A DNA stretch of 64,000 bases from Paraflavitalea soli (GTDB taxonomy: Bacteria > Bacteroidota > Bacteroidia > Chitinophagales > Chitinophagaceae), in contig NZ_CP032157.1 of assembly GCF_003555545.1 (NCBI RefSeq), forward strand, positions 4,406,546-4,470,545. The letters run 5' to 3'. A model generated the notes under the pieces. It ran no database searches and had not been told where the DNA came from. It saw nothing but the letters and a program-made list of their open reading frames with translations. The position numbers and the translations under genes were made by a program. Below, one piece after another: positions 1-64,000 of this stretch. The number at the start of each line of letters is the position of its first letter. The first letter of the stretch is position 1.

Positions 1-644
1 TTGGTAGCCAGGAATGAATTGGCGGCATATTTGCTCAGCTCGGCAGAGCGTACATCCATATTGATGATCGGGTTACCGGAACGAACGAAAGGATTGTACA
101 ATTCGCTCATTACTTTTTTAGCCCTTTCAGAAGAAGCGCCGATCACTACCCGGTCGGGCTTCATGAAGTCTTCCACAGCCACCCCTTCCCGTAAAAACTC
201 GGGATTGGATACTACGTCAAACTCACCTTTATAGTTTTTAGACACAGCCGCATGCACTTTTTCAGCAGTACCTACCGGCACGGTGCTCTTATCTACAATT
301 ACTTTATAATCTTTGAGGATCTTTCCCAGGTGATCGGCAACGCCCAATATGTATTTCAGATCGGCAGAACCGTCTTCGCCGGGAGGCGTAGGCAGGGCGA
401 GGAAAATGATCGCAGCATCTTTGATACCTTCTTCCAGGCTGGTTGTGAACCGCAGACGTTCTTCTTTCAAATTACGCAGGAACAGCTTCTCCAGGCCGGG
501 CTCATAAATAGTGATCTGACCGTTTGAAAGCTTTTCCACTTTCGATTTGTCGATGTCTACACAGGTAACATCATTTCCTGTTTCAGCGAAACAGGTTCCG
601 GTCACCAATCCAACGTAACCGGTGCCAACAACAGCAATTTTCAT
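1..644 (-). CDS. ugd: UDP-glucose 6-dehydrogenase, N-terminal part (gene runs off the left edge)
   Basis: Oxidises UDP-glucose to UDP-glucuronate with two NAD+, supplying acidic sugars for surface polysaccharide. I translated the minus strand: it opens MKIAVVGTGYVGLVTG, a Rossmann GxGxxG dinucleotide site at residues 7-12, and continues with the family motifs VDKSTVPVGT and NPEFLREG near residues 105-150. The ATG is at 644-642. About 214 residues are visible; the substrate-binding half and catalytic cysteine lie beyond position 1. It starts 53 bp after the aminotransferase stop on the same strand, so the two probably form one nucleotide-sugar operon. UDP-N-acetyl-hexosamine dehydrogenases are the main alternative, since the visible half is shared across the superfamily. 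Confidence 0.9.
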   Translation of the reverse strand, partial: MKIAVVGTGYVGLVTGTCFAETGNDVTCVDIDKSKVEKLSNGQITIYEPGLEKLFLRNLKEERLRFTTSLEEGIKDAAIIFLALPTPPGEDGSADLKYILGVADHLGKILKDYKVIVDKSTVPVGTAEKVHAAVSKNYKGEFDVVSNPEFLREGVAVEDFMKPDRVVIGASSERAKKVMSELYNPFVRSGNPIINMDVRSAELSKYAANSFLAT

Positions 645-697
645 ATTGAAACGTTTTTGTTAGGGTTCAACAAAGCCTTTATCTGTCAGGCTAAGGT

Positions 698-1834
698 TTA
701 TGAATGTTTATTAATAAATTCCAACACATTGCTGGTAATGAAAAGGAGTTGTTCTTCGTCCAGTTCCGTATGCATTGGCAACGAGATCACTCTTTCCGTA
801 AGCCAGTCGGTGGTTTCGAGGATATAGGATGAACCGCCGAATGCTTCAAACATTTGTTGACGATGGGCGGGTACAGGATAATAGATCATGGAAGGGATAC
901 CCTTATCAGCCAGATACTGATTCAATCCATCACGATCAACACCTTCAAGCAGGAGGGTATACTGATGAAACACATGGTCGCTATAAGATGCCCGTGCAGG
1001 GGTGGTGATCTTAGGATGATTGGCAAAAGCCTTATCATAATAATCAGCCGCAGCCTGACGCGCTGCAATATAGGTATCCAATAATGGCAATTTCACATTC
1101 AACACAGCAGCCTGAATCGAATCGAGGCGACTGTTGCAACCAACCACTTCATGGTAGTAACGTTTACTCTGTCCATGATTGGCAATCATTTTCATCTGGC
1201 TGGCTAACGCGTCATCGTTGGTGAATATTGCACCACCGTCTCCATAACATCCCAGGTTTTTGGATGGGAAGAAGGAAGTAGCCCCTATCGTGCCAATGGT
1301 ACCTGCTTTTTTTACTGTACCATCTTTGAACTTCACGGCACTGCCGATAGCCTGTGCGGTATCTTCGATCACATACAGACCATGCCGGCTGGCTATCTCC
1401 ATGATAGCTTCCATATCGGCACTTTGTCCGTACAGGTGTACCGGCACAATCGCTTTGGTTTTGGGTGTAATAGCTTTCTCTATAGCAGCGGGATCGATGC
1501 AAAAAGTTTTGGGATCAACCTCCACAAAAACCGGTTTCAACTTCAGGAGGGCTACTACCTCCACTGTTGCGATATAGGTAAATGAGGGAGTGATTACCTC
1601 ATCACCGGGCTGCAGCTTCAGCGCCATCATAGCTATCTGAAGTGCATCAGTACCATTGGCGCAGGGAATTACGTGTTTTGCCCCCAGGTACTTCGTTAAG
1701 CCGGCCGTAAAATCCGTGACTGCTTTACCATTTATAAAAGCTGCATTGTCAAGCACCTCCTGAATACCTGCATCCACGCCTTGCTTAATCTTTGCATACT
1801 GCTGCTTTAAATCCACCATTTGTATCGGCCGCAT
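698..1834 (-). CDS. DegT/DnrJ/EryC1 family nucleotide-sugar aminotransferase
   Basis: PLP-dependent aminotransferase acting on a keto nucleotide sugar, likely for LPS or capsule. The opening IQMVDLKQQYAKIK, the ANGTDALQIA phosphate-binding segment and SFFPSKNLG with the PLP lysine (near residue 185) are typical of the family. The N-terminus most resembles WlbC/WbpE enzymes that aminate UDP-2-acetamido-3-oxo-glucuronate. That fits the ugd-like gene immediately downstream, but the exact substrate is inference. The reading frame stays open to 1873, but the ATG at 1834 (MRPIQMVDLK) matches the family start; the extra 13 residues have no family character. About 378 aa, full length. A long non-coding gap lies upstream. 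Confidence 0.88.
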   Translation of the reverse strand: MRPIQMVDLKQQYAKIKQGVDAGIQEVLDNAAFINGKAVTDFTAGLTKYLGAKHVIPCANGTDALQIAMMALKLQPGDEVITPSFTYIATVEVVALLKLKPVFVEVDPKTFCIDPAAIEKAITPKTKAIVPVHLYGQSADMEAIMEIASRHGLYVIEDTAQAIGSAVKFKDGTVKKAGTIGTIGATSFFPSKNLGCYGDGGAIFTNDDALASQMKMIANHGQSKRYYHEVVGCNSRLDSIQAAVLNVKLPLLDTYIAARQAAADYYDKAFANHPKITTPARASYSDHVFHQYTLLLEGVDRDGLNQYLADKGIPSMIYYPVPAHRQQMFEAFGGSSYILETTDWLTERVISLPMHTELDEEQLLFITSNVLEFINKHS

Positions 1835-2187
1835 ACTCAACGTTTTCTTTTGAAACGGGCACAAACCTACCACAAAAAACTGGTTTATGCAATGGGGGCA
1901 TCGTAACTAACGCAGTCAATTGGGGATAAATACCATAGAAAAGCATATCCCTACGCTGGCTACCGCTTAAAACAGTTCGCATTTTACCCATTCCCCACCT
2001 TTTCGTCCCCTGCCCTTTTCAGTCCGTCAGGTTCCCGGCTGGCAGATATAATATAGTTATTTATTAAATATGAAAATGCCGTCCCTGTTCGCCCTATCTC
2101 TGGTTCGTACAATTTCCCTTTTACATAGTCTTTTTTTAGGGGTCAACAGGCGGTTGAATTCATGTTTTTGCCGGGGCATGTTATTAG

Positions 2188-2272
2188 ATAAGCTGTAGAT
2201 AAGCCGTATATAACCTGTATATAAGCCGTAGATAAGCTGTCCCTTAATAGAGACGGCTTATCTACGGTTTAT
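2188..2272. repeat. 11-bp tandem repeat with inverted copies
   Basis: Five consecutive 11-bp units of consensus ATAAGCYGTAK begin at 2188, 2199, 2210, 2221 and 2232. After a 10-nt spacer, two further units lie in inverted orientation at about 2252-2272. The last two direct units pair with the inverted units over about 20 bp with two mismatches, so the RNA could form a long hairpin. The period is close to one DNA helical turn, which would place every unit on the same face. Function unknown: binding array, attenuator or repeat element. Confidence 0.75.
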
Positions 2273-2355
2273 AATTAATTTATTAGCAGGTTGAATATAT
2301 ATTATCAGTGTCTATGATAACAAGTAGATACCATGTAGGTCCAATCCGTTCTTAA

Positions 2356-2385
2356 TTTGCCGGCATTTTCTTTGGGATAATCTTG
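2356..2385 (+). promoter_or_regulatory. Candidate Bacteroidota-type promoter for waaA
   Basis: TTTG at 2356-2359 and TAATCTTG at 2378-2385 with an 18-nt spacer match the TTTG / TAnnTTTG arrangement of the Bacteroidota housekeeping sigma factor. It lies about 100 bp upstream of the waaA start and just downstream of the 11-bp repeat array. Confidence 0.45.
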
Positions 2386-2487
2386 TATTTCAATTATTTA
2401 TGGATTTACAGGCCAATCTTTCCTGCCCCGGAAGTGATAACTTCCTGTAGTTTTCCCGACTTTTGCGGCATAATAATTTAATAACCC

Positions 2488-3858
2488 GTGCACCTGTTCT
2501 TCTATACTATTTTTTGCCGCCTCTACCTGTTGGGAATACGCGTTGTAGCGCTCTGGAACCCTAAAGCCAAGTTGTGGTTGAATGGAAGAAAGGGATTGCT
2601 GGGAAGAATACAGTCGGCAGTCGGTCCCGCCAAGGGGCGGGAGCAGTCGGCAATATTGGCTCCAAACCCGGGTCCAACAGTCTCTCCTAACAGCGGCGAA
2701 GCAAAAGACTCACCACTCACCACTCACCACTCACCACTCGTGTGGATGCATTGCGCTTCGCTGGGCGAATTTGAGCAGGGCCGGCCTGTACTGGAAGCCT
2801 TGCGGGACAAATACCCAGGTATTAAAATACTCTTAACCTTCTTTTCTCCTTCCGGTTATGAAGTGCGTAAAAACTACGGAGGGGCCGATTTTGTGTTTTA
2901 CCTGCCCATGGATTCAAAAGCCAATGCCCGTCGATTCCTGGATATCGTGCAGCCCGACCTGGTGATCTGGATAAAATATGAGTATTGGTATCATTACCTC
3001 ACCGCCTTAAAAAAACGGAAGATCCCCACGCTGCTGGTATCTGGTATCTTCAGGCCCGATCAACCTTTTTTCAAGTGGTACGGCCGCCTGCATCAATATA
3101 TATTAGAGAGCTTTACGCACCTGTTTGTGCAAACACCAGCTTCCAAAGACCTGCTGGCCGGCATTGGCTTTACCAACAATGTGACCGTCAATGGAGATAC
3201 CCGCTTCGACCGGGTAGCTGCTATCGTAGAGAAGTTTGTACCGCTGCCCGCCATCGAAGCATTTTGCGGAAAGTATCCTACTGTAGTTGCCGGCAGTACC
3301 TGGCCGGAAGACGAAGAAGAACTGGACCATTATGCCAATACCCATCCGGATATGCGGTTTATTATAGCGCCACATGAGATCCATGAAAGTCACCTCAAGG
3401 AGATCGAAAAGCTATTTAAGCACACCATCCGATATTCTGTATTGCAAAAGCGTGTTCCGGGCACAGTAAGCCGGGAGCAACAGCATACCAATACGCTCAT
3501 CATCGACAATATCGGCATGCTGTCGAGGTTGTATAAATATGCCACCATTACTTATATCGGCGGTGGATTTGGAGATGATGGGGTACACAATGTGCTGGAG
3601 GCGGCGGTATACCGCAAACCCGTCGTATTTGGGCCGGTATATGAGAAGTACATAGAAGCGGCGGAACTGGTAGATGAAGGGGGCGCTTTCCCTATTAAAA
3701 CGGCCCTCGAGCTGGAAAAAGTGCTGAATGACTTACTGGCTGATGAGTCGGCTTACAAAAAAGTCTGCCAACAGGCAGGCCAATATGTTCATAGTAAAAC
3801 GGGAGCAACAGATGCCGTGTTGCAGTTTATTCAGGAAAACCGTCTTTTAACGAGTTGA
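2488..3858 (+). CDS. waaA: 3-deoxy-D-manno-octulosonic acid (Kdo) transferase with in-frame repeat insert
   Basis: Transfers Kdo from CMP-Kdo onto lipid A at the inner face of the cytoplasmic membrane, the first step of LPS core assembly. Visible features: an N-terminal hydrophobic anchor (residues 1-22), HCASLGEFEQGRP near residue 90, and the C-terminal GT-B half with YIGGGFGDDGVHNVLEAA and KPVVFGP. The start is GTG at 2488; no ATG lies in a sensible place and the N-terminus (LFFYTIF...LWNPKAKLWLNG) fits the family from there. Odd feature: residues about 42-84, just before the conserved HCASLGEFEQ block, are a low-complexity stretch (2611-2740) containing copies of the 7-mers CAGTCGG and ACTCACC. 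It matches an intergenic repeat family seen elsewhere in this window, and homologues normally have only a short linker here. The 3' end overlaps the convergent gene by 28 bp. Confidence 0.9.
   Translation: MHLFFYTIFCRLYLLGIRVVALWNPKAKLWLNGRKGLLGRIQSAVGPAKGREQSAILAPNPGPTVSPNSGEAKDSPLTTHHSPLVWMHCASLGEFEQGRPVLEALRDKYPGIKILLTFFSPSGYEVRKNYGGADFVFYLPMDSKANARRFLDIVQPDLVIWIKYEYWYHYLTALKKRKIPTLLVSGIFRPDQPFFKWYGRLHQYILESFTHLFVQTPASKDLLAGIGFTNNVTVNGDTRFDRVAAIVEKFVPLPAIEAFCGKYPTVVAGSTWPEDEEELDHYANTHPDMRFIIAPHEIHESHLKEIEKLFKHTIRYSVLQKRVPGTVSREQQHTNTLIIDNIGMLSRLYKYATITYIGGGFGDDGVHNVLEAAVYRKPVVFGPVYEKYIEAAELVDEGGAFPIKTALELEKVLNDLLADESAYKKVCQQAGQYVHSKTGATDAVLQFIQENRLLTS
2611..2740. repeat. Heptad word-repeat element inside waaA
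   Basis: CAGTCGG occurs at 2611, 2618 and 2644, flanking a GC hairpin (CCCGCC / GGCGGG, 2626-2641). ACTCACC occurs four times in tandem from 2708 to 2735, followed by ACTC. A 13-mer GGCGAAGCAAAAG (2695-2707) directly precedes the ACTCACC array and is found identically at 25002-25014 in another element. The element is translated in frame as a Ser/Pro/Thr/His-rich linker. Confidence 0.8.
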
Positions 3859-4541
3859 TAGAAATGGCGGGTGATCTCTTTTGAATCGTCCCATCCTAGT
3901 TTGATCTTCAGTTCCCTTTCTATCCAGTATTGTGCTTCGGGATAGATGCGGAAGCCATTGATGGTTTTTACACTGCGTTCATACATCACCTCATCGCCGC
4001 GGAACAGGTCATTGATAAACACAAAACGATCATTGATGCCAATGGCCTTTTTGAGGTCCCGAACGGGTGAATCGTTGAGGCGGTGTCCCACTTCTACCCT
4101 TTCTTCTTTTAACTTATCATTAAGAGATGCCTGGGCCGTTGCCATGGTCTCATTAAGCTCTTTGGCTGAAGTTTGGTGCGCCAGGGTGGGTATTTCTACC
4201 AGTGGGTTGAATTGTAATCCTGCTTGTACAGCAGCTGCAGGCGCATGGGTGCCATTGCCATTCCTGGCGGGCTTTTCTTCCTGTTTCTCAACAGGTAACA
4301 CGATCTCCTCAGCTACTTTTGCTTCCAATACCGGTGTTTCCACTACCACCGTATTGTACACTGTACGTGCAGCGGGCATTACCACTGCTACTTTGGAGGT
4401 GCCCTGTGCTGCCCGTGTGGCAGCGGACAACCGCATTAGCTCCGCCTCAATGAGTTGAGTGGTCACTAATAGTTGTTTATTATCGGCATTTTGTTCGAAT
4501 TGTTCGTTTAATTTGCCGATCAATTGTTGTAATCGCTCCAT
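3831..4541 (-). CDS. Conserved protein of unknown function
   Basis: 236 residues, no enzyme motif recognised. Residues 1-45 look like an amphipathic helix or coiled coil; residues 50-125 are a low-complexity Ala/Val/Glu/Pro linker; residues 150-236 form a compact conserved-looking domain (LKKAIGINDRFVFINDLF ... AQYWIERELKIKLGWDD). I recall this C-terminal type from unannotated Bacteroidota proteins but cannot name a function. The gene is convergent with waaA, and the two coding regions overlap by 28 bp at their 3' ends. It is divergent from tdk, with a 75-bp shared promoter region. Confidence 0.75.
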   Translation of the reverse strand: MERLQQLIGKLNEQFEQNADNKQLLVTTQLIEAELMRLSAATRAAQGTSKVAVVMPAARTVYNTVVVETPVLEAKVAEEIVLPVEKQEEKPARNGNGTHAPAAAVQAGLQFNPLVEIPTLAHQTSAKELNETMATAQASLNDKLKEERVEVGHRLNDSPVRDLKKAIGINDRFVFINDLFRGDEVMYERSVKTINGFRIYPEAQYWIERELKIKLGWDDSKEITRHFYQLVKRRFS

Positions 4542-4616
4542 AATAGATTAAGTGGGTACTTTATGGGTTAGTTATTGACTATAAAGTTAACAATTATTAT
4601 ACCTATTTCCGTTAAC

Positions 4617-5186
4617 ATGTTCATAGAACCAAATATATCAGGCGAACGACGTGGCTTTATTGAAGTGATCTGCGGCTCTATGTTTTCAGGCAAAACAGAA
4701 GAACTGATACGCCGGTTGAAGCGTGCGCGCATCGCCAACCTGAAAGTGGAAATATTTAAGCCACGGGTAGATGTACGCTACCATGAAACGGATATCGTAT
4801 CGCACGATGAGAAAGCTATTCAATCAACTCCCATAGATAACTCCCAGATCATTTTATTGCTGGCCGGAGAGGTAGATGTAGTAGGTATTGATGAAGCCCA
4901 GTTCTTCGATGATCAGTTGCCCGATGTATGTGATCAGCTGGCATTAAAAGGCATCCGCGTTATTGTGGCCGGCCTGGATATGGACTATATGGGTAAACCC
5001 TTTGGGCAGATGCCCAACCTGCTGGCCAAGGCAGATTTCATTACCAAACTGCATGCGATCTGCGTGCGCTGTGGCAATATTGCCAACTACTCTTACCGCA
5101 AATCGCCGGATGCATCGCAGGTATTGCTGGGCGAAAAGGATCTGTACGAACCGCGGTGCAGAAAGTGTTATTACGAGAAGCTTTAA
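4617..5186 (+). CDS. tdk: Thymidine kinase (type II)
   Basis: Phosphorylates thymidine to dTMP in the salvage pathway. It has the P-loop [10 protein letters not shown] (residues 21-30), the Walker B-like DEAQFF, the lasso/substrate region and the structural zinc cysteines CVRCG and CRKCYYEK at the C-terminus. About 189 aa, normal for the family. The ATG at 4617 (MFIEPN) is preferred over an in-frame upstream codon at 4575, which would add a non-conserved hydrophobic lead. It stands alone, upstream of the ccm genes with a 50-bp gap. Confidence 0.93.
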
Positions 5187-5215
5187 AAAGTAAATGGAAT
5201 ACCCCCTGAACTAAT

Positions 5216-5223
5216 TATTTTCG
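5216..5223 (+). promoter_or_regulatory. Candidate -7 box for ccmB
   Basis: TATTTTCG lies 13 nt before the ccmB ATG and matches the Bacteroidota -7 form TAnnTTyG. The -33 partner is unclear. Confidence 0.35.
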
Positions 5224-5236
5224 CGCATCTCTACTT

Positions 5237-5905
5237 ATGGCTGGTAAACAATTGAACCATATCTGGGCGCTGGTGAAAAAAGATTTCCTGTTGGAGATCA
5301 GACAGCAATATACCTTTTACGGCATCTTGTTGTATGTGGCGTCTACCATTTTTGTGCTCTACATGGCCATGGGCTCCGATCCGGAGGAAAAGGTGTGGAA
5401 TGGCTTGTTTTGGATGATCCAGCTATTTATCTGCATCAATGCAGTGGCTAAAAGCTTCCTGGCCGAAAGCCGGGGGCGTATGCTGTATTTCTATACCATT
5501 GCCGGCGCCCGCGACTTTGTATTGTCCAAGCTCATCTTTAATGTTATACTCATGGTACTCATGACCCTGGTAAGCCTGTTGCTTTTCCAGCTGTTCATGG
5601 GCAACCCGGTTCATAACCCCTTAAAATTTGTAGGCATTGTATGCCTGGGCGGATGCAGCCTGAGCCTGGTATTCACCTTCCTGGCGGCCATTGCAGCCCG
5701 TGCGCAGCAAAGTGCCGCACTGATGGCTATTATGGGCTTTCCCCTCATCATTCCCCAGGTATTGCTGCTGATGCGCATTTCCAATACGGCCTTCTCGGAT
5801 GTGATCCAGGCAGGGCTGCCGAGTCTCGTGCTGATGCTGGTGGGGCTGGATATTATGGTAATAGCCCTGGCGGTGATCTTATTCCCGTTTCTTTGGAAAG
5901 ACTGA
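5237..5905 (+). CDS. ccmB: Heme exporter membrane subunit CcmB
   Basis: Membrane subunit of the CcmABC(D) system that delivers heme to the periplasm for cytochrome c maturation. It is 222 residues with about six predicted membrane segments, an N-terminal LVKKDFLLEIRQQYTFYGIL and the conserved FLAESRGRMLYFYTIAG loop. The next genes are ccmC and a ccmD-like gene in the same orientation, but no ccmA ATPase is present in the window, so CcmA must be encoded elsewhere. Confidence 0.92.
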   Translation: MAGKQLNHIWALVKKDFLLEIRQQYTFYGILLYVASTIFVLYMAMGSDPEEKVWNGLFWMIQLFICINAVAKSFLAESRGRMLYFYTIAGARDFVLSKLIFNVILMVLMTLVSLLLFQLFMGNPVHNPLKFVGIVCLGGCSLSLVFTFLAAIAARAQQSAALMAIMGFPLIIPQVLLLMRISNTAFSDVIQAGLPSLVLMLVGLDIMVIALAVILFPFLWKD

Positions 5906-6002
5906 TACTTTTCCCCTAATTTTGCCCCCTAATTCAGGTAGTTGGCAAGTCTCACCCCGATCCTTCAATCGCCAATATCTATCACCAATAGCCCGGAAAT
6001 AT

Positions 6003-6674
6003 ATGCGCCAGTACTGGTGGAAAATACTTTGTATCGTTTTGTTGCTCTACACTTTCACGGCAGGCTTCTTAGTGAAAGTACCTGAAATAGGCAACCTTTA
6101 TCAAACCATCCGCAACCTCTTTTTTCATGTGCCCATGTGGTTTGCCCAGTTGGTCCTCGTGACCATTTCACTGGTTTACTCCATCAGGTACCTGCGTGAT
6201 CCCCAACCTAAATATGACCTGTATGCCTGGCAATATGCCCAAACGGGTACGGTACTGGGTGTGCTTGGCTTGCTAACGGGCATGATCTGGGCCAATTATA
6301 CCTGGGGCACACCCTGGAACAATGATCCCAAGCAATTGGGCGTTGCGATCGCCTTATTGATCTACCTGGCCTACTTTGTACTACGTAATTCCATGACCGA
6401 TCTTGATAAAAGAGGCCGTGTGGCGGCTGTTTATAACATATTTGCCTATTTTATCTATATACCCATGATCCTGATCCTGCCCCGCCTGGTAGAATCCCTG
6501 CACCCCGGCGGCAAAGGAGTAGAAGGCAATCCCGGACTGAACGGGCAGGACCTGGACCCTGAGATGCGCAAGGTATTCTGGCCGGCAGTAGTGGCCTGGA
6601 CCCTGCTGGGCGTATGGATCACTACCCTTTACCTGCGAATGAAGACGCTGGAAGAGAAAAAACATTCTCATTAA
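6003..6674 (+). CDS. ccmC: Cytochrome c biogenesis protein CcmC/CcsA family
   Basis: Six-segment membrane protein of the heme-handling family that loads heme onto the maturation apparatus. The tryptophan-rich region reads WGTPWNNDPKQ (near residue 110), where canonical CcmC has WxWD; the second tryptophan is replaced by Asn. The heme-ligand histidines are in the FHVPMW loop (near residue 44) and the SLHPGG loop. The frame is open upstream to 5922, but the ATG at 6003 (MRQYWWKI) starts directly at the first hydrophobic segment. A TAATTTTG box at 5917-5924 could be an internal promoter. It ends with TAA overlapping the next ATG. Confidence 0.9.
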   Translation: MRQYWWKILCIVLLLYTFTAGFLVKVPEIGNLYQTIRNLFFHVPMWFAQLVLVTISLVYSIRYLRDPQPKYDLYAWQYAQTGTVLGVLGLLTGMIWANYTWGTPWNNDPKQLGVAIALLIYLAYFVLRNSMTDLDKRGRVAAVYNIFAYFIYIPMILILPRLVESLHPGGKGVEGNPGLNGQDLDPEMRKVFWPAVVAWTLLGVWITTLYLRMKTLEEKKHSH

Positions 6675-6895
6675 TGATACGCATGAAGAAATTACTAATT
6701 ACCCTGTTTATCCTGCTACCGGCATTATGGGCCAGCGCCCAGGAAAATGGCACGAATCCCGACCAGGCTACCGGCTTAAGAGCAGATGGTAAAATTTATG
6801 TTGTACTGGCTGTAGCCATTACGATCCTGCTGGGACTGATCATCTATGTAATACGCCTGGACCGTAAGATATCGAAGCTGGAGAAAGGTCAATAG
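6674..6895 (+). CDS. CcmD-like small membrane protein
   Basis: A 73-residue protein whose ATG overlaps the ccmC stop (TAATG), indicating translational coupling. It has a cleavable signal (MKKLLITLFILLPALWASAQ), a short linker, one transmembrane helix (residues about 40-60) and a basic tail RLDRKISKLEKGQ. Size, topology and position match the Bacteroidota CcmD family, which helps release holo-CcmE. A second ATG at 6683 is equally possible as the start. Confidence 0.75.
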   Translation: MIRMKKLLITLFILLPALWASAQENGTNPDQATGLRADGKIYVVLAVAITILLGLIIYVIRLDRKISKLEKGQ

Positions 6896-6930
6896 TGAAA
6901 AGATGATAGTCAATGGCCAGGTTAAAATGA

Positions 6931-6958
6931 ATAAGCAGTCCCGATAATCTTCGGGATT
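6931..6958 (+). terminator. Putative terminator after the ccm genes
   Basis: An 8-bp stem (AGTCCCGA / TCGGGATT) with a 6-nt loop followed shortly by a T-run. It sits 36 bp after the ccmD-like stop and before glutamate dehydrogenase. Confidence 0.5.
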
Positions 6959-7137
6959 GACCGTTTTTAAGCAATCCATTGAACTAAAAATATTTACGCT
7001 TGTTGCCAATAATAGTCAATCATTGATCGTTCAGCATTGCCAATGTATTGCCTGCTTCGCCCTAATTTGTCACACGACAGCGGGAATGGACGATAACCGA
7101 TTCTGTGTTTAACGATTCACCATAAAAATTGCTAATC

Positions 7138-8547
7138 ATGTCAGAGTACAGTTTTTTTGGCGCGGTGGAAAAGAGTTTTGATAAAGCCGCGCAGTTTACC
7201 AAGTGGGACCCCGGCGTCCTGGAACAGATCAAACAATGTAATGCCGTATACCGGATGCACTTCCCGGTGAAGATCGGTGAGAAGATCGAAGTGATCAAGG
7301 CTTACCGGGTACAACACTCCCACCACAAGCTGCCTTGTAAAGGAGGTATCCGTTTTGCCATGAGTGTAAACCTCGATGAGGTAATGGCCCTCGCCGCGCT
7401 GATGACCTACAAATGCGCTATTGTAAACGTTCCTTTTGCAGGCGCCAAAGGTGGTATCACCATCGACCCCAAGAAATACACACCGTATGAGCTGGAGAAG
7501 ATAACACGCCGTTATACTTCCGAGCTGATCAAGAAAAACTTTATTGGCCCCGGCATTGACGTACCGGCACCTGACTATGGCACCGGAGAACGTGAGATGG
7601 CCTGGATCGTAGATACTTATGCCAGCATGCGTCCCGGCGAAATAGATGCCATGGGTTGTGTGACGGGCAAACCGGTAACACAAGGTGGTGTACGCGGCCG
7701 CCGCGAAGCTACCGGCCTGGGTGTATTCTATGGCCTGCGCGAAGTATTGAACATGAAAGACCAGATGGATAAGCTGGGCCTGAGTGTTGGTGTGGAAGGC
7801 AAGCGTGTAGTAGTACAAGGCCTGGGCAACGTGGGTTACCACTCTGCCAAATTCTTCCAGGAAGCCGGCGCCAAGATCGTTGGTCTGGCCGAATTTGAAG
7901 GTTCTATCTGGAACACAGATGGACTGGATGTAGATGCTGTTTTTGAGCACCGCAAAAAAACCGGCTCTATCCTCAATTTTAAAGATGGTACCAACTTTGC
8001 CAAGAATACCGATGCGCTGGAAATGGATTGTGATGTGCTGATCCCTGCCGCACTGGAAAATGTGATCAATGGCACCAATGCCCCCAATGTGAAAGCCAAG
8101 ATCATTGGAGAAGCTGCCAACGGTCCTTTAACGCCGGAAGCGGATGAAAACTTTGCCAAACGTGGTATACTGGTAGTGCCCGACATGTACCTCAATGCAG
8201 GTGGTGTAACGGTCTCTTACTTTGAGTGGTTGAAAAACCTTAGCCACGTACGTTATGGCCGTATGGAAAAGCGCTTTACCGAAAACCTCAATACCCATAT
8301 CCTGGGACAAATTGAAGGCCTCACTGGTAAGCAGGTCAACAACAAAGAACGTGAGTTCATCATGCACGGTCCCGATGAAGTAGACCTGGTACGCAGTGGA
8401 CTGGAAGAAACCATGATCACTGCCACGCGCGAGATCATGGATGCCTGGAAAGCCAATCCCCAGGTACCGGACATGCGCACGGCCGCTTACTTAGTAGCCA
8501 TCAATAAAGTGGCTACCAGCTATGCGGAACTGGGCATATTCCCATAG
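7138..8547 (+). CDS. Glutamate dehydrogenase (Glu/Leu/Phe/Val dehydrogenase family)
   Basis: Interconverts glutamate and 2-oxoglutarate plus ammonium with NAD(P)H. It has the substrate-binding KGGIRF segment, the catalytic-lysine region PFAGAKGGI (near residue 100), PAPDYGTGEREMAWI, and the Rossmann site VVVQGLGNVG (near residue 220). At 469 aa it is somewhat longer than the 415-450 aa norm; the extra residues are between GGVRGRREATG and the Rossmann fold and at the C-terminus. ATG at 7138 (MSEYSFF) is chosen over a TTG three codons upstream. It is monocistronic with a strong terminator after it. Coenzyme preference cannot be read reliably. Confidence 0.93.
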   Translation: MSEYSFFGAVEKSFDKAAQFTKWDPGVLEQIKQCNAVYRMHFPVKIGEKIEVIKAYRVQHSHHKLPCKGGIRFAMSVNLDEVMALAALMTYKCAIVNVPFAGAKGGITIDPKKYTPYELEKITRRYTSELIKKNFIGPGIDVPAPDYGTGEREMAWIVDTYASMRPGEIDAMGCVTGKPVTQGGVRGRREATGLGVFYGLREVLNMKDQMDKLGLSVGVEGKRVVVQGLGNVGYHSAKFFQEAGAKIVGLAEFEGSIWNTDGLDVDAVFEHRKKTGSILNFKDGTNFAKNTDALEMDCDVLIPAALENVINGTNAPNVKAKIIGEAANGPLTPEADENFAKRGILVVPDMYLNAGGVTVSYFEWLKNLSHVRYGRMEKRFTENLNTHILGQIEGLTGKQVNNKEREFIMHGPDEVDLVRSGLEETMITATREIMDAWKANPQVPDMRTAAYLVAINKVATSYAELGIFP

Positions 8548-8587
8548 ATCATATCCATCCCGAATACCGGGAATATCTAATAGCTTG

Positions 8588-8622
8588 ATCCCATTCGCTT
8601 TATGGCGGATGGGATTTTTTTT
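8588..8622 (+). terminator. Rho-independent terminator after glutamate dehydrogenase
   Basis: An 11-bp stem (ATCCCATTCGC / GCGGATGGGAT), six-nt loop and a run of eight or nine T. It is placed 40 bp after the stop codon. Confidence 0.8.
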
Positions 8623-8678
8623 GCCCGGCGCGGGAAAAAATAGGTTAGATTTAAGTAACCTTAAAACTGCTTTGTCAA

Positions 8679-9077
8679 ATGGAAAAATCAAAACTTTACC
8701 CGCAAGCGTATTTTCCTGCCGAAAAGATAGAACACATTTTAAGCAAGGTGATCAACACGCAAAAAAATGACGAGCCTGCCAGCTTCTACTATCTTACCAG
8801 GGGCGACGAATCATACAGGTTCGATAATGAACGGGAGTACTTTGCAGAATACCGGAAAGAGCACGACAACTCATTCCTGAAAAGATCCTACAAGCAGTTG
8901 ACCTTTAAGATCAGGTACGCTAAAAACAACTATACTGATATTACGGTGCAGGCTGCCACCAGCAACGAAATAGACAGCATATTTGACATATTTGAAAAGC
9001 TGTACCCTGGTTCAAAACAAAAACCTACGACCACTACGCCTTCCATTTTCGCCAATATTGACCCTAATACTTTTTAA
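8679..9077 (+). CDS. Hypothetical protein
   Basis: A 132-residue soluble protein, charged and mixed alpha/beta in appearance, with no signal peptide and no motif recognised. The sequence is rich in Tyr, Lys and Glu, ending in a Thr/Pro-rich tail. Codon use resembles the neighbours, and the frame has an ATG 56 bp after the gdh terminator. No function is proposed. A 150-bp stretch to the next gene contains no supportable gene. Confidence 0.6.
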   Translation: MEKSKLYPQAYFPAEKIEHILSKVINTQKNDEPASFYYLTRGDESYRFDNEREYFAEYRKEHDNSFLKRSYKQLTFKIRYAKNNYTDITVQAATSNEIDSIFDIFEKLYPGSKQKPTTTTPSIFANIDPNTF

Positions 9078-9240
9078 ATACACAGTACCTGTATCCTTAC
9101 CTGCCCTTGTACCCGCAGGATCGTCTCTACATTGCGAATCCAACAAGCTGCTCACGCTGCCGGGGGAAGTATTTGAAAAAATATACAAAGACCAGGAGAA
9201 ACGAAAGAAAAGAAATTAAAGTGTTAGCTTGTTGCCCAGT

Positions 9241-10245
9241 ATGAAGACCTACCTATTCCTTTTAGTATCCCTTTGCACTCTACAGGCCATTGGTCAGCAA
9301 AAAACCGCCGCCGATTATGGCTTCAGGCATTTACAGTTCCTCTACCAGGGCGACACGGTTCACCTCCTCATCAAATCGAAAAAGGGAGAAGAACTGAAGC
9401 CCAAGCCCTTGTTCTTTTTTTGCCAGGGCAGCCAGCCTGTACCGCTGATCATAGACAGTAAAGAAGGCGTATATGGTACCTTTCCATTTAAGCCGGATAG
9501 CCTCGCAGCCTATTTCCACCTCGTTATTATCAGTAAGCCTGCTGTTCCATTGATCAAAGATGTGACTGAATTATCACCCGATTTTACCTATAAAGACAGT
9601 ACAGGTTCCTATCCCAAAGCATACAGTGACCGGAATTACCTGGACTATTATGTAAACAGGAATATTGAAGTGATCAAATACCTGCATAGGCAACCATGGG
9701 TTTTGCGTTCGCCGCTAGTGGCAGCCGGTCACTCTGAGGGCGCTACTATTGTCGCTAAACTGGCTTCCACTTTCTCCCGCATCACACACCTTATCTATTC
9801 AGGTGGCAATCCCATGGGAAGGATCGTCTCCATTGTCGCCAATAGCCGGCGCTATGAAAACGACAGCACGCGTATGGCAGAACAGGATATAGAGAATTGG
9901 AAAGCGGTCGTTAACAACCCCAGCGCCAGTGACGCTACAAAAGGAGATCCGTATAAAACCACCTATGGCTTTTCTTTTCCACCTATCAACTACCTGCAAA
10001 AATTAACCATCCCTGTATTCGTTTCTTTCGGCACAAAAGACGTAGGAGCGCCATTTAATGATTACCTGCAGTTGGATATGATCCGGCAGCATAAAAATAA
10101 CTTCACCTTCAAAGGCTATATAGGTACAGAACACAACTTCTTTGGTCTGAATGCGGATGGCACCACGAACTATAATGCATTCAACTGGGACAAGGTAGCA
10201 ATGGACTGGTTGCATTGGTTACTTAGAACTAATGGTGCCCGTTAA
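9241..10245 (+). CDS. Secreted alpha/beta-hydrolase-like protein
   Basis: 334 residues with an N-terminal signal (MKTYLFLLVSLCTLQAIGQ) and a hydrolase fold: nucleophile elbow GHSEG (near residue 160), a candidate acid in SFGTKDVGAPF (near residue 270) and a histidine in GTEHNFFG (near residue 295), together a plausible Ser-Asp-His triad. Likely a periplasmic esterase or peptidase; the substrate is unknown. ATG at 9241 is preferred over one four codons upstream because the signal peptide begins there. It stands alone with no co-directional operon partner close by. Confidence 0.75.
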   Translation: MKTYLFLLVSLCTLQAIGQQKTAADYGFRHLQFLYQGDTVHLLIKSKKGEELKPKPLFFFCQGSQPVPLIIDSKEGVYGTFPFKPDSLAAYFHLVIISKPAVPLIKDVTELSPDFTYKDSTGSYPKAYSDRNYLDYYVNRNIEVIKYLHRQPWVLRSPLVAAGHSEGATIVAKLASTFSRITHLIYSGGNPMGRIVSIVANSRRYENDSTRMAEQDIENWKAVVNNPSASDATKGDPYKTTYGFSFPPINYLQKLTIPVFVSFGTKDVGAPFNDYLQLDMIRQHKNNFTFKGYIGTEHNFFGLNADGTTNYNAFNWDKVAMDWLHWLLRTNGAR

Positions 10246-10326
10246 CAGACGGTTATGATGGCCATACAGGATATTCGGCGTAAATTCAGGATGTAGAACA
10301 TCTTAAACTTTACAAAACTATCCGAT

Positions 10327-10875
10327 ATGGCAATAAAGGAAATTGACTCACTTATTACACAGGAAGATGACCAGTTAAAAAAATTACAGTGTATTGTAGA
10401 AGATACTATTAAAGAGGAAGAACTGATCAATGACAACCTGCTGCATCCACCTTCTGATATCCTGACCCCAGGCCAAAAGATATCAGACAAAGTAGCCCGC
10501 TTTGGTGGCAGTTGGAAGTTTATTATTTCCTTTACAATAATCCTTGTTGGATGGATACTTTACAATATACTCAGCCCGGAAAAAGAAAGCTTTGACCCCT
10601 ATCCTTTCATCCTCCTGAACCTGGTATTATCATGCATCGCCGCCATGCAGGCACCTATCATCATGATGAGCCAGAACAGACAGGAAGAAAAAGACAGGAA
10701 GAGAGCAGAAAATGATTACCTGGTAAACCTGAAGGCAGAAATGGAAGTGAGGAGCCTCCAAAAGAATGTAGACCTGCTGTTACAGGAACAGATCAAAACC
10801 TTGTATGATATGCAGCACAAACAGTTAGAAATGCTCAAAGAAATTTGTGACAAACTGAACAAGAAAGGATCATGA
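10327..10875 (+). CDS. DUF1003 domain membrane protein
   Basis: 182 residues. It matches the DUF1003 core: GQKISDKVARFGGSWKFI, a first membrane helix, FDPYPFILLNLVLSCIAAMQ as the second helix, then MMSQNRQEEKDR and a long C-terminal amphipathic helix (residues 130-180). The family is a two-helix inner-membrane protein of unknown role. Its stop overlaps the start of the next gene by 4 bp (ATGA), so the pair is translationally coupled. Confidence 0.88.
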   Translation: MAIKEIDSLITQEDDQLKKLQCIVEDTIKEEELINDNLLHPPSDILTPGQKISDKVARFGGSWKFIISFTIILVGWILYNILSPEKESFDPYPFILLNLVLSCIAAMQAPIIMMSQNRQEEKDRKRAENDYLVNLKAEMEVRSLQKNVDLLLQEQIKTLYDMQHKQLEMLKEICDKLNKKGS

Positions 10876-11171
10876 GCCAGGAAAAGTCGCCCCATATACT
10901 CAACACCTCCTCCAACCTGCTGGGATTTTGCCTTATCGTATTGACCTCCATCAAAATATCGAAGACGGGCAGCGCCACGATCATTGACGATATTACGGGT
11001 ATGGCAGCAATATTGCTCGTGATCAGCTGCATCCTGTCTTTTCTATCGATGCGGTCAAAGGAGGAAGTACGCTCAGAAAGGATGGAAAGCGCCGCCGACA
11101 TCGTTTTCCTGGTAGCGCTGATCTTTATAGCGCTCACGATCATTCTGGTTTCCTTCAACCTGCTGGTATAA
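10872..11171 (+). CDS. Small membrane protein coupled to DUF1003 gene
   Basis: 99 residues with three hydrophobic segments (about 15-30, 38-58, 75-97) separated by short charged loops. It overlaps the DUF1003 gene by ATGA, so the products may act together. I do not recognise the family. Confidence 0.7.
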   Translation: MSQEKSPHILNTSSNLLGFCLIVLTSIKISKTGSATIIDDITGMAAILLVISCILSFLSMRSKEEVRSERMESAADIVFLVALIFIALTIILVSFNLLV

Positions 11172-11254
11172 GTACCTCATTTGAGTGATTGGCACAGGCT
11201 AATAATTGGGCTATTTTAGAAGGCGCCATTATTTCCTCCATCAAACCAGTCACG

Positions 11255-11881
11255 ATGTTGACAGAAGCCGAAAAGACGCATATTGAACTGCAGGAAAAGT
11301 ACAGGGCCGAAGTAGCTACCAAATTCAAGTCGCCTGCCAAAATCAACCTCATAGAAACCACTACCAAGATATTGCAGGGGCTGGCCATTATTGTTGGTAT
11401 CTGGGCTACCTGGCATGAATTCAAAAAATACAATGAAGAGAAAATAGGCAAGGTGGCAGAAGAGACCCGACAGGCCAACCGGGATTTCTCGAAAATGTTT
11501 TATGAAAAACAATTGGAATATTATGCTGAAGCGGTGGAAGTAACCGCTATGCTGGCCAATGAAGTGCGTGATAGCGAGGATTATAAAACTGCCCGCCAAA
11601 AATTCTATCGCCTGTACTGGGGCAAATTGTCATTGGTAGAAGATAAACGGGTAGAAGCAAGGATGGTACAATTCGAATTGCTGTTACAAAATTATGAAGG
11701 TAAACAAACACAGCAGGAGCGGGTATGGGATGGCTCGTCAAAAGCATGGATATCGCTGCGTATGGTAGATCAGAACGATATGCAATCAGCCTCCCTCCGG
11801 CTGGCACATGATGCCAGGATGCATACGATCAATACCTGGATCGACTCAGCGGACCGGGCTAATTACAATGCACTGCAATAA
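11255..11881 (+). CDS. Hypothetical protein with one membrane helix
   Basis: About 208 residues: an N-terminal helical segment, one transmembrane helix (TTKILQGLAIIVGIWATW, near residues 38-55), a Lys/Glu-rich amphipathic region and a helical C-terminal domain with conserved-looking aromatic residues. The open frame begins with TTG at 11189, but the ATG at 11255 (MLTEAEKTH) is more credible. No family recognised. It lies 83 bp after the previous small membrane gene and might be co-transcribed. Confidence 0.6.
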   Translation: MLTEAEKTHIELQEKYRAEVATKFKSPAKINLIETTTKILQGLAIIVGIWATWHEFKKYNEEKIGKVAEETRQANRDFSKMFYEKQLEYYAEAVEVTAMLANEVRDSEDYKTARQKFYRLYWGKLSLVEDKRVEARMVQFELLLQNYEGKQTQQERVWDGSSKAWISLRMVDQNDMQSASLRLAHDARMHTINTWIDSADRANYNALQ

Positions 11882-11978
11882 CTTTTACGAAGCCGTCGGC
11901 AAAATGCATCTACCGGCTATCAAATCAGTGGGGCAGATGGTATAAAAATGCTAATTTCGAAGAGCAGAAGCATTGCCT

Positions 11979-12401
11979 ATGTACCAGATCCGCCTCATTC
12001 CCAAAGAGGAACTCTACAGTATTATTCCATTCCTGCGCATTTTGAATGATGCCATTCCTGAAGATACGCTTCAGGAACGTTTGGCAGATATGATGCAACG
12101 CAATTATGAGTGCGCCGGGGTATATGATAGTGGCAGAATGATCGGTATTTGTGGCATGTGGATCCTCAATAAATACTACGTAGGCAAACATATTGAACCC
12201 GACAATGTGATGATATTGCCTGAATACCGCAATAAAGGAGTAGGCGAGGAAATGATGGACTGGGTATATGAATACGGCCGCTCACAAGGATGCATTGCTT
12301 CTGAACTCAACTGTTATGTAGTGAATGATAAAGGTATCCGGTTCTGGCTCAACCAGGGCTATAAGATCATTGGCTTTCACTGTCAAAAGAAATTACAATG
12401 A
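11979..12401 (+). CDS. GNAT family N-acetyltransferase
   Basis: 140 residues with the GNAT fold: beta-4 DNVMILPEYRNKGVGEEMM carries the acetyl-CoA pyrophosphate loop R/Q-x-x-G-x-G/A (RNKGVG, near residue 90), followed by ELNCYVVNDKGIRFWLNQGYK, the usual C-terminal alpha-4/beta-7. The acceptor is unknown. The stop overlaps the next gene by 4 bp. The start is ATG at 11979, two codons inside a TTG-initiated frame. Confidence 0.83.
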   Translation: MYQIRLIPKEELYSIIPFLRILNDAIPEDTLQERLADMMQRNYECAGVYDSGRMIGICGMWILNKYYVGKHIEPDNVMILPEYRNKGVGEEMMDWVYEYGRSQGCIASELNCYVVNDKGIRFWLNQGYKIIGFHCQKKLQ

Positions 12402-12928
12402 GCATTGATACTTCCCGCGTCTTTTTAAGACCTGTGCAGGTAACCTTCCTGGAAATGCATGAACAACCTGCCAACACCATCCCCATTGCTTTTAAGTTGG
12501 ATTTTGAATTGCTGCCCAAGCCTATCTCCGTGAGTGATTATCGTAATTACTATTACGGCGTAGGTAAAGAATGGTATTGGCTCGACCGGATGGTGATGGA
12601 AGATCACCTGCTGCATGAAAAGATCAATGCGCCCAATGTAGATATTTTTGTATTGCACATAGAAGACCAGCCTGCAGGCTTTGCAGAGTTTGTACGGGAA
12701 AAGGACCATGTGGAAATACTCTATTTCGGCTTATTTCCCGCATTTATTGGCAAGGGATACGGACATTATTTCCTGCAAACAGTGATACAAAAAGCCTGGA
12801 GCTACCAGCCTAAACATATACAACTCAACACCTGCGCACTGGATCATCCCAATGCGCTTCCGATCTATAAAAAAGCAGGTTTCAAAGAAGTGAGGACCAC
12901 CACGGAGGAACGCCGTATATTGAAATAA
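12398..12928 (+). CDS. GNAT family N-acetyltransferase
   Basis: 176 residues. LYFGLFPAFIGKGYGHYF holds the acetyl-CoA loop (IGKGYG), and HPNALPIYKKAGF is the typical last helix of the fold. It is coupled to the preceding acetyltransferase by an ATGA overlap, an arrangement suggesting two related acylations or a heterodimer, though the substrates cannot be inferred. The stop is directly adjacent to the convergent DUF2339 gene, with no spacer. Confidence 0.83.
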   Translation: MSIDTSRVFLRPVQVTFLEMHEQPANTIPIAFKLDFELLPKPISVSDYRNYYYGVGKEWYWLDRMVMEDHLLHEKINAPNVDIFVLHIEDQPAGFAEFVREKDHVEILYFGLFPAFIGKGYGHYFLQTVIQKAWSYQPKHIQLNTCALDHPNALPIYKKAGFKEVRTTTEERRILK

Positions 12929-15214
12929 TCAGAGTACCTCTTTGTAACGGTTGTACAGATAGGATACCAGCAGCAATATAACACCCAGGGTAATAAAGGA
13001 AACAGTTTTGGTAATGGTGCCGGCCTCTGCAAGGTCAAACACGAACAGCTTCAGAATAGTGATCACAAACAATACGATGGCAGCCAGCCTCAGGTATTTC
13101 TGTTTCCTGCGAATGCCATACACCACCAACCCGAGTGCAAATAAACCCCAGATGATACTAAGGCCTACCTTGAACTGGTCTTGCGCGCCGGTTATAGAAG
13201 TCCAGTTAATGTATTCATAGCTGATGATCCCCAATACGGTTAGATAGATCAATAAACGCCAGGCTTGTTGCATGACCGTCTCAACGATATACAGTTTTAC
13301 TATCCGGCTGCCCATTGTTATGATCCAGACCAGCAAAGCAAGGATCGCATACCGGATCATCAGGGGCCAGGCGCCCGATGGGGCATCGCCATCTTTCGTG
13401 AAATAATTAATGTTCATTTCATTCAAAGTTGGCAAGGTAGCCAGCAGCAAATAGCCACACATCAAGGCTATACTTACCAACGAAGCGGTGGCCAGCCACC
13501 GGTTTTTGATCCAGCGCTGGTTGAGGAACAATACGGTAACACCAAATACTTCGGTATAGAGAAACAGCACGGCAGCCACCAATAACGCCCCTTCCTCTTC
13601 TATAGCTATTCCCGAACGGCTGGCAGGCCATTCACTTTGCAATTTCCATAAGCCGTCCCTTAGCTCCAGGAATGGAATATAATAGCTGGTCAGCAGCAGT
13701 AATACAGGCACTATATAATCGAAGAACGCATTGACACCCGTTCTGTTCTCCGGCAACACTTTCCATTTCTGCTGGCAGGTCATCCAGGTGATCACACCAA
13801 ATGCCCCCATCACAAACAGACCAGTAAAGAAAACCATATTCCAGAAGGGCAACGCACGATCCGATGCATACAGCCAGTGTGTACGGTCCTGAATGAGGCT
13901 GGCAAAGGCAAGGATGACCAGGCCTATCGCCAGTTTTTCATAGAGCTCTGCCTGACGGCCACGGCCAATGGCAAACAACAATACAGTTTCTGCCGCCCAT
14001 AGCAGGGTAACCCAGTTGCCATCCAGCTGCACAGGGATCGCAATGGTCAGGAAAACCACCACGAGGCCCAGCACTAAATAATACAATGCCTTATCGGCCA
14101 GTTTCAGCTTCCTGATGATGATGCTCACTGCCAGGTGTACCAGGGCATTGGCCAGGGTGAATATACCCGGCCAATAGCGGGTATTGGCATAATTATTCAA
14201 CAGGTCGTATCCCAATCCATAAAAGATAAAAGCATTGGACAGAAGTAAGAACACGTCGCCGATATTGTATTGTTCTTTCCTGATGAGTTTGTAGGCCAGG
14301 AAAGTAGCGTAGAACAGGATATAAAAAGCAGCCAGGAAACCAAAGGCCAAAGGAAAATGCTCCCCATTGTATTCCGCTAAATACCATGCGCCATAAATGA
14401 TCCAGGTGGCGATATAGGCCACGTAGAACAGGGACTTCCAGTATTTGTAGAATGACAAGACCAGTATCCCGGCATTAATGATCAGTATATAGGAGAACAG
14501 TATCTCAAAGCGGCCTGAATTATTACTTAGTAAAAAGGGAATAGCATAGGCGCCTACCTGGGCCAGGTGAGCGATCACTACCTGGTTGTACCAAACAGCC
14601 ACATACACAATGGCGGCTGTAAACAACAACATCAGGCCAAAAGCCGCCAGTTGGGGCAGCATCGCATAAAAACTCCAGGCTATATAGGTAATGAAATACA
14701 ATACGCATAGCCCTCCTCCCATCAACACGGAACTATAGGTCACATATTTCTTTTTCAGTTTCAGGGCTACAGCTATCAAGGCCAGTCCGCTTACATAGCC
14801 GTTTACGATGCGCACTACCGGACTTACGAGGTTGTGTTCAATGGCATATCGTGCACCAATGAAAATACCTACGATGGTAATCAGTATGCCCACCTTGCTG
14901 GCCAGGTTCTTACCGATAAACTCTTCGAAAGAGCGGGCGTTGCTACCGGTAGGTGTAGCAGATGGTGTTTTTTGTCGCTGGGTGGGTGAAGGCTCCACCG
15001 GCTTACGGGAGGGAGCAGTGACGGTTTCCTTATATTCGATCACCTTTTCAGCAATGGGTTGCTTTTCCTCAACAGGTTGTTTACTTACCTGCCTTTTCAG
15101 CTCATCCAACTCATTCATGAGGGCCAGGAGTTGTTTACCCAGGTGCGTTTGTTGCGCAGCCAGTTCGTTGATGTGACGGGTTAGTTCATCAATTTTTTCC
15201 TGTACTGTAGCCAT
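12929..15214 (-). CDS. DUF2339 polytopic membrane protein
   Basis: 761 residues. Residues 1-45 form a heptad-like coiled coil, 45-95 a Pro/Thr/Lys linker, then SFEEFIGKNLASKVGILITIVGIFIGARYAIE, the diagnostic start of DUF2339, followed by about twenty hydrophobic segments to the C-terminus. The family is a large inner-membrane protein of unknown activity. It stands alone; its end abuts the GNAT gene. Confidence 0.87.
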   Translation of the reverse strand: MATVQEKIDELTRHINELAAQQTHLGKQLLALMNELDELKRQVSKQPVEEKQPIAEKVIEYKETVTAPSRKPVEPSPTQRQKTPSATPTGSNARSFEEFIGKNLASKVGILITIVGIFIGARYAIEHNLVSPVVRIVNGYVSGLALIAVALKLKKKYVTYSSVLMGGGLCVLYFITYIAWSFYAMLPQLAAFGLMLLFTAAIVYVAVWYNQVVIAHLAQVGAYAIPFLLSNNSGRFEILFSYILIINAGILVLSFYKYWKSLFYVAYIATWIIYGAWYLAEYNGEHFPLAFGFLAAFYILFYATFLAYKLIRKEQYNIGDVFLLLSNAFIFYGLGYDLLNNYANTRYWPGIFTLANALVHLAVSIIIRKLKLADKALYYLVLGLVVVFLTIAIPVQLDGNWVTLLWAAETVLLFAIGRGRQAELYEKLAIGLVILAFASLIQDRTHWLYASDRALPFWNMVFFTGLFVMGAFGVITWMTCQQKWKVLPENRTGVNAFFDYIVPVLLLLTSYYIPFLELRDGLWKLQSEWPASRSGIAIEEEGALLVAAVLFLYTEVFGVTVLFLNQRWIKNRWLATASLVSIALMCGYLLLATLPTLNEMNINYFTKDGDAPSGAWPLMIRYAILALLVWIITMGSRIVKLYIVETVMQQAWRLLIYLTVLGIISYEYINWTSITGAQDQFKVGLSIIWGLFALGLVVYGIRRKQKYLRLAAIVLFVITILKLFVFDLAEAGTITKTVSFITLGVILLLVSYLYNRYKEVL

Positions 15215-15265
15215 AAAGGCGGGGTTGGTTACTTTAAAGAAAATACAAAAAGCGTTAAGAGAAAT

Positions 15266-15706
15266 CTAATGTATGAATACCGGCAGTGTACCAATGGCTT
15301 GCAGCTGTTGCCCACGCTTTTCAAATCCCGCACAGTAGTGGCCGTTGGTAATGACCAGGAAAGGTACCGGCACCGCAATATTGTACCGAAGCACCTGCTG
15401 CAAAACGGATTCATCGAGATTGACCTCCATGGCCTTGCATTCCACCATCAGCCAGGGTTGGTGCTGCCGGTTGTACACGAGTACATCAAACCGCTTACGA
15501 AGCTCTCCCAATTTTAATTCCCTTTCAATGGCGATCAGGGAAGCAGGATAACCCATGGTTTGCACCAGGTATTGCAGGAAGTTTTGCCGCACCCACTCTT
15601 CGGGGGTCAAACGTATCCATAACCGGCGCAGCTCATCGAAGATGAGCTCTTTGCCTTCTTCTTCCCTGATACGGAACGGAAATGATGGATACTCAATGCG
15701 GATCAT
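15266..15706 (-). CDS. Orphan HSDR_N (type I restriction N-terminal nuclease-like) domain protein
   Basis: 146 residues. The PD-(D/E)xK signature is visible: acidic D in KRFDVLVYN (near residue 73) and ExK in MVECKAMEV (near residue 91), preceded by TPEEWVRQNFLQYL. The domain is the N-terminal module of type I restriction HsdR but here is a complete small protein with no hsdM/hsdS or helicase nearby. It is divergent from the AMP nucleosidase gene with a shared 110-bp promoter region. Likely a housekeeping-type nuclease-fold protein in this phylum rather than part of a restriction system. Confidence 0.8.
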   Translation of the reverse strand: MIRIEYPSFPFRIREEEGKELIFDELRRLWIRLTPEEWVRQNFLQYLVQTMGYPASLIAIERELKLGELRKRFDVLVYNRQHQPWLMVECKAMEVNLDESVLQQVLRYNIAVPVPFLVITNGHYCAGFEKRGQQLQAIGTLPVFIH

Positions 15707-15816
15707 GGGCCAAATCTAATGCTAAGTACCGAAAAGGCGAAAGGAGATGTGAGCAGCGGTCCTGGTATATAAATTCCCCCTCATTTGAGGAAAATAAACG
15801 AAATTTAATCCTTAAT

Positions 15817-16587
15817 ATGAAGACAAAAGAAGATATAGTTCAAAACTGGCTTCCCCGGTATACGGGGGAGGCCCTCGGAAATTTTGGCAAGTATATCCTG
15901 CTTACCAATTTCAGCAACTATGTAAAAATGTTTGCCGAATGGAACAAGGTACCGATCGTAGGGCTCGACCGTCCGATGCAATGTGCTACGGCGGAAAACA
16001 TCACCATCATCAACTTTGGTATGGGCAGTCCTACCGCTGCCACGGTGATGGACCTGCTTACGGCTATTGAGCCCGAAGCTGTTCTCTTCCTCGGCAAATG
16101 TGGCGGGTTGAAAAAGCGTAATAATATTGGCGACCTGATCTTGCCTATTGCAGCAATCAGGGGAGAAGGTACTTCCAATGATTATTTTCCACCCGAAGTG
16201 CCGGCCTTACCAGCCTTTGCCCTGCAAAAAGCAGTATCGACCACCATACGGGACTATGGAGTAGATTACTGGACGGGCACTGTTTATACCACCAACCGCC
16301 GGGTATGGGAGCACGATGAGCATTTCAAGGAGTACCTGCAACGCATCCGCAGTTATGCGATTGACATGGAAACAGCTACCATTTTTTCTGTAGGGTTTTA
16401 CAATAAGATACCTACCGGTGCCCTGCTGCTGGTGAGTGATTCGCCTATGATACCGGAAGGTGTGAAAACAGAAGAAAGTGATAAAGCGGTAACGGCTAAA
16501 TATGTGGAGCGTCATTTGCGTATTGGCATTGATTCATTGAAGCAGCTCATCAATAACGGACTTACCGTACGACACCTGAAGTTCTGA
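15817..16587 (+). CDS. amn: AMP nucleosidase
   Basis: Cleaves AMP to adenine and ribose 5-phosphate; member of the nucleoside phosphorylase superfamily. Motifs: NFGMGSPTAATVMDLL (near residue 65), FLGKCGGLK, GEGTSNDYFPPEVPALP and the catalytic/ribose-binding IDMETATIF (near residue 188). About 256 aa, the short form common in Bacteroidota. The frame is open upstream to 15682, overlapping the divergent gene, but the ATG at 15817 (MKTKEDIVQNWLPRYTG) is the conserved start. A 12-nt palindrome CCTCATTTGAGG at 15779-15790 sits in the divergent promoter region. Confidence 0.88.
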   Translation: MKTKEDIVQNWLPRYTGEALGNFGKYILLTNFSNYVKMFAEWNKVPIVGLDRPMQCATAENITIINFGMGSPTAATVMDLLTAIEPEAVLFLGKCGGLKKRNNIGDLILPIAAIRGEGTSNDYFPPEVPALPAFALQKAVSTTIRDYGVDYWTGTVYTTNRRVWEHDEHFKEYLQRIRSYAIDMETATIFSVGFYNKIPTGALLLVSDSPMIPEGVKTEESDKAVTAKYVERHLRIGIDSLKQLINNGLTVRHLKF

Positions 16588-16590
16588 TAA

Positions 16591-16598
16591 TACTTTTG
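16591..16598 (+). promoter_or_regulatory. Candidate -7 box giving a near-leaderless ABC transcript
   Basis: TACTTTTG ends 8 nt before the ATG at 16607. If it is the -7 element, transcription would start within a few nucleotides of the start codon. Confidence 0.4.
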
Positions 16599-16606
16599 TA
16601 CCCTAC

Positions 16607-18394
16607 ATGGCCAACCCCCTTTTACAGATCAATAACCTGCAGGTAGATTTCGTAACAGAAATTGGAACTACCACAGCCATCAATAATATTTCCCTGGAAG
16701 TACAGCGTGGTGAAATTGTAGCCATCGTTGGCGAATCAGGGTCGGGCAAATCCGTTACCTCCCTGTCCATACTTCAATTGTTACCTACGCCACCCGCCCG
16801 GTATACACAGGGTAATATTCTTTTCTCGCCCGATGGCAAAACAGCGGTTAACCTGCTCACCCAAACTCCCCGGCAGCTGCGGGCCATACGGGGCAACCAG
16901 ATAGCCATGATCTTCCAGGAGCCCATGAGCTCCCTCAACCCGGTATACACCTGCGGCGACCAGGTAATGGAAGCCATTCGTCTGCACCGGCAATTATCCA
17001 AAGAGAAAGCTACCCAAAAAACGATTGAGCTGTTTGAGAAAGTAAAGCTTCCCAACCCTGCTCAGCTGTTTCACCGGTACCCTCATCAGTTGAGTGGCGG
17101 CCAAAAGCAGCGGGTAATGATCGCCATGGCCATGAGCTGTGAGCCCGATCTGCTGATCTGTGATGAACCTACTACCGCCCTGGATGTAACGGTACAGAAA
17201 ACTATTTTGCAGCTGATCAAATCGCTGCAGCAAACGGAACAGATGGGGGTTATTTTTATTACGCACGACCTGAGTGTAGTAGCCGAAATAGCCGATAAAG
17301 CGGTAGTGATGTACAAAGGAAATATTGTGGAGCAGGGTACCATTGCCCGGCTTTTCAGTAACCCTCAGCATCCCTATACCAAAGGATTGCTGGCCTGCCG
17401 GCCGATATTGCATCCGAAGGGAGAAAGATTGCCGGTGGTAAGTGATTTCCTGGAAGGGAGGAGAGAGAATATAGAATACAGAATTCAGCATACAGAAGAA
17501 TACAGCGCGGCAGGATTCGGTAACCTGAAGCCTTCGAATGAGGACCAGTCTTCGGATACCCGACTCAAGACTCCAGGCTCTGAACTCAAAACTCCCAACT
17601 CCCCACTGCTGACTGTGGATCATCTCAGCGTATGGTTCCCTTCGAAGAAAACGTTCCTGGGCAAGCCGCTGGAATATACCAAAGCGGTAGACGATGTAAG
17701 TTTTGAGGTATACAAAGGAGAAACGCTGGGACTGGTAGGCGAATCGGGCTGCGGTAAAACCACCCTGGGCCGAACGGTGCTGCGACTTATAGAACCCACC
17801 AAAGGCAATATATTTTACAACGGTGCAGACCTGACGGCTCAAAAGAGAGATGCCTTAAAAAGCCTTCGCAAAGATATACAGATCGTGTTCCAGGACCCCT
17901 ACTCTTCCCTGAATCCACGGCTCACCATTGGCGAAGCCATTGCGGAACCATTGAAAGTGCACGGGCTGCTGCCCACCGCTAAACAACGTAAGGATAAAGT
18001 GGTGGAACTACTGGAAAAGGTAAACCTGCAAGCGGCACATTTTGACCGGTACCCGCATGAATTTTCCGGCGGTCAGCGCCAGCGCATCGTAATCGCCAGG
18101 ACCCTCGCACTCAACCCCTCTTTTGTTGTATGTGATGAATCGGTATCAGCCCTGGATGTAAGTGTGCAGGCCCAGGTACTGAACCTGCTGAATGATCTCA
18201 AAAAGGAATTTGGTTTTACGATCATCTTTATCTCCCACGATCTTTCTGTGGTACGCTATATCAGCGACCGTATTATGGTGATGAACAAAGGAAGGATCGA
18301 AGAGATCGGCGATGCAGAGCAGGTGTATTTTCATCCTAAACAGGCTTATACACAGCAATTGATCGCTTCTATCCCGAAGGGAATACTCAGTTGA
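16607..18394 (+). CDS. Fused dipeptide/oligopeptide-type ABC transporter ATPase (DppD-DppF fusion)
   Basis: 595 residues holding two complete nucleotide-binding domains. First: Walker A GESGSGKS (near 42), signature LSGGQKQRV, Walker [13 protein letters not shown], and the peptide-transporter tail [12 protein letters not shown]. Second: GESGCGKTT (near 380), FSGGQRQRI and [18 protein letters not shown]; the latter has DES where most ABC proteins have DEP. Energises import of peptides or nickel, but no permease or binding-protein gene is nearby. The linker (residues about 285-338) is unusual: its DNA is made of 7-nt words of the intergenic repeat family. Confidence 0.9.
17467..17618. repeat. 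Heptad word-repeat element in the ABC ATPase linker
   Basis: Units of GAATACA type start at 17467, 17474, 17481, 17488 and 17498; eight consecutive ACTCNNN-type units run 17563-17618. The first array uses the same words as the intergenic element at 39337-39364. The whole element is translated in frame between the two ATPase domains. Confidence 0.75.
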
Positions 18395-18405
18395 CAAGCG
18401 CTACC

Positions 18406-20952
18406 CTAATCCCGGTATCGCCTGCTCTTCACCATTTCAGACATGTATCCTTTGTACAGCCTGAAATTGCGGGCCTGGTAAAACTCCGAAGCGCTGCTGC
18501 GCTTTGCGTAGACCATCTCTTTCAACATCTTCTCCAGTTGTTCTTTGACGGGTATATCGGTTTCAAGTTTTCTTTCCTCCCTGGTAGTAAATTCGTCATC
18601 GTCCACACTCACCTCATCGGCTTTTTCCGGCTGCATTCCTACTGAGGCCAGTTGCCAGCTTATATCATCCCGCATCTTTTTGTATTTGTAGAAGTATACA
18701 TAGCCCTTCCTCCCTTTGTAAGTAACGGGCAGTTTATCCAGGTATACAATGGTATCCATTTTTTCATACCTGCTTATTCCATTGACCAACAAGCTGCGGG
18801 TCATTTCCAGCTGGGTCTTGTATTGGGCCGGGAATTGAGCGGTCATTTTCAGCTTTTCCAGATCGCCGTACAGCTCACTCCGGTATTCATCAGGTTTTGC
18901 ATATTTCACGAAAAGGGAATCAGGTACTGGCTGCTTATTACGCAACAGCAGGAGGAAAGTGTTGTACAACAGCCGCCTGTCGCCTGTTTTCATCAATTGC
19001 TCAAAGAACGACTGCACGCCCGGATGTTTATCCCGGAAGGGTAATAACAAGGCCGCATATTGTTCCAGCGCACCATTGCCCTGATCAACCTCCTGGTCCT
19101 CCTCATCATCATCTCCCAGGCTGAAGAGAGCAGCAGCTCCACTCTTATCCTTTTTGCCGGCGCGTTCTATTTTTACTTTGCCTTCGGCCGCTACCTGCTT
19201 TTTCAGCAACTGCTTTCCATCGAGATATAGCTTACCAAAATAGGACTCATAATCTGCGGCTTTCAGGAAACCGCTGTCTACCATTACCTTCAGGAGGTTC
19301 ATCACCCTGCTTTCATAATCATCAATATTCATCAGTTGCAGGATGTCCGGAAAGATGGTTTTGGTGAGCGCCAGGGTATCATACAGGTCATACCAGTCAT
19401 ATCCCACGCCTGCCGCAGTCGCAGCCACATCAACATACCGGCGGGCGCCGCCAGATAGCGGAGGATAGATGGTAGTATGCCAACCGGGTACCACCGATAC
19501 GGCATCCTCATTCCAGGAATTTCCTTCATCAATGGGAGGCTCCTGCAGTATCAGGTCCTTAAAGGCTTTAAAAGATGATTGTGTACGCTGACTGGTGAGT
19601 GAATTGAGAATGGCATGTTGAAAATCGGCGGTGTCTTTTATTTTCCAATACAAAGCCTGCAGGTAAGTAGTTACACTATTGTCTTTAAACCTGCCCAGCC
19701 AGCCTACCAGGTGTTTTTTAGTGCGCAGGTATTCTGTATGGTCCCAGTTGAGGGAATCAATAGTTTGATTTAACAGCGGCACATCTGTTGAATCGAAATG
19801 TACGAGGAAGATGGCCCTGGCGGCTTTCCGTGCTGTCAGGCTGTCTTTGCTAAACAGTTCTGCCACCACCTGGTGGGTCCTTCGCGTAAATACGGATTGT
19901 CCTTTCAGGGTATCTGCCGGGGTAAAACTGGCAAAGAAATTTTGCAGGAAAGAGCTGGGGCGGCTTACCGTATCGGTGAGCGTAGCAATATTAAACAGAT
20001 GCCCTTCCTTGTACCAGGTTTTCACCATCAATAAACGGCTGCTGCCGGTATCTGTATATTGTTTTTCCCGGCACTTTATGCCATTGGGCAGATCGTATCG
20101 CTTATCCAGGCGGGTGACGAAGGAGCTGTCCTCATTCCAGGTATCATCAACATTCTGTTTCCAGAAGGTGGCGCTGTCTTTCCAATAAGCATACTTCGGC
20201 AAGGCGGTATAAGTAACCAGTATTTTTTCTCCGGTAGTGTCATTGCTGATGACGGAATACTTTTCGTCGCCGCTTCCCCATAAGCCCTCGCCACCCATTT
20301 CTTCAAAGGCCATCCTATATATATCTTCCATACCCGCTGCCTCATCCTTCTTACCAGGATCAGGAAATACAGGAGATTGTACGGTGTAATGCAGGGATGT
20401 ATCTGTTCTTGCTTTTACAGCCGGGTAAACAAAAGGCTGGATGGAAAATGACTCTAAAAACCGGCGTACGTTGGGATCTTCCTTTTTATACCTTGCTATG
20501 ACGGCATAATACACAGGCCCGCGGATAATGTACCTGGCCGCACTATAACTACCATCCTTATGACTGTATTTTGCTTCCAGTGCGGGATATCCATTGACTT
20601 TAATAAACTTCCGGCTTAGCTGTTTGTCAATAAAGGTTGAATAGCCATAGCTTTCATCGACGAGGTTCAATTCAAAACTATCTTCCTCCAGGAAAGAGTA
20701 ATTGTGGAGGTTGACCTTCATCACCAGGTAGCTATTACCATCCTGCTTGTCCCAGGCGCTGTATTCCATCCTGTCGGTACCCACATTGTTATCGCGTAAT
20801 AAAGCAGGCACATGAGGCACTTGTACGCTAAATCCACCTGTAGCAGGCTGCCAGGTTTGCCATTCACCTGCATTGTATTCTTTTAACTGAACGGATTGAA
20901 AAAACTTATTGGCTTCGCCACCGCCGGTAACGTATTCGCCATTGCCACTCAT
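18406..20952 (-). CDS. C-terminal part of a split TraB/GumN-family protein (unknown domain)
   Basis: 848 residues, no signal peptide and no enzymatic motif recognised; long helical stretches and a Lys/Asp/Glu-rich insert (near residues 625-660). Its ATG overlaps the upstream TraB/GumN stop (ATGA). Reading the DNA between the G-run at 21006-21010 and this ATG in this gene's frame gives DYQRYNIFITPFELILFK running straight into MSGNGEY, so this is probably the C-terminal part of one protein of about 1300 residues interrupted by a one-base loss. Reinitiation at the overlap is the alternative. An exported location is inferred only from the signal peptide of the upstream half. Confidence 0.7.
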   Translation of the reverse strand: MSGNGEYVTGGGEANKFFQSVQLKEYNAGEWQTWQPATGGFSVQVPHVPALLRDNNVGTDRMEYSAWDKQDGNSYLVMKVNLHNYSFLEEDSFELNLVDESYGYSTFIDKQLSRKFIKVNGYPALEAKYSHKDGSYSAARYIIRGPVYYAVIARYKKEDPNVRRFLESFSIQPFVYPAVKARTDTSLHYTVQSPVFPDPGKKDEAAGMEDIYRMAFEEMGGEGLWGSGDEKYSVISNDTTGEKILVTYTALPKYAYWKDSATFWKQNVDDTWNEDSSFVTRLDKRYDLPNGIKCREKQYTDTGSSRLLMVKTWYKEGHLFNIATLTDTVSRPSSFLQNFFASFTPADTLKGQSVFTRRTHQVVAELFSKDSLTARKAARAIFLVHFDSTDVPLLNQTIDSLNWDHTEYLRTKKHLVGWLGRFKDNSVTTYLQALYWKIKDTADFQHAILNSLTSQRTQSSFKAFKDLILQEPPIDEGNSWNEDAVSVVPGWHTTIYPPLSGGARRYVDVAATAAGVGYDWYDLYDTLALTKTIFPDILQLMNIDDYESRVMNLLKVMVDSGFLKAADYESYFGKLYLDGKQLLKKQVAAEGKVKIERAGKKDKSGAAALFSLGDDDEEDQEVDQGNGALEQYAALLLPFRDKHPGVQSFFEQLMKTGDRRLLYNTFLLLLRNKQPVPDSLFVKYAKPDEYRSELYGDLEKLKMTAQFPAQYKTQLEMTRSLLVNGISRYEKMDTIVYLDKLPVTYKGRKGYVYFYKYKKMRDDISWQLASVGMQPEKADEVSVDDDEFTTREERKLETDIPVKEQLEKMLKEMVYAKRSSASEFYQARNFRLYKGYMSEMVKSRRYRD

Positions 20953-22319
20953 TTTGAACAGAATGAGTTCAAAAGGGGTAATGAAAATATTATACCGTTG
21001 GTAATCCCCCGCCTGGTGCGGTTTACAATATCGTATCCCTTATAGCCATTTTTCATAATGGCGGTCTTCTTTATTATTTTGCCGGGCACATTCTCATACA
21101 ACAGGCTGTCTACTTTCCTGGATACCGTTTCCGCACTGTGCCCGAGGGCGAGGCTATTGGTCTTAATGCGCGTGACCATGTAATAAGCGCCATTGACCAG
21201 GTCGGCATACTGCACCACATCCATCCCGCTCCAATCGGTAAACTGGTAGAATTTCCTGCCGGGAATACTCACTTTGTAAAAGCCATCAGTGGGACTTTGG
21301 GTAGTATAGGTATGGGGCATCCGTATTTTTGCAATGGACTCCTTTTGGGTACTGTTGCGGCCATCCATCATTACCGGGCGCAGGGTATACCCTTTCTGTC
21401 GCAGCATTTCTATCACGCCCCTGGTGCCTGGCAGGTGGGCAGCGCCTACTCCTACAAACAGGGATTGTTTTTTGATGATGGAGTCAATGGAGTTGGCCTG
21501 TATCTCATTGCGCTTGTATAAAAACTTTTCCTGGAAGGCATCGGACAACACCGTCATGGCTTCCAGTGAATCCAACATGTCGAGATCTCCCCGGCGGTAC
21601 GCTTCTTCTACTTTTTTGGGGTTGGTCATGGTGCCTTCCATGTCGTAACTTTTCTTTTTCCTGTTCTGGTCACGGATCATGTCTTTGTAGGCTTCCATAA
21701 CCAGTTTCTCACTTTCTTCAAAGTTCTCTACCCCACTGAGGCGCTTACCCAGTTTTTTGCCTACCTGGAAGATGTACATATCGAGGAAGGTATCTTCTTC
21801 AAAATCGGCGGTGCGCGCGCCATCGGTCCGGTACAACATGCCATTGATCATGGAAGGTTCTACAGACAGGGCAGCTTTGATGGCATCTTCATAACTGTCG
21901 ATGGCAAAGGTGGTGATGCGCATATTATCGGTGGCGGACTGCCAGTTTCCCCGGCCCAGGTTATTGCCGGCGCCTTTTCCTTTTGCGCCGAAAAAAGCCG
22001 ATTTGCTGTAATCGTCCTGCCAGGTTTCAGGATTGGTTTCCAGGGCAACCACTTCAGCGCTTTTGATGGCATTGTAAAAAGTGTCGCCCAGGTGGAAGGC
22101 CAGTTTATCGCTTACATGCATGGTGCCAAAAAGATAAGAGGGCTTTTTCAAGCCATTGCCGGTGATCTCCCACAGGAGACTGGGGTACTTCTTACCGATA
22201 TCCTTCACCGGCGGTTTAGCAGCAGGCGACGGTTTGCTTGTCTGGCTACGTTGCCGGGCCAATAAAGGAGTAGAATAGAAAGAGAGCAGGAGGAGGATTG
22301 GGAGAACTGTTTTTCTCAT
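20949..22319 (-). CDS. TraB/GumN family protein, N-terminal part (apparent frameshift near its 3' end)
   Basis: 456 residues with a signal peptide (MRKTVLPILLLLSFYSTPLLA). The TraB/GumN domain spans about residues 45-325: LWEITGNGLKKPSYLFGTMHV, VVALETNPE and FVGVGAAHLPGTRGVIEML. These proteins resemble the erythromycin-esterase-like/Tiki fold and are candidate membrane-surface proteases, mostly uncharacterised in bacteria. The last 23 residues after NRTRRG look out of frame; a G-run at 21006-21010 (five C on plus) one base short would explain it. The following 848-residue frame is then the continuation. Either sequencing error, mutation, phase variation or -1 frameshifting. Confidence 0.78.
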   Translation of the reverse strand: MRKTVLPILLLLSFYSTPLLARQRSQTSKPSPAAKPPVKDIGKKYPSLLWEITGNGLKKPSYLFGTMHVSDKLAFHLGDTFYNAIKSAEVVALETNPETWQDDYSKSAFFGAKGKGAGNNLGRGNWQSATDNMRITTFAIDSYEDAIKAALSVEPSMINGMLYRTDGARTADFEEDTFLDMYIFQVGKKLGKRLSGVENFEESEKLVMEAYKDMIRDQNRKKKSYDMEGTMTNPKKVEEAYRRGDLDMLDSLEAMTVLSDAFQEKFLYKRNEIQANSIDSIIKKQSLFVGVGAAHLPGTRGVIEMLRQKGYTLRPVMMDGRNSTQKESIAKIRMPHTYTTQSPTDGFYKVSIPGRKFYQFTDWSGMDVVQYADLVNGAYYMVTRIKTNSLALGHSAETVSRKVDSLLYENVPGKIIKKTAIMKNGYKGYDIVNRTRRGITNGIIFSLPLLNSFCSK

Positions 22320-22644
22320 ACAAAGGGAGGGTTTATGAGGTATCGGGAAATTAGGCCCTGTGAAAGATGCTAAAAACGTCTGAAATCATAAAATATTTGT
22401 TGTTTTTGTTTTCCTAAAACGCTATTCCTCCGGGAATTGGACATATAAGCCGTGGGGTTTTACTTTATTTTTTCATATGGCTCTTTTTTGCTACCTTCGC
22501 CCGCTTGAAATTTATGCCTGACATGTTATCAAACCTGGTGCCGTAAGACCTCGTTTGTCCCGGAGCAGTTTCCCCGACGTACCCGCTCTTACTACCGCTT
22601 GGTATCATGTGGCTACCTACCGTAATAAAATTGTTATAATTCAC
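22320..22644. other. Intergenic region upstream of queA
   Basis: About 325 bp between divergent genes. A TACCTTCG box near 22490 could be the -7 element of a queA promoter, implying a leader of roughly 140 nt. I looked for a preQ1 riboswitch (expected upstream of queuosine genes in some phyla) and did not find its pseudoknot pattern. No repeat or RNA gene seen. Confidence 0.4.
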
Positions 22645-23694
22645 ATGAAACTGTCACAGTTCAGGTTTGATTTACCGCTTAATCTTATTGCCCAACACCC
22701 TACGAAGAAACGTGAAGATGCCCGCATGATGGTGGTGCATCGCAAAACCGGCCAGATTGAAAACAAGCATTTCCGCGACATCATGGATTATTTTGATGAC
22801 AAGGATGTATTTGTAGTCAATAACACCAAAGTATTTCCTGCCCGTATGTATGGCCGCAAAGAGAAAACAGGTGCTAAAATTGAAGTATTCCTTTTAAGAG
22901 AATTGAATAAGCCCAACCGTCTTTGGGACGTGATCGTTGATCCCGCCCGTAAGATCCGTGTAGGTAATAAACTCTACTTCGGCGAGAACGATGAGCTGGT
23001 AGCGGAAGTGATCGACAATACTACTTCCCGTGGCCGCACCATCCGTTTTCTGTGGGATGGCACCGACGATGAATTCCGCCAGATGCTGGAATTCCTGGGT
23101 GAAACGCCCCTGCCAAAATACATAAAACGTAAACCGGAAGCGGAAGACAAAGAACGTTTCCAAACGGTTTATGCCAAGCATGAAGGTGCCGTAGCGGCTC
23201 CTACTGCCGGCCTGCACTTCAGCATTGAACTGATCAAAAGGTTGGAAATTAAGGGTATCCGCTTTGCAGAAGTAACCCTGCATACGGGTCTCGGTACTTT
23301 CCGCCCCATTGAAGTGGAAGACCTCAGCAAACATAAAATGGACGCTGAGTACTACCGTATAGAAGATACTGCCTGTAAGATCGTGAATAAGGCTATTGAA
23401 GGCAATCACCGCATTTGCTCAGTGGGTACTACCACCATGCGTGCGCTGGAATCTTCTTACACTGCGGAAAAGCTGTTGAAGCCTTCTGAAGGTTGGACGA
23501 ATATCTTCATCCACCCTCCTTACCAGTTCAACATTGCCGATGCACTGGTGACCAACCTGCACCTGCCAAAGACGAGCCTGTTGATCATGACCTGTGCTTT
23601 TGCCGGTTATGACCTGGCGATGGAAGCCTACAAGAAGGCCATCAAGGACAAATACCGCTTCTTCAGCTATGGCGATGCGATGATCGTGATCTAA
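22645..23694 (+). CDS. queA: tRNA preQ1(34) S-adenosylmethionine ribosyltransferase-isomerase
   Basis: Transfers and isomerises the ribosyl moiety of SAM onto 7-aminomethyl-7-deazaguanine in tRNA, the penultimate step of queuosine synthesis. Motifs: [17 protein letters not shown] at the N-terminus, [28 protein letters not shown] (near residue 185), [17 protein letters not shown] and [10 protein letters not shown] at the C-terminus. 349 aa, full length. The frame is open to 22555, but the ATG at 22645 (MKLSQFRF) is conserved. It stands alone in this window; no other queuosine gene is adjacent. Confidence 0.95.
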
Positions 23695-23702
23695 TTCAGT
23701 TT

Positions 23703-23737
23703 CGGGTCTGGAGTTCCGGGTTTCCCGTTCTTCCGGC
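23703..23737. repeat. Short heptad word array downstream of queA
   Basis: Four consecutive 7-nt units starting at 23703, 23710, 23717 and 23724, with GGGTYT / GTTC words. It is a single arm without an obvious inverted partner and lies between queA and its terminator. Confidence 0.45.
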
Positions 23738-23756
23738 TCAAACAACCTGATAAAAG

Positions 23757-23787
23757 AAAGCCTCACTTAAGTGGGGCTTTTCTTTTG
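23757..23787 (+). terminator. Rho-independent terminator after queA
   Basis: A 10-bp stem AAAGCCTCAC / GTGGGGCTTT with loop TTAA and a T-rich tail. Confidence 0.75.
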
Positions 23788-23832
23788 TCCCTCTTTCATA
23801 TGCTGCCTGCTTGTATTACTTTCGCATTCGTT

Positions 23833-24969
23833 ATGAGCCATTCCAACAAAATACGCATACTGGAAACCATCCGTCAGGGACAGATCGGTGGAGGAGAAAG
23901 TCACTTATTGAGCCTGGTAGAGAACCTGGACAAAGACCGCTACGAACCGGTAGTACTTTCCTTTACCGATGGTCCCATGGTAGACAGGCTGAAGGAAATG
24001 GGCATACAAACGGAAGTGATCTATACGGAGAAACCATTCGATATCAGCAAATGGAAGCGTGTAAAAGCCTTTATAGAGGCCAATAATATCCAGTTGGTAC
24101 ATGCACATGGTACCCGGGCTAATTCGAATGTATTCTGGGCTACCAAGAAACTGAAACTGCCCCTGGTGTATACGATCCATGGCTGGTCGTTCCATGATGA
24201 TCAGAATCCATTGATCAAGAAGGTACGGGTAATGGGTGAACAATTGCTCACGAATAAATCGGACATCAATATCTCGGTTTCCGCCTCCAACCAGCAAAGT
24301 GGAAAGAAAACCTTCAAAGGGTTTGAATCGGTGGTGGTGAACAACGGGATTAACCAGCATAAATTCGATCCGGCCCGTTCTTTCAAGGACGTGCGGAGTG
24401 AATTGAATATACCCAAGGATGTAACACTGGTGCTCTTTGTGGCCCGCTTCATTCACCAGAAGCAGCCGCTGAAACTGATCAATGCTTTTGCCAATGCGGT
24501 GAAGCAATTGCCTTCCCTGCGTTTGTTGATGGTGGGTGATGGTGATCAGAAAGCGGAAGCGCTGGAGATGGTTAAGCAACTGGGCATTGCAGACCAGGTG
24601 ATCTTTGCCCCCTTCCGCCAGGATGTACCGGATGTACTGGCGGCGGCTGATGTATTTGTGCTGCCTTCCTTATGGGAAGGATTGCCTATCGGCTTGCTGG
24701 AAGCCATGGCCATGGGCAAGGCTATTATCGGCACGCAGGTGGATGGCACCTCAGAAGTAATACAACACAATGCGAATGGTCTATTACTCCCCGTAGAGAC
24801 CTTAGACAATACGCTGCCACAAACCATTATACAATTAACCGATCCCGCGTTGCGCGAGCGGCTCGGTAAAGCTGCCAGGGCCACTATCAGTTCTACCTAT
24901 AGCGCGGCTATGATGACGCGGCAGATCGAGGGGTTGTATGAAGGGTTGCTGAAGAAATACAGGCGCTAG
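23833..24969 (+). CDS. GT4-family glycosyltransferase
   Basis: 378 residues, GT-B fold. The N-half starts RILETIRQGQIGGGESHLLSL, a donor/acceptor loop typical of GT4; the C-half has FVARFIHQKQP, LLMVGDGDQK and the E-x7-E motif region LPSLWEGLPIGLLEAMAMGKAIIGT (near residues 275-300). Probably retains anomeric configuration and acts on cell-surface glycan or lipid; the sugar is unknown. ATG at 23833 is chosen over one 16 codons upstream; a TACTTTCG box (23817-23824) ends 8 nt before it. The stop TAG is also the first three bases of the heptad repeat element that follows. Confidence 0.9.
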   Translation: MSHSNKIRILETIRQGQIGGGESHLLSLVENLDKDRYEPVVLSFTDGPMVDRLKEMGIQTEVIYTEKPFDISKWKRVKAFIEANNIQLVHAHGTRANSNVFWATKKLKLPLVYTIHGWSFHDDQNPLIKKVRVMGEQLLTNKSDINISVSASNQQSGKKTFKGFESVVVNNGINQHKFDPARSFKDVRSELNIPKDVTLVLFVARFIHQKQPLKLINAFANAVKQLPSLRLLMVGDGDQKAEALEMVKQLGIADQVIFAPFRQDVPDVLAAADVFVLPSLWEGLPIGLLEAMAMGKAIIGTQVDGTSEVIQHNANGLLLPVETLDNTLPQTIIQLTDPALRERLGKAARATISSTYSAAMMTRQIEGLYEGLLKKYRR

Positions 24970-25046
24970 CTGTTAGGTATTAGCTGTTAGCCTTAGCTCT
25001 TGGCGAAGCAAAAGTGCTAACACCTAAAAGCTAAAGGCTAATAGCT
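24967..25046. repeat. Inverted heptad word-repeat element
   Basis: Left arm: 7-nt units of TAGCTGT / TAGGTAT type starting 24967, 24974, 24981 and 24988. Right arm: units ending in CTA at 25013, 25020, 25027 and 25034 plus a partial unit, the reverse complement of the left words. The centre carries GGCGAAGCAAAAG (25002-25014), identical to the core in waaA. Located between convergent genes. Confidence 0.85.
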
Positions 25047-25052
25047 GTTTCA

Positions 25053-25514
25053 TTACCTACTGAACTTGAACACATAGGTCCTATTGCCATCGTAGAGATA
25101 AGCTTTGAAACGGTTGGTGCCGGTAAATACGATCTCATCAAAGTACTCTGAACGCACGTCGTGGGTCACGAAATCGGTAACATTGATACTTAAGGTACGT
25201 ACATTACGGCCATCACAGAAGGAATTACCATTTTCATCTATGTAACAATCGGGTATATTACGGGTGCGGATATCCCATCTTCCTTCATAAAATCCACCAT
25301 AGCCATCTTCGTAATCCACCTGACCATTTCCATAGAAAGTAAACCGTCCACCGGTAAAGTTGAGATTGGTACTACCCCAGCCTACTTTGTTTACATCCGT
25401 CAGTTCCCACACACCTTCAATACGGTCATCATAAGGCTTCAGGATGTCTTTACTACAACCGGTGAACACTATCAGTATTACAAACAATGTTGAAAGGGAG
25501 TATAGCTTTTTCAT
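25053..25514 (-). CDS. Small lipoprotein of unknown function
   Basis: 153 residues with a lipoprotein signal: MKKLYSLSTLFVILIVFTGC, lipobox FTGC with the modified cysteine at residue 20. The mature part is a compact beta-rich domain (GVWELTDVNK ... GGRFTFYGNGQVDYEDG ... YVFKFSR) resembling lipocalin-like DUF families of Bacteroidota lipoproteins. The start at 25514 is chosen because the signal peptide begins there; the frame is open to 25568. It sits against the repeat element at its 3' side. Confidence 0.75.
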   Translation of the reverse strand: MKKLYSLSTLFVILIVFTGCSKDILKPYDDRIEGVWELTDVNKVGWGSTNLNFTGGRFTFYGNGQVDYEDGYGGFYEGRWDIRTRNIPDCYIDENGNSFCDGRNVRTLSINVTDFVTHDVRSEYFDEIVFTGTNRFKAYLYDGNRTYVFKFSR

Positions 25515-25646
25515 AAACGCTGGTTTATTGTATGACCTGAAGGTATACCCAATAGTTACATGGGTCAATGGCCCCTACTGCTGTTTTAACTTAACATTCT
25601 GTGAAAGAAAAGTAAATGGGAACGTTCCTATTTGAACAGTAGCTTA

Positions 25647-25693
25647 AGAGGTGACACCTTTCGTTTGCGATGCCGGGGAAAGGTGTCACCTCT
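25647..25693. repeat. Perfect 16-bp palindromic repeat
   Basis: AGAGGTGACACCTTTC (25647-25662) and its exact reverse complement (25678-25693), separated by 15 nt. Each arm contains the near-palindrome GGTGNCACC. It lies between the divergent lipoprotein and esterase genes. It has no T-tract on either side, so it is more like a REP-type palindrome than a terminator. Confidence 0.8.
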
Positions 25694-25745
25694 GATTGGA
25701 TTCCTGATCCGTTTTGCATTATATTTGACTATCAACTCAAACCAT

Positions 25746-26678
25746 ATGAAACGTTCGCTGGCCCTTTTATCCTTTATTTGTTTTGCGCAAGCTACTATGG
25801 CACAGATCACGATACCCTTATATCCCGACAGTATCCCCAATTCAAAGCCAACGACCGATAAGGAAAGCTCGGTGGTGGGCGCTGATGGCAAGCTCCGCAT
25901 CAGTTACGTAACCAGGCCCACGCTCACGATCTACCAGGCACCCAAAGAAAAAGCCACCGGTACAGCGGTGATCGTTTGCCCCGGCGGAGGTTATTCCATC
26001 CTGGCGGCCAGTCATGAAGGATCGGATGTAGCCCGGAAGTTCAATGAAATGGGTGTTACAGCCATTGTACTGAAATATCGCCTGCCGAATGATACTACCA
26101 TGATCAACAAAGAGATCGGGCCGCTACAGGACGCGCAGCAGGCGCTGCTGGTGGTTCGGGCAAGAGCCGAAGAATGGGGTATCAAGAAGGACCAGGTGGG
26201 TATTATGGGCTTTTCCGCCGGTGGTCACCTTGTGTCAACAACAGGCACGCACTTTCAATACAATTATGTCACTGGCCAGCCTGAGAAAAAGGTGTCTAAG
26301 AAATCACCCTTAAGACCCAATTTCCTGATCCTGATCTATCCGGTGATCAGCTTTTCCGACAGCCTGGGACACAAGGGTTCCCGCACCAAGTTGCTAGGCG
26401 ACAATCCATCGGCCGGGAAGATCAGGGAATACTCCAATGAACTGCAGGTCACCAAACTCACCCCACCCAGTTTCCTGGTACATGCCAAGGACGATAAAAC
26501 GGTCCTGTACCAGAATAGCCAGGAATTTTATGATGCCCTCCAAAAGAATAAGGTGCCCGCAGAAATATACTTTTATGAAAAAGGCGGCCATGGTTTTGGC
26601 ATGATCAACAAGACCAGTGAAGTGAAGTGGATGGACCTGCTGCAGGAATGGATGAAGAGCAATAAGTGGGTCAGGTAG
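25746..26678 (+). CDS. Secreted esterase of the BD-FAE / acetyl-xylan esterase-like family
   Basis: 310 residues with signal peptide (MKRSLALLSFICFAQATMA). Alpha/beta hydrolase: oxyanion-hole motif CPGGGYSILA (near residue 80), nucleophile GFSAGGH (near residue 155), acid in VHAKDDKTV and histidine in GGHGFGM. This pattern fits the BD-FAE/xylan acetyl-esterase group that removes acetyl or feruloyl groups from plant polysaccharide. The open frame runs to 25632 but would translate through the palindromic repeat; ATG at 25746 is the clear start. Confidence 0.85.
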   Translation: MKRSLALLSFICFAQATMAQITIPLYPDSIPNSKPTTDKESSVVGADGKLRISYVTRPTLTIYQAPKEKATGTAVIVCPGGGYSILAASHEGSDVARKFNEMGVTAIVLKYRLPNDTTMINKEIGPLQDAQQALLVVRARAEEWGIKKDQVGIMGFSAGGHLVSTTGTHFQYNYVTGQPEKKVSKKSPLRPNFLILIYPVISFSDSLGHKGSRTKLLGDNPSAGKIREYSNELQVTKLTPPSFLVHAKDDKTVLYQNSQEFYDALQKNKVPAEIYFYEKGGHGFGMINKTSEVKWMDLLQEWMKSNKWVR

Positions 26679-26705
26679 TTCCGCGTTTAGTGTTGCGTGT
26701 TTCGG
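26678..26705. repeat. Short heptad word array after the esterase gene
   Basis: Four consecutive 7-nt units starting with GTT at 26678, 26685, 26692 and 26699, beginning at the last base of the stop codon. Single arm without inverted partner. Confidence 0.5.
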
Positions 26706-26747
26706 ATTGCTGCCGTAATGCAGGCTTCCTGACTAAATAAGATCTTG

Positions 26748-26772
26748 TGCCGGGTAATTGCCCGGCATTTTA
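26748..26772. terminator. Bidirectional terminator between convergent genes
   Basis: Stem TGCCGGG / CCCGGCA (26748-26754, 26761-26767) followed by a T-rich run on the plus side; serves the esterase gene and possibly the convergent minus-strand gene. Confidence 0.65.
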
Positions 26773-28029
26773 TTTAAGGGTTACGGGGTTGAAATCAACA
26801 GGCAGCATGTGCGCTATCTTCTCAGTCCAGGCCCAATAACCTAAAGAGAAAAGCTCTTGTGGGGGGAAGTAAGAACCCGAAGCCTCAATGAGGACCGGTG
26901 TTCCATTCAACAGCACGATATCAGAACGGGGGTGCCAGGGCTTGCGCATCTCACCAAATCGCCTCAGGTATTCCTCCTCTTCGAGGCCTTTTTTGAAAGT
27001 GATGTGCAGGTAATCCGGGAAATTCATAATGCGGGAGGAGTCATTCCGGACAACAATGCTATCTGCTGGCAGCAACCGCGGATTGATCACATCAATAAAA
27101 TCGGGTTGCCGGAGAATGCGGGAATAATAAGCGGAAGAATCACCCACCACGGAAACAGAGTCACCCCGGCCCATCACGATCCTGGAACCGGTGCCTATAT
27201 TTCTTCTCCACAAAGCGGCATATTCTTTCTTTACGCGTTCCTTTTCCAGGTTGGGTTGTTTTACCATACGTTGCACTTCAAATCCATCGCTGGCCAACTG
27301 GTTGGTATACAAGGAACGCATGAAGTGCAACATGGACCCCTCATAGGCATGTTTACGGCTTACCTGCCAGCGGCGAGGAATGCGGTTGCGGTCTTCCGCC
27401 ATATCCTCAAACAAGGTATAGCCCACATAGAGTAAGGTACGCTCCTTCATATTGTAAATAAAGTCTTCCAGTTGGTATTGTATGCGGTATCCCAGCGCCC
27501 GGTTTTCGATGATCAATGGTTCATCGGCCACCGCAATGAGGGTGTTGGTCTTCCTGGAATAACGGAAACGAAGTGCCTTATAATTTTTGATGGTGCATTG
27601 ACGGGCAGCATCCATGGTACCAATGAAGCTTTCGGTAAACAAACGGCCCCATTTTGCCCAGCCATCTTTTTCCCAGGGCTCAATTACCACCGATTCCAGC
27701 TCCGTTACTTTGGGTTTCAGCTTCACGGTGAGTGTCAATGGTAATGAATCGGCAAAAAAAGGATATACAAGGGTGGTAAAACCAATGGAGGATATAACGA
27801 GCTCAAAAGAGCCTTTGGGCGGAACATCAGTAAGGGAAAAATGACCGACACCATTGCTGGTGGTACCTCTTGACGTATTACTGATAAAGATACTGGCGCT
27901 CACGATGGGAACACCGGTGGTGGCATTGATGATGGTACCTGTAATACGGTTATTGCCCTGCGCCAGGCCAGAGAGGGTACATAACAGCAACCAAACTGTC
28001 AAACAAGCAATGTTCAATTTGTTTCTCAA
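26770..28029 (-). CDS. CarboxypepD_reg-like domain protein (exported, unknown function)
   Basis: About 419 residues. After a signal peptide (NKLNIACLTVWLLLCTLSGLAQ) comes a carboxypeptidase-regulatory-like beta-sandwich (ITGTIINATTGVPIVSASIFI ... FELVISSIGFTTLVYP, residues about 25-110), then a 300-residue C-terminal domain common in Bacteroidota proteins that carry this module without a TonB barrel. Function unknown, probably cell-surface. Start uncertain: the frame is open to an ATG at 28098, but that lead runs through a hairpin and lacks signal character. TTG at 28029, directly before RNKLN, gives a normal signal peptide; GTG at 28056 is also possible. Confidence 0.72.
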   Translation of the reverse strand: MRNKLNIACLTVWLLLCTLSGLAQGNNRITGTIINATTGVPIVSASIFISNTSRGTTSNGVGHFSLTDVPPKGSFELVISSIGFTTLVYPFFADSLPLTLTVKLKPKVTELESVVIEPWEKDGWAKWGRLFTESFIGTMDAARQCTIKNYKALRFRYSRKTNTLIAVADEPLIIENRALGYRIQYQLEDFIYNMKERTLLYVGYTLFEDMAEDRNRIPRRWQVSRKHAYEGSMLHFMRSLYTNQLASDGFEVQRMVKQPNLEKERVKKEYAALWRRNIGTGSRIVMGRGDSVSVVGDSSAYYSRILRQPDFIDVINPRLLPADSIVVRNDSSRIMNFPDYLHITFKKGLEEEEYLRRFGEMRKPWHPRSDIVLLNGTPVLIEASGSYFPPQELFSLGYWAWTEKIAHMLPVDFNPVTLK

Positions 28030-28071
28030 TGATATACGATAAGATAAGATAATCACCCCTTTTGGCGCCTG

Positions 28072-28125
28072 GCCCGGTGGTATACCGGGCGTACACAAAA
28101 AAGCCGGTATGTATTCACACCGGCT
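28072..28125 (-). terminator. Terminator hairpins downstream of lysC
   Basis: On the minus strand the stem AGCCGGT / ACCGGCT (28102-28125) is followed by a run of six T, then a second stem GCCCGGT / ACCGGGC (28072-28090). The first is a plausible terminator for lysC, about 140 nt after its stop. Confidence 0.6.
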
Positions 28126-28227
28126 AAGATAATAAACAAGTTTGGGAGCAGTTAATTATAGGTTAAGAAACCCTCCTATTTAGGCAATTTTAATGGGCCT
28201 GCCCACTTCCAATAGGATAATTTTACC

Positions 28228-28255
28228 ATACAATACCCTATTCGTGGTATTGTAT
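28228..28255. repeat. 10-bp perfect inverted repeat after lysC
   Basis: ATACAATACC (28228-28237) and GGTATTGTAT (28246-28255) with an 8-nt loop, just after the aspartokinase stop. It has no T-run. Could be an RNA-stabilising 3' hairpin or an operator. Confidence 0.6.
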
Positions 28256-28264
28256 ACTTCAACT

Positions 28265-29587
28265 TTACTCCAGTCCAAACAATCCCTTATTCAATAATTG
28301 TAATGTTTGTGTTTTATAGGAAGAAGGAAGCAGTAAGGACACATTGTGTTTGCTGCCGCCATAACTCACCATGCGCACGGGTACGGGTGTCAATGCTTCA
28401 AACAGTTTGCTCAATACATTTTGCGTTTGAGCAATTTCGTTACCCACTACAGAAATGATGGTATGGTTGTCTTCCACTTCAATGGTACCGAATGGCTCCA
28501 GTTCTTTTACGATGGCTTTGAGGTGTGTACCACTGTCGATCGTAACAGATACAGCTACTTCGGAAGTAGTGATCATGTCGATGGGGGTGCGGTATTTTTC
28601 AAACACCTCAAATATCTTGCGCAGGAAACCATAAGCCAGCAGCATACGGCTGCTCTTGATATTGATGGCAATGATACCATCTTTGGCAGCTACGGCTTTC
28701 ACACCTACTGAACCCGCTTCCTGGGTGATGACGGTACCACCAGCCTCGGGCTGCATGGTATTCAGGAGCTTTACGGGCACGCGTTGTTGCTGCGCCGGCC
28801 ATATACAGGTAGGGTGTAATATTTTAGCGCCGAAGTAAGCCAGCTCAGCCGCTTCTTCAAAACTCAATTGCTCGATGGGCAAGGTCTTTTTCACCACCCG
28901 TGGATCATTGTTGTGCATGCCGTCGATATCGGTCCATATTTCACATACGGAAGCATTCACAGCAGCGGCTACCAATGAAGCGGTATAATCGCTGCCACCA
29001 CGTTTGAGGTTGTCCACCTCACCACGTACGTTGCGGCAGATATATCCCTGGGTAATGAATATCTTCTTGTTCTTATGTTGATCCAATATGGGCAGCAGTT
29101 TTGCTTTAATAGCAGCTACCTGCGGTTCGTCGTGAATGTCGATACTCATGAACTCCAGGGCTGGCAGCAAGGCATGGTCAATGCCTTTTTCTTCCAGGTA
29201 TACGCTGAAGAGCTTGGTAGAAAGCAGCTCGCCCTGTGCCAGGATATCCTTGCTAAGGGCTTCGCTGAATGATATTTTGAGGATGATGGTCAGGAATTCG
29301 AAATGCTCAGCAACAATATGCTTCGCCTTATTGAGGGCCGCATCTGTCTTCAACAGTTCGCGGATAAATGCCTGGTAATGAGCTTCCAGCTTTTCAATTT
29401 GTTGCTTGGCATTGTCACGGTCTCCGGCAGCCATCGACTCTCCGATAGACACCAGTGCATTGGTTGTACCACTGAGGGCGCTCAACACTACGATCTTAGA
29501 CTCTGCATCTTTAGTGATCAATTCTGCCACCTGATGCATACGCTCCGGCTTACCTACTGAGGTACCGCCGAATTTCATAATTTTCAT
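28265..29587 (-). CDS. lysC: Aspartate kinase
   Basis: Phosphorylates aspartate, the first step toward lysine, threonine and methionine. N-terminal MKIMKFGGTSVG (ATP-binding KFGGTS), RGGSDYTASLVAAAVNA near residue 205 and two C-terminal ACT regulatory units (residues about 300-440) with EVAVSVTIDSG. 440 aa, monofunctional: no homoserine dehydrogenase domain. The second ATG (MKFGG) three codons in is an alternative start. It stands apart from its neighbours by more than 200 bp on both sides; no leader peptide or lysine riboswitch was seen upstream. Confidence 0.93.
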   Translation of the reverse strand: MKIMKFGGTSVGKPERMHQVAELITKDAESKIVVLSALSGTTNALVSIGESMAAGDRDNAKQQIEKLEAHYQAFIRELLKTDAALNKAKHIVAEHFEFLTIILKISFSEALSKDILAQGELLSTKLFSVYLEEKGIDHALLPALEFMSIDIHDEPQVAAIKAKLLPILDQHKNKKIFITQGYICRNVRGEVDNLKRGGSDYTASLVAAAVNASVCEIWTDIDGMHNNDPRVVKKTLPIEQLSFEEAAELAYFGAKILHPTCIWPAQQQRVPVKLLNTMQPEAGGTVITQEAGSVGVKAVAAKDGIIAINIKSSRMLLAYGFLRKIFEVFEKYRTPIDMITTSEVAVSVTIDSGTHLKAIVKELEPFGTIEVEDNHTIISVVGNEIAQTQNVLSKLFEALTPVPVRMVSYGGSKHNVSLLLPSSYKTQTLQLLNKGLFGLE

Positions 29588-29678
29588 GGTTTACTCTCCT
29601 GTTCCGCTACTGGCGGAATGTTTAAGTGGGAAAATAATTTTTGCAAGGCAGGCGCAAAGATAAGGGAAGATGCTATTT

Positions 29679-29830
29679 CGGATCCCGGATTTAGGATTTA
29701 AGATCCTTTAGACGCAATATCCTGCAAGGACCTTAGCCTATTGTACCTTTTAGTCTACCTGTAAGGTTGAAAATATTAATAACTGTCCGGTCATAAGCAA
29801 TTCGAAATCCTAAATACTACATTCGGAATC
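29679..29830. repeat. Inverted heptad word-repeat element with widely spaced arms
   Basis: Left arm: units of CGGATTT type at 29679, 29686, 29693 and 29700. Right arm: units of CGAAATC / CTAAATA type at 29803, 29810, 29817 and 29824, reverse complement words of the left arm. AAGCAA (29795-29800) immediately precedes the right arm. The last unit overlaps the stop codon of the following minus-strand gene. Confidence 0.75.
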
Positions 29831-30908
29831 AAAGTCGTATCCCAAATTTCTCGCCCAGCAATATAAGGTCTTCCGACACAGAATTGAGCAAGGGGATGCC
29901 TGCTTTCAGGCGGTTGGCTTCCATTTCACGCTCCGGATCACCCGGGATCAGTACCTGTTCTTCTCCTGCTACGGGTGTGGCGCTGCGGAAACGGCCAATC
30001 CATTTGTCCATATGGAATTTAAAATCAGCTGCGGGGCGGAAAGCATCCACGCGCATAGCGCCAAAAAAGTGTCCAATACCTTTGCCCGGCATATCGGTAG
30101 GCATGGGTACATAAGCGGGGAAAGGCGGTACCCAGGGGCCATAATTGGCGCCACTCAATACGGCGGAGAAGATATCGACCACAGCCCCGAGGGCATATCC
30201 TTTATGGCTGCCATGCTCCCGGTCGCCGCCCAGGGGTAGTAAGGCGCCCCCGGATTTCAGTTCATGGGGATTGGTAGAAGGATTGCCGGCTTTGTCCTGT
30301 ACCCAGCCGGTAGGGGTTTCCTTGCTCTTGCGCTGCAATATCTCCAATTTGCCGTTGGCAGCGGTGGTGGTGGCCAGGTCGGCTACAAAAGCTGGTTCCT
30401 CGCCTGCCGGAATGGCTACGCAGATGGGATTGGTACCCAGGAGTCTTTCTACTGAAAAGGTGGGCGCTACCAGGGCGCTGGCATTGGTCATAGCTATGCC
30501 GATCATATCATGCTCCAGTGCCATCATGGCATGGTAGCCCGCGATACCGAAATGGTTGCTGTTTTGAACACTCACCCAACCGGTACCCACCTGTTTGGCC
30601 TTATCGATGGCCACCTGCATGGCAAAAGGCGCTACTACGAGGCCCAGGCCGGCATCGCCATCGACGACCGCCGTGGAAGGGGTTTCATGAATGATGCGCA
30701 CATTAGGCTTTGCATTAGCACGGTTGGCTTCCCACAAGCGCACATAGCCGCTAAGGCGGGCCACACCATGAGAATCGACCCCACGCAGATCGGCAGACAA
30801 CAATACTTTGGTGGCCATAGCGGCATCAGATTCAGTACATCCGATCTGCTGAAACACAGCTTTGGTAAAATTGAATAACTGTTGGTAAGGATATATTCTT
30901 TCTGACAT
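29829..30908 (-). CDS. Ldh family NAD(P)-dependent oxidoreductase (malate/L-lactate/ureidoglycolate type)
   Basis: 359 residues of the non-Rossmann YlbC/ComC fold. Motifs: DLRGVDSHGVARL with the catalytic histidine (near residue 48), VQNSNHFGIAGYH (near residue 118), the nucleotide-binding TNPICVAIPA and GGDREHGSHKGYALG. The substrate (malate, sulfolactate, ureidoglycolate or other 2-hydroxyacid) cannot be distinguished. Full length; 56 bp upstream lies the S41 peptidase end, same strand. Confidence 0.87.
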   Translation of the reverse strand: MSERIYPYQQLFNFTKAVFQQIGCTESDAAMATKVLLSADLRGVDSHGVARLSGYVRLWEANRANAKPNVRIIHETPSTAVVDGDAGLGLVVAPFAMQVAIDKAKQVGTGWVSVQNSNHFGIAGYHAMMALEHDMIGIAMTNASALVAPTFSVERLLGTNPICVAIPAGEEPAFVADLATTTAANGKLEILQRKSKETPTGWVQDKAGNPSTNPHELKSGGALLPLGGDREHGSHKGYALGAVVDIFSAVLSGANYGPWVPPFPAYVPMPTDMPGKGIGHFFGAMRVDAFRPAADFKFHMDKWIGRFRSATPVAGEEQVLIPGDPEREMEANRLKAGIPLLNSVSEDLILLGEKFGIRL

Positions 30909-30963
30909 GTTCTGATTTGAAATTTGATATTGGTTTCTCTATCGCAATATTCGAAAATATTAA

Positions 30964-32388
30964 TTAATTACTGCCAGTGACGGTCTTAGATTGCCTGATC
31001 AGCTTCAGAGCCAGACTCATTGCCTTACCGGAAGGTATTATTTTATCAGGAACCACTCCCTTCCAGTCATTCTTCCTGCTGCCCACATTATAATAGAGCT
31101 TACTGGAAATAGTAATTTGCAGGCCGGTATGTGGAAGGCTTGCCGAAACAATATCACCATAACTAATGATCAGGCCACCGGTTTCCTCACCGATAATGGT
31201 ACCCAGCTGATAGTGCCTGAACATTTGGGCAAAATCTGCAGCAGAGGAAAAGGTGTAAGGGCTTGTCAATAGATACAGGTGACCGGTAAACCGCAGGGGA
31301 TTGTCGCGCAGGGGTGTATTCTGATAAAGAGTTGTATTGAATACACCATTGGGTTTGTTCAGGAAAGCCTTGTCTGCACTATCCAGCGTCCTGTTCTTCC
31401 GGTGTGCCAGCAGTCTTTGCTTCAATAACTGACTATGCTTTTCCAATACACTGTCATATTGCCGGAAAGGTTGGCGAGCAATGTATTGCATCAGTTCATC
31501 GCCAATATCAGAATCTCCGCCACCGTTCTCCCGGATATCGATGATCAGGTATTCAATACCTCTGCTTTTCAATATTCCAAAAGCTGAATCAATGAATACC
31601 TTACATTCGTCCAGGTCATCAAATTCCAGGAAACTGATAATGGCCGCTTTTTCTGCTGGCAATAATTGCAGGGAATAGTTGGTATTATGTTCTGGTTTTA
31701 CCCGTTCCACAGAATCATTGTAACGCTGCAATTGCTTATTCAATACATCCTGCCTGATACCTTTTATAGTGATGGTATGTATTGCTGCCCCCTTGCTGAA
31801 CCTTATCTTGTACAAGCCATTGGCGTGGTATAATTTCTCCAGGTAGAACTCAAAATAATTAGTACCCCCAAATTCGGCCCTGAATGTCCTGGTCTCTCCT
31901 GCATTAAGCCGGATCACATCGTCCACTATTTTTTTAGCGGGGATGTCATTGATGCTGATAATGAGAGCACCATCGGGAAGTTCAGGCGTAATAGAACGAT
32001 AGGCCCTTTCACAACGGATATAAGGTTTGTCTGGTGAAAGCCTGAACTTGTAAGGAAGTACAAAGGGATTTTTTTTATTATAGGCAGCCATTGGAATGCT
32101 GAAATCTGTATGACCATCTTCCAAGCGGGTGAGCAGTGGTTCGGCCAGCAAATAGAAATCAATGAGGTCAAGGGGCTTGTTCAACTTGTTTTTGATAGCA
32201 GCAGCCTCTTTGTAGAACTGTGTTTTTGGATACCGATAATAAGGATTGGGATGTGCCGTTTCAATAAAGCTGATCAGTGTATCAATATCCTCACGCATTT
32301 CACGGGGAGTAAATGTCTGCGTAGATTGTCCAAAAAGAAAAGGATTACAAAAGCAGAGCAGCAATACCAATACAACTGATTTTTCCAT
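30964..32388 (-). CDS. Secreted S41 family (tail-specific/TSP) peptidase
   Basis: 474 residues with a signal peptide (MEKSVVLVLLLCFCNPFLFG). The C-terminal half carries the S41 core: YLIIDIRENGGGDSDIGDELM (near residue 300), the nucleophile region TSPYTFSSAADFAQMF (near residue 380) and GEETGG. A PDZ-like domain is not obvious; the middle (LPDGALIISINDIPAKKI) has a weak PDZ resemblance. Probably a periplasmic or outer-membrane protease. It is the last gene of a tight minus-strand series dedA - MFS - GT9 - S41 (gaps 6-15 bp). Confidence 0.85.
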   Translation of the reverse strand: MEKSVVLVLLLCFCNPFLFGQSTQTFTPREMREDIDTLISFIETAHPNPYYRYPKTQFYKEAAAIKNKLNKPLDLIDFYLLAEPLLTRLEDGHTDFSIPMAAYNKKNPFVLPYKFRLSPDKPYIRCERAYRSITPELPDGALIISINDIPAKKIVDDVIRLNAGETRTFRAEFGGTNYFEFYLEKLYHANGLYKIRFSKGAAIHTITIKGIRQDVLNKQLQRYNDSVERVKPEHNTNYSLQLLPAEKAAIISFLEFDDLDECKVFIDSAFGILKSRGIEYLIIDIRENGGGDSDIGDELMQYIARQPFRQYDSVLEKHSQLLKQRLLAHRKNRTLDSADKAFLNKPNGVFNTTLYQNTPLRDNPLRFTGHLYLLTSPYTFSSAADFAQMFRHYQLGTIIGEETGGLIISYGDIVSASLPHTGLQITISSKLYYNVGSRKNDWKGVVPDKIIPSGKAMSLALKLIRQSKTVTGSN

Positions 32389-32400
32389 TGGTTGATCTTA

Positions 32401-33390
32401 TTATCTTCCCAAACGTGCATTCACTTTTGCCAGCACCTCTTCGGGCTTAATGAGGTTCATACATTTGAAATGCTTCTTTGGGCATTTGTTGTAGCCTATT
32501 TTGGAACAGGGCCGGCAAGACAGGTCCTTTATCTCCATGATATCAAATAACTGTGGCTTACCAGGCATATAGGGATACATTCCAAATTCGGGTACGGTAT
32601 TGCCCCAAATGGAAATAATGGGTTTATTGAATGCGGAAGCAATGTGCATGAGCCCGGTATCATTGGTAATGATCAGCTTGGCCCGCCGCACCAGGTCGGC
32701 GGATTCATTGAGGTTGAATTTGCCGCAGGCATTGTAGATCTTCACCTTGTCGGTGTCGGCAATGGTATCGCCCTGGGCAGCGTCTTCTTTGCCTCCCAAC
32801 AGGATAATGGGGTGTTGGATGGAAGCACACAGGGCTTTCAGTTTATCCAGGGGATACTTTTTGGTATTGAGTGCCGCGCCGATCACCACACCGATATAAC
32901 CGGCATGATGGGCTGTGGGAATATCGCTTTCTTTTACTTTGTCTTCTTCGGGAATAAAATAATCCAGGCCTACCCCGTCATTGCGGATACCAAAGGATTG
33001 GAGGGTAGCGAGGTAACGGTCTACGATGTGTACATCGGGCATCCTGTTGACCTTAAAGTTGGTGAGCAGCCACTTGGGTATATTGAGCTTATTGAAGGAA
33101 AAGGATTGCTTGCCCAGGGCCCGTTTTACCTTCAGGGTGCGCAGGTTGTGGTGCAGGTCGATCACATAATCAAAATCTTCCTGCTGCAGGGAGGCGATCA
33201 TAGCATCGAAATCATCCTGCAGGTAATGTATTTTATCGATATAAGGATTGGAAGCTACTACCGCCTTGAAGGAAGGTTTGGTAAGGTAATGCACCTCAGC
33301 CGTTAGCACCTGTTTTTTCAGGCAACGCACAACCGGTGTGGTCAATACGATGTCACCGATGGAGGAGAAACGGATGATGAGGAATTTCAT
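32401..33390 (-). CDS. Glycosyltransferase family 9 (heptosyltransferase-like)
   Basis: 329 residues, GT-B fold, GT9 family acting in LPS inner core assembly. Motifs: FLIIRFSSIGDIVLTTPVVRCLK at the N-terminus, YVIDLHHNLRT, and the donor-binding ITNDTGLMHIASAFNKPIISIWG (near residue 240). C-terminally a four-cysteine cluster CRPCSKIGYNKCPKKHFKC (near residue 292) could bind a metal; this is common in Bacteroidota GT9 proteins. The sugar donor may not be heptose. Between MFS (15 bp) and S41 (12 bp). Confidence 0.88.
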   Translation of the reverse strand: MKFLIIRFSSIGDIVLTTPVVRCLKKQVLTAEVHYLTKPSFKAVVASNPYIDKIHYLQDDFDAMIASLQQEDFDYVIDLHHNLRTLKVKRALGKQSFSFNKLNIPKWLLTNFKVNRMPDVHIVDRYLATLQSFGIRNDGVGLDYFIPEEDKVKESDIPTAHHAGYIGVVIGAALNTKKYPLDKLKALCASIQHPIILLGGKEDAAQGDTIADTDKVKIYNACGKFNLNESADLVRRAKLIITNDTGLMHIASAFNKPIISIWGNTVPEFGMYPYMPGKPQLFDIMEIKDLSCRPCSKIGYNKCPKKHFKCMNLIKPEEVLAKVNARLGR

Positions 33391-33405
33391 GGATGCGAAG
33401 GTCCT

Positions 33406-34626
33406 TTATTTTTCTACATAATCGAGGTCTTTGTGGAACGTTTCTTCAGAAAGGATGGCGGCAGTGATGGCGATCACCATGACTACAATACCCGTCACCA
33501 AACCGCTTGTTACATAACCCAGGGAAGACTGCATGCTTACAAATAATAAGGATACAAGGGTCAGCGCACCACGCACTACATTGGGCACAGTGGTTGCCAC
33601 GGTGGCGCGGATATTGGTGCCAAACTGTTCGGCGGCCATGGTCACAAAGATGGCCCAGAAGCCGGTACCAAAGCCCAGTAGTGCGCAGGCCGCATACAGG
33701 GAAGCTGTGGATTTACCTTCGAGGGTAAAATACCAGGCAATACCAAAAGCAGTTAATGTATAAAACAGGTACAATGCTTTTTTGCGGCTCTTAAACCATT
33801 GGCTGATGAAGCCCACGGCAATATCACCCAGGGAAATGGCGGCATAGGCAAACATGATGGCTTTGCCGGGATCCACTTTCCCTTGCAGGTTCATTTTCTC
33901 ACCAAACTCCTTGGAAAAGGTGACCAGTATACCAATCACATACCAGGTAGGCAGGCCAATAAGGATACTGCATAAATATTTCCGGAGGCGTTTACCATTA
34001 TTAAAGAGGATCCGGATATCACCTTTGGCAACATTGGATTCCTGTATGCTTTTAAACATGCCTGACTCCAATACGCCTACGCGCAATAATAACAAGGCAA
34101 AACCCAATCCGCCGCCAATGAAATAGCAGGTGCGCCAGTCGAACATCTCTTTGAAAAAGAAAGCTACCACAGCACCGGTAAGGCCTATACCCGCCACCAG
34201 TGAAGTACCGATACCCCTTTTTTCTTTGGGCAGTAATTCAGCAACAAGGGTAATACCGGCGCCTAGTTCTCCGGCGAGGCCGAAACCGGTAATAAACCGG
34301 ATGGTAGCATATTGGTTTACATTCTGTACAAATCCATTGGCGATATTTCCCAATGAATAGAGAATGATAGAAGCATACAAGACTTTCAATCGTCCTTTCT
34401 TATCGCCCAATATACCCCAGAAGATGCCGCCAAACAGTAATCCGAGCATTTGAACATTGATAATGAAAAGGCCATCGGTGGCAATCTGGGCATCATTTAA
34501 GCCCAGCGACTTGAGAGAGGGTACCCGGATAATACCAAACAGCAGCAGATCATAAATATCTACAAAATATCCAAGGGCAGCGACAATGACAGCAATGTTA
34601 AAAACAGAAGCAGGTTTCTGTTGCAT
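33406..34626 (-). CDS. MFS transporter (metabolite:H+ symporter-like)
   Basis: 406 residues with twelve predicted membrane helices. The loop between helices 2 and 3 (GGIFWGILGDKKGRLKVLYASI) is the MFS signature GDxxGRR/K, repeated weakly after helix 8. The conserved ITGFGLAGELGAGITLVAELLPKEKRG places it near the sugar/aromatic acid symporter group. Substrate unknown. In the operon after dedA (6 bp). Confidence 0.87.
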   Translation of the reverse strand: MQQKPASVFNIAVIVAALGYFVDIYDLLLFGIIRVPSLKSLGLNDAQIATDGLFIINVQMLGLLFGGIFWGILGDKKGRLKVLYASIILYSLGNIANGFVQNVNQYATIRFITGFGLAGELGAGITLVAELLPKEKRGIGTSLVAGIGLTGAVVAFFFKEMFDWRTCYFIGGGLGFALLLLRVGVLESGMFKSIQESNVAKGDIRILFNNGKRLRKYLCSILIGLPTWYVIGILVTFSKEFGEKMNLQGKVDPGKAIMFAYAAISLGDIAVGFISQWFKSRKKALYLFYTLTAFGIAWYFTLEGKSTASLYAACALLGFGTGFWAIFVTMAAEQFGTNIRATVATTVPNVVRGALTLVSLLFVSMQSSLGYVTSGLVTGIVVMVIAITAAILSEETFHKDLDYVEK

Positions 34627-34632
34627 AGCAAT

Positions 34633-35394
34633 TTATTCAGGCTTTTGGTTGGTAGGTGGAAGTATCGTTTCTTCTCCGGTCTTCTTCTTTCCAAAGAATA
34701 ATTTATACAGTACGGGGGCCGTAGTGACCAATATGATACCAATTACAATCACTTCGAGGTGCTCTTTCAGGTCGAACCCAAATTGTGACAGGATCCATTT
34801 TTGGAGAAAGTGACCGGCAAAGACCATACTGAATACCCAGGCCAGGCAACCGATAATATTATAATAGGTGAACTTCTTTTTTTCCATTTGCACAATACCG
34901 GCTACTATCGGGGCAAAGGTGCGGATGATGGGCAGGAAACGGGCGATCACAATGGCACTGCCGCCTCTTTTCTCATAAAATTCATGGGCCTGGTGGAGGT
35001 AGTGTTTTTTGAACAGCATATTGTCTTTCCAATGGTACATGGCGGGGCCTATTTTCCGGCCGGTCCAGTAACCCAACATATTACCCAAAATACCCATGAG
35101 AGAGATCAGCAGCCACAGGATGATGAGGTCGAGCCATTCATTGCGTATCTGGCCCAGGCCGATCAGGTTCAATAATTCATAAGTGATACCTGGTTTGCCG
35201 CCTTCCCCTTCATGGGCGTAGATACCGGCTACAAATAACAGGGAATCACCTGGCAAAAAGAACCCGGCGAACAATCCTGTTTCGGCAAACACTACAAACA
35301 ACAGCAACCATAATCCGCCATTCTCTATATAAAACTGAGGGTTTAATAGCTGTTTCCAGTGAAAATCCAGTAAGATCATGTCCAGCAAACTCAT
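34633..35394 (-). CDS. DedA family membrane protein
   Basis: 253 residues. Family motifs: FAETGLFAGFFLPGDSLLFV (near residue 38), GYWTGRKIG and RFLPIIRTFAPIVAGIVQM (near residue 160) with the essential arginines, plus several membrane helices. DedA/VTT-type proteins flip lipid carriers such as undecaprenyl phosphate or phospholipids. The start at 35394 (MSLLDMILLDFHWKQ) is compatible with the family. First gene of the four-gene cluster; a heptad repeat element lies immediately upstream. Confidence 0.9.
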   Translation of the reverse strand: MSLLDMILLDFHWKQLLNPQFYIENGGLWLLLFVVFAETGLFAGFFLPGDSLLFVAGIYAHEGEGGKPGITYELLNLIGLGQIRNEWLDLIILWLLISLMGILGNMLGYWTGRKIGPAMYHWKDNMLFKKHYLHQAHEFYEKRGGSAIVIARFLPIIRTFAPIVAGIVQMEKKKFTYYNIIGCLAWVFSMVFAGHFLQKWILSQFGFDLKEHLEVIVIGIILVTTAPVLYKLFFGKKKTGEETILPPTNQKPE

Positions 35395-35420
35395 ACTACG
35401 TAAGATTAGGTATTTAGAAA

Positions 35421-35493
35421 AGCTGCGAGCTTCGAGCTAATAGCTACGAGCTAAAACCAAAGGCTCGTAGCTCGCTGCTCACAGCTCGAAGCT
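35421..35493. repeat. Inverted heptad word-repeat element (AGCTNNN)
   Basis: Left arm: five consecutive AGCTNNN units starting 35421, 35428, 35435, 35442 and 35449. Centre: 10 nt containing CCAAAGG. Right arm: NNNAGCT-type units at 35466, 35473, 35480 and 35487. CGTAGCT and CGAAGCT occur in both arms as reverse complements. Lies between the dicarboxylate symporter end and the dedA start; the cleanest member of the family. Confidence 0.9.
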
Positions 35494-35502
35494 GGTATTA
35501 TA

Positions 35503-36765
35503 TTACGCGGCCGCAGCCACATCGTCTATCTGTTCCGGCCCCAATTCTCCTTCCCACTTACTAACGACGCTGGTGGCCAGTGCATTGCCCACCACGTTGG
35601 TCATTGTACGGAACATATCGCAAAAATGGTCAATTGGTAAGATCAGGGCAACTCCTTCGGGCGGAATGCCAAACATGGAACAGGTGGCCAATACTACCAC
35701 CAGGGAGGCCCTTGGCACGCCCGCTATTCCTTTACTGGTCACCATCAGCACCAATAACATGGTAATCTGTGTACCCAGATCGAGGGGCACTTTGTAAGCC
35801 TGGGCAATGGCCAGACTGGCAAAGGTCATGTACATCATGCTTCCATCCAGGTTAAAGGAATAACCCAGGGGAAGTATGAAAGAAACGATCTTGTTCTTAC
35901 ATCCAAAGCGTTCCAACTCTTCAGTAAGCTTGGGGAATACGGCTTCGCTACTGGTGGTACCGAAGGCAATGAGCAGCGGACTGCTGATACGCCTGATGAG
36001 GTGAAAAGTGCGCTTCCCTAATATCAGGTATCCCACACTTAACAATATTATCCAGAGAATGAGGATGCCCAACAAGAAGAAGAGGAAGTATACAATATAG
36101 AATTTAAAGATCTCCAGTCCCTTTACTGCCACTACAGCGGCCAGGGCTCCAAAAACACCCAGGGGGGCTACATTCATTACATAGCCTACCATTTTAAGGA
36201 TCACATGGGCTACAATGTCGAGGGCCTTGATGAGCGGTTTCCCATAATCGCCAAGGGCGGTCATGGCCACGCCAAAGAATATGCTAAATACTACCAATTG
36301 CAATATTTCATTGGTAGCCATTGCCTCAATGACACTGCGGGGGACAATATGTTCTACGAACTTTTCTATAGAAAACTCCTGATTTTTGGTCATCAGGTCT
36401 TTTACTCCTTCCGTATCAGCATGGGAAAGGTCAATAAAATGCCCGGGCTGGAAGGTATTTACCAATACCAGTCCTACCAGCAGGGAAACGAGGGAGGCAG
36501 AGATGAACCATAACAGTGCTTTGCCTCCTACCCGGCCAACGGCCTTCATATCACCCAATTTAGCAATACCTACTACCAGGGTTGAGAATACCAAGGGTGC
36601 TATGATCATCTGTACCAACCGGATAAATAGCTTTCCGAGCAGGTTGATATTTTTAGAAAAGCTCTTAATAAAGGTAGGGGAACTGAAATCGTGCACAATG
36701 TATCCGACGAGGATGCCGAGCGCCATTGCGATCAGAATATAAAGCGTGAGCCTGTTTTTCTTCAT
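35503..36765 (-). CDS. Dicarboxylate/amino acid:cation symporter (DAACS family)
   Basis: 420 residues with about eight helices and two hairpin loops. Signatures: the serine-rich HP1 region FGTTSSEAVFPKL (near residue 280), PLGYSFNLDGSMMYMTFASLAIAQ (NxDG, near residue 305) and the HP2 region SKGIAGVPRASLVVV (near residue 350). Takes up glutamate, aspartate or C4-dicarboxylates driven by Na+ or H+. The frame is open to 36831 but the ATG at 36765 (MKKNRLTLYILI) begins the first helix. The last residues (PEQIDDVAAAA) are low-complexity. Confidence 0.9.
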   Translation of the reverse strand: MKKNRLTLYILIAMALGILVGYIVHDFSSPTFIKSFSKNINLLGKLFIRLVQMIIAPLVFSTLVVGIAKLGDMKAVGRVGGKALLWFISASLVSLLVGLVLVNTFQPGHFIDLSHADTEGVKDLMTKNQEFSIEKFVEHIVPRSVIEAMATNEILQLVVFSIFFGVAMTALGDYGKPLIKALDIVAHVILKMVGYVMNVAPLGVFGALAAVVAVKGLEIFKFYIVYFLFFLLGILILWIILLSVGYLILGKRTFHLIRRISSPLLIAFGTTSSEAVFPKLTEELERFGCKNKIVSFILPLGYSFNLDGSMMYMTFASLAIAQAYKVPLDLGTQITMLLVLMVTSKGIAGVPRASLVVVLATCSMFGIPPEGVALILPIDHFCDMFRTMTNVVGNALATSVVSKWEGELGPEQIDDVAAAA

Positions 36766-36883
36766 GAAGGCATTTCTTATTGGGTAATAGCCTGCAATAT
36801 AAGATATAAAGGCAAAAAACAATGGCTCCACGTAACCTGTGCTACCACTGGCCCCAAAGTCTTTCCGATGGCCGATTTTAAAA

Positions 36884-36912
36884 TTGTTGGAATTAATAAA
36901 TCCTTATCTTTC
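36884..36912 (+). promoter_or_regulatory. Candidate promoter of the amino acid permease gene
   Basis: TTG at 36884-36886 and TATCTTTC at 36905-36912, spacer 18 nt, about 49 bp before the start codon. Confidence 0.4.
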
Positions 36913-36960
36913 CGCCTTTATTTACCCTAATTGGTCACATCATAAACTATAACCAACTGT

Positions 36961-38447
36961 ATGAGTTTGTTCAGAAAAAAATCATTAACAGCTCTTCTGG
37001 CCCAGGCAGCCGATTCAGAGAAAGGACTGAAGCGAACCCTTGGCGCCGGTAACCTGGTAGCCCTCGGTATTGGCGCCATCATCGGCGCCGGTTTGTTTGT
37101 ACGGACGGCAGCTGCTGCGGGTGGACATGCCGGCCCGGCCGTTACCATTTCATTCATCATTGCAGCTGTTGGTTGTGCTTTTGCTGGTTTGTGCTATGCT
37201 GAGTTTGCTTCCATGATCCCTATTGCAGGGAGTGCCTACACCTATGCTTATACTACGATGGGCGAGGTAGTGGCCTGGATCATCGGCTGGGCGCTGGTGC
37301 TGGAATACGCATTGGGCGCTGCTACTGTATCTATTGCCTGGAGTGAATATCTAAATAATTTGTTGGGGGGGCAATACCATATGAATGGTGCCACTCGCCA
37401 ATGGAGTCTGCTATAGACGCCAGTGGTGTACTGCATACCGGTATCTTCAATGCACCTGCCCTGCTGATCCTGTTGTTGTTATCGCTGTTGCTGATCAAAG
37501 GAACGGAAGAATCAGCGATCGTAAATGCCATCATCGTATTCGTGAAAGTAGCCATCGTACTGGTCTTTATTGCGATCGGCTGGCAATATATGAGGCCTGA
37601 GAACCATGTGCCTTACTTCATCCCTGCCGACCATCCGGATGCCATCCTGCCCGACGGTACGCATTATTCCTATGCGCCCACCTTCAATCACGGATTCATG
37701 GGGGTATTGCGCGGTGCTGCGATCGTATTCTTTGCCTTCATCGGTTTCGATGCCGTATCTACTGCGGCACAGGAAGCGAAGAATCCCAAACGCGATATGC
37801 CCATCGGTATCCTGGGTTCACTGGTTGTTTGTACCATCCTTTATGTACTGTTCTCCTGGGTACTTACCGGTGTAGCTCCGTTCACCGACTTCCAAAATAA
37901 AGGTGGAGAAGCTTCTGTAGCTTATGCCATTAAAACTTATATGGTCGATCACCAATGGCTCGAAACGCTGGTAACCATCGCCATCCTGGCAGGTTTCTCT
38001 TCCGTGATCCTGGTGATGCTGCTTGGCCAGAGCCGTGTATTCTACTCTATGAGTAATGATGGCCTGCTGCCCAAGGTTTTTGCGGACCTGCATCCTAAAT
38101 TCAGGACTCCTTATAAATCAAACCTGATCCTGTTCCTCTTTGTAGGCGCTTTTGCAGGTTTTGTTCCCGGCCGTTTGGCAGGAGACCTGACCAGCATCGG
38201 TACCCTCTTCGCCTTTGTACTGGTGAGCATTGGGGTGTGGATCATGCGTAAATCGAACCCTGAAGTGGTACGTCCATTCAAAACACCGGCTGTACCTTTC
38301 GTATCCAGCATGGGTGTATTGGTTTGTACCGCGATGATCATTTCCCTCGATCATGTCACTCAGTTGACAGCCCTCGCCTGGATGATCATTGGTCTGGTGA
38401 TCTACTTCACCTACAGCAAGAAGAATAGTAAGCTCAATCACTTATAA
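36961..38447 (+). pseudogene. APC-family amino acid permease, interrupted by a frameshift at a G7 run
   Basis: Two overlapping frames (36961-37416 and 37401-38447) together encode one complete permease of about 495 residues. The first has GAGNLVALGIGAIIGAGLFVR and helices 1-4; the second continues with KGTEESAIVNAIIVFVKV, FFAFIGFDAVSTAAQEAKNP and the remaining helices. Reading upstream in the second frame from its ATG gives GGAIPYEWCHSPMESAID directly after YLNNLL of the first frame, which is how intact family members read. The break is at 37364-37370 (seven G); one more G, or a ribosomal -1 slip on GGG, restores the frame. Otherwise undamaged, so sequence error, phase variation or programmed frameshifting are all possible. 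Confidence 0.8.
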
Positions 38448-38467
38448 ATTGACTCTGTTCAGATAAC

Positions 38468-38502
38468 AAAAACGTCCCGGAACTCCCCCGGGACGTTTTT
38501 TT
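38468..38502 (+). terminator. Strong terminator after the permease
   Basis: A 13-bp stem (AAAAACGTCCCGG / CCGGGACGTTTTT) with a 7-nt loop and a T-run. Confidence 0.85.
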
Positions 38503-38608
38503 ATGCCAGCGGCATGTTTTATTTTTGCAGCCCTGAAGCGGTCTGACCCGCCTGTCTTAGGGGGACCATAACCATCATAAAATATTCGTAATCAGTAATA
38601 AATAACTT

Positions 38609-39331
38609 ATGGGTAGGATATTTGAAGTTCGTAAGTCTACCATGTTTGCCCGCTGGGACAAAATGGCCAAACAGTTTAGCCGCATTGGAAAGGAAATCGC
38701 CATTGCCGTGAAATCCGGTGGTCCCGACCCGCATACCAACCCTGCCCTGCGCCGGTGTATGCAGAATGCCAAGAGCGTGAACATGCCCAAGGACCGCGTA
38801 GAAGCGGCCATCAAACGGGCGCAGGGCAAGGAAATGGAGAACTATGAGGAGATCCTGTACGAAGGATATGGTCCGCACGGGGTAGCCATCCTGGTAGAAA
38901 CAGCCACGGATAACCACGTACGTACGGTTGCCAATGTGAAGTCGATCTTCAACAAGGGCGGCGGTACACTGGGCAATAGCAACAGTGTAAGTTTTCAGTT
39001 TAAGAAAATGGGGGTTTTCAAATTAAAGCCCGAAGGCCTTAACCTGGATGACCTGGAACTGGAACTGATCGACTTCGGCCTGGAAGAGCTGGGTGAAGGT
39101 ACGGGCGAGAATGGCGAAACAGTATTGGTAGTACGCGTGGGCTTTACCGATTTCGGCAATATGCAAAAAGCGTTGGAAGAAAAAGGCATCACCCCCATCA
39201 GTGCCGAATTGGAATGGATACCCGGTACACCGGTAGAGTTGGGAGAAGAACAAGCCCAGGACGTATTGAAACTGGTAGATAAGCTGGAGCAGGATGAGGA
39301 TGTACAGAAAGTGTTCCATAACCTGGCATAG
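38609..39331 (+). CDS. YebC/PmpR family protein (YebC_II-type N-terminus)
   Basis: 240 residues. The N-terminus [21 protein letters not shown] replaces the canonical GHSKWANI of YebC_I, placing it in the second YebC subfamily. Conserved [19 protein letters not shown] (near residue 43), [14 protein letters not shown] (near residue 90) and [18 protein letters not shown] are present. The family binds DNA as a transcriptional regulator and members have been linked to relief of ribosome stalling. It stands alone. Confidence 0.9.
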
Positions 39332-39336
39332 GAAGA

Positions 39337-39464
39337 GAATCCAGCATACAGAATTTAGAATACAGAAGAAGGCCGTAAGGATTTGCTACTGCAAACTGCT
39401 TACGGCCTTCGTTATTTAAGCAAAAGTGTATTCTTCTGAATTCTGTATTCTAAATTCTATATTC
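39337..39464. repeat. Inverted heptad word-repeat element with central hairpin
   Basis: Left arm: units of GAATACA type starting 39337, 39344, 39351 and 39358. Centre: hairpin GGCCGTAAG / CTTACGGCC (39371-39379, 39399-39407). Right arm: units of TGTATTC type starting 39427, 39437, 39444, 39451 and 39458. AAGCAAAAG (39418-39426) immediately precedes the right arm. Probably also the transcription stop for the convergent neighbours. Confidence 0.85.
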
Positions 39465-39468
39465 TCCC

Positions 39469-41820
39469 CTATTCACTCCTCAATGCCTTCACCGGATTGG
39501 CCACTGCTGCTTTGATCGTTTGGGTGGCAATAGTAAGGCCGGCTATAATAAAGGAGGCTGCTATTGCCAGCAGGAATACGCCCACGCCAATGCTGATATG
39601 ATAAGCAAAGTTCTGCAGCCAGTTGTCCATCATGTAATAAGCAATGGGGGCTGCAATACAAAACGCGATCACAATAAGCCAGATAAACTCTTTAGAGAAC
39701 AGGTACACAATGCTGGTCATGGAAGCGCCGAGCACTTTGCGGATACCCACTTCTTTAGTACGCTGGATGGCTGCAAAAGCGATGAGACCATATAGTCCCA
39801 GACATCCGATGAGGATGGCAATACCGGCAAATAACCTGAAAGCGGTATAGAGTTTTTGTTCCTGCCTGTAGAAGTTGGCAATATGGTCGTCCAGAAATTC
39901 GTATTCGAATAATTCTTCGGGAAACATAGTGGACCACATTTTATCGATGCGGGCCATGGTCTTCACCATATTGCCGGACTGCAATTTTACACTCACGTCG
40001 TACAAGCGGTCGGCATTGTACCTTAAGATAACCGGGCGTCTCAACTTGTGTTTGCTTTCACTTTGAAAATCCTGAACTACTCCTTTAATGGTCAATGTAC
40101 GGCCCACTCCTTTAAAGCGAGCGCCAATGGCCTCCTGTGGGTTTTGTATACCTAGTTTATGGATCAGCGTTTCATTGACCAGCACCTGATTCAGGGTGTC
40201 CACTCCTTGCAAGGGTACAAGGCCCGCGCCTGCCAACAGCTTAATTCCAAACATAGTAGTATAATGTTCATCAATGAACTTGAGTTCCGTAACATCATCT
40301 TTATCAAGGCCGCGATCGGGTGCTGAAAAAGGCGCGAAATTATTGCTATAGCCTGGCGCGCCGGAAGAAAAACTCATTTCTTTTACGCCGGGATCAGCGG
40401 CCAGTTGCTGCCGGATGATCTCCCGTTTGCTGCGGTCGGGCAGTGGAAAGGAAACCACAGCCTCTTTGTTGAAGCCAAGGTCTTGGTTGCGGAAAAAGTC
40501 CATTTGCCAGGCTACTACCAAGGTACCGATGATGAGCAGCTGTGAGATCACAAATTGCACCACCACCAGGCTTTTGCGAAGAGAAAAACCACGCACTACC
40601 GGTGCCCTCATATTCTTAAATGCGGATATGGGATTGAAAGCAGATTGTACAAAAGCCGGGTATACGCCCGCCAGCAATATCAGGAGTAAGGTAAGGCCTC
40701 CAATAAACAGCATCACTACGGGATCGGCAAGCGCTGCTGGTCCGATATTTATTTCCAGCCAGTCAGTTGCTTTGGATAAGAACAATGAGGCGGCCAGGGT
40801 GCCCAGCACTACGGCCACCAATACAAGGACCGAGGTTTCACCCAAAAACTGGCGTATCAGCTGGCGACGATCTGCGCCTAGTACCTTGCGCACGCCTACT
40901 TCTTTGGCCCGTTTGATAGATTGGGCAGTAGATAGGTTGATAAAATTAATGGCAGCTATGATGATGATGAGCAGGCCAATTGCTCCCAACGCTTTGTAAG
41001 AATTTTTTGAAACGGTAGGACTGGCACCACCGCCCAGGTAGCGGGTATCATAGTGGATATCCAACATGGGTTGCAGCGGCAATCTTGCATCTTTGGCAAT
41101 ATCATTCCCCCAATGGCTTTTAATAAAAGAAGGTATCCTCTTTCTTAACTGATCCACATCATAATGTTCAGGCACCACGATATAGGTAGTGCCGCCCATG
41201 ATGGCATAGAAGTTCATACCGGCCGGTTCCAATTCCTTGGCCAGTGTCTCGAAAGAAACAAGAAACAAAAAAGGAATATGTGTATTGGCAGGCTGGTCTT
41301 TGATGATGCCGGTCACCTTCAGGTCGTATGCATTGTCGAGCCGGATCACCTGTCCCATGGCATTCTCCTTACCAAAGTATTTCTTTGCCATGCTTTCTGT
41401 GAGCACCACGGTATTGGGAGCTGTCAAAGCAGTACGGGCATTTCCTGCCATCCACTGAAAATCGAATATGCTGGTAAACTGCTGATCGGCAAAAAAGTAG
41501 CCCTTTTCATTGTACCGGTGCTCGCCAATTTTTACCATGCCACCATAGCGAAACCAGGATTGGGATATCTCCAATTCGGGAAAGTCGGAACGCATGGCGG
41601 GCGCAATGGCCATAGATACACTCGGATTAAAATCAATGGCATTGAGGGTTACCCGGTAAGTACGATCAGCTTTTTTGTGGTAATTGTCGTAACTGAGCTC
41701 ATTGCGCACTACCAGGAAAATGACCAGGCAGGTAGCAACGCCTAAACCAAGACCAAAAACATTAAGAAAGGTATAACTGAAATTCCGGCGAATATTTCTG
41801 AGGGCTGTAGTGATAAACAT
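39469..41820 (-). CDS. FtsX-like (MacB-type) ABC transporter permease
   Basis: 783 residues with the Bacteroidota double-FtsX architecture: N-terminal helix (FLNVFGLGLGVATCLVIFLVV), a MacB-type periplasmic domain, the first FtsX core (residues about 285-430, RAKEVGVRKVLGADRRQLIRQFLGE), a second periplasmic domain, and a second core (residues about 670-783, RTKEVGIRKVLGASMTSIVYL). Such proteins work with a LolD-like ATPase in mechanotransmission or efflux, but no ATPase gene is adjacent. Single gene, convergent with yebC. Confidence 0.9.
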   Translation of the reverse strand: MFITTALRNIRRNFSYTFLNVFGLGLGVATCLVIFLVVRNELSYDNYHKKADRTYRVTLNAIDFNPSVSMAIAPAMRSDFPELEISQSWFRYGGMVKIGEHRYNEKGYFFADQQFTSIFDFQWMAGNARTALTAPNTVVLTESMAKKYFGKENAMGQVIRLDNAYDLKVTGIIKDQPANTHIPFLFLVSFETLAKELEPAGMNFYAIMGGTTYIVVPEHYDVDQLRKRIPSFIKSHWGNDIAKDARLPLQPMLDIHYDTRYLGGGASPTVSKNSYKALGAIGLLIIIIAAINFINLSTAQSIKRAKEVGVRKVLGADRRQLIRQFLGETSVLVLVAVVLGTLAASLFLSKATDWLEINIGPAALADPVVMLFIGGLTLLLILLAGVYPAFVQSAFNPISAFKNMRAPVVRGFSLRKSLVVVQFVISQLLIIGTLVVAWQMDFFRNQDLGFNKEAVVSFPLPDRSKREIIRQQLAADPGVKEMSFSSGAPGYSNNFAPFSAPDRGLDKDDVTELKFIDEHYTTMFGIKLLAGAGLVPLQGVDTLNQVLVNETLIHKLGIQNPQEAIGARFKGVGRTLTIKGVVQDFQSESKHKLRRPVILRYNADRLYDVSVKLQSGNMVKTMARIDKMWSTMFPEELFEYEFLDDHIANFYRQEQKLYTAFRLFAGIAILIGCLGLYGLIAFAAIQRTKEVGIRKVLGASMTSIVYLFSKEFIWLIVIAFCIAAPIAYYMMDNWLQNFAYHISIGVGVFLLAIAASFIIAGLTIATQTIKAAVANPVKALRSE

Positions 41821-42038
41821 GCGGAAAAGCTTTCAGGATGAAGAATAGGTGGCTTATAACGACGCTAAAAAATATGCCAAGCTCCTGAAGTACTGACCTA
41901 CAACAAACTATGTAGTTAATGTGCTGTCAATCTGTTCGTTTGTGATACAGGTATTGTACGCTTTCATCCGGGGAGAAGGGAATGCAGAGCCAGCGTAAAT
42001 GGCCCAAACTATTCTTGTTATTCAAAAAAGGGATTGCC

Positions 42039-42422
42039 TCAGAGGACCTTTTCATCGGAAGGTTGTGCATCATGCGCCTGGCCATCTTTCACCTCACGGC
42101 GAATGATGGACTTGAATTTCTTTTCATTGTTTCTCCATGTAAGGATGGTGATGACAACAGACATCACTGCACTAACCACTGCTACGGAAACAAAATATTC
42201 ACGCCCTACAGAGGACATCATGGAAAAAAGGAAAGCGGTGATGATACTGCAGAGAAAGGTGCCTATGGGAATATACAAGGCAAAATAAGACCATCTGCCG
42301 CCTGTACGCTGCTCTTCCCAATACTTGATAAATCGCTTTTCTTTGGCTGTTAACACGTATACTAATTTTGATCTGTCTGGTTTAAGTTGCAAGGTATAGG
42401 CAGACCTGTCTAATTTCAACAA
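42039..42422 (-). CDS. Small membrane protein of unknown function
   Basis: 127 residues: a basic N-terminal segment (TAKEKRFIKYWEEQRTGGRW), two hydrophobic helices (about residues 45-68 and 76-94) and a charged tail (RNNEKKFKSIIRREVKDG). Codon use is like the neighbours. No family recognised. The start at 42422 may be early; an internal start near KLVYVLTAKEK is possible. Confidence 0.6.
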   Translation of the reverse strand: MLKLDRSAYTLQLKPDRSKLVYVLTAKEKRFIKYWEEQRTGGRWSYFALYIPIGTFLCSIITAFLFSMMSSVGREYFVSVAVVSAVMSVVITILTWRNNEKKFKSIIRREVKDGQAHDAQPSDEKVL

Positions 42423-42464
42423 GCTGTAAAATTAAAAGCAGCGATCTCCCAAAACCTGACAGGT

Positions 42465-43262
42465 CTATTTCAGGTTGATCTCTCCTTTCATGAAAAACAC
42501 ACATTTGCCCGCAATGGTCACCCGCTCGCCCAGGTAGTCGCACCACAAATCACCGCCACGCCTGGATAGCTGTTTCGCCCGCAAGTTAGTCTTTCCCAGC
42601 TTTTCTGCCCAATAGGGAATCAATTGGGAATGGGCTGACCCGGTTACGGGGTCTTCATCTATACCTACGATGGGCGCAAAGAAACGGGATACAAAATCCA
42701 CTTCAACACCCCTTGCCGTGATAATGGCTTTCTCTCCCATCCTCTTAAGCCGTACAAAATCGGGCTGGCAATTACGCACGGCTTCTTCGTTTTCCAGTTC
42801 CACCAGGAAGTCACGGTATTTATACACATTCACAAAAGGTACAAAACCAAGGGCCACGGCCAGATCGGCCGGAAAGTCTTTCAAAGGCTGTGGTTTCCAG
42901 GCGGGAAAGTCCATGCTGATAATATCCCCCTGGCGGGAAATGGTGAGCAAGCCACTTAAACAATGGAAACGGATGGTGGGCTTCTCATAACCCAGTATAT
43001 GGTACAATACCCAGGCGGATGCCAGGGTGGCGTGGCCGCACAAATTGATCTCTGCGGCAGGGGTAAACCAGCGAATATGAAAATCATACTCATCGGTGCC
43101 GCCGGCAGGAACAAAGAATACAGTCTCACTGAGGTTGTTTTCCAAGGCTAGTTGTTGCATCAACTCATCGCTGATCCATTCCTGTAAAGGGATCACGGCC
43201 GCAGGATTACCGCCGAAGAGTTTATCGGTAAAAGCATCTACCTGGTAAAGCGTAAGTTTCAT
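42465..43262 (-). CDS. PhzF family isomerase/epimerase
   Basis: 265 residues, diaminopimelate epimerase-like fold. VDAFTDKLFGGNPAAVIPL at the N-terminus, catalytic glutamate in ALENNLSETVFFV (near residue 45), RWFTPAAEINLCGHATLASA (near residue 68) and EDPVTGSAHSQLIPYW (near residue 205). The substrate is unknown; most family members are uncharacterised isomerases. ATG at 43262 is used because the VDAFT block follows at once; the frame is open to 43304. Last gene of an operon E1 - TRIC - phzF. Confidence 0.9.
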   Translation of the reverse strand: MKLTLYQVDAFTDKLFGGNPAAVIPLQEWISDELMQQLALENNLSETVFFVPAGGTDEYDFHIRWFTPAAEINLCGHATLASAWVLYHILGYEKPTIRFHCLSGLLTISRQGDIISMDFPAWKPQPLKDFPADLAVALGFVPFVNVYKYRDFLVELENEEAVRNCQPDFVRLKRMGEKAIITARGVEVDFVSRFFAPIVGIDEDPVTGSAHSQLIPYWAEKLGKTNLRAKQLSRRGGDLWCDYLGERVTIAGKCVFFMKGEINLK

Positions 43263-43304
43263 AGTATGATGGTCTTGATGGTAAAAATAAATTTCATTCC
43301 CCAC

Positions 43305-43925
43305 TCACATCCTGTTCTCATACACCCGCGGCAACATAAGCTTATAACGCATGGCAATGATACGGATCAATACAATGGTGAGTATGGCGATAATGGTATT
43401 CCAATCATTGGATAGCCCGGTTTTCTGCAACAGCAGGTAAAGACTGCCACCCAATATACAGGCAGAAGCATAAATTTCGCGCTGAAAGATCAGGGGTACA
43501 TTGTTGAGCAAAACATCACGAATGACACCGCCAAAGCAGGCAGTGATGGTACCCAAAGCAATACAGATACCGGGACTCAATTGCATACGCAATCCTTTCT
43601 CCATACCAATGAGGGTGAATACCCCCAATCCCAGGGCATCGAAAAGGAACAATGTTTTTTGGAATTGCTTCACATAACGGCCAAAGAATAAAGTGATGAA
43701 GGCTGTGGCAAGAATGACGGTGGCGGTCATCTCATTACGAAGCCAGGCTACCGGTGTATTGCCGATCAGCACATCGCGCAGGGTACCCCCGCCGATGGCG
43801 GTCACAAATGCCAGGATGACCACGCCAAAGGGATCCAGCTTTCGCTCCATAGCAGAGAATGCACCGGATACTGCAAAAGCAATGGTACCAAGGATATCAA
43901 TAATGTTAAGGAAGCTATAGTCCAT
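43305..43925 (-). CDS. Trimeric intracellular cation (TRIC) channel family protein (UPF0126)
   Basis: 206 residues with seven hydrophobic segments in two repeats, each with a glycine-rich kink: AIGGGTLRDVLIG (near residue 45) and CFGGVIRDVLLN (near residue 130). These match prokaryotic TRIC channels, which conduct K+ or other cations. It lies 16 bp after the E1 gene and 42 bp before phzF, same strand. Confidence 0.88.
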   Translation of the reverse strand: MDYSFLNIIDILGTIAFAVSGAFSAMERKLDPFGVVILAFVTAIGGGTLRDVLIGNTPVAWLRNEMTATVILATAFITLFFGRYVKQFQKTLFLFDALGLGVFTLIGMEKGLRMQLSPGICIALGTITACFGGVIRDVLLNNVPLIFQREIYASACILGGSLYLLLQKTGLSNDWNTIIAILTIVLIRIIAMRYKLMLPRVYENRM

Positions 43926-43941
43926 GAGAAAAAAGGCACAT

Positions 43942-46335
43942 TTACTCTGCCATCATTTCCCTGATAACATCTACAATTTCTTCCAGGTTGGGCTTGCTGA
44001 AATAATCGCCATCGCTGCCATAGCTGGGGCGGTGGGCCTTTGCCGTGATCGTACGCGGAGATACATCGAGCCAGCGGTAACCACCCTGCTTTTCCATTAC
44101 TTCGGTGTACATGTAACCGCAGGCACCGCCGGGCACATCTTCATCTACAAACACAATGCGATTGGTCTTCTTCAGGGAAGCCAGAATATGATGGTGAATA
44201 TCAAAAGGCAACAGGGTTTGAACGTCTACGATCTCACAACTGATGCCGGATCTTTCCAGCACTACGGCAGCCTCCTGGGCAATGCGCAGGGTGGAACCAT
44301 AGGATACCACGGTGATATCAGTGCCCTCCCGCACTATTTCAGGTACACCCAGGGGTACGCGGAAATCGAGCAGGTTGGCAGGCAATTTTTCCTTGAGGCG
44401 GTAACCGTTGAGGGATTCTACTACAATGGCAGGATCATTTCCATCCAGTAAGGTATTGTACATACCGGCAGCCTGTACCATGTTGCGGGGAACGCAAATG
44501 TGCATACCACGCAGGGAATGGATCATCATTCCCATGGGAGAGCCACTGTGCCAGATGCCTTCCAGGCGGTGACCGCGTGTACGTACAATAAGCGGGCAGC
44601 TTTGCCGTCCTTTGGTACGCCAATGCAGGCTGGCCGCATCATCGCTCAATGGTTGCAGGCCGTATAATAAGTAATCGAGGTATTGTATTTCTGCAATGGG
44701 ACGCAAGCCACGCATGGCCAGGCCAATGCCCTGCCCCATGATGGTGAGCTCGCGGATAGCGGTATCAAAGATGCGGTGATTGCCATATTTGGCCTGTAAA
44801 CCGGCAAAGCCCTGGTTCACATCGCCGATCTTACCTACGTCTTCCCCAAAGGCCAATACTTTGGGATTGCTGCTGAAGAGGGCGTCAAAATACTTATTCA
44901 GTATTTCGTAGCCATTGGTCATGGGCGCATCTGATGCGTAGGTAGCAGGTACTGCTTCTACCAATAAGGGGCTCTTTGGACTTTCATCGTAGAGAAAGCT
45001 ACTGTAAGAATTATATCCTTCCTGTTTGAGGGAAGCATACAATGCTTTTATTTCATTGACGGCAGTAGTGTCGCCGGCAGCACTGATCACGCGGTGCAGG
45101 GTATGCAACACATCTTTGCGCTGGGGCTCACGGTTGATGACCAGTTCATGTTTGGCTTTCTCCATATCGCCGTGCACGTCCAGGCCCTGCCTGATGAGGG
45201 CATCTATCAATTCTACGCAATGGGCCACCTGCTGTTTGATGGGGGCAATGTATTTTTCCCAGGCGCGGTTCTTATTTTCACGCACCAGTTCTTTAGACGC
45301 TACTTCAATTTCATACAGTTCATCTTCACTGGCCAGTTCATTTTCGAGTACCCATTCCCTCATTTTCTTATTGGCATCCCATTCGCGTTCCCATTCGAGC
45401 TGATCAGGAGATTTATAACGCTCATGGCTGCCGGAGGTAGAATGTCCCTGTGGCTGTGTTACTTCTTCCACATGGAATAAGGCGGGTATATGGGTGTCGC
45501 GTATTTTTTGAATGGCGGTTTCCAGCACTTCGCACATGCCGGCATAATCCCATGCTTTGAGTTTATAAATATCAAAACCATTGGTATGGTCTTTTTTCTG
45601 CATGCCCTTCAAGGCTTCTGAAATGGAGCCTTTGGTAGTCTGGTATTTTCGGGGTACGGAAATACCGTAGCCATCATCCCATACAAATACGGCGAGGGGC
45701 ACCTGCAATACACCGGCGGCATTGATGGTTTCCCAGAAATGGCCTTCGGAGGTAGATGCATCACCGATGGTGCAAAAACATATTTCGTTGCCATTATCGC
45801 TCAGTTCGTGCATATCCTGCAAAACACCGGAATGGCGGAAAAGTGTAGAGGCAAGGGCAAATCCCAGGGAGCGGGGCATCTGGGCGGCGGTAGGCGCCAT
45901 ACCAGCTGCAATATTTTTACGATTCACGAGGTCGAGCCACTCTCCATTGCTGTCTACATTGGGGGTAGCGAAATGGGAGTTCATCTGGCGGCCGGAGCTA
46001 TGGGGGTCATTGGCCGGGTTGGGATCGGCATACAACTGGGCGAAAAACTCTTCCAGGGTAGCCTGCCCGGTAGCAAAAGCCAGGGTTTGATCGCGGTAAT
46101 ACCCCGACAGGAAATCACCATTTTTGAAAAACTTGGAGACAGCGATCTGGGCAACTTCCTTACCATCGCCGAAAATGCCAAATTTGGCTTTCCCGGTAAG
46201 CACCTCTTTCCGGCCCATAAGGCTGACTTCCCGGCTTTCACAGGCCATCCGGTAGTCCCGGAGCACTTCTTCCCTGAACTTGTCGAAAGAAAGCTTCTCG
46301 CTGGTGAGCAATGGGTTGTGAATCGTATTTTCCAT
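43942..46335 (-). CDS. 2-oxoacid dehydrogenase E1, fused alpha and beta subunits
   Basis: 797 residues: an alpha half (about 1-345) with the thiamine-diphosphate site GDASTSEGHFWETINA (near residue 218) and WDDGYGISVPRKYQTT, a linker, and a beta half (about 465-797) with LAFGEDVGKIGDVNQGF, FDTAIRELTIMGQGIGLAMRG and VVSYGSTLRIAQEAA. Likely the branched-chain 2-oxoacid (2-oxoisovalerate) E1, decarboxylating the substrate and passing the acyl group to E2 lipoyl. The fused form is usual in Bacteroidota. E2 and E3 genes are not in the window. First gene of the operon. Confidence 0.9.
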   Translation of the reverse strand: MENTIHNPLLTSEKLSFDKFREEVLRDYRMACESREVSLMGRKEVLTGKAKFGIFGDGKEVAQIAVSKFFKNGDFLSGYYRDQTLAFATGQATLEEFFAQLYADPNPANDPHSSGRQMNSHFATPNVDSNGEWLDLVNRKNIAAGMAPTAAQMPRSLGFALASTLFRHSGVLQDMHELSDNGNEICFCTIGDASTSEGHFWETINAAGVLQVPLAVFVWDDGYGISVPRKYQTTKGSISEALKGMQKKDHTNGFDIYKLKAWDYAGMCEVLETAIQKIRDTHIPALFHVEEVTQPQGHSTSGSHERYKSPDQLEWEREWDANKKMREWVLENELASEDELYEIEVASKELVRENKNRAWEKYIAPIKQQVAHCVELIDALIRQGLDVHGDMEKAKHELVINREPQRKDVLHTLHRVISAAGDTTAVNEIKALYASLKQEGYNSYSSFLYDESPKSPLLVEAVPATYASDAPMTNGYEILNKYFDALFSSNPKVLAFGEDVGKIGDVNQGFAGLQAKYGNHRIFDTAIRELTIMGQGIGLAMRGLRPIAEIQYLDYLLYGLQPLSDDAASLHWRTKGRQSCPLIVRTRGHRLEGIWHSGSPMGMMIHSLRGMHICVPRNMVQAAGMYNTLLDGNDPAIVVESLNGYRLKEKLPANLLDFRVPLGVPEIVREGTDITVVSYGSTLRIAQEAAVVLERSGISCEIVDVQTLLPFDIHHHILASLKKTNRIVFVDEDVPGGACGYMYTEVMEKQGGYRWLDVSPRTITAKAHRPSYGSDGDYFSKPNLEEIVDVIREMMAE

Positions 46336-46440
46336 AACTCAAAAGTATTAATAATATGCCCCCGTTGAGCCGGTTTTTGCGGGATGTTAAAAAATTGTCA
46401 TTAGGTCAAAAATTAATTACCTGCAAGTACGTTAAAAATG

Positions 46441-46448
46441 TAATTTTG
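46441..46448 (+). promoter_or_regulatory. Candidate -7 box for the DUF1573 pair
   Basis: TAATTTTG, 29 nt before the first DUF1573 ATG. No convincing -33 partner. Confidence 0.35.
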
Positions 46449-46477
46449 AAGGGTTCACAAACCAAATCCTGAGCAGT

Positions 46478-46921
46478 ATGAAAAAATGGATAACAGTTTT
46501 ACTCATAGCAGGTTTTGCCACGGCCGCCCAGGCGCAAAACACGCCCGATTCCAAATCCGCGGTCCCCGAGGTACTGGCTTTGAAAGAAACCAGTTTTGAC
46601 TTCGGTAAAATAGGCCAGGGACGCCCGGTGACCCATGTATTTGAGGTGACCAATACGGGCAAGGAGGTCATGCGGCTGGACAATGTGCAGGCTTCCTGCG
46701 GATGTACCACTCCCGAATGGAGCCGCGAACCGATCCAACCCGGCGCTACCGCCAGCATTAAGGTAGGGTATAATGCCGCTGCGGAGGGTCCGTTCAACAA
46801 AACGGTAACTATTGTGTATAACAATAATCAAACAAAAACGATCGTCATTTCAGGAAATGTTTATAAGGCGCCCGCAACCTCTGCGCCTGCAAATGCGTCC
46901 TTATCTTTACTAAAACAATAA
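46478..46921 (+). CDS. DUF1573 domain secreted protein
   Basis: 147 residues: signal peptide (MKKWITVLLIAGFATAAQAQ) and an Ig-like beta domain with ETSFDFGKIGQGRPVTHVFEVTN and ASCGCTTPEW, the DUF1573 hallmark. It lacks an enzyme motif and is probably periplasmic or surface-associated. The paired second copy follows 14 bp later. Confidence 0.88.
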   Translation: MKKWITVLLIAGFATAAQAQNTPDSKSAVPEVLALKETSFDFGKIGQGRPVTHVFEVTNTGKEVMRLDNVQASCGCTTPEWSREPIQPGATASIKVGYNAAAEGPFNKTVTIVYNNNQTKTIVISGNVYKAPATSAPANASLSLLKQ

Positions 46922-46935
46922 AAAAACAATTGAAT

Positions 46936-47382
46936 ATGAAACAATTTGTATTGGCAGTTAGCGCCTTGTTCTTATCAGCAACCATGTTTGCCCAATCACC
47001 TTCTGCAGCCGGTCAAAAAGCTGCCGATGTAGTTAAATTCAAAGAAATCGTACACGATTTTGGCAAGATCAAACAAGGTGTGCCAGTAACCTACGACTTT
47101 GTTTTCTCCAATGCCAGCAATAAGCCCATCGTTATTGAGTCGGCTGTAGCTTCCTGCGGCTGCACTACACCCGTAAAGCCTGAAGCTCCTATCGCAAAAG
47201 GCAAGCAAGACAAGATCACTGCCGGTTTCAATGCTGCCACTTTAGGTACTTTCACCAAGCCCATCACTGTTAAAGTTGCTGGTATCGATACTCCTCTGGA
47301 GATCAAGATCACTGGTGAGGTGCTGAATGAAGTGGATTATGCCAAGTACGAAAAAGAAAAAGGCGCTAAGAAAAGCAAATAA
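46936..47382 (+). CDS. DUF1573 domain secreted protein, tandem paralogue
   Basis: 148 residues with signal peptide (MKQFVLAVSALFLSATMFAQ), EIVHDFGKIKQGVPVTYDFVF and SCGCTTPVKPEAPI. It is clearly paralogous to the preceding gene but only moderately similar, indicating an old duplication. The C-terminus is lysine-rich. Same operon. Confidence 0.88.
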   Translation: MKQFVLAVSALFLSATMFAQSPSAAGQKAADVVKFKEIVHDFGKIKQGVPVTYDFVFSNASNKPIVIESAVASCGCTTPVKPEAPIAKGKQDKITAGFNAATLGTFTKPITVKVAGIDTPLEIKITGEVLNEVDYAKYEKEKGAKKSK

Positions 47383-47405
47383 TTCTCTATAATTCATTGA
47401 TATGT

Positions 47406-47438
47406 ATCCCCATAGCATCAGCTGTGGGGATTTTTTTT
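47406..47438 (+). terminator. Rho-independent terminator after the DUF1573 pair
   Basis: Stem of 11 bp (ATCCCCATAGC / GCTGTGGGGAT) with loop ATCA and eight T. Confidence 0.85.
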
Positions 47439-47490
47439 GCTTATAAAGCATTGATATCCTGTAGATTTGCCGACCATTAATATTCTACGC

Positions 47491-47937
47491 ATGCCTTCAG
47501 CTTCTTCGAAAAAGCCGCTTATTACCCCGGAATACCGGGTTTTCTTCCCCATTAAAGTGGGCAAAAGCCAGATCGATGGCCAGGGGGCCTATGCGCTGCA
47601 GCGCATTCCTGCCCGCCGGAAGATCGGCGACCTGGGCGGGGTGATCATTACGATCCGGGAAGCCCGGCGTATTACGGCCCGGACCAAGCGGGTGGCGATG
47701 GTAGAGTTTGACAACGGGGAGGCACTGAATGCTTCTGTGAACAGCAATGAGCTGCGTTATATCAATCACTCCTGCGATCCCAATACGTATATGCGCCTTA
47801 CGCACCGCCGGGTGGAATTCTATGCTTTACGACCTATAAAAGTAAATGAGGAGCTGACCTGCAATTATGGAGAAACGCACCATGATGGAAAGTTACCCTG
47901 CCAGTGCGGCGCCCGGAATTGTAAAGGGTTTATTTGA
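47491..47937 (+). CDS. SET domain protein with post-SET motif
   Basis: 148 residues. SET signatures: GQGAYALQRIPARRKIGDLGG (SET-N), NHSCDPNTYM (near residue 95, the pseudoknot), EELTCNYGE (near residue 120) and the post-SET zinc motif CQCGARNCKGF at the C-terminus. The fold is that of lysine methyltransferases; the substrate is unknown in bacteria. ATG at 47491 is used; a TAGATTTG box at 47462-47469 fits as -7 element. Confidence 0.88.
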   Translation: MPSASSKKPLITPEYRVFFPIKVGKSQIDGQGAYALQRIPARRKIGDLGGVIITIREARRITARTKRVAMVEFDNGEALNASVNSNELRYINHSCDPNTYMRLTHRRVEFYALRPIKVNEELTCNYGETHHDGKLPCQCGARNCKGFI

Positions 47938-47941
47938 TTAC

Positions 47942-48093
47942 GAATGCAGAATTTAGTATTTAGAATTGCTCCGCATTTTTTTCAAGCCCTCTAACTTAAA
48001 AGTTGCTGAATTTTCAAGGTTGATCAGCCTGTATTCATTACGTTGAACAGATCGCAGCAGCCATCCAAAATTCTACATCCTAAATTCGAAATC
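47942..48093. repeat. Heptad word-repeat arms flanking the SET-aminotransferase gap
   Basis: Left array: units of GAATTTA type at 47942, 47949, 47956 and 47963, starting just after the SET stop. Right array: units of CTAAATT / CGAAATC type at 48066, 48073, 48080 and 48087, ending 16 nt before the next ATG. The two arrays share reverse-complement words and are 96 nt apart. Confidence 0.7.
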
Positions 48094-48096
48094 CTT

Positions 48097-48104
48097 TACT
48101 TTTG
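48097..48104 (+). promoter_or_regulatory. Candidate -7 box giving a leaderless aminotransferase mRNA
   Basis: TACTTTTG is only 4 nt before the ATG at 48109. If it is the -7 element, the transcript starts at or near the A of ATG. Confidence 0.4.
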
Positions 48105-48108
48105 CGCC

Positions 48109-49305
48109 ATGTTAACTATCAGTCATCGCGGGCAAACGATGCCCGCTTCTCCCATCCGTAAGCTGGTTCCGTATGCCGAAGCAGCTAAGAAGAAAGGTGT
48201 TAAAGTGTACCACCTCAATATTGGTCAGCCGGATATTGAAACGCCCAAGGCGGCGCTGGATGCTGTGCGCCATGCCGATTTTAAAGTGCTGGAATACAGC
48301 CATAGCGCGGGCAATGAAAGCTATCGCCGCAAGCTGGTGCAGTATTACCATTCCAGAGGTATTGAAATTGATCATACGCAGATCATTGTTACTACGGGTG
48401 GATCAGAAGCCATCCTCTTTGGTTTTATGGCCTGCCTGGATGCAGGTGATGAAGTGATCATCCCGGAGCCTTTTTATGCCAATTACAATGGATTTGCGGT
48501 AGCAGCGGATGTGATCGTAAAGCCCATCACCTCCCATATTGAAACGGGCTTTGCCCTCCCACCTATCAGCGAATTTGAGAAAGCGATTGGTCCGAAAACA
48601 AAGGCCATTGTACTTTGCAATCCCAATAATCCTACGGGCTACCTCTATAGCCGGGAGGAAATGGAAACGCTGAAAGAGATCATCAAAAAACATAACCTCT
48701 ACCTGTTTGCCGATGAAGCGTACCGGGAGTTTTGCTATGAAGGCGAGCACATCAGCGCCATGCACCTGAAAGGAGTTGATGACCATGTAATATTAATGGA
48801 CACGATCTCCAAGCGCTATAGCGCCTGTGGCGGTCGTATTGGCGCCCTTGTGACCCGCAATAAGCAAGTGTATGATACGGCGATGAAGTTTGCCCAGGCC
48901 AGGTTGAGTCCGCCTTCTTTTGCCCAGATACTGGGTGAGGCGGCGGTAGACCTGCCAGAGGATTATTTTGATGCTACCAAAGCGGAGTATAAGAAACGGC
49001 GTGATCTGATGGTGAGCCGGTTGAATGCTATGCCGGGGGTATTTTGTCCTAATCCCGGTGGTGCCTTTTATGCCATTGCACGCTTGCCGATCGATGACGC
49101 AGATGTATTTTGTCAGTGGTTGCTGGAATCTTTCTCACACGACAAACAAACAGTGATGCTGGCCCCTGCTACGGGTTTTTATGGCACCAAGGGGCTTGGT
49201 TTGAATGAAGTGCGACTGGCTTATGTGCTGAATGTAGATGATCTGAATAAGGCAATGGATTGCCTGGAAGCGGCGCTGAAAGTGTATCCTGGAAGGAAAG
49301 GATAA
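48109..49305 (+). CDS. PLP-dependent class I/II aminotransferase (aspartate aminotransferase-like)
   Basis: 398 residues, fold-type I. Motifs: VYHLNIGQPDIETPKAA (near residue 35), ATTGGSEAI region, NPNNPTGYLYS, LFADEAYREF and the Schiff-base lysine in DTISKRYSACGGRIG (near residue 240), with the C-terminal arginine in LNEVRLAYVLN binding the substrate carboxylate. Likely an aspartate or aromatic/kynurenine-type aminotransferase; the exact amino acid is not resolved. The frame extends to 48043 through a repeat array; ATG at 48109 (MLTISHRGQ) is preferred. Confidence 0.9.
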   Translation: MLTISHRGQTMPASPIRKLVPYAEAAKKKGVKVYHLNIGQPDIETPKAALDAVRHADFKVLEYSHSAGNESYRRKLVQYYHSRGIEIDHTQIIVTTGGSEAILFGFMACLDAGDEVIIPEPFYANYNGFAVAADVIVKPITSHIETGFALPPISEFEKAIGPKTKAIVLCNPNNPTGYLYSREEMETLKEIIKKHNLYLFADEAYREFCYEGEHISAMHLKGVDDHVILMDTISKRYSACGGRIGALVTRNKQVYDTAMKFAQARLSPPSFAQILGEAAVDLPEDYFDATKAEYKKRRDLMVSRLNAMPGVFCPNPGGAFYAIARLPIDDADVFCQWLLESFSHDKQTVMLAPATGFYGTKGLGLNEVRLAYVLNVDDLNKAMDCLEAALKVYPGRKG

Positions 49306-49351
49306 GAACACAAGCGTATTCAGGCCCCATGTGGGCTGTTTAGATAATGGT

Positions 49352-49390
49352 GATCCCGGACTTGCCTATGGCGGCGGTCTGGGATTTTTC
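49352..49390 (+). terminator. Terminator after the aminotransferase
   Basis: Stem ATCCCGGAC / GTCTGGGAT (49353-49361, 49377-49385) with a T-run; a shorter hairpin GCCCCATGTGGGC precedes it. Confidence 0.6.
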
Positions 49391-49552
49391 TTATAAGGAT
49401 CTGGCTGGCTAATGGCGCCATTGTTTTTGGGTGGGCAGCCTGGTACTTCCTTCGGCTCTAAAGGCCAGATTGCCAATGTGTAGGGATTTCGGGGGCGTAT
49501 TGTATTACGGGTAGGCCGTCCTTCCGATCTTTTTGACTTTCTTTCAATTAAG

Positions 49553-49584
49553 TTTTTGCCGAAAGGTGATTTTAGCTATTTTTG
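49553..49584 (+). promoter_or_regulatory. Promoter of the tRNA-Met transcription unit
   Basis: TTTTTG (49553-49558) and TATTTTTG (49577-49584) with an 18-nt spacer, a near-consensus Bacteroidota promoter. Transcription would begin near 49590, about 130 nt before the tRNA. Confidence 0.65.
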
Positions 49585-49616
49585 CAGCCCGTTTTAAGCC
49601 CTTAGGGGCCGGGGCG

Positions 49617-49706
49617 GGTGGAAAAGGGAAAGTCTGGATTGGTGTTCGATTCCCTTCAACTCCACCGGGAAACCAATAAGGGGTTCAACTCCCTTCCCGG
49701 ATACCA
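49617..49706 (+). other. Structured leader with a tRNA 3'-end-like segment
   Basis: Hairpin 1 (49617-49666): outer stem GGTGGA/TCCACC, inner stem AAGGGAA/TTCCCTT, 19-nt loop. Hairpin 2 (49665-49700): outer CCGGG/CCCGG, inner AAGGG/CCCTT. In hairpin 2 the segment 49679-49706 also reads as a tRNA T-arm with loop TTCAACT, a 7-nt acceptor strand, discriminator A and CCA, without a matching 5' half. May be a tRNA remnant, an integration-site scar or a structured leader processed from the tRNA. Confidence 0.5.
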
Positions 49707-49718
49707 AATGGAACATTT

Positions 49719-49792
49719 GCCGAGGTAGCTCAGTTGGTTAGAGCGCAGGATTCATAACCCTGAGGTGACGGGTTCAATTCCCGTCCTCGGTA
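49719..49792 (+). tRNA. tRNA-Met (anticodon CAT)
   Basis: A 74-nt cloverleaf: acceptor GCCGAGG/CCTCGGT, D-arm GCTC...GAGC, anticodon loop TTCATAA, five-nt variable loop, T-arm ACGGG-TTCAATT-CCCGT, discriminator A; CCA is not encoded. The anticodon stem has an A-C mismatch at the base of the loop, as in other Bacteroidota elongator Met tRNAs. A lysidine-modified tRNA-Ile2 with the same anticodon is less likely. Confidence 0.93.
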
Positions 49793-49798
49793 CACGGA

Positions 49799-49826
49799 AA
49801 GGCTTCACGAAAGTGAGGCCTTTTTT
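49799..49826 (+). terminator. Terminator after tRNA-Met
   Basis: 10-bp stem AAGGCTTCAC / GTGAGGCCTT with GAAA tetraloop and six T. Confidence 0.85.
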
Positions 49827-49895
49827 GTTTAATTTAATGCCTTTCACTTATGTCAACCTCGTAAAATAGAATTCCATAATTAAATAACAAAAATC

Positions 49896-51683
49896 ATGGA
49901 TACAAAATTTGAAGTAACCAACCTAATTACTCCTGTAATAAATAGTTTTAGGACTTTAAGTAACGAATGGAAACACTTCTTCGACATTGGAATCACAGAA
50001 TATTTACAATCACAAACGGAAAAATATTATTTCACCAATACCTTCATTCATAGAAGTGAAAAAGTAAAATTCAAAGACATTTACTATCCAATTAAAGCAA
50101 CATATAAAAATCTTACTACAGATTTTGAAGAGCTTATTGACTTATTCGATGAATACAAAAATATTACATTAGTTGGTTCAGCGGGTAGTGGAAAGACGAC
50201 TTTAATGAAATATATATTTCTAAACATTCTTAAAAAAGGTATAAGGATTCCAATTCTAATTGAATTACGCAATCTAAACGAATACAACGGGGATTTTGAA
50301 AAACTAATTGCCGAAAAAATAATAAAATCAAAAATTAAGCCCAGTGACGATACGTTTAAAAGAACATTGGAAAGCGGAAAGTTTTTATTCCTTTTAGACG
50401 GCTATGACGAGATTTTCACAGATAAAAAACAAGAAATTAATAGGCAAATTGAATTATTTGTCGACTCTTATTCTAAAAATCGATTCCTTATTACTACCCG
50501 TCCTGGTAGTGGGATTGAAAATTTTCCTCGCTTTTATGACTTCAAAGTACGTGAGTTAAATGATAATGATATAAACGGGTTTATTGAAAAAATTGTTACA
50601 GCGCAGGAACGTAAAGAAAGGATTGTAAAATTAATCAACGACCCTAAAAATAATAACTATACAGAATATCTACGCAATCCTTTATTATTATCAATGTTTA
50701 TACTAGCATTTGAGAGTCACCCAGAAATACCAAATAGAAAAAGTTCTTTCTACAGAAACGTTTACGATACTCTTTATTCAAGGCATGATGGGATTACAAA
50801 AAATAGTTTTCCAAGGGAGAAAATAACTAAACTGCAAAGAGATGATTTCGAAAAAATATTAAGTATTTTTTGTTACATTTCTCTTTTGGAGGGTAAATAT
50901 ACTTTTACGACTGAATATTTATCTGACACCCTTTCTAAGGTAAAAGCTACAACTGATAAAGATTTCAAAGTTGATGATTTAATTTATGACCTTAGAACTT
51001 CAATATCCATTCTAATTTTAGATGGATTCGAATATCAATTTCCACATCGTTCAATGCAAGAATATTTTACAGCCTTATTCATAAGCAGGCTTCCATCAGA
51101 CAAAAGAGGGATAGCTTATAAGAATTTATCGAATACTCTTCGAGAATCAAGCACTGACAATAGCTTTAATTTCTGGAGTTTATGTAAAGAGCTTGACGAA
51201 ACAACGTTTACCTCAAAATTTTTAATCCCACAGTTAAAAAAATTTCAGAAACAATTAACACAAAAAGATGACAAGAAATTACTGGATGTATTTTTTAAGA
51301 TCATAGACCCCAGTTTATTGCCCATCGAACTTTCAGATTTAAAAACAGAAGTAAAGCGAATCGGGATATATCGAACTTCTAATTTTTACAACTCAATTAT
51401 TGATTTTTTTAACATCTACGACCACAAAAATTTATTTCTTTTTCCAGAGAGATCTGGTGCCCAAAATGAACTATTAGAAATTTACAAGAAGGTCCGAGCT
51501 AAATCCCCTCACTCAAAGATGTCTCACTTGGAAATCGACGAAGAAACACTACCAATTTTGATTAAATTTAATATCGTGGATGTAATAAAATCATTTAAGA
51601 AATCCATTGATAACAAAATTATAGAACTACAAAACGAAATACAACGGGAAAAAGAGAACATTGATGAGATACTTGGTATTTAA
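49896..51683 (+). CDS. NACHT-domain STAND NTPase (bacterial NLR-like), probable antiphage protein
   Basis: 595 residues. N-terminal helical region without recognised effector (1-88), NACHT core with P-loop GSAGSGKTTLMKY (94-106), Walker B FLFLLDGYDEI (163-173), sensor ITTRPG (199-204), NPLLL (261-265) and the winged-helix hallmark FPHRSMQEYF (382-391), then a 200-residue helical C-terminus ending in a coiled coil (about 570-592). This architecture is that of bNACHT proteins, several of which defend against phage; here the sensing part is short and has no WD, TPR or LRR repeats. The gene is strikingly AT-rich against its neighbours and sits just after a tRNA, both signs of horizontal acquisition. 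Monocistronic. Nuclease or other effector domain not seen. Confidence 0.87.
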   Translation: MDTKFEVTNLITPVINSFRTLSNEWKHFFDIGITEYLQSQTEKYYFTNTFIHRSEKVKFKDIYYPIKATYKNLTTDFEELIDLFDEYKNITLVGSAGSGKTTLMKYIFLNILKKGIRIPILIELRNLNEYNGDFEKLIAEKIIKSKIKPSDDTFKRTLESGKFLFLLDGYDEIFTDKKQEINRQIELFVDSYSKNRFLITTRPGSGIENFPRFYDFKVRELNDNDINGFIEKIVTAQERKERIVKLINDPKNNNYTEYLRNPLLLSMFILAFESHPEIPNRKSSFYRNVYDTLYSRHDGITKNSFPREKITKLQRDDFEKILSIFCYISLLEGKYTFTTEYLSDTLSKVKATTDKDFKVDDLIYDLRTSISILILDGFEYQFPHRSMQEYFTALFISRLPSDKRGIAYKNLSNTLRESSTDNSFNFWSLCKELDETTFTSKFLIPQLKKFQKQLTQKDDKKLLDVFFKIIDPSLLPIELSDLKTEVKRIGIYRTSNFYNSIIDFFNIYDHKNLFLFPERSGAQNELLEIYKKVRAKSPHSKMSHLEIDEETLPILIKFNIVDVIKSFKKSIDNKIIELQNEIQREKENIDEILGI

Positions 51684-51730
51684 GCATCATAAAATAGACA
51701 GTGACAGGAAACTTTAATCAAAGATTATAT

Positions 51731-51907
51731 TCATGAAGAGCGCTCACAAATAATATGTAATAATAAGCCACCGCATCTTTTCCCGGATAATTCGGGCTTA
51801 CTTTTTATCGGCCCCTTAATTAACAAGATGATAATCTTCCGCTGGATATAGGCTACTGATGAGCTTAAGGCTTCTTTGATGCGTGATTCAAGTCGTCTCT
51901 GGATCAT
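51731..51907 (-). pseudogene. Remnant of an AAA ATPase (DUF4143-type) gene
   Basis: The minus-strand frame from ATG 51907 reads MIQRRLESRIKEALSSS and then KIIILLIKGP, which resembles the opening of Bacteroidota AAA+/DUF4143 ATPases up to the start of the P-loop (normally followed by RQxGKTT). The P-loop is not intact and the frame ends after about 58 residues, so it is a decayed 5' fragment. The frame extends upstream through a 20-bp palindrome (to 51946). Assignment is tentative. Confidence 0.35.
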
Positions 51908-51947
51908 GTCTGCAAATCTAACATAAAATGTAAGATTTGCAGACATG
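51905..51947. repeat. 20-bp near-perfect palindrome with 3-nt loop
   Basis: CATGTCTGCAAATCTAACAT (51905-51924) and ATGTAAGATTTGCAGACATG (51928-51947) are reverse complements with one mismatch; the loop is AAA. It begins at the start of the ATPase remnant and could be its operator, a transposon end or a hairpin. Confidence 0.85.
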
Positions 51948-52098
51948 TATCTATTTCAGCAATTAGCAATTGAGTATCAACGCTTAATCATACCTCAAGA
52001 TTTAATTAATGTGTTCACAGCCGGTCAAAATCGAGCACTTTCGTTGGTTTCGCTAATACTATATCTGCCTTTTTGAAACTGTATGTCCCGTAGAGCAG

Positions 52099-52890
52099 CT
52101 AATAACTGGAATATTGAAACTCCGTGGTTTTGTCCAGGTAGAAAATATCTGTGATAAGGCTATCCAGTTCAGCAACAGTTTGGGCCATCTGTTTCCGCAG
52201 GGTGGCTTTGTTTTCTGTAGTTATATCATAGCTCGTTGACAGTTCATCATCGATCTTCCGGCGCAACAAAGCCAGGTACAATCTTTTTTGCCCGGCGATA
52301 CTATACTTGCTGCCAAGCGCTTCATAATAGTATTTATATTGATGCAGGCCCCACTCTGCGTATCCCAATATCCGGTAATACTGATGACCAAAATAAGTGC
52401 CCCCGCCTTTAAGCTCACCGAAAATCCTGTTGACGTGCCGGTAAATACTGACCAGTGTATCTCTTTTACCATTGAGTACGGCCTCTCCATGCAGCTTCTT
52501 TAAAAAATAAGCATACAGCACATGATACTGATCTTTGCCCACCTCACTGCTGAAGGAGATCGTTTTTTCCCGGCCCATACTATCCACGAAGCTCCTGAAC
52601 TGGCCACTCTGTGCATAAGAAATATCCGGATGCTCGGGAAAGCTATCGTACAGGGTTGGAAAATTATTAACGATATCATTGAATTCCTCCGCAGTATACA
52701 CATAAGGCGAATCACCTGGTATCGAGATCACTACACTGTCTGCGACAAGATAGGGTGGTTTAACAGCAGGTACACCGGGCTTGACGGCCTCTTTCGTTGT
52801 GCCGGCTGTTGTACTTCCTTTTGTTGGTTGAATGGAGGGCGCCTGGCAGGCTGCCAATAAACCAGACAATACATAGGCAAGGAAACGCAT
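52099..52890 (-). CDS. Lipoprotein of unknown function
   Basis: 263 residues. Lipoprotein signal MRFLAYVLSGLLAAC with the cysteine at residue 15, then a Thr/Lys/Pro linker (to residue 45) and a helical domain rich in Tyr, Lys and Asp (residues 55-255). No family recognised. Codon use resembles the chromosome rather than the AT-rich NACHT gene. About 415 bp separate it from the NACHT stop; that gap holds the ATPase remnant and the palindrome. Confidence 0.7.
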   Translation of the reverse strand: MRFLAYVLSGLLAACQAPSIQPTKGSTTAGTTKEAVKPGVPAVKPPYLVADSVVISIPGDSPYVYTAEEFNDIVNNFPTLYDSFPEHPDISYAQSGQFRSFVDSMGREKTISFSSEVGKDQYHVLYAYFLKKLHGEAVLNGKRDTLVSIYRHVNRIFGELKGGGTYFGHQYYRILGYAEWGLHQYKYYYEALGSKYSIAGQKRLYLALLRRKIDDELSTSYDITTENKATLRKQMAQTVAELDSLITDIFYLDKTTEFQYSSY

Positions 52891-53121
52891 ACAGGAGTGG
52901 TTGGGGGTTTAGTGCTGATAAATTACAATTCTTTCCTGTTTATGATAAGTTAATTCACGGATCACGTTGGTACGTTGAAAATCATGTCAAAGAACTGTGG
53001 ACTATTTTATGCAGCAGGATCAAAGTCCAAACCTGGGTTCAACATCAAAGCCTGTGACACAAATTATGCATTGGTTGATACAGCAAATCTACAGCGGCTT
53101 CCACTCGCGTTGTTCAAAAAT

Positions 53122-53255
53122 GGGACGGTCTTCCCGGAATGTTGGGACGGGCCGAGGAAAAACCTGGGACGAACAGCTTTTTTTCCCCGGAAGTACCAAG
53201 AGTTCTGGGACGGTGTTCGATAAAAGCAGGGACGAACGACAAATGTCCTGGGACG
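53122..53255. repeat. GGGACG array with 21-22-nt spacing
   Basis: GGGACG occurs at 53122, 53144, 53166, 53207, 53229 and 53250: steps of 22, 22, 41, 22 and 21. The sequences between copies are not conserved. The regular spacing of about two helical turns (or twice that) suggests protein binding on one face of the DNA. Confidence 0.7.
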
Positions 53256-53290
53256 AATAACACATTTACTCCATTTTCTTCGCTTTGCTT

Positions 53291-53385
53291 CCCCGGAATC
53301 GGCCCTTTTCTCCCCGGATTCTTCGCATTGGGTCCTCTTTGCTTCCCCGGATCCTCCTCTTTGGGTCCTCGGAATCCGGGGAAGC
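53291..53385. repeat. CCCCGGA word block with 12-bp hairpin
   Basis: CCCCGGA at 53291, 53312 and 53345, and an inverted TCCGGGG at 53375. GCTTCCCCGGAT (53341-53352) and its exact reverse complement (53374-53385) form a stem with a 21-nt loop. TTTGGGTCCTC-like words also repeat between them. Confidence 0.65.
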
Positions 53386-53459
53386 AATGCGGAAGAACAG
53401 CGGCAGCATCGGGGAGCCATTGAGTTAAAACATGTAAACATATCTAGTCCTAAACCTAA

Positions 53460-53546
53460 AATAGCCCCTACCCGTCCATCTTCCAGACGCATTTTAACAC
53501 CACGGGAATGATAAGCCGCTGTGGTGAACAGCTCTTTAACGATGGC
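53460..53546 (-). pseudogene. Fragment of a ywbE-like gene
   Basis: The minus-strand translation AIVKELFTTAAYHSRGVKMR and the following LEDGRVGAILG match residues 30-60 of the intact YwbE protein at 61987-62199 (about 75 percent identity by eye). The N-terminal third is missing, and downstream the frame runs into the repeat block. A partial duplicate or relic. Confidence 0.65.
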
Positions 53547-53619
53547 TTGAAAGACGTTAAATTTTTCAACCATCATATCGGGTCTTAAAAATTATTTCTA
53601 CTTTTAGCCCTTCACCTAC

Positions 53620-54180
53620 ATGTCTTCCCCATCCCATATAGAAAGTGAATGGCTGCGCAAACTGGCGCAGGGAGATGAAGTTGCCTTTACAGAAATCTAT
53701 CATCAGTATTGGAAACTACTCTTTTCAGTTGCAGCTAATAAACTGGATAACCTTACGGACGCGGAAGAAGTGGTGCAGGAAGTGTTTGCCGATCTCTGGA
53801 AACGCAGGGCTGAGATCAATATCCAACAATCACTGAAATCTTACCTGGCAGCCGCTGTTAAATTCCAGGTATACAGCCTGCTGCATAAGAAATACCGCCA
53901 GCGGCTGCACGAGCAAGACATGCAAGCGCCTGCTTCCATTTCCGTACATGTAGAAGAACAATACGACCTGAAGGAGCTGCAGCAACAGCTTAACCAAACG
54001 GTCGCTCAACTGCCTGAACGTTGTAAACTTATCTACGAGCTCAGCCGGGAAAAGGGGCTTTCGCACAAGGAAATTGCACAGACCCTGGACATTGCTGAAA
54101 AGACGGTTGAAAACCAGCTGACGAAAGCATTGAAGCACCTGCGCACCTCGCTGAAATCCTTTTTTTCCTTCCTGTACTAG
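53620..54180 (+). CDS. ECF RNA polymerase sigma factor (sigma-70 family, Bacteroides type)
   Basis: 186 residues. Sigma region 2 (FTEIYHQYWKLLFSVAANKL ... AEEVVQEVFADLWKRR, residues about 20-65) and region 4 (LPERCKLIYELSREKGLSHKEIAQTL, residues about 128-155). Directs RNA polymerase to the uptake operon; the FecR-type anti-sigma gene follows 75 bp later and the TonB receptor after that. Confidence 0.92.
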   Translation: MSSPSHIESEWLRKLAQGDEVAFTEIYHQYWKLLFSVAANKLDNLTDAEEVVQEVFADLWKRRAEINIQQSLKSYLAAAVKFQVYSLLHKKYRQRLHEQDMQAPASISVHVEEQYDLKELQQQLNQTVAQLPERCKLIYELSREKGLSHKEIAQTLDIAEKTVENQLTKALKHLRTSLKSFFSFLY

Positions 54181-54255
54181 GCTTCCAAAAAAATTATTCC
54201 AATGCGTAGGGGGTAATGACCTGTTTGCTTACCTGTATAGTAAATACGACTTTTC

Positions 54256-55422
54256 ATGTCTGAAAGAGATGTCAATGACCCTGTTTATTACCAGGAGCTT
54301 GTTCACAAACTGGCATCCGGCACCATTAAGCCAGCCGAAAGGCAGGAGTTGGAACAATGGTACAATAGCCACCAGGACCACCCTGTTGAAATACCAACTT
54401 CGTTTGCAGTGAGCGAAGCGGATCATGAAAAGCGACTGCTGGCGAAGATCAGGCAGCAGGCAGGACTAGATACAACGGATGCTCCTGTACACAGTGCCCG
54501 CATTCGTACTATTTACCGGTGGGCTGCTGCAGCGGCTGTACTGGTATTGATCGGTACGGGTATCTACTTTTTTAACGATCGTCGCCATGCAGGACCGATG
54601 ATTACGCAAAAAAGCCAGGCTGATCTGCCCGGCACACCGGTTGCCAAAAATGTATTGACGCTGCCTGATGGATCGCAGATATTGCTGGACGAAGTAAAGA
54701 ACGGTCGCATAGCCACACTGGGGCATACGACAATTACCCGGCAGGAAAACCGCATCATCTATACCACCACAGATGCCGGTGATGATGCAGGTTATCACGT
54801 GATCTCCACAGCACGGGGTTCGGCGTACGAAGTAGTGCTCACAGATGGCAGTCATATATGGCTGAATGCCGCCTCGTCCATAGGTTTTCCCACTGCTTTT
54901 TCCGGGTCCGAACGTATTGTAGACCTGTCGGGGCAGGCCTGGTTTGATGTACAACATGCTGATAAGGTCCCTTTCCTTGTTCATTCCCGTACGCTTACGA
55001 CCACGGTACTGGGAACAGCCTTCGACATCAAAGATTACCCAGGTGAAAGTGACCGGACAGTATCTGTGCAACGTGGTAAAGTAAAGGTACAGGCAGGTGA
55101 CAAGGTAGTAGCTATGCTGACAAAGGGACAACAGGTAAAACTACAAGCCGACATGGTTCAACAGCAGGGCATCGATACATTGGCAATAGCCGGCTGGAAG
55201 AAGGGTGACCTGATCTATGATGACGTGTCCCTTGCCACCGTTGTAGCCGACCTGCAGCGGGTATTCAACGATTCCATCGTCATTAAAGATACTGCCCTTG
55301 CAAAGACAAGAATCAGGAGTAAATTCCAAAAGGATGCGGGTATACAACAAATACTTGACATACTCAGCGTTACCATTGACAGACCGCTCGCCAAAAAGAA
55401 CGGCATTTTCATTATAGAATAA
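54256..55422 (+). CDS. FecR family anti-sigma factor
   Basis: 388 residues. A cytoplasmic N-terminal helical domain (residues 1-85), one membrane helix (WAAAAAVLVLIGTGIYFF, near 92-109), a periplasmic FecR beta domain (SAYEVVLTDGSHIWLNAASS and IVDLSGQAWFDV, near residues 190-240) and a C-terminal DUF4974-like secretin/TonB-type module. It passes the receptor signal to the sigma factor. A TTTG and TACGACTT pair upstream (near 54225-54250) could be an internal promoter. Confidence 0.92.
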   Translation: MSERDVNDPVYYQELVHKLASGTIKPAERQELEQWYNSHQDHPVEIPTSFAVSEADHEKRLLAKIRQQAGLDTTDAPVHSARIRTIYRWAAAAAVLVLIGTGIYFFNDRRHAGPMITQKSQADLPGTPVAKNVLTLPDGSQILLDEVKNGRIATLGHTTITRQENRIIYTTTDAGDDAGYHVISTARGSAYEVVLTDGSHIWLNAASSIGFPTAFSGSERIVDLSGQAWFDVQHADKVPFLVHSRTLTTTVLGTAFDIKDYPGESDRTVSVQRGKVKVQAGDKVVAMLTKGQQVKLQADMVQQQGIDTLAIAGWKKGDLIYDDVSLATVVADLQRVFNDSIVIKDTALAKTRIRSKFQKDAGIQQILDILSVTIDRPLAKKNGIFIIE

Positions 55423-55443
55423 GCAAACACCTATAACAATTGT

Positions 55444-58071
55444 ATGAAACGGATCATCCCCATCCTGTTACTGGTATCCTGTGCCCTGTTGATAATAAAC
55501 CGCAGCCATGCGCAGGACATCAGCAAAGAGACTATAAGCATCGACCTGAAAAATGTAACACTGAAGGAGGCACTGAACACGATAGAAAAATTAACACGCT
55601 TTAAATTCACGTATAAGTCAGCGGTGATAGCCGGCATACGCAACATCCGTTACCAGCAGCAACATGTGCCGGTGAAGAAGGTGCTCGATGACCTTCTGCT
55701 CCAAAACGGGTTACAGTATGAGCAGGTACAAACGTATATAATCATAAAAAAGCCAGGGGGCACAGGGGCACAAACAGCAACGGTATATGGATTTGTAACG
55801 GTTGTGCAATCGGGTGAAGCGCTGATCGGGTCTACCGTCAGTTTAACTGGTCCTAAAACGTACACCACGCTTACCAATGCCTATGGATTTTATTCGCTTA
55901 CGGTGCCCGTGGGAGAATATGTATTGAACAGTTCGCATGTGGGATTTACAGAGCACATAGAAAACCTCGTGATCGGGGAAAACCAACGCCATCCTATAGC
56001 GCTGCCAGTGAAAGAGGCGGATACGATGCAGGCGGTGATCGTATCTTCTGCCGGCAAAAAAAGCATGGTTCAAAATGTGATAACCGGCAATCACCGATTG
56101 AGCACGCTGGAAATAAAAAGAATTGCCATGGGCGGCAGTGAACCGGATGTATTGAAAAGTTTGCAGTTCTTACCGGGCATCCAGTCTGCTGCAGAAGGCA
56201 CCACGAATTTATCGGTACGGGGCGGTTCTTACGACCAGAACCTGATCCTGCTGGATGAGGCGCCGGTATACAATCCTACGCACTCGCTTGGTTTCTTCTC
56301 TGCTTTTAATACGGATGCGCTGAAAGATGTGGCCATTTATAAAGGCGTATTTCCGGCGCAATATGGCGGTCGGCTTTCTTCGGTCATAGATATCCGCATG
56401 AAAGAAGGCAATAACAAGCAGCATGCGCTTACCGGCGGTATTGGTTTGATTGCCAGCCGGCTTACCTGGGAAGGCCCGATTAAAAAAGAGAGGTCTTCTT
56501 TCATGATCTCCGGCAGGTACAGCAATACTGGCGCGTTGTTGAATACAGCCTACAGGTTGAAGGTAATCGATGCCGGTACCAGCAGGAACAAGGTTTCCTT
56601 CTATGACCTGAATGCCAAGTTCAATACAGCGCTTGGCCGCCGGGACCACCTGTATTTATCGGCTTACACCGGATATGATAATTTCTATTTACTGCCACTC
56701 GATATGGAGACGCGTACGAATTGGGGTAATACCACGGTTACAGCCCGGTGGAACCATGTTTTCAATACCCGTTTGTTTGCCAATACTTCTCTACTCTATA
56801 GTCAATATAAGTATACACATATTATGCTGGACAGCGCCCGTGACTTCTCCTGGCGCGCCAGTCTGAAAGAGGTGACGCTGAAAACGGATTTCGATTGGAG
56901 TACGAACAAAAACAGCCTGTTGAAGTTTGGTGCCGGCATTTCAACCCAGGATGTATTGCCTGGAAAAACGATCTCTGTTACAGACCATAAGCCCGACCAG
57001 CGCATTTCGCTCAACAACCGCAGATCGGCGCAGGTATTTGTTTACCTCAATCATGAACAGAAAATAAATAAAAGGATCAGTGTATCCTACGGCATCCGGG
57101 CCACGGGTTTTGCAGCACTGGGAGATGCACTCGTATACCAGTACAATGCGGATACTTCGCTCGTGACCGACAGTACCTATTATGGCAAAGGAAAGATCAT
57201 TACCTCTTATTTCGGTGCGGAGCCCAAAGCCACTGCCAGGGTATTATTATCTGCTACGGCATCGCTTAAACTGGCGTATGGCAGGAATTACCAGTTCCAA
57301 CACCTGCTCACCAATTCATCCGTAGGCTTGCCTACGGACCTCTGGATGCCTTCCAATACGCACTTCAAACCACAGTACTCGGATCACTATTCGGCCGGTG
57401 TGTTCAAAACCTTTGCCGGTGAGGCATGGGAAACGAGCATGGAAGTATATTACCGTCAATCGCATAACGTGATCGATTACCGGGACAATGCCGACCTGTT
57501 TCTGAACGATAAAATAGAAACACAGGTATTGACGGGCCAGGCAAAAGGCTATGGCGTGGAGTTATTGGTCAAAAAAAATAAAGGGGTTTCAAGGGGTTGG
57601 ATCAGTTATACCTGGTCAAAGGCCACACGGCAGATCGATGGAGTAAACAATGGGGATTGGTATCCTGCCAGCTACGACCGCCGGCACAATCTCTCGATCG
57701 TATACAACCAAACGCTTTCCAAAAGGCTCAGTCTTTCTGCCAATTGGGTATTCCGCAGTGGCAACCGGGCCACGGTACCACTGGGTACTTATGCTTTTAA
57801 CGGCATCAGGTCTTTGTACTACAGTACGCGGAACGGGTATAGCTTACCTGCGCACCACCGGCTGGACCTCAGTGCAAGCTGGCAAAGCAGGATCAAAGCC
57901 ATCAAGCAATTTGAGGGGGAATGGGTGATCAGTGTCTATAATGTTTATAACCGCCGCAACATCGTGGCACTCTTTGCAAGGCAGGACCCAGCCAACTACT
58001 CGTATGTAAAAACCTACCAGGTCAACTTCGGGGGTATTATACCCTCCATTGCTTACAATTTTAAATTCTAA
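55444..58071 (+). CDS. TonB-dependent outer-membrane receptor with STN signalling domain
   Basis: 875 residues: signal peptide (to about residue 22), STN domain (ISIDLKNVTLKEALNTIEKL, to about 100), CarboxypepD_reg-like domain (GEALIGSTVSLTGPKTYTTL, to about 185), plug (QFLPGIQSAAEGTTNLSVRGG, near 245) and a 22-strand barrel to VNFGGIIPSIAYNFKF. The STN domain contacts the FecR protein and makes this a signalling transducer. It is not SusC-like and the partner is DUF4249, not SusD, so the ligand is unlikely to be a typical glycan. Last conserved features are complete. Confidence 0.93.
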   Translation: MKRIIPILLLVSCALLIINRSHAQDISKETISIDLKNVTLKEALNTIEKLTRFKFTYKSAVIAGIRNIRYQQQHVPVKKVLDDLLLQNGLQYEQVQTYIIIKKPGGTGAQTATVYGFVTVVQSGEALIGSTVSLTGPKTYTTLTNAYGFYSLTVPVGEYVLNSSHVGFTEHIENLVIGENQRHPIALPVKEADTMQAVIVSSAGKKSMVQNVITGNHRLSTLEIKRIAMGGSEPDVLKSLQFLPGIQSAAEGTTNLSVRGGSYDQNLILLDEAPVYNPTHSLGFFSAFNTDALKDVAIYKGVFPAQYGGRLSSVIDIRMKEGNNKQHALTGGIGLIASRLTWEGPIKKERSSFMISGRYSNTGALLNTAYRLKVIDAGTSRNKVSFYDLNAKFNTALGRRDHLYLSAYTGYDNFYLLPLDMETRTNWGNTTVTARWNHVFNTRLFANTSLLYSQYKYTHIMLDSARDFSWRASLKEVTLKTDFDWSTNKNSLLKFGAGISTQDVLPGKTISVTDHKPDQRISLNNRRSAQVFVYLNHEQKINKRISVSYGIRATGFAALGDALVYQYNADTSLVTDSTYYGKGKIITSYFGAEPKATARVLLSATASLKLAYGRNYQFQHLLTNSSVGLPTDLWMPSNTHFKPQYSDHYSAGVFKTFAGEAWETSMEVYYRQSHNVIDYRDNADLFLNDKIETQVLTGQAKGYGVELLVKKNKGVSRGWISYTWSKATRQIDGVNNGDWYPASYDRRHNLSIVYNQTLSKRLSLSANWVFRSGNRATVPLGTYAFNGIRSLYYSTRNGYSLPAHHRLDLSASWQSRIKAIKQFEGEWVISVYNVYNRRNIVALFARQDPANYSYVKTYQVNFGGIIPSIAYNFKF

Positions 58072-58076
58072 TCATC

Positions 58077-59123
58077 ATGCGCATTCAACAAGGTATAGCC
58101 AGTCTTTTATTGATAGTGACCATCGCCGGTTGTACCCGGGAATTTGAACTGGGTCCTCAGGCAGCAAAACCCCTATATGTTATTGAAGGAAGGATCAGCA
58201 ATATGTGGGGGCCTTATTATGTGCGGGTCACCAAATCGGATGGACTGCTAGCGGATCCCGATCCCTACTTTCCTTACCGTGACAGTGCAGAACCGGTAAA
58301 AAATGCACTCGTTATTATTACGGATGATACAGGGATAAAAGATACCCTGATCCCCAGTCCGCCCTCCATCGACCGGTATGTATATTACTTCCGCGATTCC
58401 ACCAATTACAACGACCAGGGTATCGATTCGGTCTTTACCACGGTAAACGATCGCGCCAGTTTTCATGATCGTGGATTTTACCAAACCACCAAAATAAAAG
58501 GTCAGACGGGACATACCTATTCCCTGGAAGTACAGATTGGCGACCAGGTATTCAGGTCTTCGGCTTATATGCCTCCGGCACCGGCCATGGAAAGTGTGGG
58601 CTGGGCCAGGGATACCATGCTCAGTCCCTACCTGAACAGGGGCCTGATACCGGTAGCGCGGTTCAAAGATGCGCCCAATGAAAAGAACTATTATGCGCTC
58701 AATATGAACTATTCACTGCATGCTTACCGGTACGATTTTTATCTGGCTCCCGGCGTCGCTTCAGGGGCCACCTTCAGTGTGCTTCCCTATTATGTTTTTG
58801 ACGACAAATTCCTGACACCCGGCATCAATACGATTCCGGTTCGTTTGATGCCGCTCAATGTTCAACACAGCCTGGTGCCTGAAGGCCACTATCCTTACTG
58901 GGATTATTATCCCTATGTGAGGTATTCACACAAACCGGTGCAGATCAGGCTGCATGCTTTAACCCAACAAACGTATACGTATTTCAATGCATTGAATAAG
59001 CAGTTGGAGGTCAATGGCAATATCTACAAACCGGCACCCGCCTCGGCGCCTGGTAATATCAGTGGCGGAGCACTGGGTTTCTTTTATGCCACCACTGTTT
59101 CTGACAAGGTGCTTTATTGGTGA
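58077..59123 (+). CDS. DUF4249 domain lipoprotein
   Basis: 348 residues. Lipoprotein signal MRIQQGIASLLLIVTIAGC, cysteine at residue 19. The mature part is the DUF4249 beta-rich domain (YVIEGRISNMWGPYYVRVTKSDG, VKNALVIITDDTG, GHTYSLEVQIG). It follows the receptor stop by only 5 bp and is the surface partner of this receptor class. It may bind the ligand, whose identity is unknown. Confidence 0.9.
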   Translation: MRIQQGIASLLLIVTIAGCTREFELGPQAAKPLYVIEGRISNMWGPYYVRVTKSDGLLADPDPYFPYRDSAEPVKNALVIITDDTGIKDTLIPSPPSIDRYVYYFRDSTNYNDQGIDSVFTTVNDRASFHDRGFYQTTKIKGQTGHTYSLEVQIGDQVFRSSAYMPPAPAMESVGWARDTMLSPYLNRGLIPVARFKDAPNEKNYYALNMNYSLHAYRYDFYLAPGVASGATFSVLPYYVFDDKFLTPGINTIPVRLMPLNVQHSLVPEGHYPYWDYYPYVRYSHKPVQIRLHALTQQTYTYFNALNKQLEVNGNIYKPAPASAPGNISGGALGFFYATTVSDKVLYW

Positions 59124-59131
59124 GACATGGC

Positions 59132-59569
59132 TTATGGCAGTTTCTTGTATTGGATGCCACCAAAGGAAGCAGTGCGGTGAATGGTATCGATATACATGGG
59201 CTGGATGGGTGGAGGGCTCATATCTTTCATGCTATAAGCAGGTCCCAGCATTAAAGTCCTGTAGGACGGATTGAAAAAGCCGGGAAAGGTATCACGGTTC
59301 GAGCCGGTTTTCGTTACCCGGCCCTCAGAGGATGTTTTGATATAACTGGAAGCATGGTAAACGATGAAGGAGTCGGCAGCAGCAGTTTTATGAACATTGA
59401 GGGTGTCCCATTGTTTAGCGGAACCAAAGTTGGTTTCTGCTACAAAGACACCCTTGTACCGGTAAAGCGGCAATTGGGCATCGGGTATTTCTTCTTTACC
59501 GGGTGTGGCGCCACATGCGCTCAGGACAATCAGCAAAACTATTGACCGCAAGGATACGGATGTTTTCAT
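59132..59569 (-). CDS. Small lipoprotein of unknown function
   Basis: 145 residues with a lipobox LSAC (cysteine at residue 19) after MKTSVSLRSIVLLIVL. The mature domain has PLYRYKGVFVAETNFGSAKQ and TVHRT-like strands; probably beta-rich. No family recognised. It is convergent with the DUF4249 gene, 8 bp apart, so it is not part of that operon. Confidence 0.7.
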   Translation of the reverse strand: MKTSVSLRSIVLLIVLSACGATPGKEEIPDAQLPLYRYKGVFVAETNFGSAKQWDTLNVHKTAAADSFIVYHASSYIKTSSEGRVTKTGSNRDTFPGFFNPSYRTLMLGPAYSMKDMSPPPIQPMYIDTIHRTASFGGIQYKKLP

Positions 59570-59622
59570 GGATAACTATTTTCCCGACAAAATAGGGAAA
59601 ATTTTCTTACGCTTCCTTTCTG

Positions 59623-59652
59623 AAAAAAGCCCTCATTCCTGAGGGCTTTTGT
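59623..59652 (-). terminator. Terminator of the YSC84-family gene
   Basis: Stem AAGCCCTCA / TGAGGGCTT with a T-run on the minus strand (six A on plus at about 59622-59627). It may act on both strands. Confidence 0.7.
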
Positions 59653-59682
59653 TTTATCATGCAGATCCAATCAGGCATTTCT

Positions 59683-60222
59683 TTACATCGCAGCATTGTA
59701 GGTGAATTTCTGGCCGCCGAGGGCAGCTTCCAACATCAGCCCATCTTTACCTTGCGTGAATACCAGGACGCCATCCCGGTACTTTACATCAGCAGAAGCG
59801 CCTTCCTTAGCAGCAATGGCCGAGAATTGACCAGCAAACTCAAGGTTGTTTTTCTGAAAGCGATCCAAAGCGTCTTTATTTTCAAAAAAGATAACTTCCC
59901 GGTAAGCCTGTCCGCCAAACTGAAAGCCAGCACTCACCTGTACCATTTTTGCAGAACCTATATATTTTCCGCGTTCATATACAGCACCTGAACCGGCTGC
60001 GCCGCCAACACCAATGGCGCCCTTTCCTACATTGGGGAATATTACGTATGCATAACTTCGGTCAAAAAGGTTTTTCATTAAACCATCTGCTTTTATAAAT
60101 TCAGCTTTGGCCTTTTTGCTGTCGGAAGCAATGCGTTGTTCTTTGTTCTGGCTCATCAGGAGTGTGGGCAATAGCAATGCTGCCCAGGTGAATATTGCCA
60201 GGTTCATGATATTCTTTTTCAT
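59683..60222 (-). CDS. Lipid-binding SYLF domain (YSC84) exported protein
   Basis: 179 residues, signal peptide MKKNIMNLAIFTWAALLLPTLLMSQ, then the SYLF domain: ADGLMKNLFDRSYAYVIFPN, VGKGAIGVGGAAGSGAVYERGK, GFQFGGQAYREVIFF. The family binds lipids (phosphoinositides in eukaryotes); the bacterial role is unclear. The frame is open to 60264, but the ATG at 60222 starts the signal peptide. Confidence 0.9.
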   Translation of the reverse strand: MKKNIMNLAIFTWAALLLPTLLMSQNKEQRIASDSKKAKAEFIKADGLMKNLFDRSYAYVIFPNVGKGAIGVGGAAGSGAVYERGKYIGSAKMVQVSAGFQFGGQAYREVIFFENKDALDRFQKNNLEFAGQFSAIAAKEGASADVKYRDGVLVFTQGKDGLMLEAALGGQKFTYNAAM

Positions 60223-60394
60223 AACGATGTTTTTGGCTACCCAATGCAACGAATGTGCCAGCACCCCAGGCGATCAATGGCTTTCAAAAAGAGGCTTTTT
60301 TTACTCAATGTGGACGTTTGTATTCATCCCCCTGACGCCCCATATACATACCATTGGTCTACATAAAAGGGTAAGTTGCGGTGTCAAAACGTTG

Positions 60395-61198
60395 TCATAT
60401 TCTTGGGAGCCACATGCCGGCAACGGCCCCAAAGATGCCCACTGCCATGGCAAGGGTGATAATAAAAAGAAAGATGGAGAATGACCATTTTTTAGCCGGC
60501 GCACCTGAAAATTTAGCTCTAAAATATAAAGCGGCTACGGCTTGCGGAAAGATGTAAACAAATATGCCCAGGAAGGTGAGGAAAGGGCCGGTAAAGGTTT
60601 CGGGGTCAAAACCGACTGGCTTCTTATGGATGACGAGCCATAGCATCAGGAATATGCGAAAGAACCATACGCCACTCATGGCCAATAAGAGGTGTACGGC
60701 CCATTGGTTGTGCAAATTAATTTTTCGTTGCATGGCATACCTGATGGCAAAGCAGGCACTAACGAGAATGATCAATGCATTGATGGAAATGACTACCTGG
60801 GCAAATAGTCCGCCCACTGCTCCCCTTACCCAGGTAAGGTATAAACCGCCGGTACCCATTAAGAAAGCAGCAAAAATGTATACCCTGCCGCTGATCCTGT
60901 GCAGGCGGGGGACCTTTTTCCGGATAGCAGGTATTAGTTGTAATGGCCCCAGGATGGTTATCACGGCAGCGAATGCCACGTGTGCACCAAAGACAAAGTT
61001 GCCCATCCCATCGCCAGATTGGTAAAAATGGGGGTTGACGGTATTCCACTTCTCAAAGTTCCCCTGGGCTGCTGATCTCCCATACAGCATGATGATATAA
61101 TAAGCAAAGACCAACTGGCCCAGGTAGGTGACTACAAACCAAAAACGAGTTATATTCCTGAAGGAACGTATTGCTAGTGATTGGGGGCTTTGTTTCAT
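60395..61198 (-). CDS. DUF2306 domain membrane protein
   Basis: 267 residues with about seven helices. The hallmark AFAAVITILGPLQLIPAIRKK followed by RLHRISGRVYIFAAF (near residue 105) with the conserved RxHR, and NLHNQWAVHLLLAMSGVWFFR (near residue 180), define DUF2306. The function is unknown. ATG at 61198 (MKQSPQSLAIRSF) is preferred over an in-frame codon at 61252. It is 57 bp downstream of the Crp/Fnr gene, same strand. Confidence 0.85.
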   Translation of the reverse strand: MKQSPQSLAIRSFRNITRFWFVVTYLGQLVFAYYIIMLYGRSAAQGNFEKWNTVNPHFYQSGDGMGNFVFGAHVAFAAVITILGPLQLIPAIRKKVPRLHRISGRVYIFAAFLMGTGGLYLTWVRGAVGGLFAQVVISINALIILVSACFAIRYAMQRKINLHNQWAVHLLLAMSGVWFFRIFLMLWLVIHKKPVGFDPETFTGPFLTFLGIFVYIFPQAVAALYFRAKFSGAPAKKWSFSIFLFIITLAMAVGIFGAVAGMWLPRI

Positions 61199-61255
61199 GG
61201 CGCTGGAGTATCTGATAAAGATAAACGCCGCCGCCTGCCGACCACTTAACAATTG

Positions 61256-61840
61256 TTAAGAAATGATCTCGCGCCTGATCCTGCTGAGGCTTTCGGGTTT
61301 TATGCCGAGGTAGGAAGCGATGTATTTGAGGGGAACGTTCTTAATTATATTCGGGCTTTCCTTTACCAGTTTCACGTAGCGCTGTTCGGCGGTAAGGTTG
61401 GCCAGGTCATTCATTCTTTGCCGGTCTTCTTCCTGCACCTGCTGGAATAAGCGGATGGTGTAGTCTTTTTGGGTGATGCTAGTTTTTGCGGTCCGATCGG
61501 CGTCGGCTTTGGTGATCCTCAGTAATTCGCAATCGGTAATGCATTGCACGTATTCATTGGTGGGGGTCTGGTTCACAAAATGAAAATAGGAGGTAAAAAA
61601 CCGGGGACCATTGTTCAGATCAACTGTTATTTCTTCTCCTTTATCATTGATGTAATACTTTCTCATATATCCCGAAACAATAAAATTATGGTATACGGGA
61701 ACTTTTCCGGGACTATCCAGCAGGGTATCCTTTGGCGCCAACAGCGGCTTGAAAGACTCCCGGCATTGAGCCCTGTCATGCTCAGGAATATTGATTATCT
61801 GAGAGATAAAATCGAAAAGCGAATCGTAATAATGCAGCAT
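61256..61840 (-). CDS. Crp/Fnr family transcriptional regulator
   Basis: 194 residues: a cyclic-nucleotide-binding-type beta-roll (LLDSPGKVPVYHNFIVSGYMR ... GEEITVDLNNGPRFF, residues about 38-90), a dimerisation helix, and a C-terminal helix-turn-helix (IASYLGIKPESLSRIRREI, near residue 172). Typical of Bacteroidota Crp-like regulators that lack the cAMP-binding arginine pattern. It likely controls the adjacent DUF2306 gene, an inference from position only. Confidence 0.88.
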   Translation of the reverse strand: MLHYYDSLFDFISQIINIPEHDRAQCRESFKPLLAPKDTLLDSPGKVPVYHNFIVSGYMRKYYINDKGEEITVDLNNGPRFFTSYFHFVNQTPTNEYVQCITDCELLRITKADADRTAKTSITQKDYTIRLFQQVQEEDRQRMNDLANLTAEQRYVKLVKESPNIIKNVPLKYIASYLGIKPESLSRIRREIIS

Positions 61841-61986
61841 TTGCTGAGGTTTACTATAAACGTACAGAAGAACTTATGAAGGAGAAATAAGTCACTCCCC
61901 ATTCAACGGGTGGCCTATCTCCCAGTATCAATTGCCCTATCAAAAGGTTTGGTTGTTGTGCTATCCTGCAAATTAAGATATTGCTG

Positions 61987-62199
61987 TTATTCTCCATCGG
62001 GATCGATCACATCTATCTCCGCTACGCGGCCCACCTGCCCATCTTCCAGGCGCACTTTGATCCCTCTTGAATGGTATGCCGCAGAGGTAAGCAGGTCTTT
62101 GACAATACCATAGGTCAACTTACCTGTTCGCTGGTCTTTCTTAAGAATGATCGCCACTTCCTGTCCGGGATAAATATCTTTTCTATATTGGCCATCCAT
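61987..62199 (-). CDS. YwbE family protein
   Basis: 70 residues. GQYRKDIYPGQEVAIILKKD, RTGKLTYGIVKDLLTSAAYH and GIKVRLEDGQVGRVAEI match the YwbE family nearly throughout. The family is a short beta-rich, KOW/OB-like protein of unknown role. The ATG at 62199 is conserved (MDGQYRK); an earlier codon at 62223 is also in frame. A second, broken copy lies at 53460-53546. Confidence 0.9.
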   Translation of the reverse strand: MDGQYRKDIYPGQEVAIILKKDQRTGKLTYGIVKDLLTSAAYHSRGIKVRLEDGQVGRVAEIDVIDPDGE

Positions 62200-62270
62200 A
62201 TTGTTGCTGTTTATCAGCCGCAAAAATATTGAAGGAAAGCTTTATATCGAAAACCTTTTAAGAGGTGCTG

Positions 62271-63422
62271 TCAACGCTTGGCTCCGATCCCAAACTGATC
62301 CCCGGCATGCACGGCTTTGTTTCCCCTGAATTGGATCTCCACCATCTTTTCGCTGGCCACATTGTTATGAAATTCATCCTTCAGGTATGTCAATATATTG
62401 CGGGTCTTGATGTCTATTACTTCGCCGCTGGATGGGTAGGCATATTTACCATCCTCGCTAAAAGTGATCCATCCAGGCATATCCTGTAAGGGAATGGTAG
62501 TAAGCTGCTGATAAGGGGCTTCGGCACCAAATACATGCAGGCGCATATTGTGGCCATCACAAAGCCATAATTCTTTTTCGTCTGGTGTGAGACCAATACC
62601 ATGACTGGGATTGCCATGCCGCCTCACCGGTCCACGCTCCCACCCCTGCACAGGTATGTGGGCAATCTTTTTGCCGGTCCTTAAATCGCCCACTTCAAAA
62701 CCAAGCAGGCTATCGACGGTTACGTATACCAGGGATTCTTTGCCATTGATGGTAAAGGGGCGGATATTGTTGTCAAATGGACCCACCTTGGCTACCAGTT
62801 CATGCTTATGGGCGTCGGCTATGTGTAACCAGGGACTTGCTATGTCGTCCAGATAAACAAGGTTACCGGCAGGTCCGTAAATAGTATTGTGGGCTCTTTT
62901 GTGCACGGTGATCTTTTTAATGATGTCGCCTGTATTGCAATCGACCACATTCCAAAATGTATTCTCCAGGGATGGCAGGTACATGGTAAGGCCATTGGGT
63001 GAAATGGCCATACGGTCGCAGCCGCCATCAAACTTCTTCTCCCATACAATTTTTTCTGTTGTAAGGTCTATGCGTTGCAAGCCTTCCAATGTGGTGATGT
63101 AGATGCTGTTGAGTGGGATGCTTACAGCAATGCCTTTTACGTTGGAAGGATTACCATTGGGATGAAGACCTTGGGTTTTGATCCTTTTTACAAAACGGTG
63201 GTTGTTGTCGATATCAAAGACGAGGAGGCCATGCCCTCCGTACCCCAGGTAATCGCGGATGCCGGGAGTCGCCACGTACAGGTAGTGCTTCTCCCCCATT
63301 ACCTTATTTGTTTTTGCAGGTTTATTGCCAGGGACCTGTGCCTGCAGGGCTCCATGGCTCAGCATTACAGAAAGCAGGGGTATAGCCAGGAAGTGTAAGC
63401 AATTATATATTATTAATTTCAT
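62271..63422 (-). CDS. Exported beta-propeller (YncE-like) protein
   Basis: 383 residues with signal peptide (MKLIIYNCLHFLAIPLLSVMLSHGALQA). Seven-bladed propeller repeats are visible as alternating blade patterns (GIAVSIPLNSIYITTLEGL, RMAISPNGLTMYLPSLENT, GIGLTPDEKELWLCDGHNM, ITFSEDGKYAYPSSGEV), the hallmark of YncE/cytochrome-D1-like proteins. No heme motif. Probably a periplasmic binding or scaffold protein; the ligand is unknown. The start is ATG at 63422; a frame codon at 63443 is less convincing. Confidence 0.83.
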   Translation of the reverse strand: MKLIIYNCLHFLAIPLLSVMLSHGALQAQVPGNKPAKTNKVMGEKHYLYVATPGIRDYLGYGGHGLLVFDIDNNHRFVKRIKTQGLHPNGNPSNVKGIAVSIPLNSIYITTLEGLQRIDLTTEKIVWEKKFDGGCDRMAISPNGLTMYLPSLENTFWNVVDCNTGDIIKKITVHKRAHNTIYGPAGNLVYLDDIASPWLHIADAHKHELVAKVGPFDNNIRPFTINGKESLVYVTVDSLLGFEVGDLRTGKKIAHIPVQGWERGPVRRHGNPSHGIGLTPDEKELWLCDGHNMRLHVFGAEAPYQQLTTIPLQDMPGWITFSEDGKYAYPSSGEVIDIKTRNILTYLKDEFHNNVASEKMVEIQFRGNKAVHAGDQFGIGAKR

Positions 63423-63517
63423 AAGCCGGGTTTTAATGAGCAAGAAGGGTAATAATAAATATAACTAAAAACCCGCAACAATAAGATCGGTATATTTACA
63501 TACTTAATCTCTCTTTT

Positions 63518-64000
63518 ATGAAAGTTATCCTTCCTGCCTTGTTATTCATTTTTGTTTTGTCCAGTGTAAGTGCCCAATCTGTTTCTGCCGATACGGAAAA
63601 AACAAAAACGGGTCCACTTGTCATACAGCCTGTTAAACACGCCAGCCTGCTGCTAACGACAAAAGGCACTACGATCTATGTTGATCCGTCGGGTGCGGAC
63701 AATTTTAAGGGAATGGCGGAACCGGGTATCATCCTGATCACGGATATACATGGCGACCACTTTGATCCCAAAACGATCGCTGCTATCAGAACAGCGCATA
63801 CGCTGATCATAGCACCCCAGGTAGTGGCCGACAAATTAACTGATATTGATAAAGACCATCTTGTAGTGCTAAAGAACGGTGATAAAACCACACAAGCCGG
63901 GATAACGATAGAAGCGATCCCCATGTACAACCTTCCGGAAAGTGACAAAGCGATGCATACAAAAGGCAGGGGGAATGGTTATGTGCTGAACATTGGCGGC
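63518..64000 (+). CDS. MBL-fold metal-dependent hydrolase, N-terminal part (runs off right edge)
   Basis: 161 residues visible. Signal peptide MKVILPALLFIFVLSSVSAQ, then the metallo-beta-lactamase-like opening: IQPVKHASLLLTTKGTTIYVDP and ILITDIHGDHFDP, the HxHxDH-type metal site written HGDHFD (near residue 80), and GITIEAIPMYNLPE. Close to the UlaG-like/L13 group of the superfamily. The remainder lies beyond the window. Confidence 0.85.
   Translation, partial: MKVILPALLFIFVLSSVSAQSVSADTEKTKTGPLVIQPVKHASLLLTTKGTTIYVDPSGADNFKGMAEPGIILITDIHGDHFDPKTIAAIRTAHTLIIAPQVVADKLTDIDKDHLVVLKNGDKTTQAGITIEAIPMYNLPESDKAMHTKGRGNGYVLNIGG

Follow-up and report, generated by a model that had tools for sequence, protein, structure and literature searches.

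The intergenic DNA of Paraflavitalea soli and its relatives carries many families of short degenerate arrays, and the best explanation, held with about even confidence, is that these are the arms or halves of small, non-autonomous, dispersed intergenic elements, a REP- or MITE-like form of selfish DNA. An element would be either a lone array or a convergent pair sharing one word, with the G-rich strand leading, the C-rich strand trailing and a core in between. Each arm consists of a short series of degenerate 7-mers (8- or 11-mers in other families), in which roughly four to five positions are fixed and two to three freer. Recurrence of the words, the convergent layout, adjacency to stop codons, gain and loss between congeners and a change of word at some shared sites were all observed directly. 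Copies may have spread as insertions mobilised in trans, with units expanding and contracting through slippage; insertions would be tolerated where they are least harmful, in the space separating a stop codon from the signal that follows, and any effects of the hairpins on mRNA ends would be secondary.

Heptamer Arrays in the Window

The window is the whole 64,000-nucleotide stretch analysed (contig NZ_CP032157.1), in which an initial annotation had described period-7 runs at nine loci as one dispersed family. It contains 11 lag-7 segments scoring at least 15, compared with a mean of 0.3 in 200 exact dinucleotide shuffles; six segments reach at least 17 (shuffled mean 0.055) and five at least 20 (none across the 200 shuffles). 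Ten of the 11 segments lie at the annotated loci and one at 41253-41280. The annotation had named shuffling as a possible refutation of its claim, and dinucleotide shuffles fail to reproduce the period-7 pattern. Seven of the nine loci carry such runs by period alone, and 23703 and 26678 were recovered only through homology to the CGGGTNY family model (scores 26.7 and 31.6; threshold 16.8). At 2611, described as an array of at least four units, there are only two, and an array of that size lies instead at 2708 (Table 1). Two of the nine loci sit at chance level by period alone, but the probability that chance or composition explains the arrays is negligible: shuffles and reversed-pattern controls contradict it and rule it out for the set as a whole.

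Table 1. Arrays and associated features in the window, with the number of segments of equal lag-7 score expected by chance per 64 kb.
Feature	Position	Strand	Expected	Location and evidence
Period-11 degenerate array, TAGATAAGCTG x5	2185..2240	+		TRF; 11-mer cluster naTAAGCtGTA
Two CAGTCGG units, left edge of element	2611..2624	+	10.4	In KDO-transferase gene 2488-3858; chance level by period alone; CAGTCGGCAATCGG also at orthologous place in G001
ACTCACC x4.6 exact array (GGTGAGT on - strand)	2708..2739	-	<0.25	In KDO-transferase gene 2488-3858; TRF, lag-7 score
AGAATNY array	17453..17499	+	<0.25	Linker of double-ABC ATPase gene 16607-18394
GAGTCNN array (- strand reading), second arm, different word	17562..17619	-	<0.25	Lag-7 score; G001 orthologue is a GAAGTCT dyad
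Degenerate CGGGTNY array	23693..23731	+	no lag-7 segment	Just past stop of gene 22555-23694; family model match; followed by hairpin plus T-run
TAGCTNT arm	24961..24991	+	<0.25	Overlaps TAG stop of gene 23833-24969
TAGCTNT arm, inverted	25017..25046	-	<0.25	Past stop of gene 25053-25487 (-)
CGGGTNY-family array	26678..26712	+	1.5 (score 12.4; chance level by period alone)	Right at stop of gene 25746-26678; family model 31.6
GGATTTA arm	29675..29704	+	<0.25	Lag-7 score
GGATTTA arm, inverted	29793..29824	-	0.58 (weaker)	Past stop of gene 29829-30908 (-)
GAGCTNY arm	35421..35455	+	<0.25 (35421-35497)	Lag-7 score
GAGCTNY arm, inverted	35463..35497	-	<0.25 (35421-35497)	Past stop of gene 35503-36765 (-); appears decayed in G003 (by eye)
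AGAATNY arm	39336..39369	+	<0.25	4 nt past stop of YebC-type gene 38609-39331
Hairpin GGCCGTAAG..CTTACGGCC between arms	39371..39407	.		At site in G000, G001 and G003
AGAATNY arm, inverted	39434..39465	-	<0.25	Past stop of gene 39469-41820 (-)
AGAATTT/GGATTTA arm	47942..47967	+	<0.25	4 nt past stop of gene 47491-47937
AGAATTT/GGATTTA arm, inverted	48063..48094	-	0.58 (weaker)	Upstream of gene 48139-49305

Inverted arrays of the same word are indeed present at five loci (24967, 29679, 35421, 39337 and 47942), and two copies do lie within genes, one in that of a KDO-transferase N-domain protein and the other in the part encoding a double-ABC ATPase linker. The idea of a single family whose copies each use a private word and so escape an ordinary repeat search is not supported. 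AGAATNY is common to 17467 and 39337, xAGCTNY is common to 24967 and 35421, and two related families, CGGGTNY and GGATTTA, account for the arrays at 23703, 26678, 29679 and 47942; there are many families, periods 8 and 11 included, and copies at about 76-97% identity come up when part of the window is used in a plain DNA search. What stands is a dispersed class with a common period and an inverted layout, patchy within Chitinophagaceae and variably present at orthologous sites of congeners. Absence from relatives at all nine loci had been named as grounds for rejecting it; arrays were found at several of these sites in relatives.

Word Families and Unit Structure

The words recur as families, with 10-58 matches each in 1.66 Mb. 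For instance, four units of AGAATNN gave 489 matches at three or fewer mismatches and the reversed pattern gave 3, long arrays being counted more than once. Fourteen family models gave 478 matches in 2.1 Mb, a set made of parts of genomes G000 (1.66 of 8.44 Mb) and G001; 346 matches are intergenic, intergenic DNA making up 12%, and 132 lie inside predicted genes, which counts against the element reading. The matches listed for the AGAATNN/AGAAT patterns also show an apparent preference for strand along the chromosome. Intergenic arrays (1.26 Mb) occur at periods 7, 8 and 11, with few at other short periods; the array at 2185-2240, which the initial annotation overlooked, is of a like general kind at period 11.

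It is possible, if somewhat unlikely, that the arrays were made in place, replication slippage expanding the short words and one arm being copied to the other by a template switch inside the hairpin. The layout would then be kept while the word is rewritten, ectopic template switching would spread words, and no transposase would be needed. The internal tandem structure favours this, as it implies duplication of units. Conversely, a few words recurring at many loci, patchily across genera, would not be expected from independent slippage, and the rarity of periods 5, 6, 9, 10, 12 and 13 in intergenic DNA also argues against it.

Identity between adjoining units is focused in certain columns (variance 0.078, compared with 0.044 for random mismatches; above random expectation in 124 of 143 arrays), and by inspection the last two positions of several families, read on the G strand, are a free one and a pyrimidine. 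Both features would suit tandem sites bound by a sequence-specific DNA- or RNA-binding protein, in which fixed columns would be contacts and word families the specificities of paralogues. This is very improbable, as one genome holds about ten different words and arrays are gained and lost between congeners.

Paired Layout and Arm Polarity

Same-family neighbours less than 200 bp apart are convergent in 33 cases, divergent in one and direct in seven (family models, 2.1 Mb). By inspection each arm is made of tandem words, and a palindrome arises only when two arms are taken together. Convergent same-word pairs form terminal inverted repeats as in MITEs, which applies to the paired elements only; 197 heptamer arrays are without a same-word partner within 250 bp (a weak partner in 29, compared with 11 in the reversed control), and this speaks against the element reading.

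The five CGGGTNY dyads that could be oriented are polar, with two distinct arms. Arms were told apart by their inner ends in five of seven CGGGTNY dyads, the remaining two being dropped because both ends read as one type, and in none of the four GGATTTA dyads, which could not be oriented. Pairing of a dyad's own type 2 and type 1 arms scored -39.5, compared with -39.7 between other dyads and -48.2 for type 2 with type 2. Co-evolution of arms driven by the hairpin was rejected on these five dyads: left and right arms of oriented dyads differ, and own pairing equals other pairing. With polarity allowed for, a dyad's own arms are thus no more alike in this family than those of other dyads, contrary to arm-to-arm copying in place. 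Over 32 dyads of seven families, own arms were less complementary than arms swapped within the family (-962 vs -1093, sd 34; 0 of 5000 permutations), which suggested an avoidance of perfect palindromes. The 8-mer family AAGTCNGA showed the biggest effect (-30.9 vs a mean of -38.8), and such avoidance may operate in families other than CGGGTNY, for example this one.

Position Relative to Genes

For 100 of 1583 predicted genes an array starts within 12 nt past the stop, for 37 of 1580 one lies before the start and for 1 of 1583 at an internal position; altogether 131 of 255 arrays lie within 12 nt of a stop, where 55.5 are expected. Of 1580 gaps separating adjacent predicted genes, 255 contain a family array (2.1 Mb). 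Median gaps with and without arrays are 160 and 55 for convergent, 158 and 61.5 for tandem and 385.5 and 225 for divergent neighbours, long gaps also being roomier.

Strong adjacency to stop codons would also be expected if arrays were selected RNA-level 3' signals, an unlikely reading in which the hairpin of an array and its inverted partner terminates transcription, protects the 3' ends of mRNA or prevents convergent read-through. Consistent with this, the period-7 and period-8 dyads have better folds than their Markov shuffles (mean z -1.8, 33 dyads), weakly so for many, and three species retain the 39336 dyad at the same site (z -5.0 in G000 and -5.8 in G001, the inner hairpin adding to it). 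Terminator-like hairpins are fewer in convergent regions with arrays (6 of 46) than in those without (23 of 81), but tandem regions show no such deficit (17 of 135 vs 45 of 459). Further against such signals, some arrays adjoin canonical hairpins or sit inside genes, arm co-variation is absent in CGGGTNY, the one family that could be oriented, and genomes G002 and G004 are without clear arrays at most of the window genes that carry them. Rfam gave no match to the arrays and found only tRNAs in the window and seven other 20-kb loci, the sole window tRNA (49719-49792) lying away from arrays.

Gain, Loss and Change of Word

Matches to the AGAAT pattern in five congeners number 363, 102, 94 (reversed control 29), 1 and 0. 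Across the family, GAGCTNY x4 with at most one mismatch occurs in 29 of 195 genomes and 25 of 101 genera (reversed pattern, 5 of 195), and related whole elements are found in other genera. Comparison of 112 orthologous intergenic regions of G000 and G001 showed arrays in both for 9, in G000 only for 16, in G001 only for 15 and in neither for 72, so that conservation of site is weak (Fisher P = 0.055). By inspection, six of the nine shared regions differ in word or period, one has an identical 8-mer and two are probably noise at the low threshold (13). Where the array is in G000 only, G000 is longer in 14 of 15 short regions, by 17 to 161 bp (array-free background median 10.5); where it is in G001 only, G001 is longer in just 10 of 15, which counts against the element reading. 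Gain and loss between congeners are evident, though at such divergence boundaries and target-site duplications are unreadable by eye. Host-like sequence lies between some arms (by eye), which weighs against the element reading, as a simple inserted unit would not suffice to explain it; at 29675/29793, the between-arm sequence is partly present in G002 and G004 (by eye).

Several sites keep an array and carry another word, as formation in place would predict. G000 and G001 differ in this way at 17453, 29675 (CGGGTTT words in G001, GGATTTC-like words in G003) and 47942 (CGGGTTT words at the G001 site matching 48063..48094), and in a spacer at window-relative position -70617 (GAGCTNY vs TAGCTNT). 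Two species of another genus likewise differ in array presence and word, and a gene linker of G094 and G169 carries different words at 86% identity. These sites are compatible as well with a process, which we consider quite unlikely, that rewrites inverted intergenic pairs: site, convergent layout and 7- or 8-nt register would persist while the word of both arms is replaced wholesale, the new word coming from a vocabulary common to genera, as if re-synthesised from few templates.

Genome G144 has two-armed word cassettes of like kind, flanked by a constant inverted motif. Counts of this motif rest on at most three mismatches and the list of pairs on a loose rule of at most six, by which there are 172 and 170 matches (reversed control, 90). 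Steps of 7 in pair length, suggested by pairs of 64 and 71 bp, were rejected, as the other lengths show none.

Search for a Mobilising Enzyme

In the search for an autonomous element or driver gene, arms around a gene, Y1 transposases and reverse transcriptases gave no clear association. Each of five congeners has two to three matches to Y1 transposase (PF01797), array-rich and array-poor alike; likewise, reverse transcriptase matches number one to three in both groups. Family arrays lie within 3.2-3.3 kb around 5 of 12 Y1 loci, a raw count. Same-word arrays 250-5000 bp apart show no convergent bias in the 2.1 Mb of G000 and G001 (2 convergent, 2 divergent, 20 direct), and nowhere in this set (1.66 of 8.44 Mb of G000) were arms seen to flank an autonomous element.

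Comparison with Known Repeats

MITEs are non-autonomous elements with inverted ends and patchy insertions. The elements described here resemble them in all three respects and differ in their many single arms and in that no target duplication or autonomous partner was found. Cyanobacterial STRR heptamers are another instance of heptamer tandem repeats in prokaryotes. Costa (2002) is reportedly the cited source for the heptanucleotide repeats of Nostoc. The trnL intron of Nostoc has hairpins of degenerate heptanucleotides that differ in repeat copy number and form two motif classes (PMC3488679), which lends support to formation in place. Like these P6b repeats, the present arrays are degenerate 7-mers that pair into a hairpin, with variable copy number and two motif classes per site; unlike them, they occupy many intergenic sites rather than one tRNA-Leu intron site, use many words, include periods 8 and 11 and lie beside stops.

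Repeats of the heptamer TAACTGA are known from Beggiatoaceae, cyanobacteria and some Bacteroidetes, and some Bacteroidetes regions carry other heptamers, absent in relatives (MacGregor, 2015; PMC4679880, in part). They too form abundant intergenic heptamer arrays of sporadic distribution; in the text available, they consist of one exact word, mostly upstream of start codons in the main genome and mostly direct (PMC4679880). The arrays described here differ in having many degenerate words and convergent pairs and in being commoner after stops than before starts, and TAACTGA is not the word of any of the 12 period-7 clusters with at least three members. A preference for heptamers in prokaryotic tandem repeats was reported for long simple sequence repeats (Mrazek, 2007, as summarised in PMC4679880). 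These and the STRR heptamers are runs of repeated units with no described inverted layout; the arrays here have a recurrent layout and degenerate units in which some columns are fixed and others free.

REP sequences are tagged palindromes of 20-40 bp, with GTAG or CGTC as the tag (PMC3733652). According to the same source, REPs and BIMEs are also small extragenic repeats in many copies, occur as dimers in several orientations near coding regions, and sometimes provide a stop codon or sit in ORFs (PMC3733652). The present arrays are likewise high-copy extragenic repeats near coding ends (346 of 478 intergenic; 100 of 1583 stops). The difference from REPs, as described there, is that an arm here is a run of short words and a cognate transposase is not evident.

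Significance

A visible share of the spacers (255 of 1580 gaps in 2.1 Mb) carries a repeat class of which no description in Chitinophagaceae was found in the limited literature searched by the names Chitinophaga and Chitinophagaceae. Why periods 7, 8 and 11 are used, and 5, 6, 9, 10, 12 and 13 hardly at all, is a puzzle. The arrays are candidate fast-changing markers beside stop codons, and some within genes offer in-frame linker peptides in enzymes. The system also lends itself to testing whether short degenerate arrays arise by slippage or by transposition.

Period-7 arrays in the window and the genome

Heptamer runs are visible by eye in the window sequence. Merged runs (four units, three constant columns) number 17 in the window versus 2.9 in ten Markov shuffles. 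By the lag-7 score, a stricter measure whose expectation comes from 200 exact dinucleotide shuffles, 11 segments score at least 15 versus 0.3 expected, so that the period-7 runs exceed dinucleotide shuffling, as the initial annotation had supposed. The nine loci it listed hold as a set; 23703 and 26678 are non-significant alone by this score, and both match the CGGGTNY family model. At 2611 only two units are present, and a stronger array adjoins at 2708.

The window is positions 4406546-4470545 of the 8.44-Mb single-contig genome of P. soli. Among the relatives of one of its proteins are those of P. pollutisoli (74%), a Niastella MAG (77%) and Paraflavitalea sp. CAU 1676 (80%). Genes beyond the output of named tools were predicted with our own script, which scores open frames by hexamers; the starts it assigns are approximate, and a small number of its genes will be wrong.

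At threshold 16 in 1.26 Mb of this genome, 120 period-7 arrays were found, 105 of them intergenic, along with 37 intergenic arrays of period 8 and 36 of period 11. Harmonics of these periods are also present. Periods 5, 6, 9, 10, 12 and 13 gave 2, 1, 2, 7, 5 and 2 arrays, and shuffled intergenic DNA gave 0 to 1.7 per period tested. Periods 7 and 8 are prominent in 400 kb of G144, a genome of another genus (19 and 11 arrays versus 1.3 and 0.7 in shuffles), and period 11 is not (2 arrays). P. pollutisoli (55 kb) has 0 period-7 and 3 period-11 arrays, and CAU 1676 (59 kb) has one of each. No period peak appeared in the small Pedobacter samples (27 loci, 536 kb), with 8, 7 and 5 arrays at periods 7, 8 and 11 and 0–6 at others.

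Recurrent word families

The arrays are real and distributed across the genome; they are more varied than was first supposed, yet made of recurrent families. The idea that every copy uses its own word was not borne out: period-7 arrays from 1.26 Mb of P. soli and 0.46 Mb of its congener G001 form 31 clusters, of which 12 have at least three members. By inspection, the main heptamers on the G-rich strand are AGAATNY, GAGCTNY, TAGCTNT, CGGGTNY, (A/C)GGATNY, ARTCGNY, RATTANT, GTGAGTN and AGTGGCN; the 8-mers are AGGCANYR, AAGTCNGA and TTGANAAT, and the 11-mers CTTATAGNGAC and GATAAGCTGTA. Four AGAATNN units with up to 3 mismatches match 489 times in the whole P. soli genome, a total that counts long arrays more than once, versus 3 for the reversed pattern; the matches listed seem strand-biased over long chromosome stretches. 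Fourteen family models each match 10–58 times in 1.66 Mb of P. soli with overlaps unresolved. With overlaps resolved, P. soli and G001 together give 478 matches (346 intergenic, 132 in predicted genes). Nor would an ordinary repeat search miss the family, as had been claimed: many copies came up when a segment of the window was used as the query of a simple DNA search.

Features of the window and the state of shared sites in relatives
Position	Feature	Copies or relatives
2185-2240	Period-11 array, TAGATAAGCTG x5; member of 11-mer family	Inverted partner present for one copy of the family
17453	AGAATNY + GAGTCNN arrays, within gene	G001: GAAGTCT dyad; P. pollutisoli and CAU 1676: linker of similar length without arrays
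25640-25697	REP-like palindrome, distinct from arrays (AGAGGTGACACCTTTC..GAAAGGTGTCACCTCT); lies upstream of gene 25746-26678	About 20 short copies among matches listed in P. soli, a few in G001
29675	GGATTTA-like words	Niastella MAG: GGATTTA-like; G001: CGGGTTT; CAU 1676 and P. pollutisoli: appears degenerate
39336	AGAATNY dyad around hairpin	Common to P. soli, G001 and Niastella MAG
47942	GGATTTA-like words	Niastella MAG: GGATTTA-like; G001: CGGGTTT

Polarity and position

Same-family neighbours less than 200 bp apart are predominantly convergent (33 convergent, 1 divergent, 7 direct), forming dyads of two inverted arms. Convergent bias is absent among different-family neighbours (8, 5 and 12) and at 250–5000 bp spacing (2, 2 and 20). 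Single arrays can also be polar, because a TTTGCTTC or TTGCTTCG motif lies at the inner flank of 25 of the 346 intergenic arrays but at the outer flank of just 2. In P. soli and G001 spacers, some arrays (for example, at window-relative 404473) are continued on the inner side by a further dispersed repeat, TTTGCTTCGATAGCAGATCTCTCACTCCGC..TCGAGATGACAAA.

Arrays start within 12 nt past the stop codon of 100/1583 genes, compared with 37/1580 upstream of starts and 1/1583 for an internal control; 99 of these 100 have period 7 or 8. Likewise, 131 of 255 arrays lie within 12 nt of a stop versus 55.5 expected from uniform placement in the same spacers. In a smaller set, 62 arrays nearest a stop have a G-strand that reads away from the gene (52 of them within 15 nt of the stop), and 34 have one that reads towards it (11 within 15 nt); near starts, 55 read away and 24 towards. 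Stop adjacency may reflect targeting, or mere tolerance of arrays in the stretch that separates a stop from the following signal; the data fit either. Array-bearing spacers are longer than array-free ones, which fits insertion, but longer spacers also offer arrays more room.

Origin of the arrays

Non-autonomous dispersed elements are the favoured explanation because of the polar CGGGTNY arms and the longer array-bearing spacers. The two CGGGTNY arms differ in sequence (5/7 dyads orientable by inner ends), and an arm pairs with its own partner (-39.5) just as well as with arms of other dyads (-39.7), like arms giving -48.2; for this one family, the pattern is that of a polar inherited element, not of complementarity maintained by selection. 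Across 33 dyads, folding is somewhat stronger than in shuffled sequence (mean z -1.8). Searches for candidate enzymes in the congeners, and for an arm-flanked autonomous element in 2.1 Mb, gave no driver of dispersal.

Relatives were checked at the same sites, as the initial annotation had proposed, and some of them carry arrays at several of these sites (see table). Synteny is strong, and blastn blocks stop, by eye, at the elements. Among 112 orthologous spacers, arrays occur in both species in 9, in one only in 16 and 15, and in neither in 72. AGAAT matches in five congeners number 363, 102, 94, 1 and 0, the third being the Niastella MAG, where the reversed control gives 29. As dispersed elements, the arrays would owe another word at the same site to repeated insertion at tolerant sites; these word changes are what dispersal explains least well. 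Slippage in place with template switching, which would both produce arrays and change their words, accounts better for the same site carrying another word and worse for the shared vocabulary.

Arrays in other genera

GAGCTNY arrays (up to 1 mismatch) occur in 29/195 family genomes (reversed control, 5), and the CGGGTTT arm in 5/191. In G094 and G169, which are 86% identical over 1224 bp, a probably mnmH-like gene holds an identical in-frame GAGCTNY array, and its linker carries dyads of differing words. At loci L218 and L219, a CCCCCTTCAGGGGGTTGGGGGG module comes after the in-frame GAGCTNY array inside a gene.

Aligned with one another, thirteen copies from four genomes (G028, G192, G144 and G152) make up a single repeat that has a central GAGCTNY pair and an outer inverted motif, GTTGYGTCRCWCWCTTGTAC. 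This 20-bp motif, part of a longer module opening with a T-run, has more than 2300 matches (1186 + 1172; control none) in the 5.5-Mb G144:C1 (loci L261-L280), of the same family as P. soli; it is absent from P. soli and has one match in G001. No Rfam match was found in four 20-kb G144 loci tested. In 400 kb of G144 there are 92 + 103 sites (up to 3 mismatches), and 55 convergent pairs of them lie no more than 400 bp apart. Pair lengths go down to 64 or 71 bp, and word dyads occupy some longer interiors. P. soli word families match 38 times there versus 13 for reversed words, and 21 of the 38 lie inside GTTGYGTCRCWCWCTTGTAC pairs defined by a loose rule of up to 6 mismatches. Such pairs take up 7.6 kb of the 59 kb of spacer, but the reversed control of this rule is high, and a concentration within the pairs is no more than suggestive.

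The arrays constitute a novel variety of small dispersed repeats, and they raise the puzzle of how one word comes to replace another while the site stays the same.
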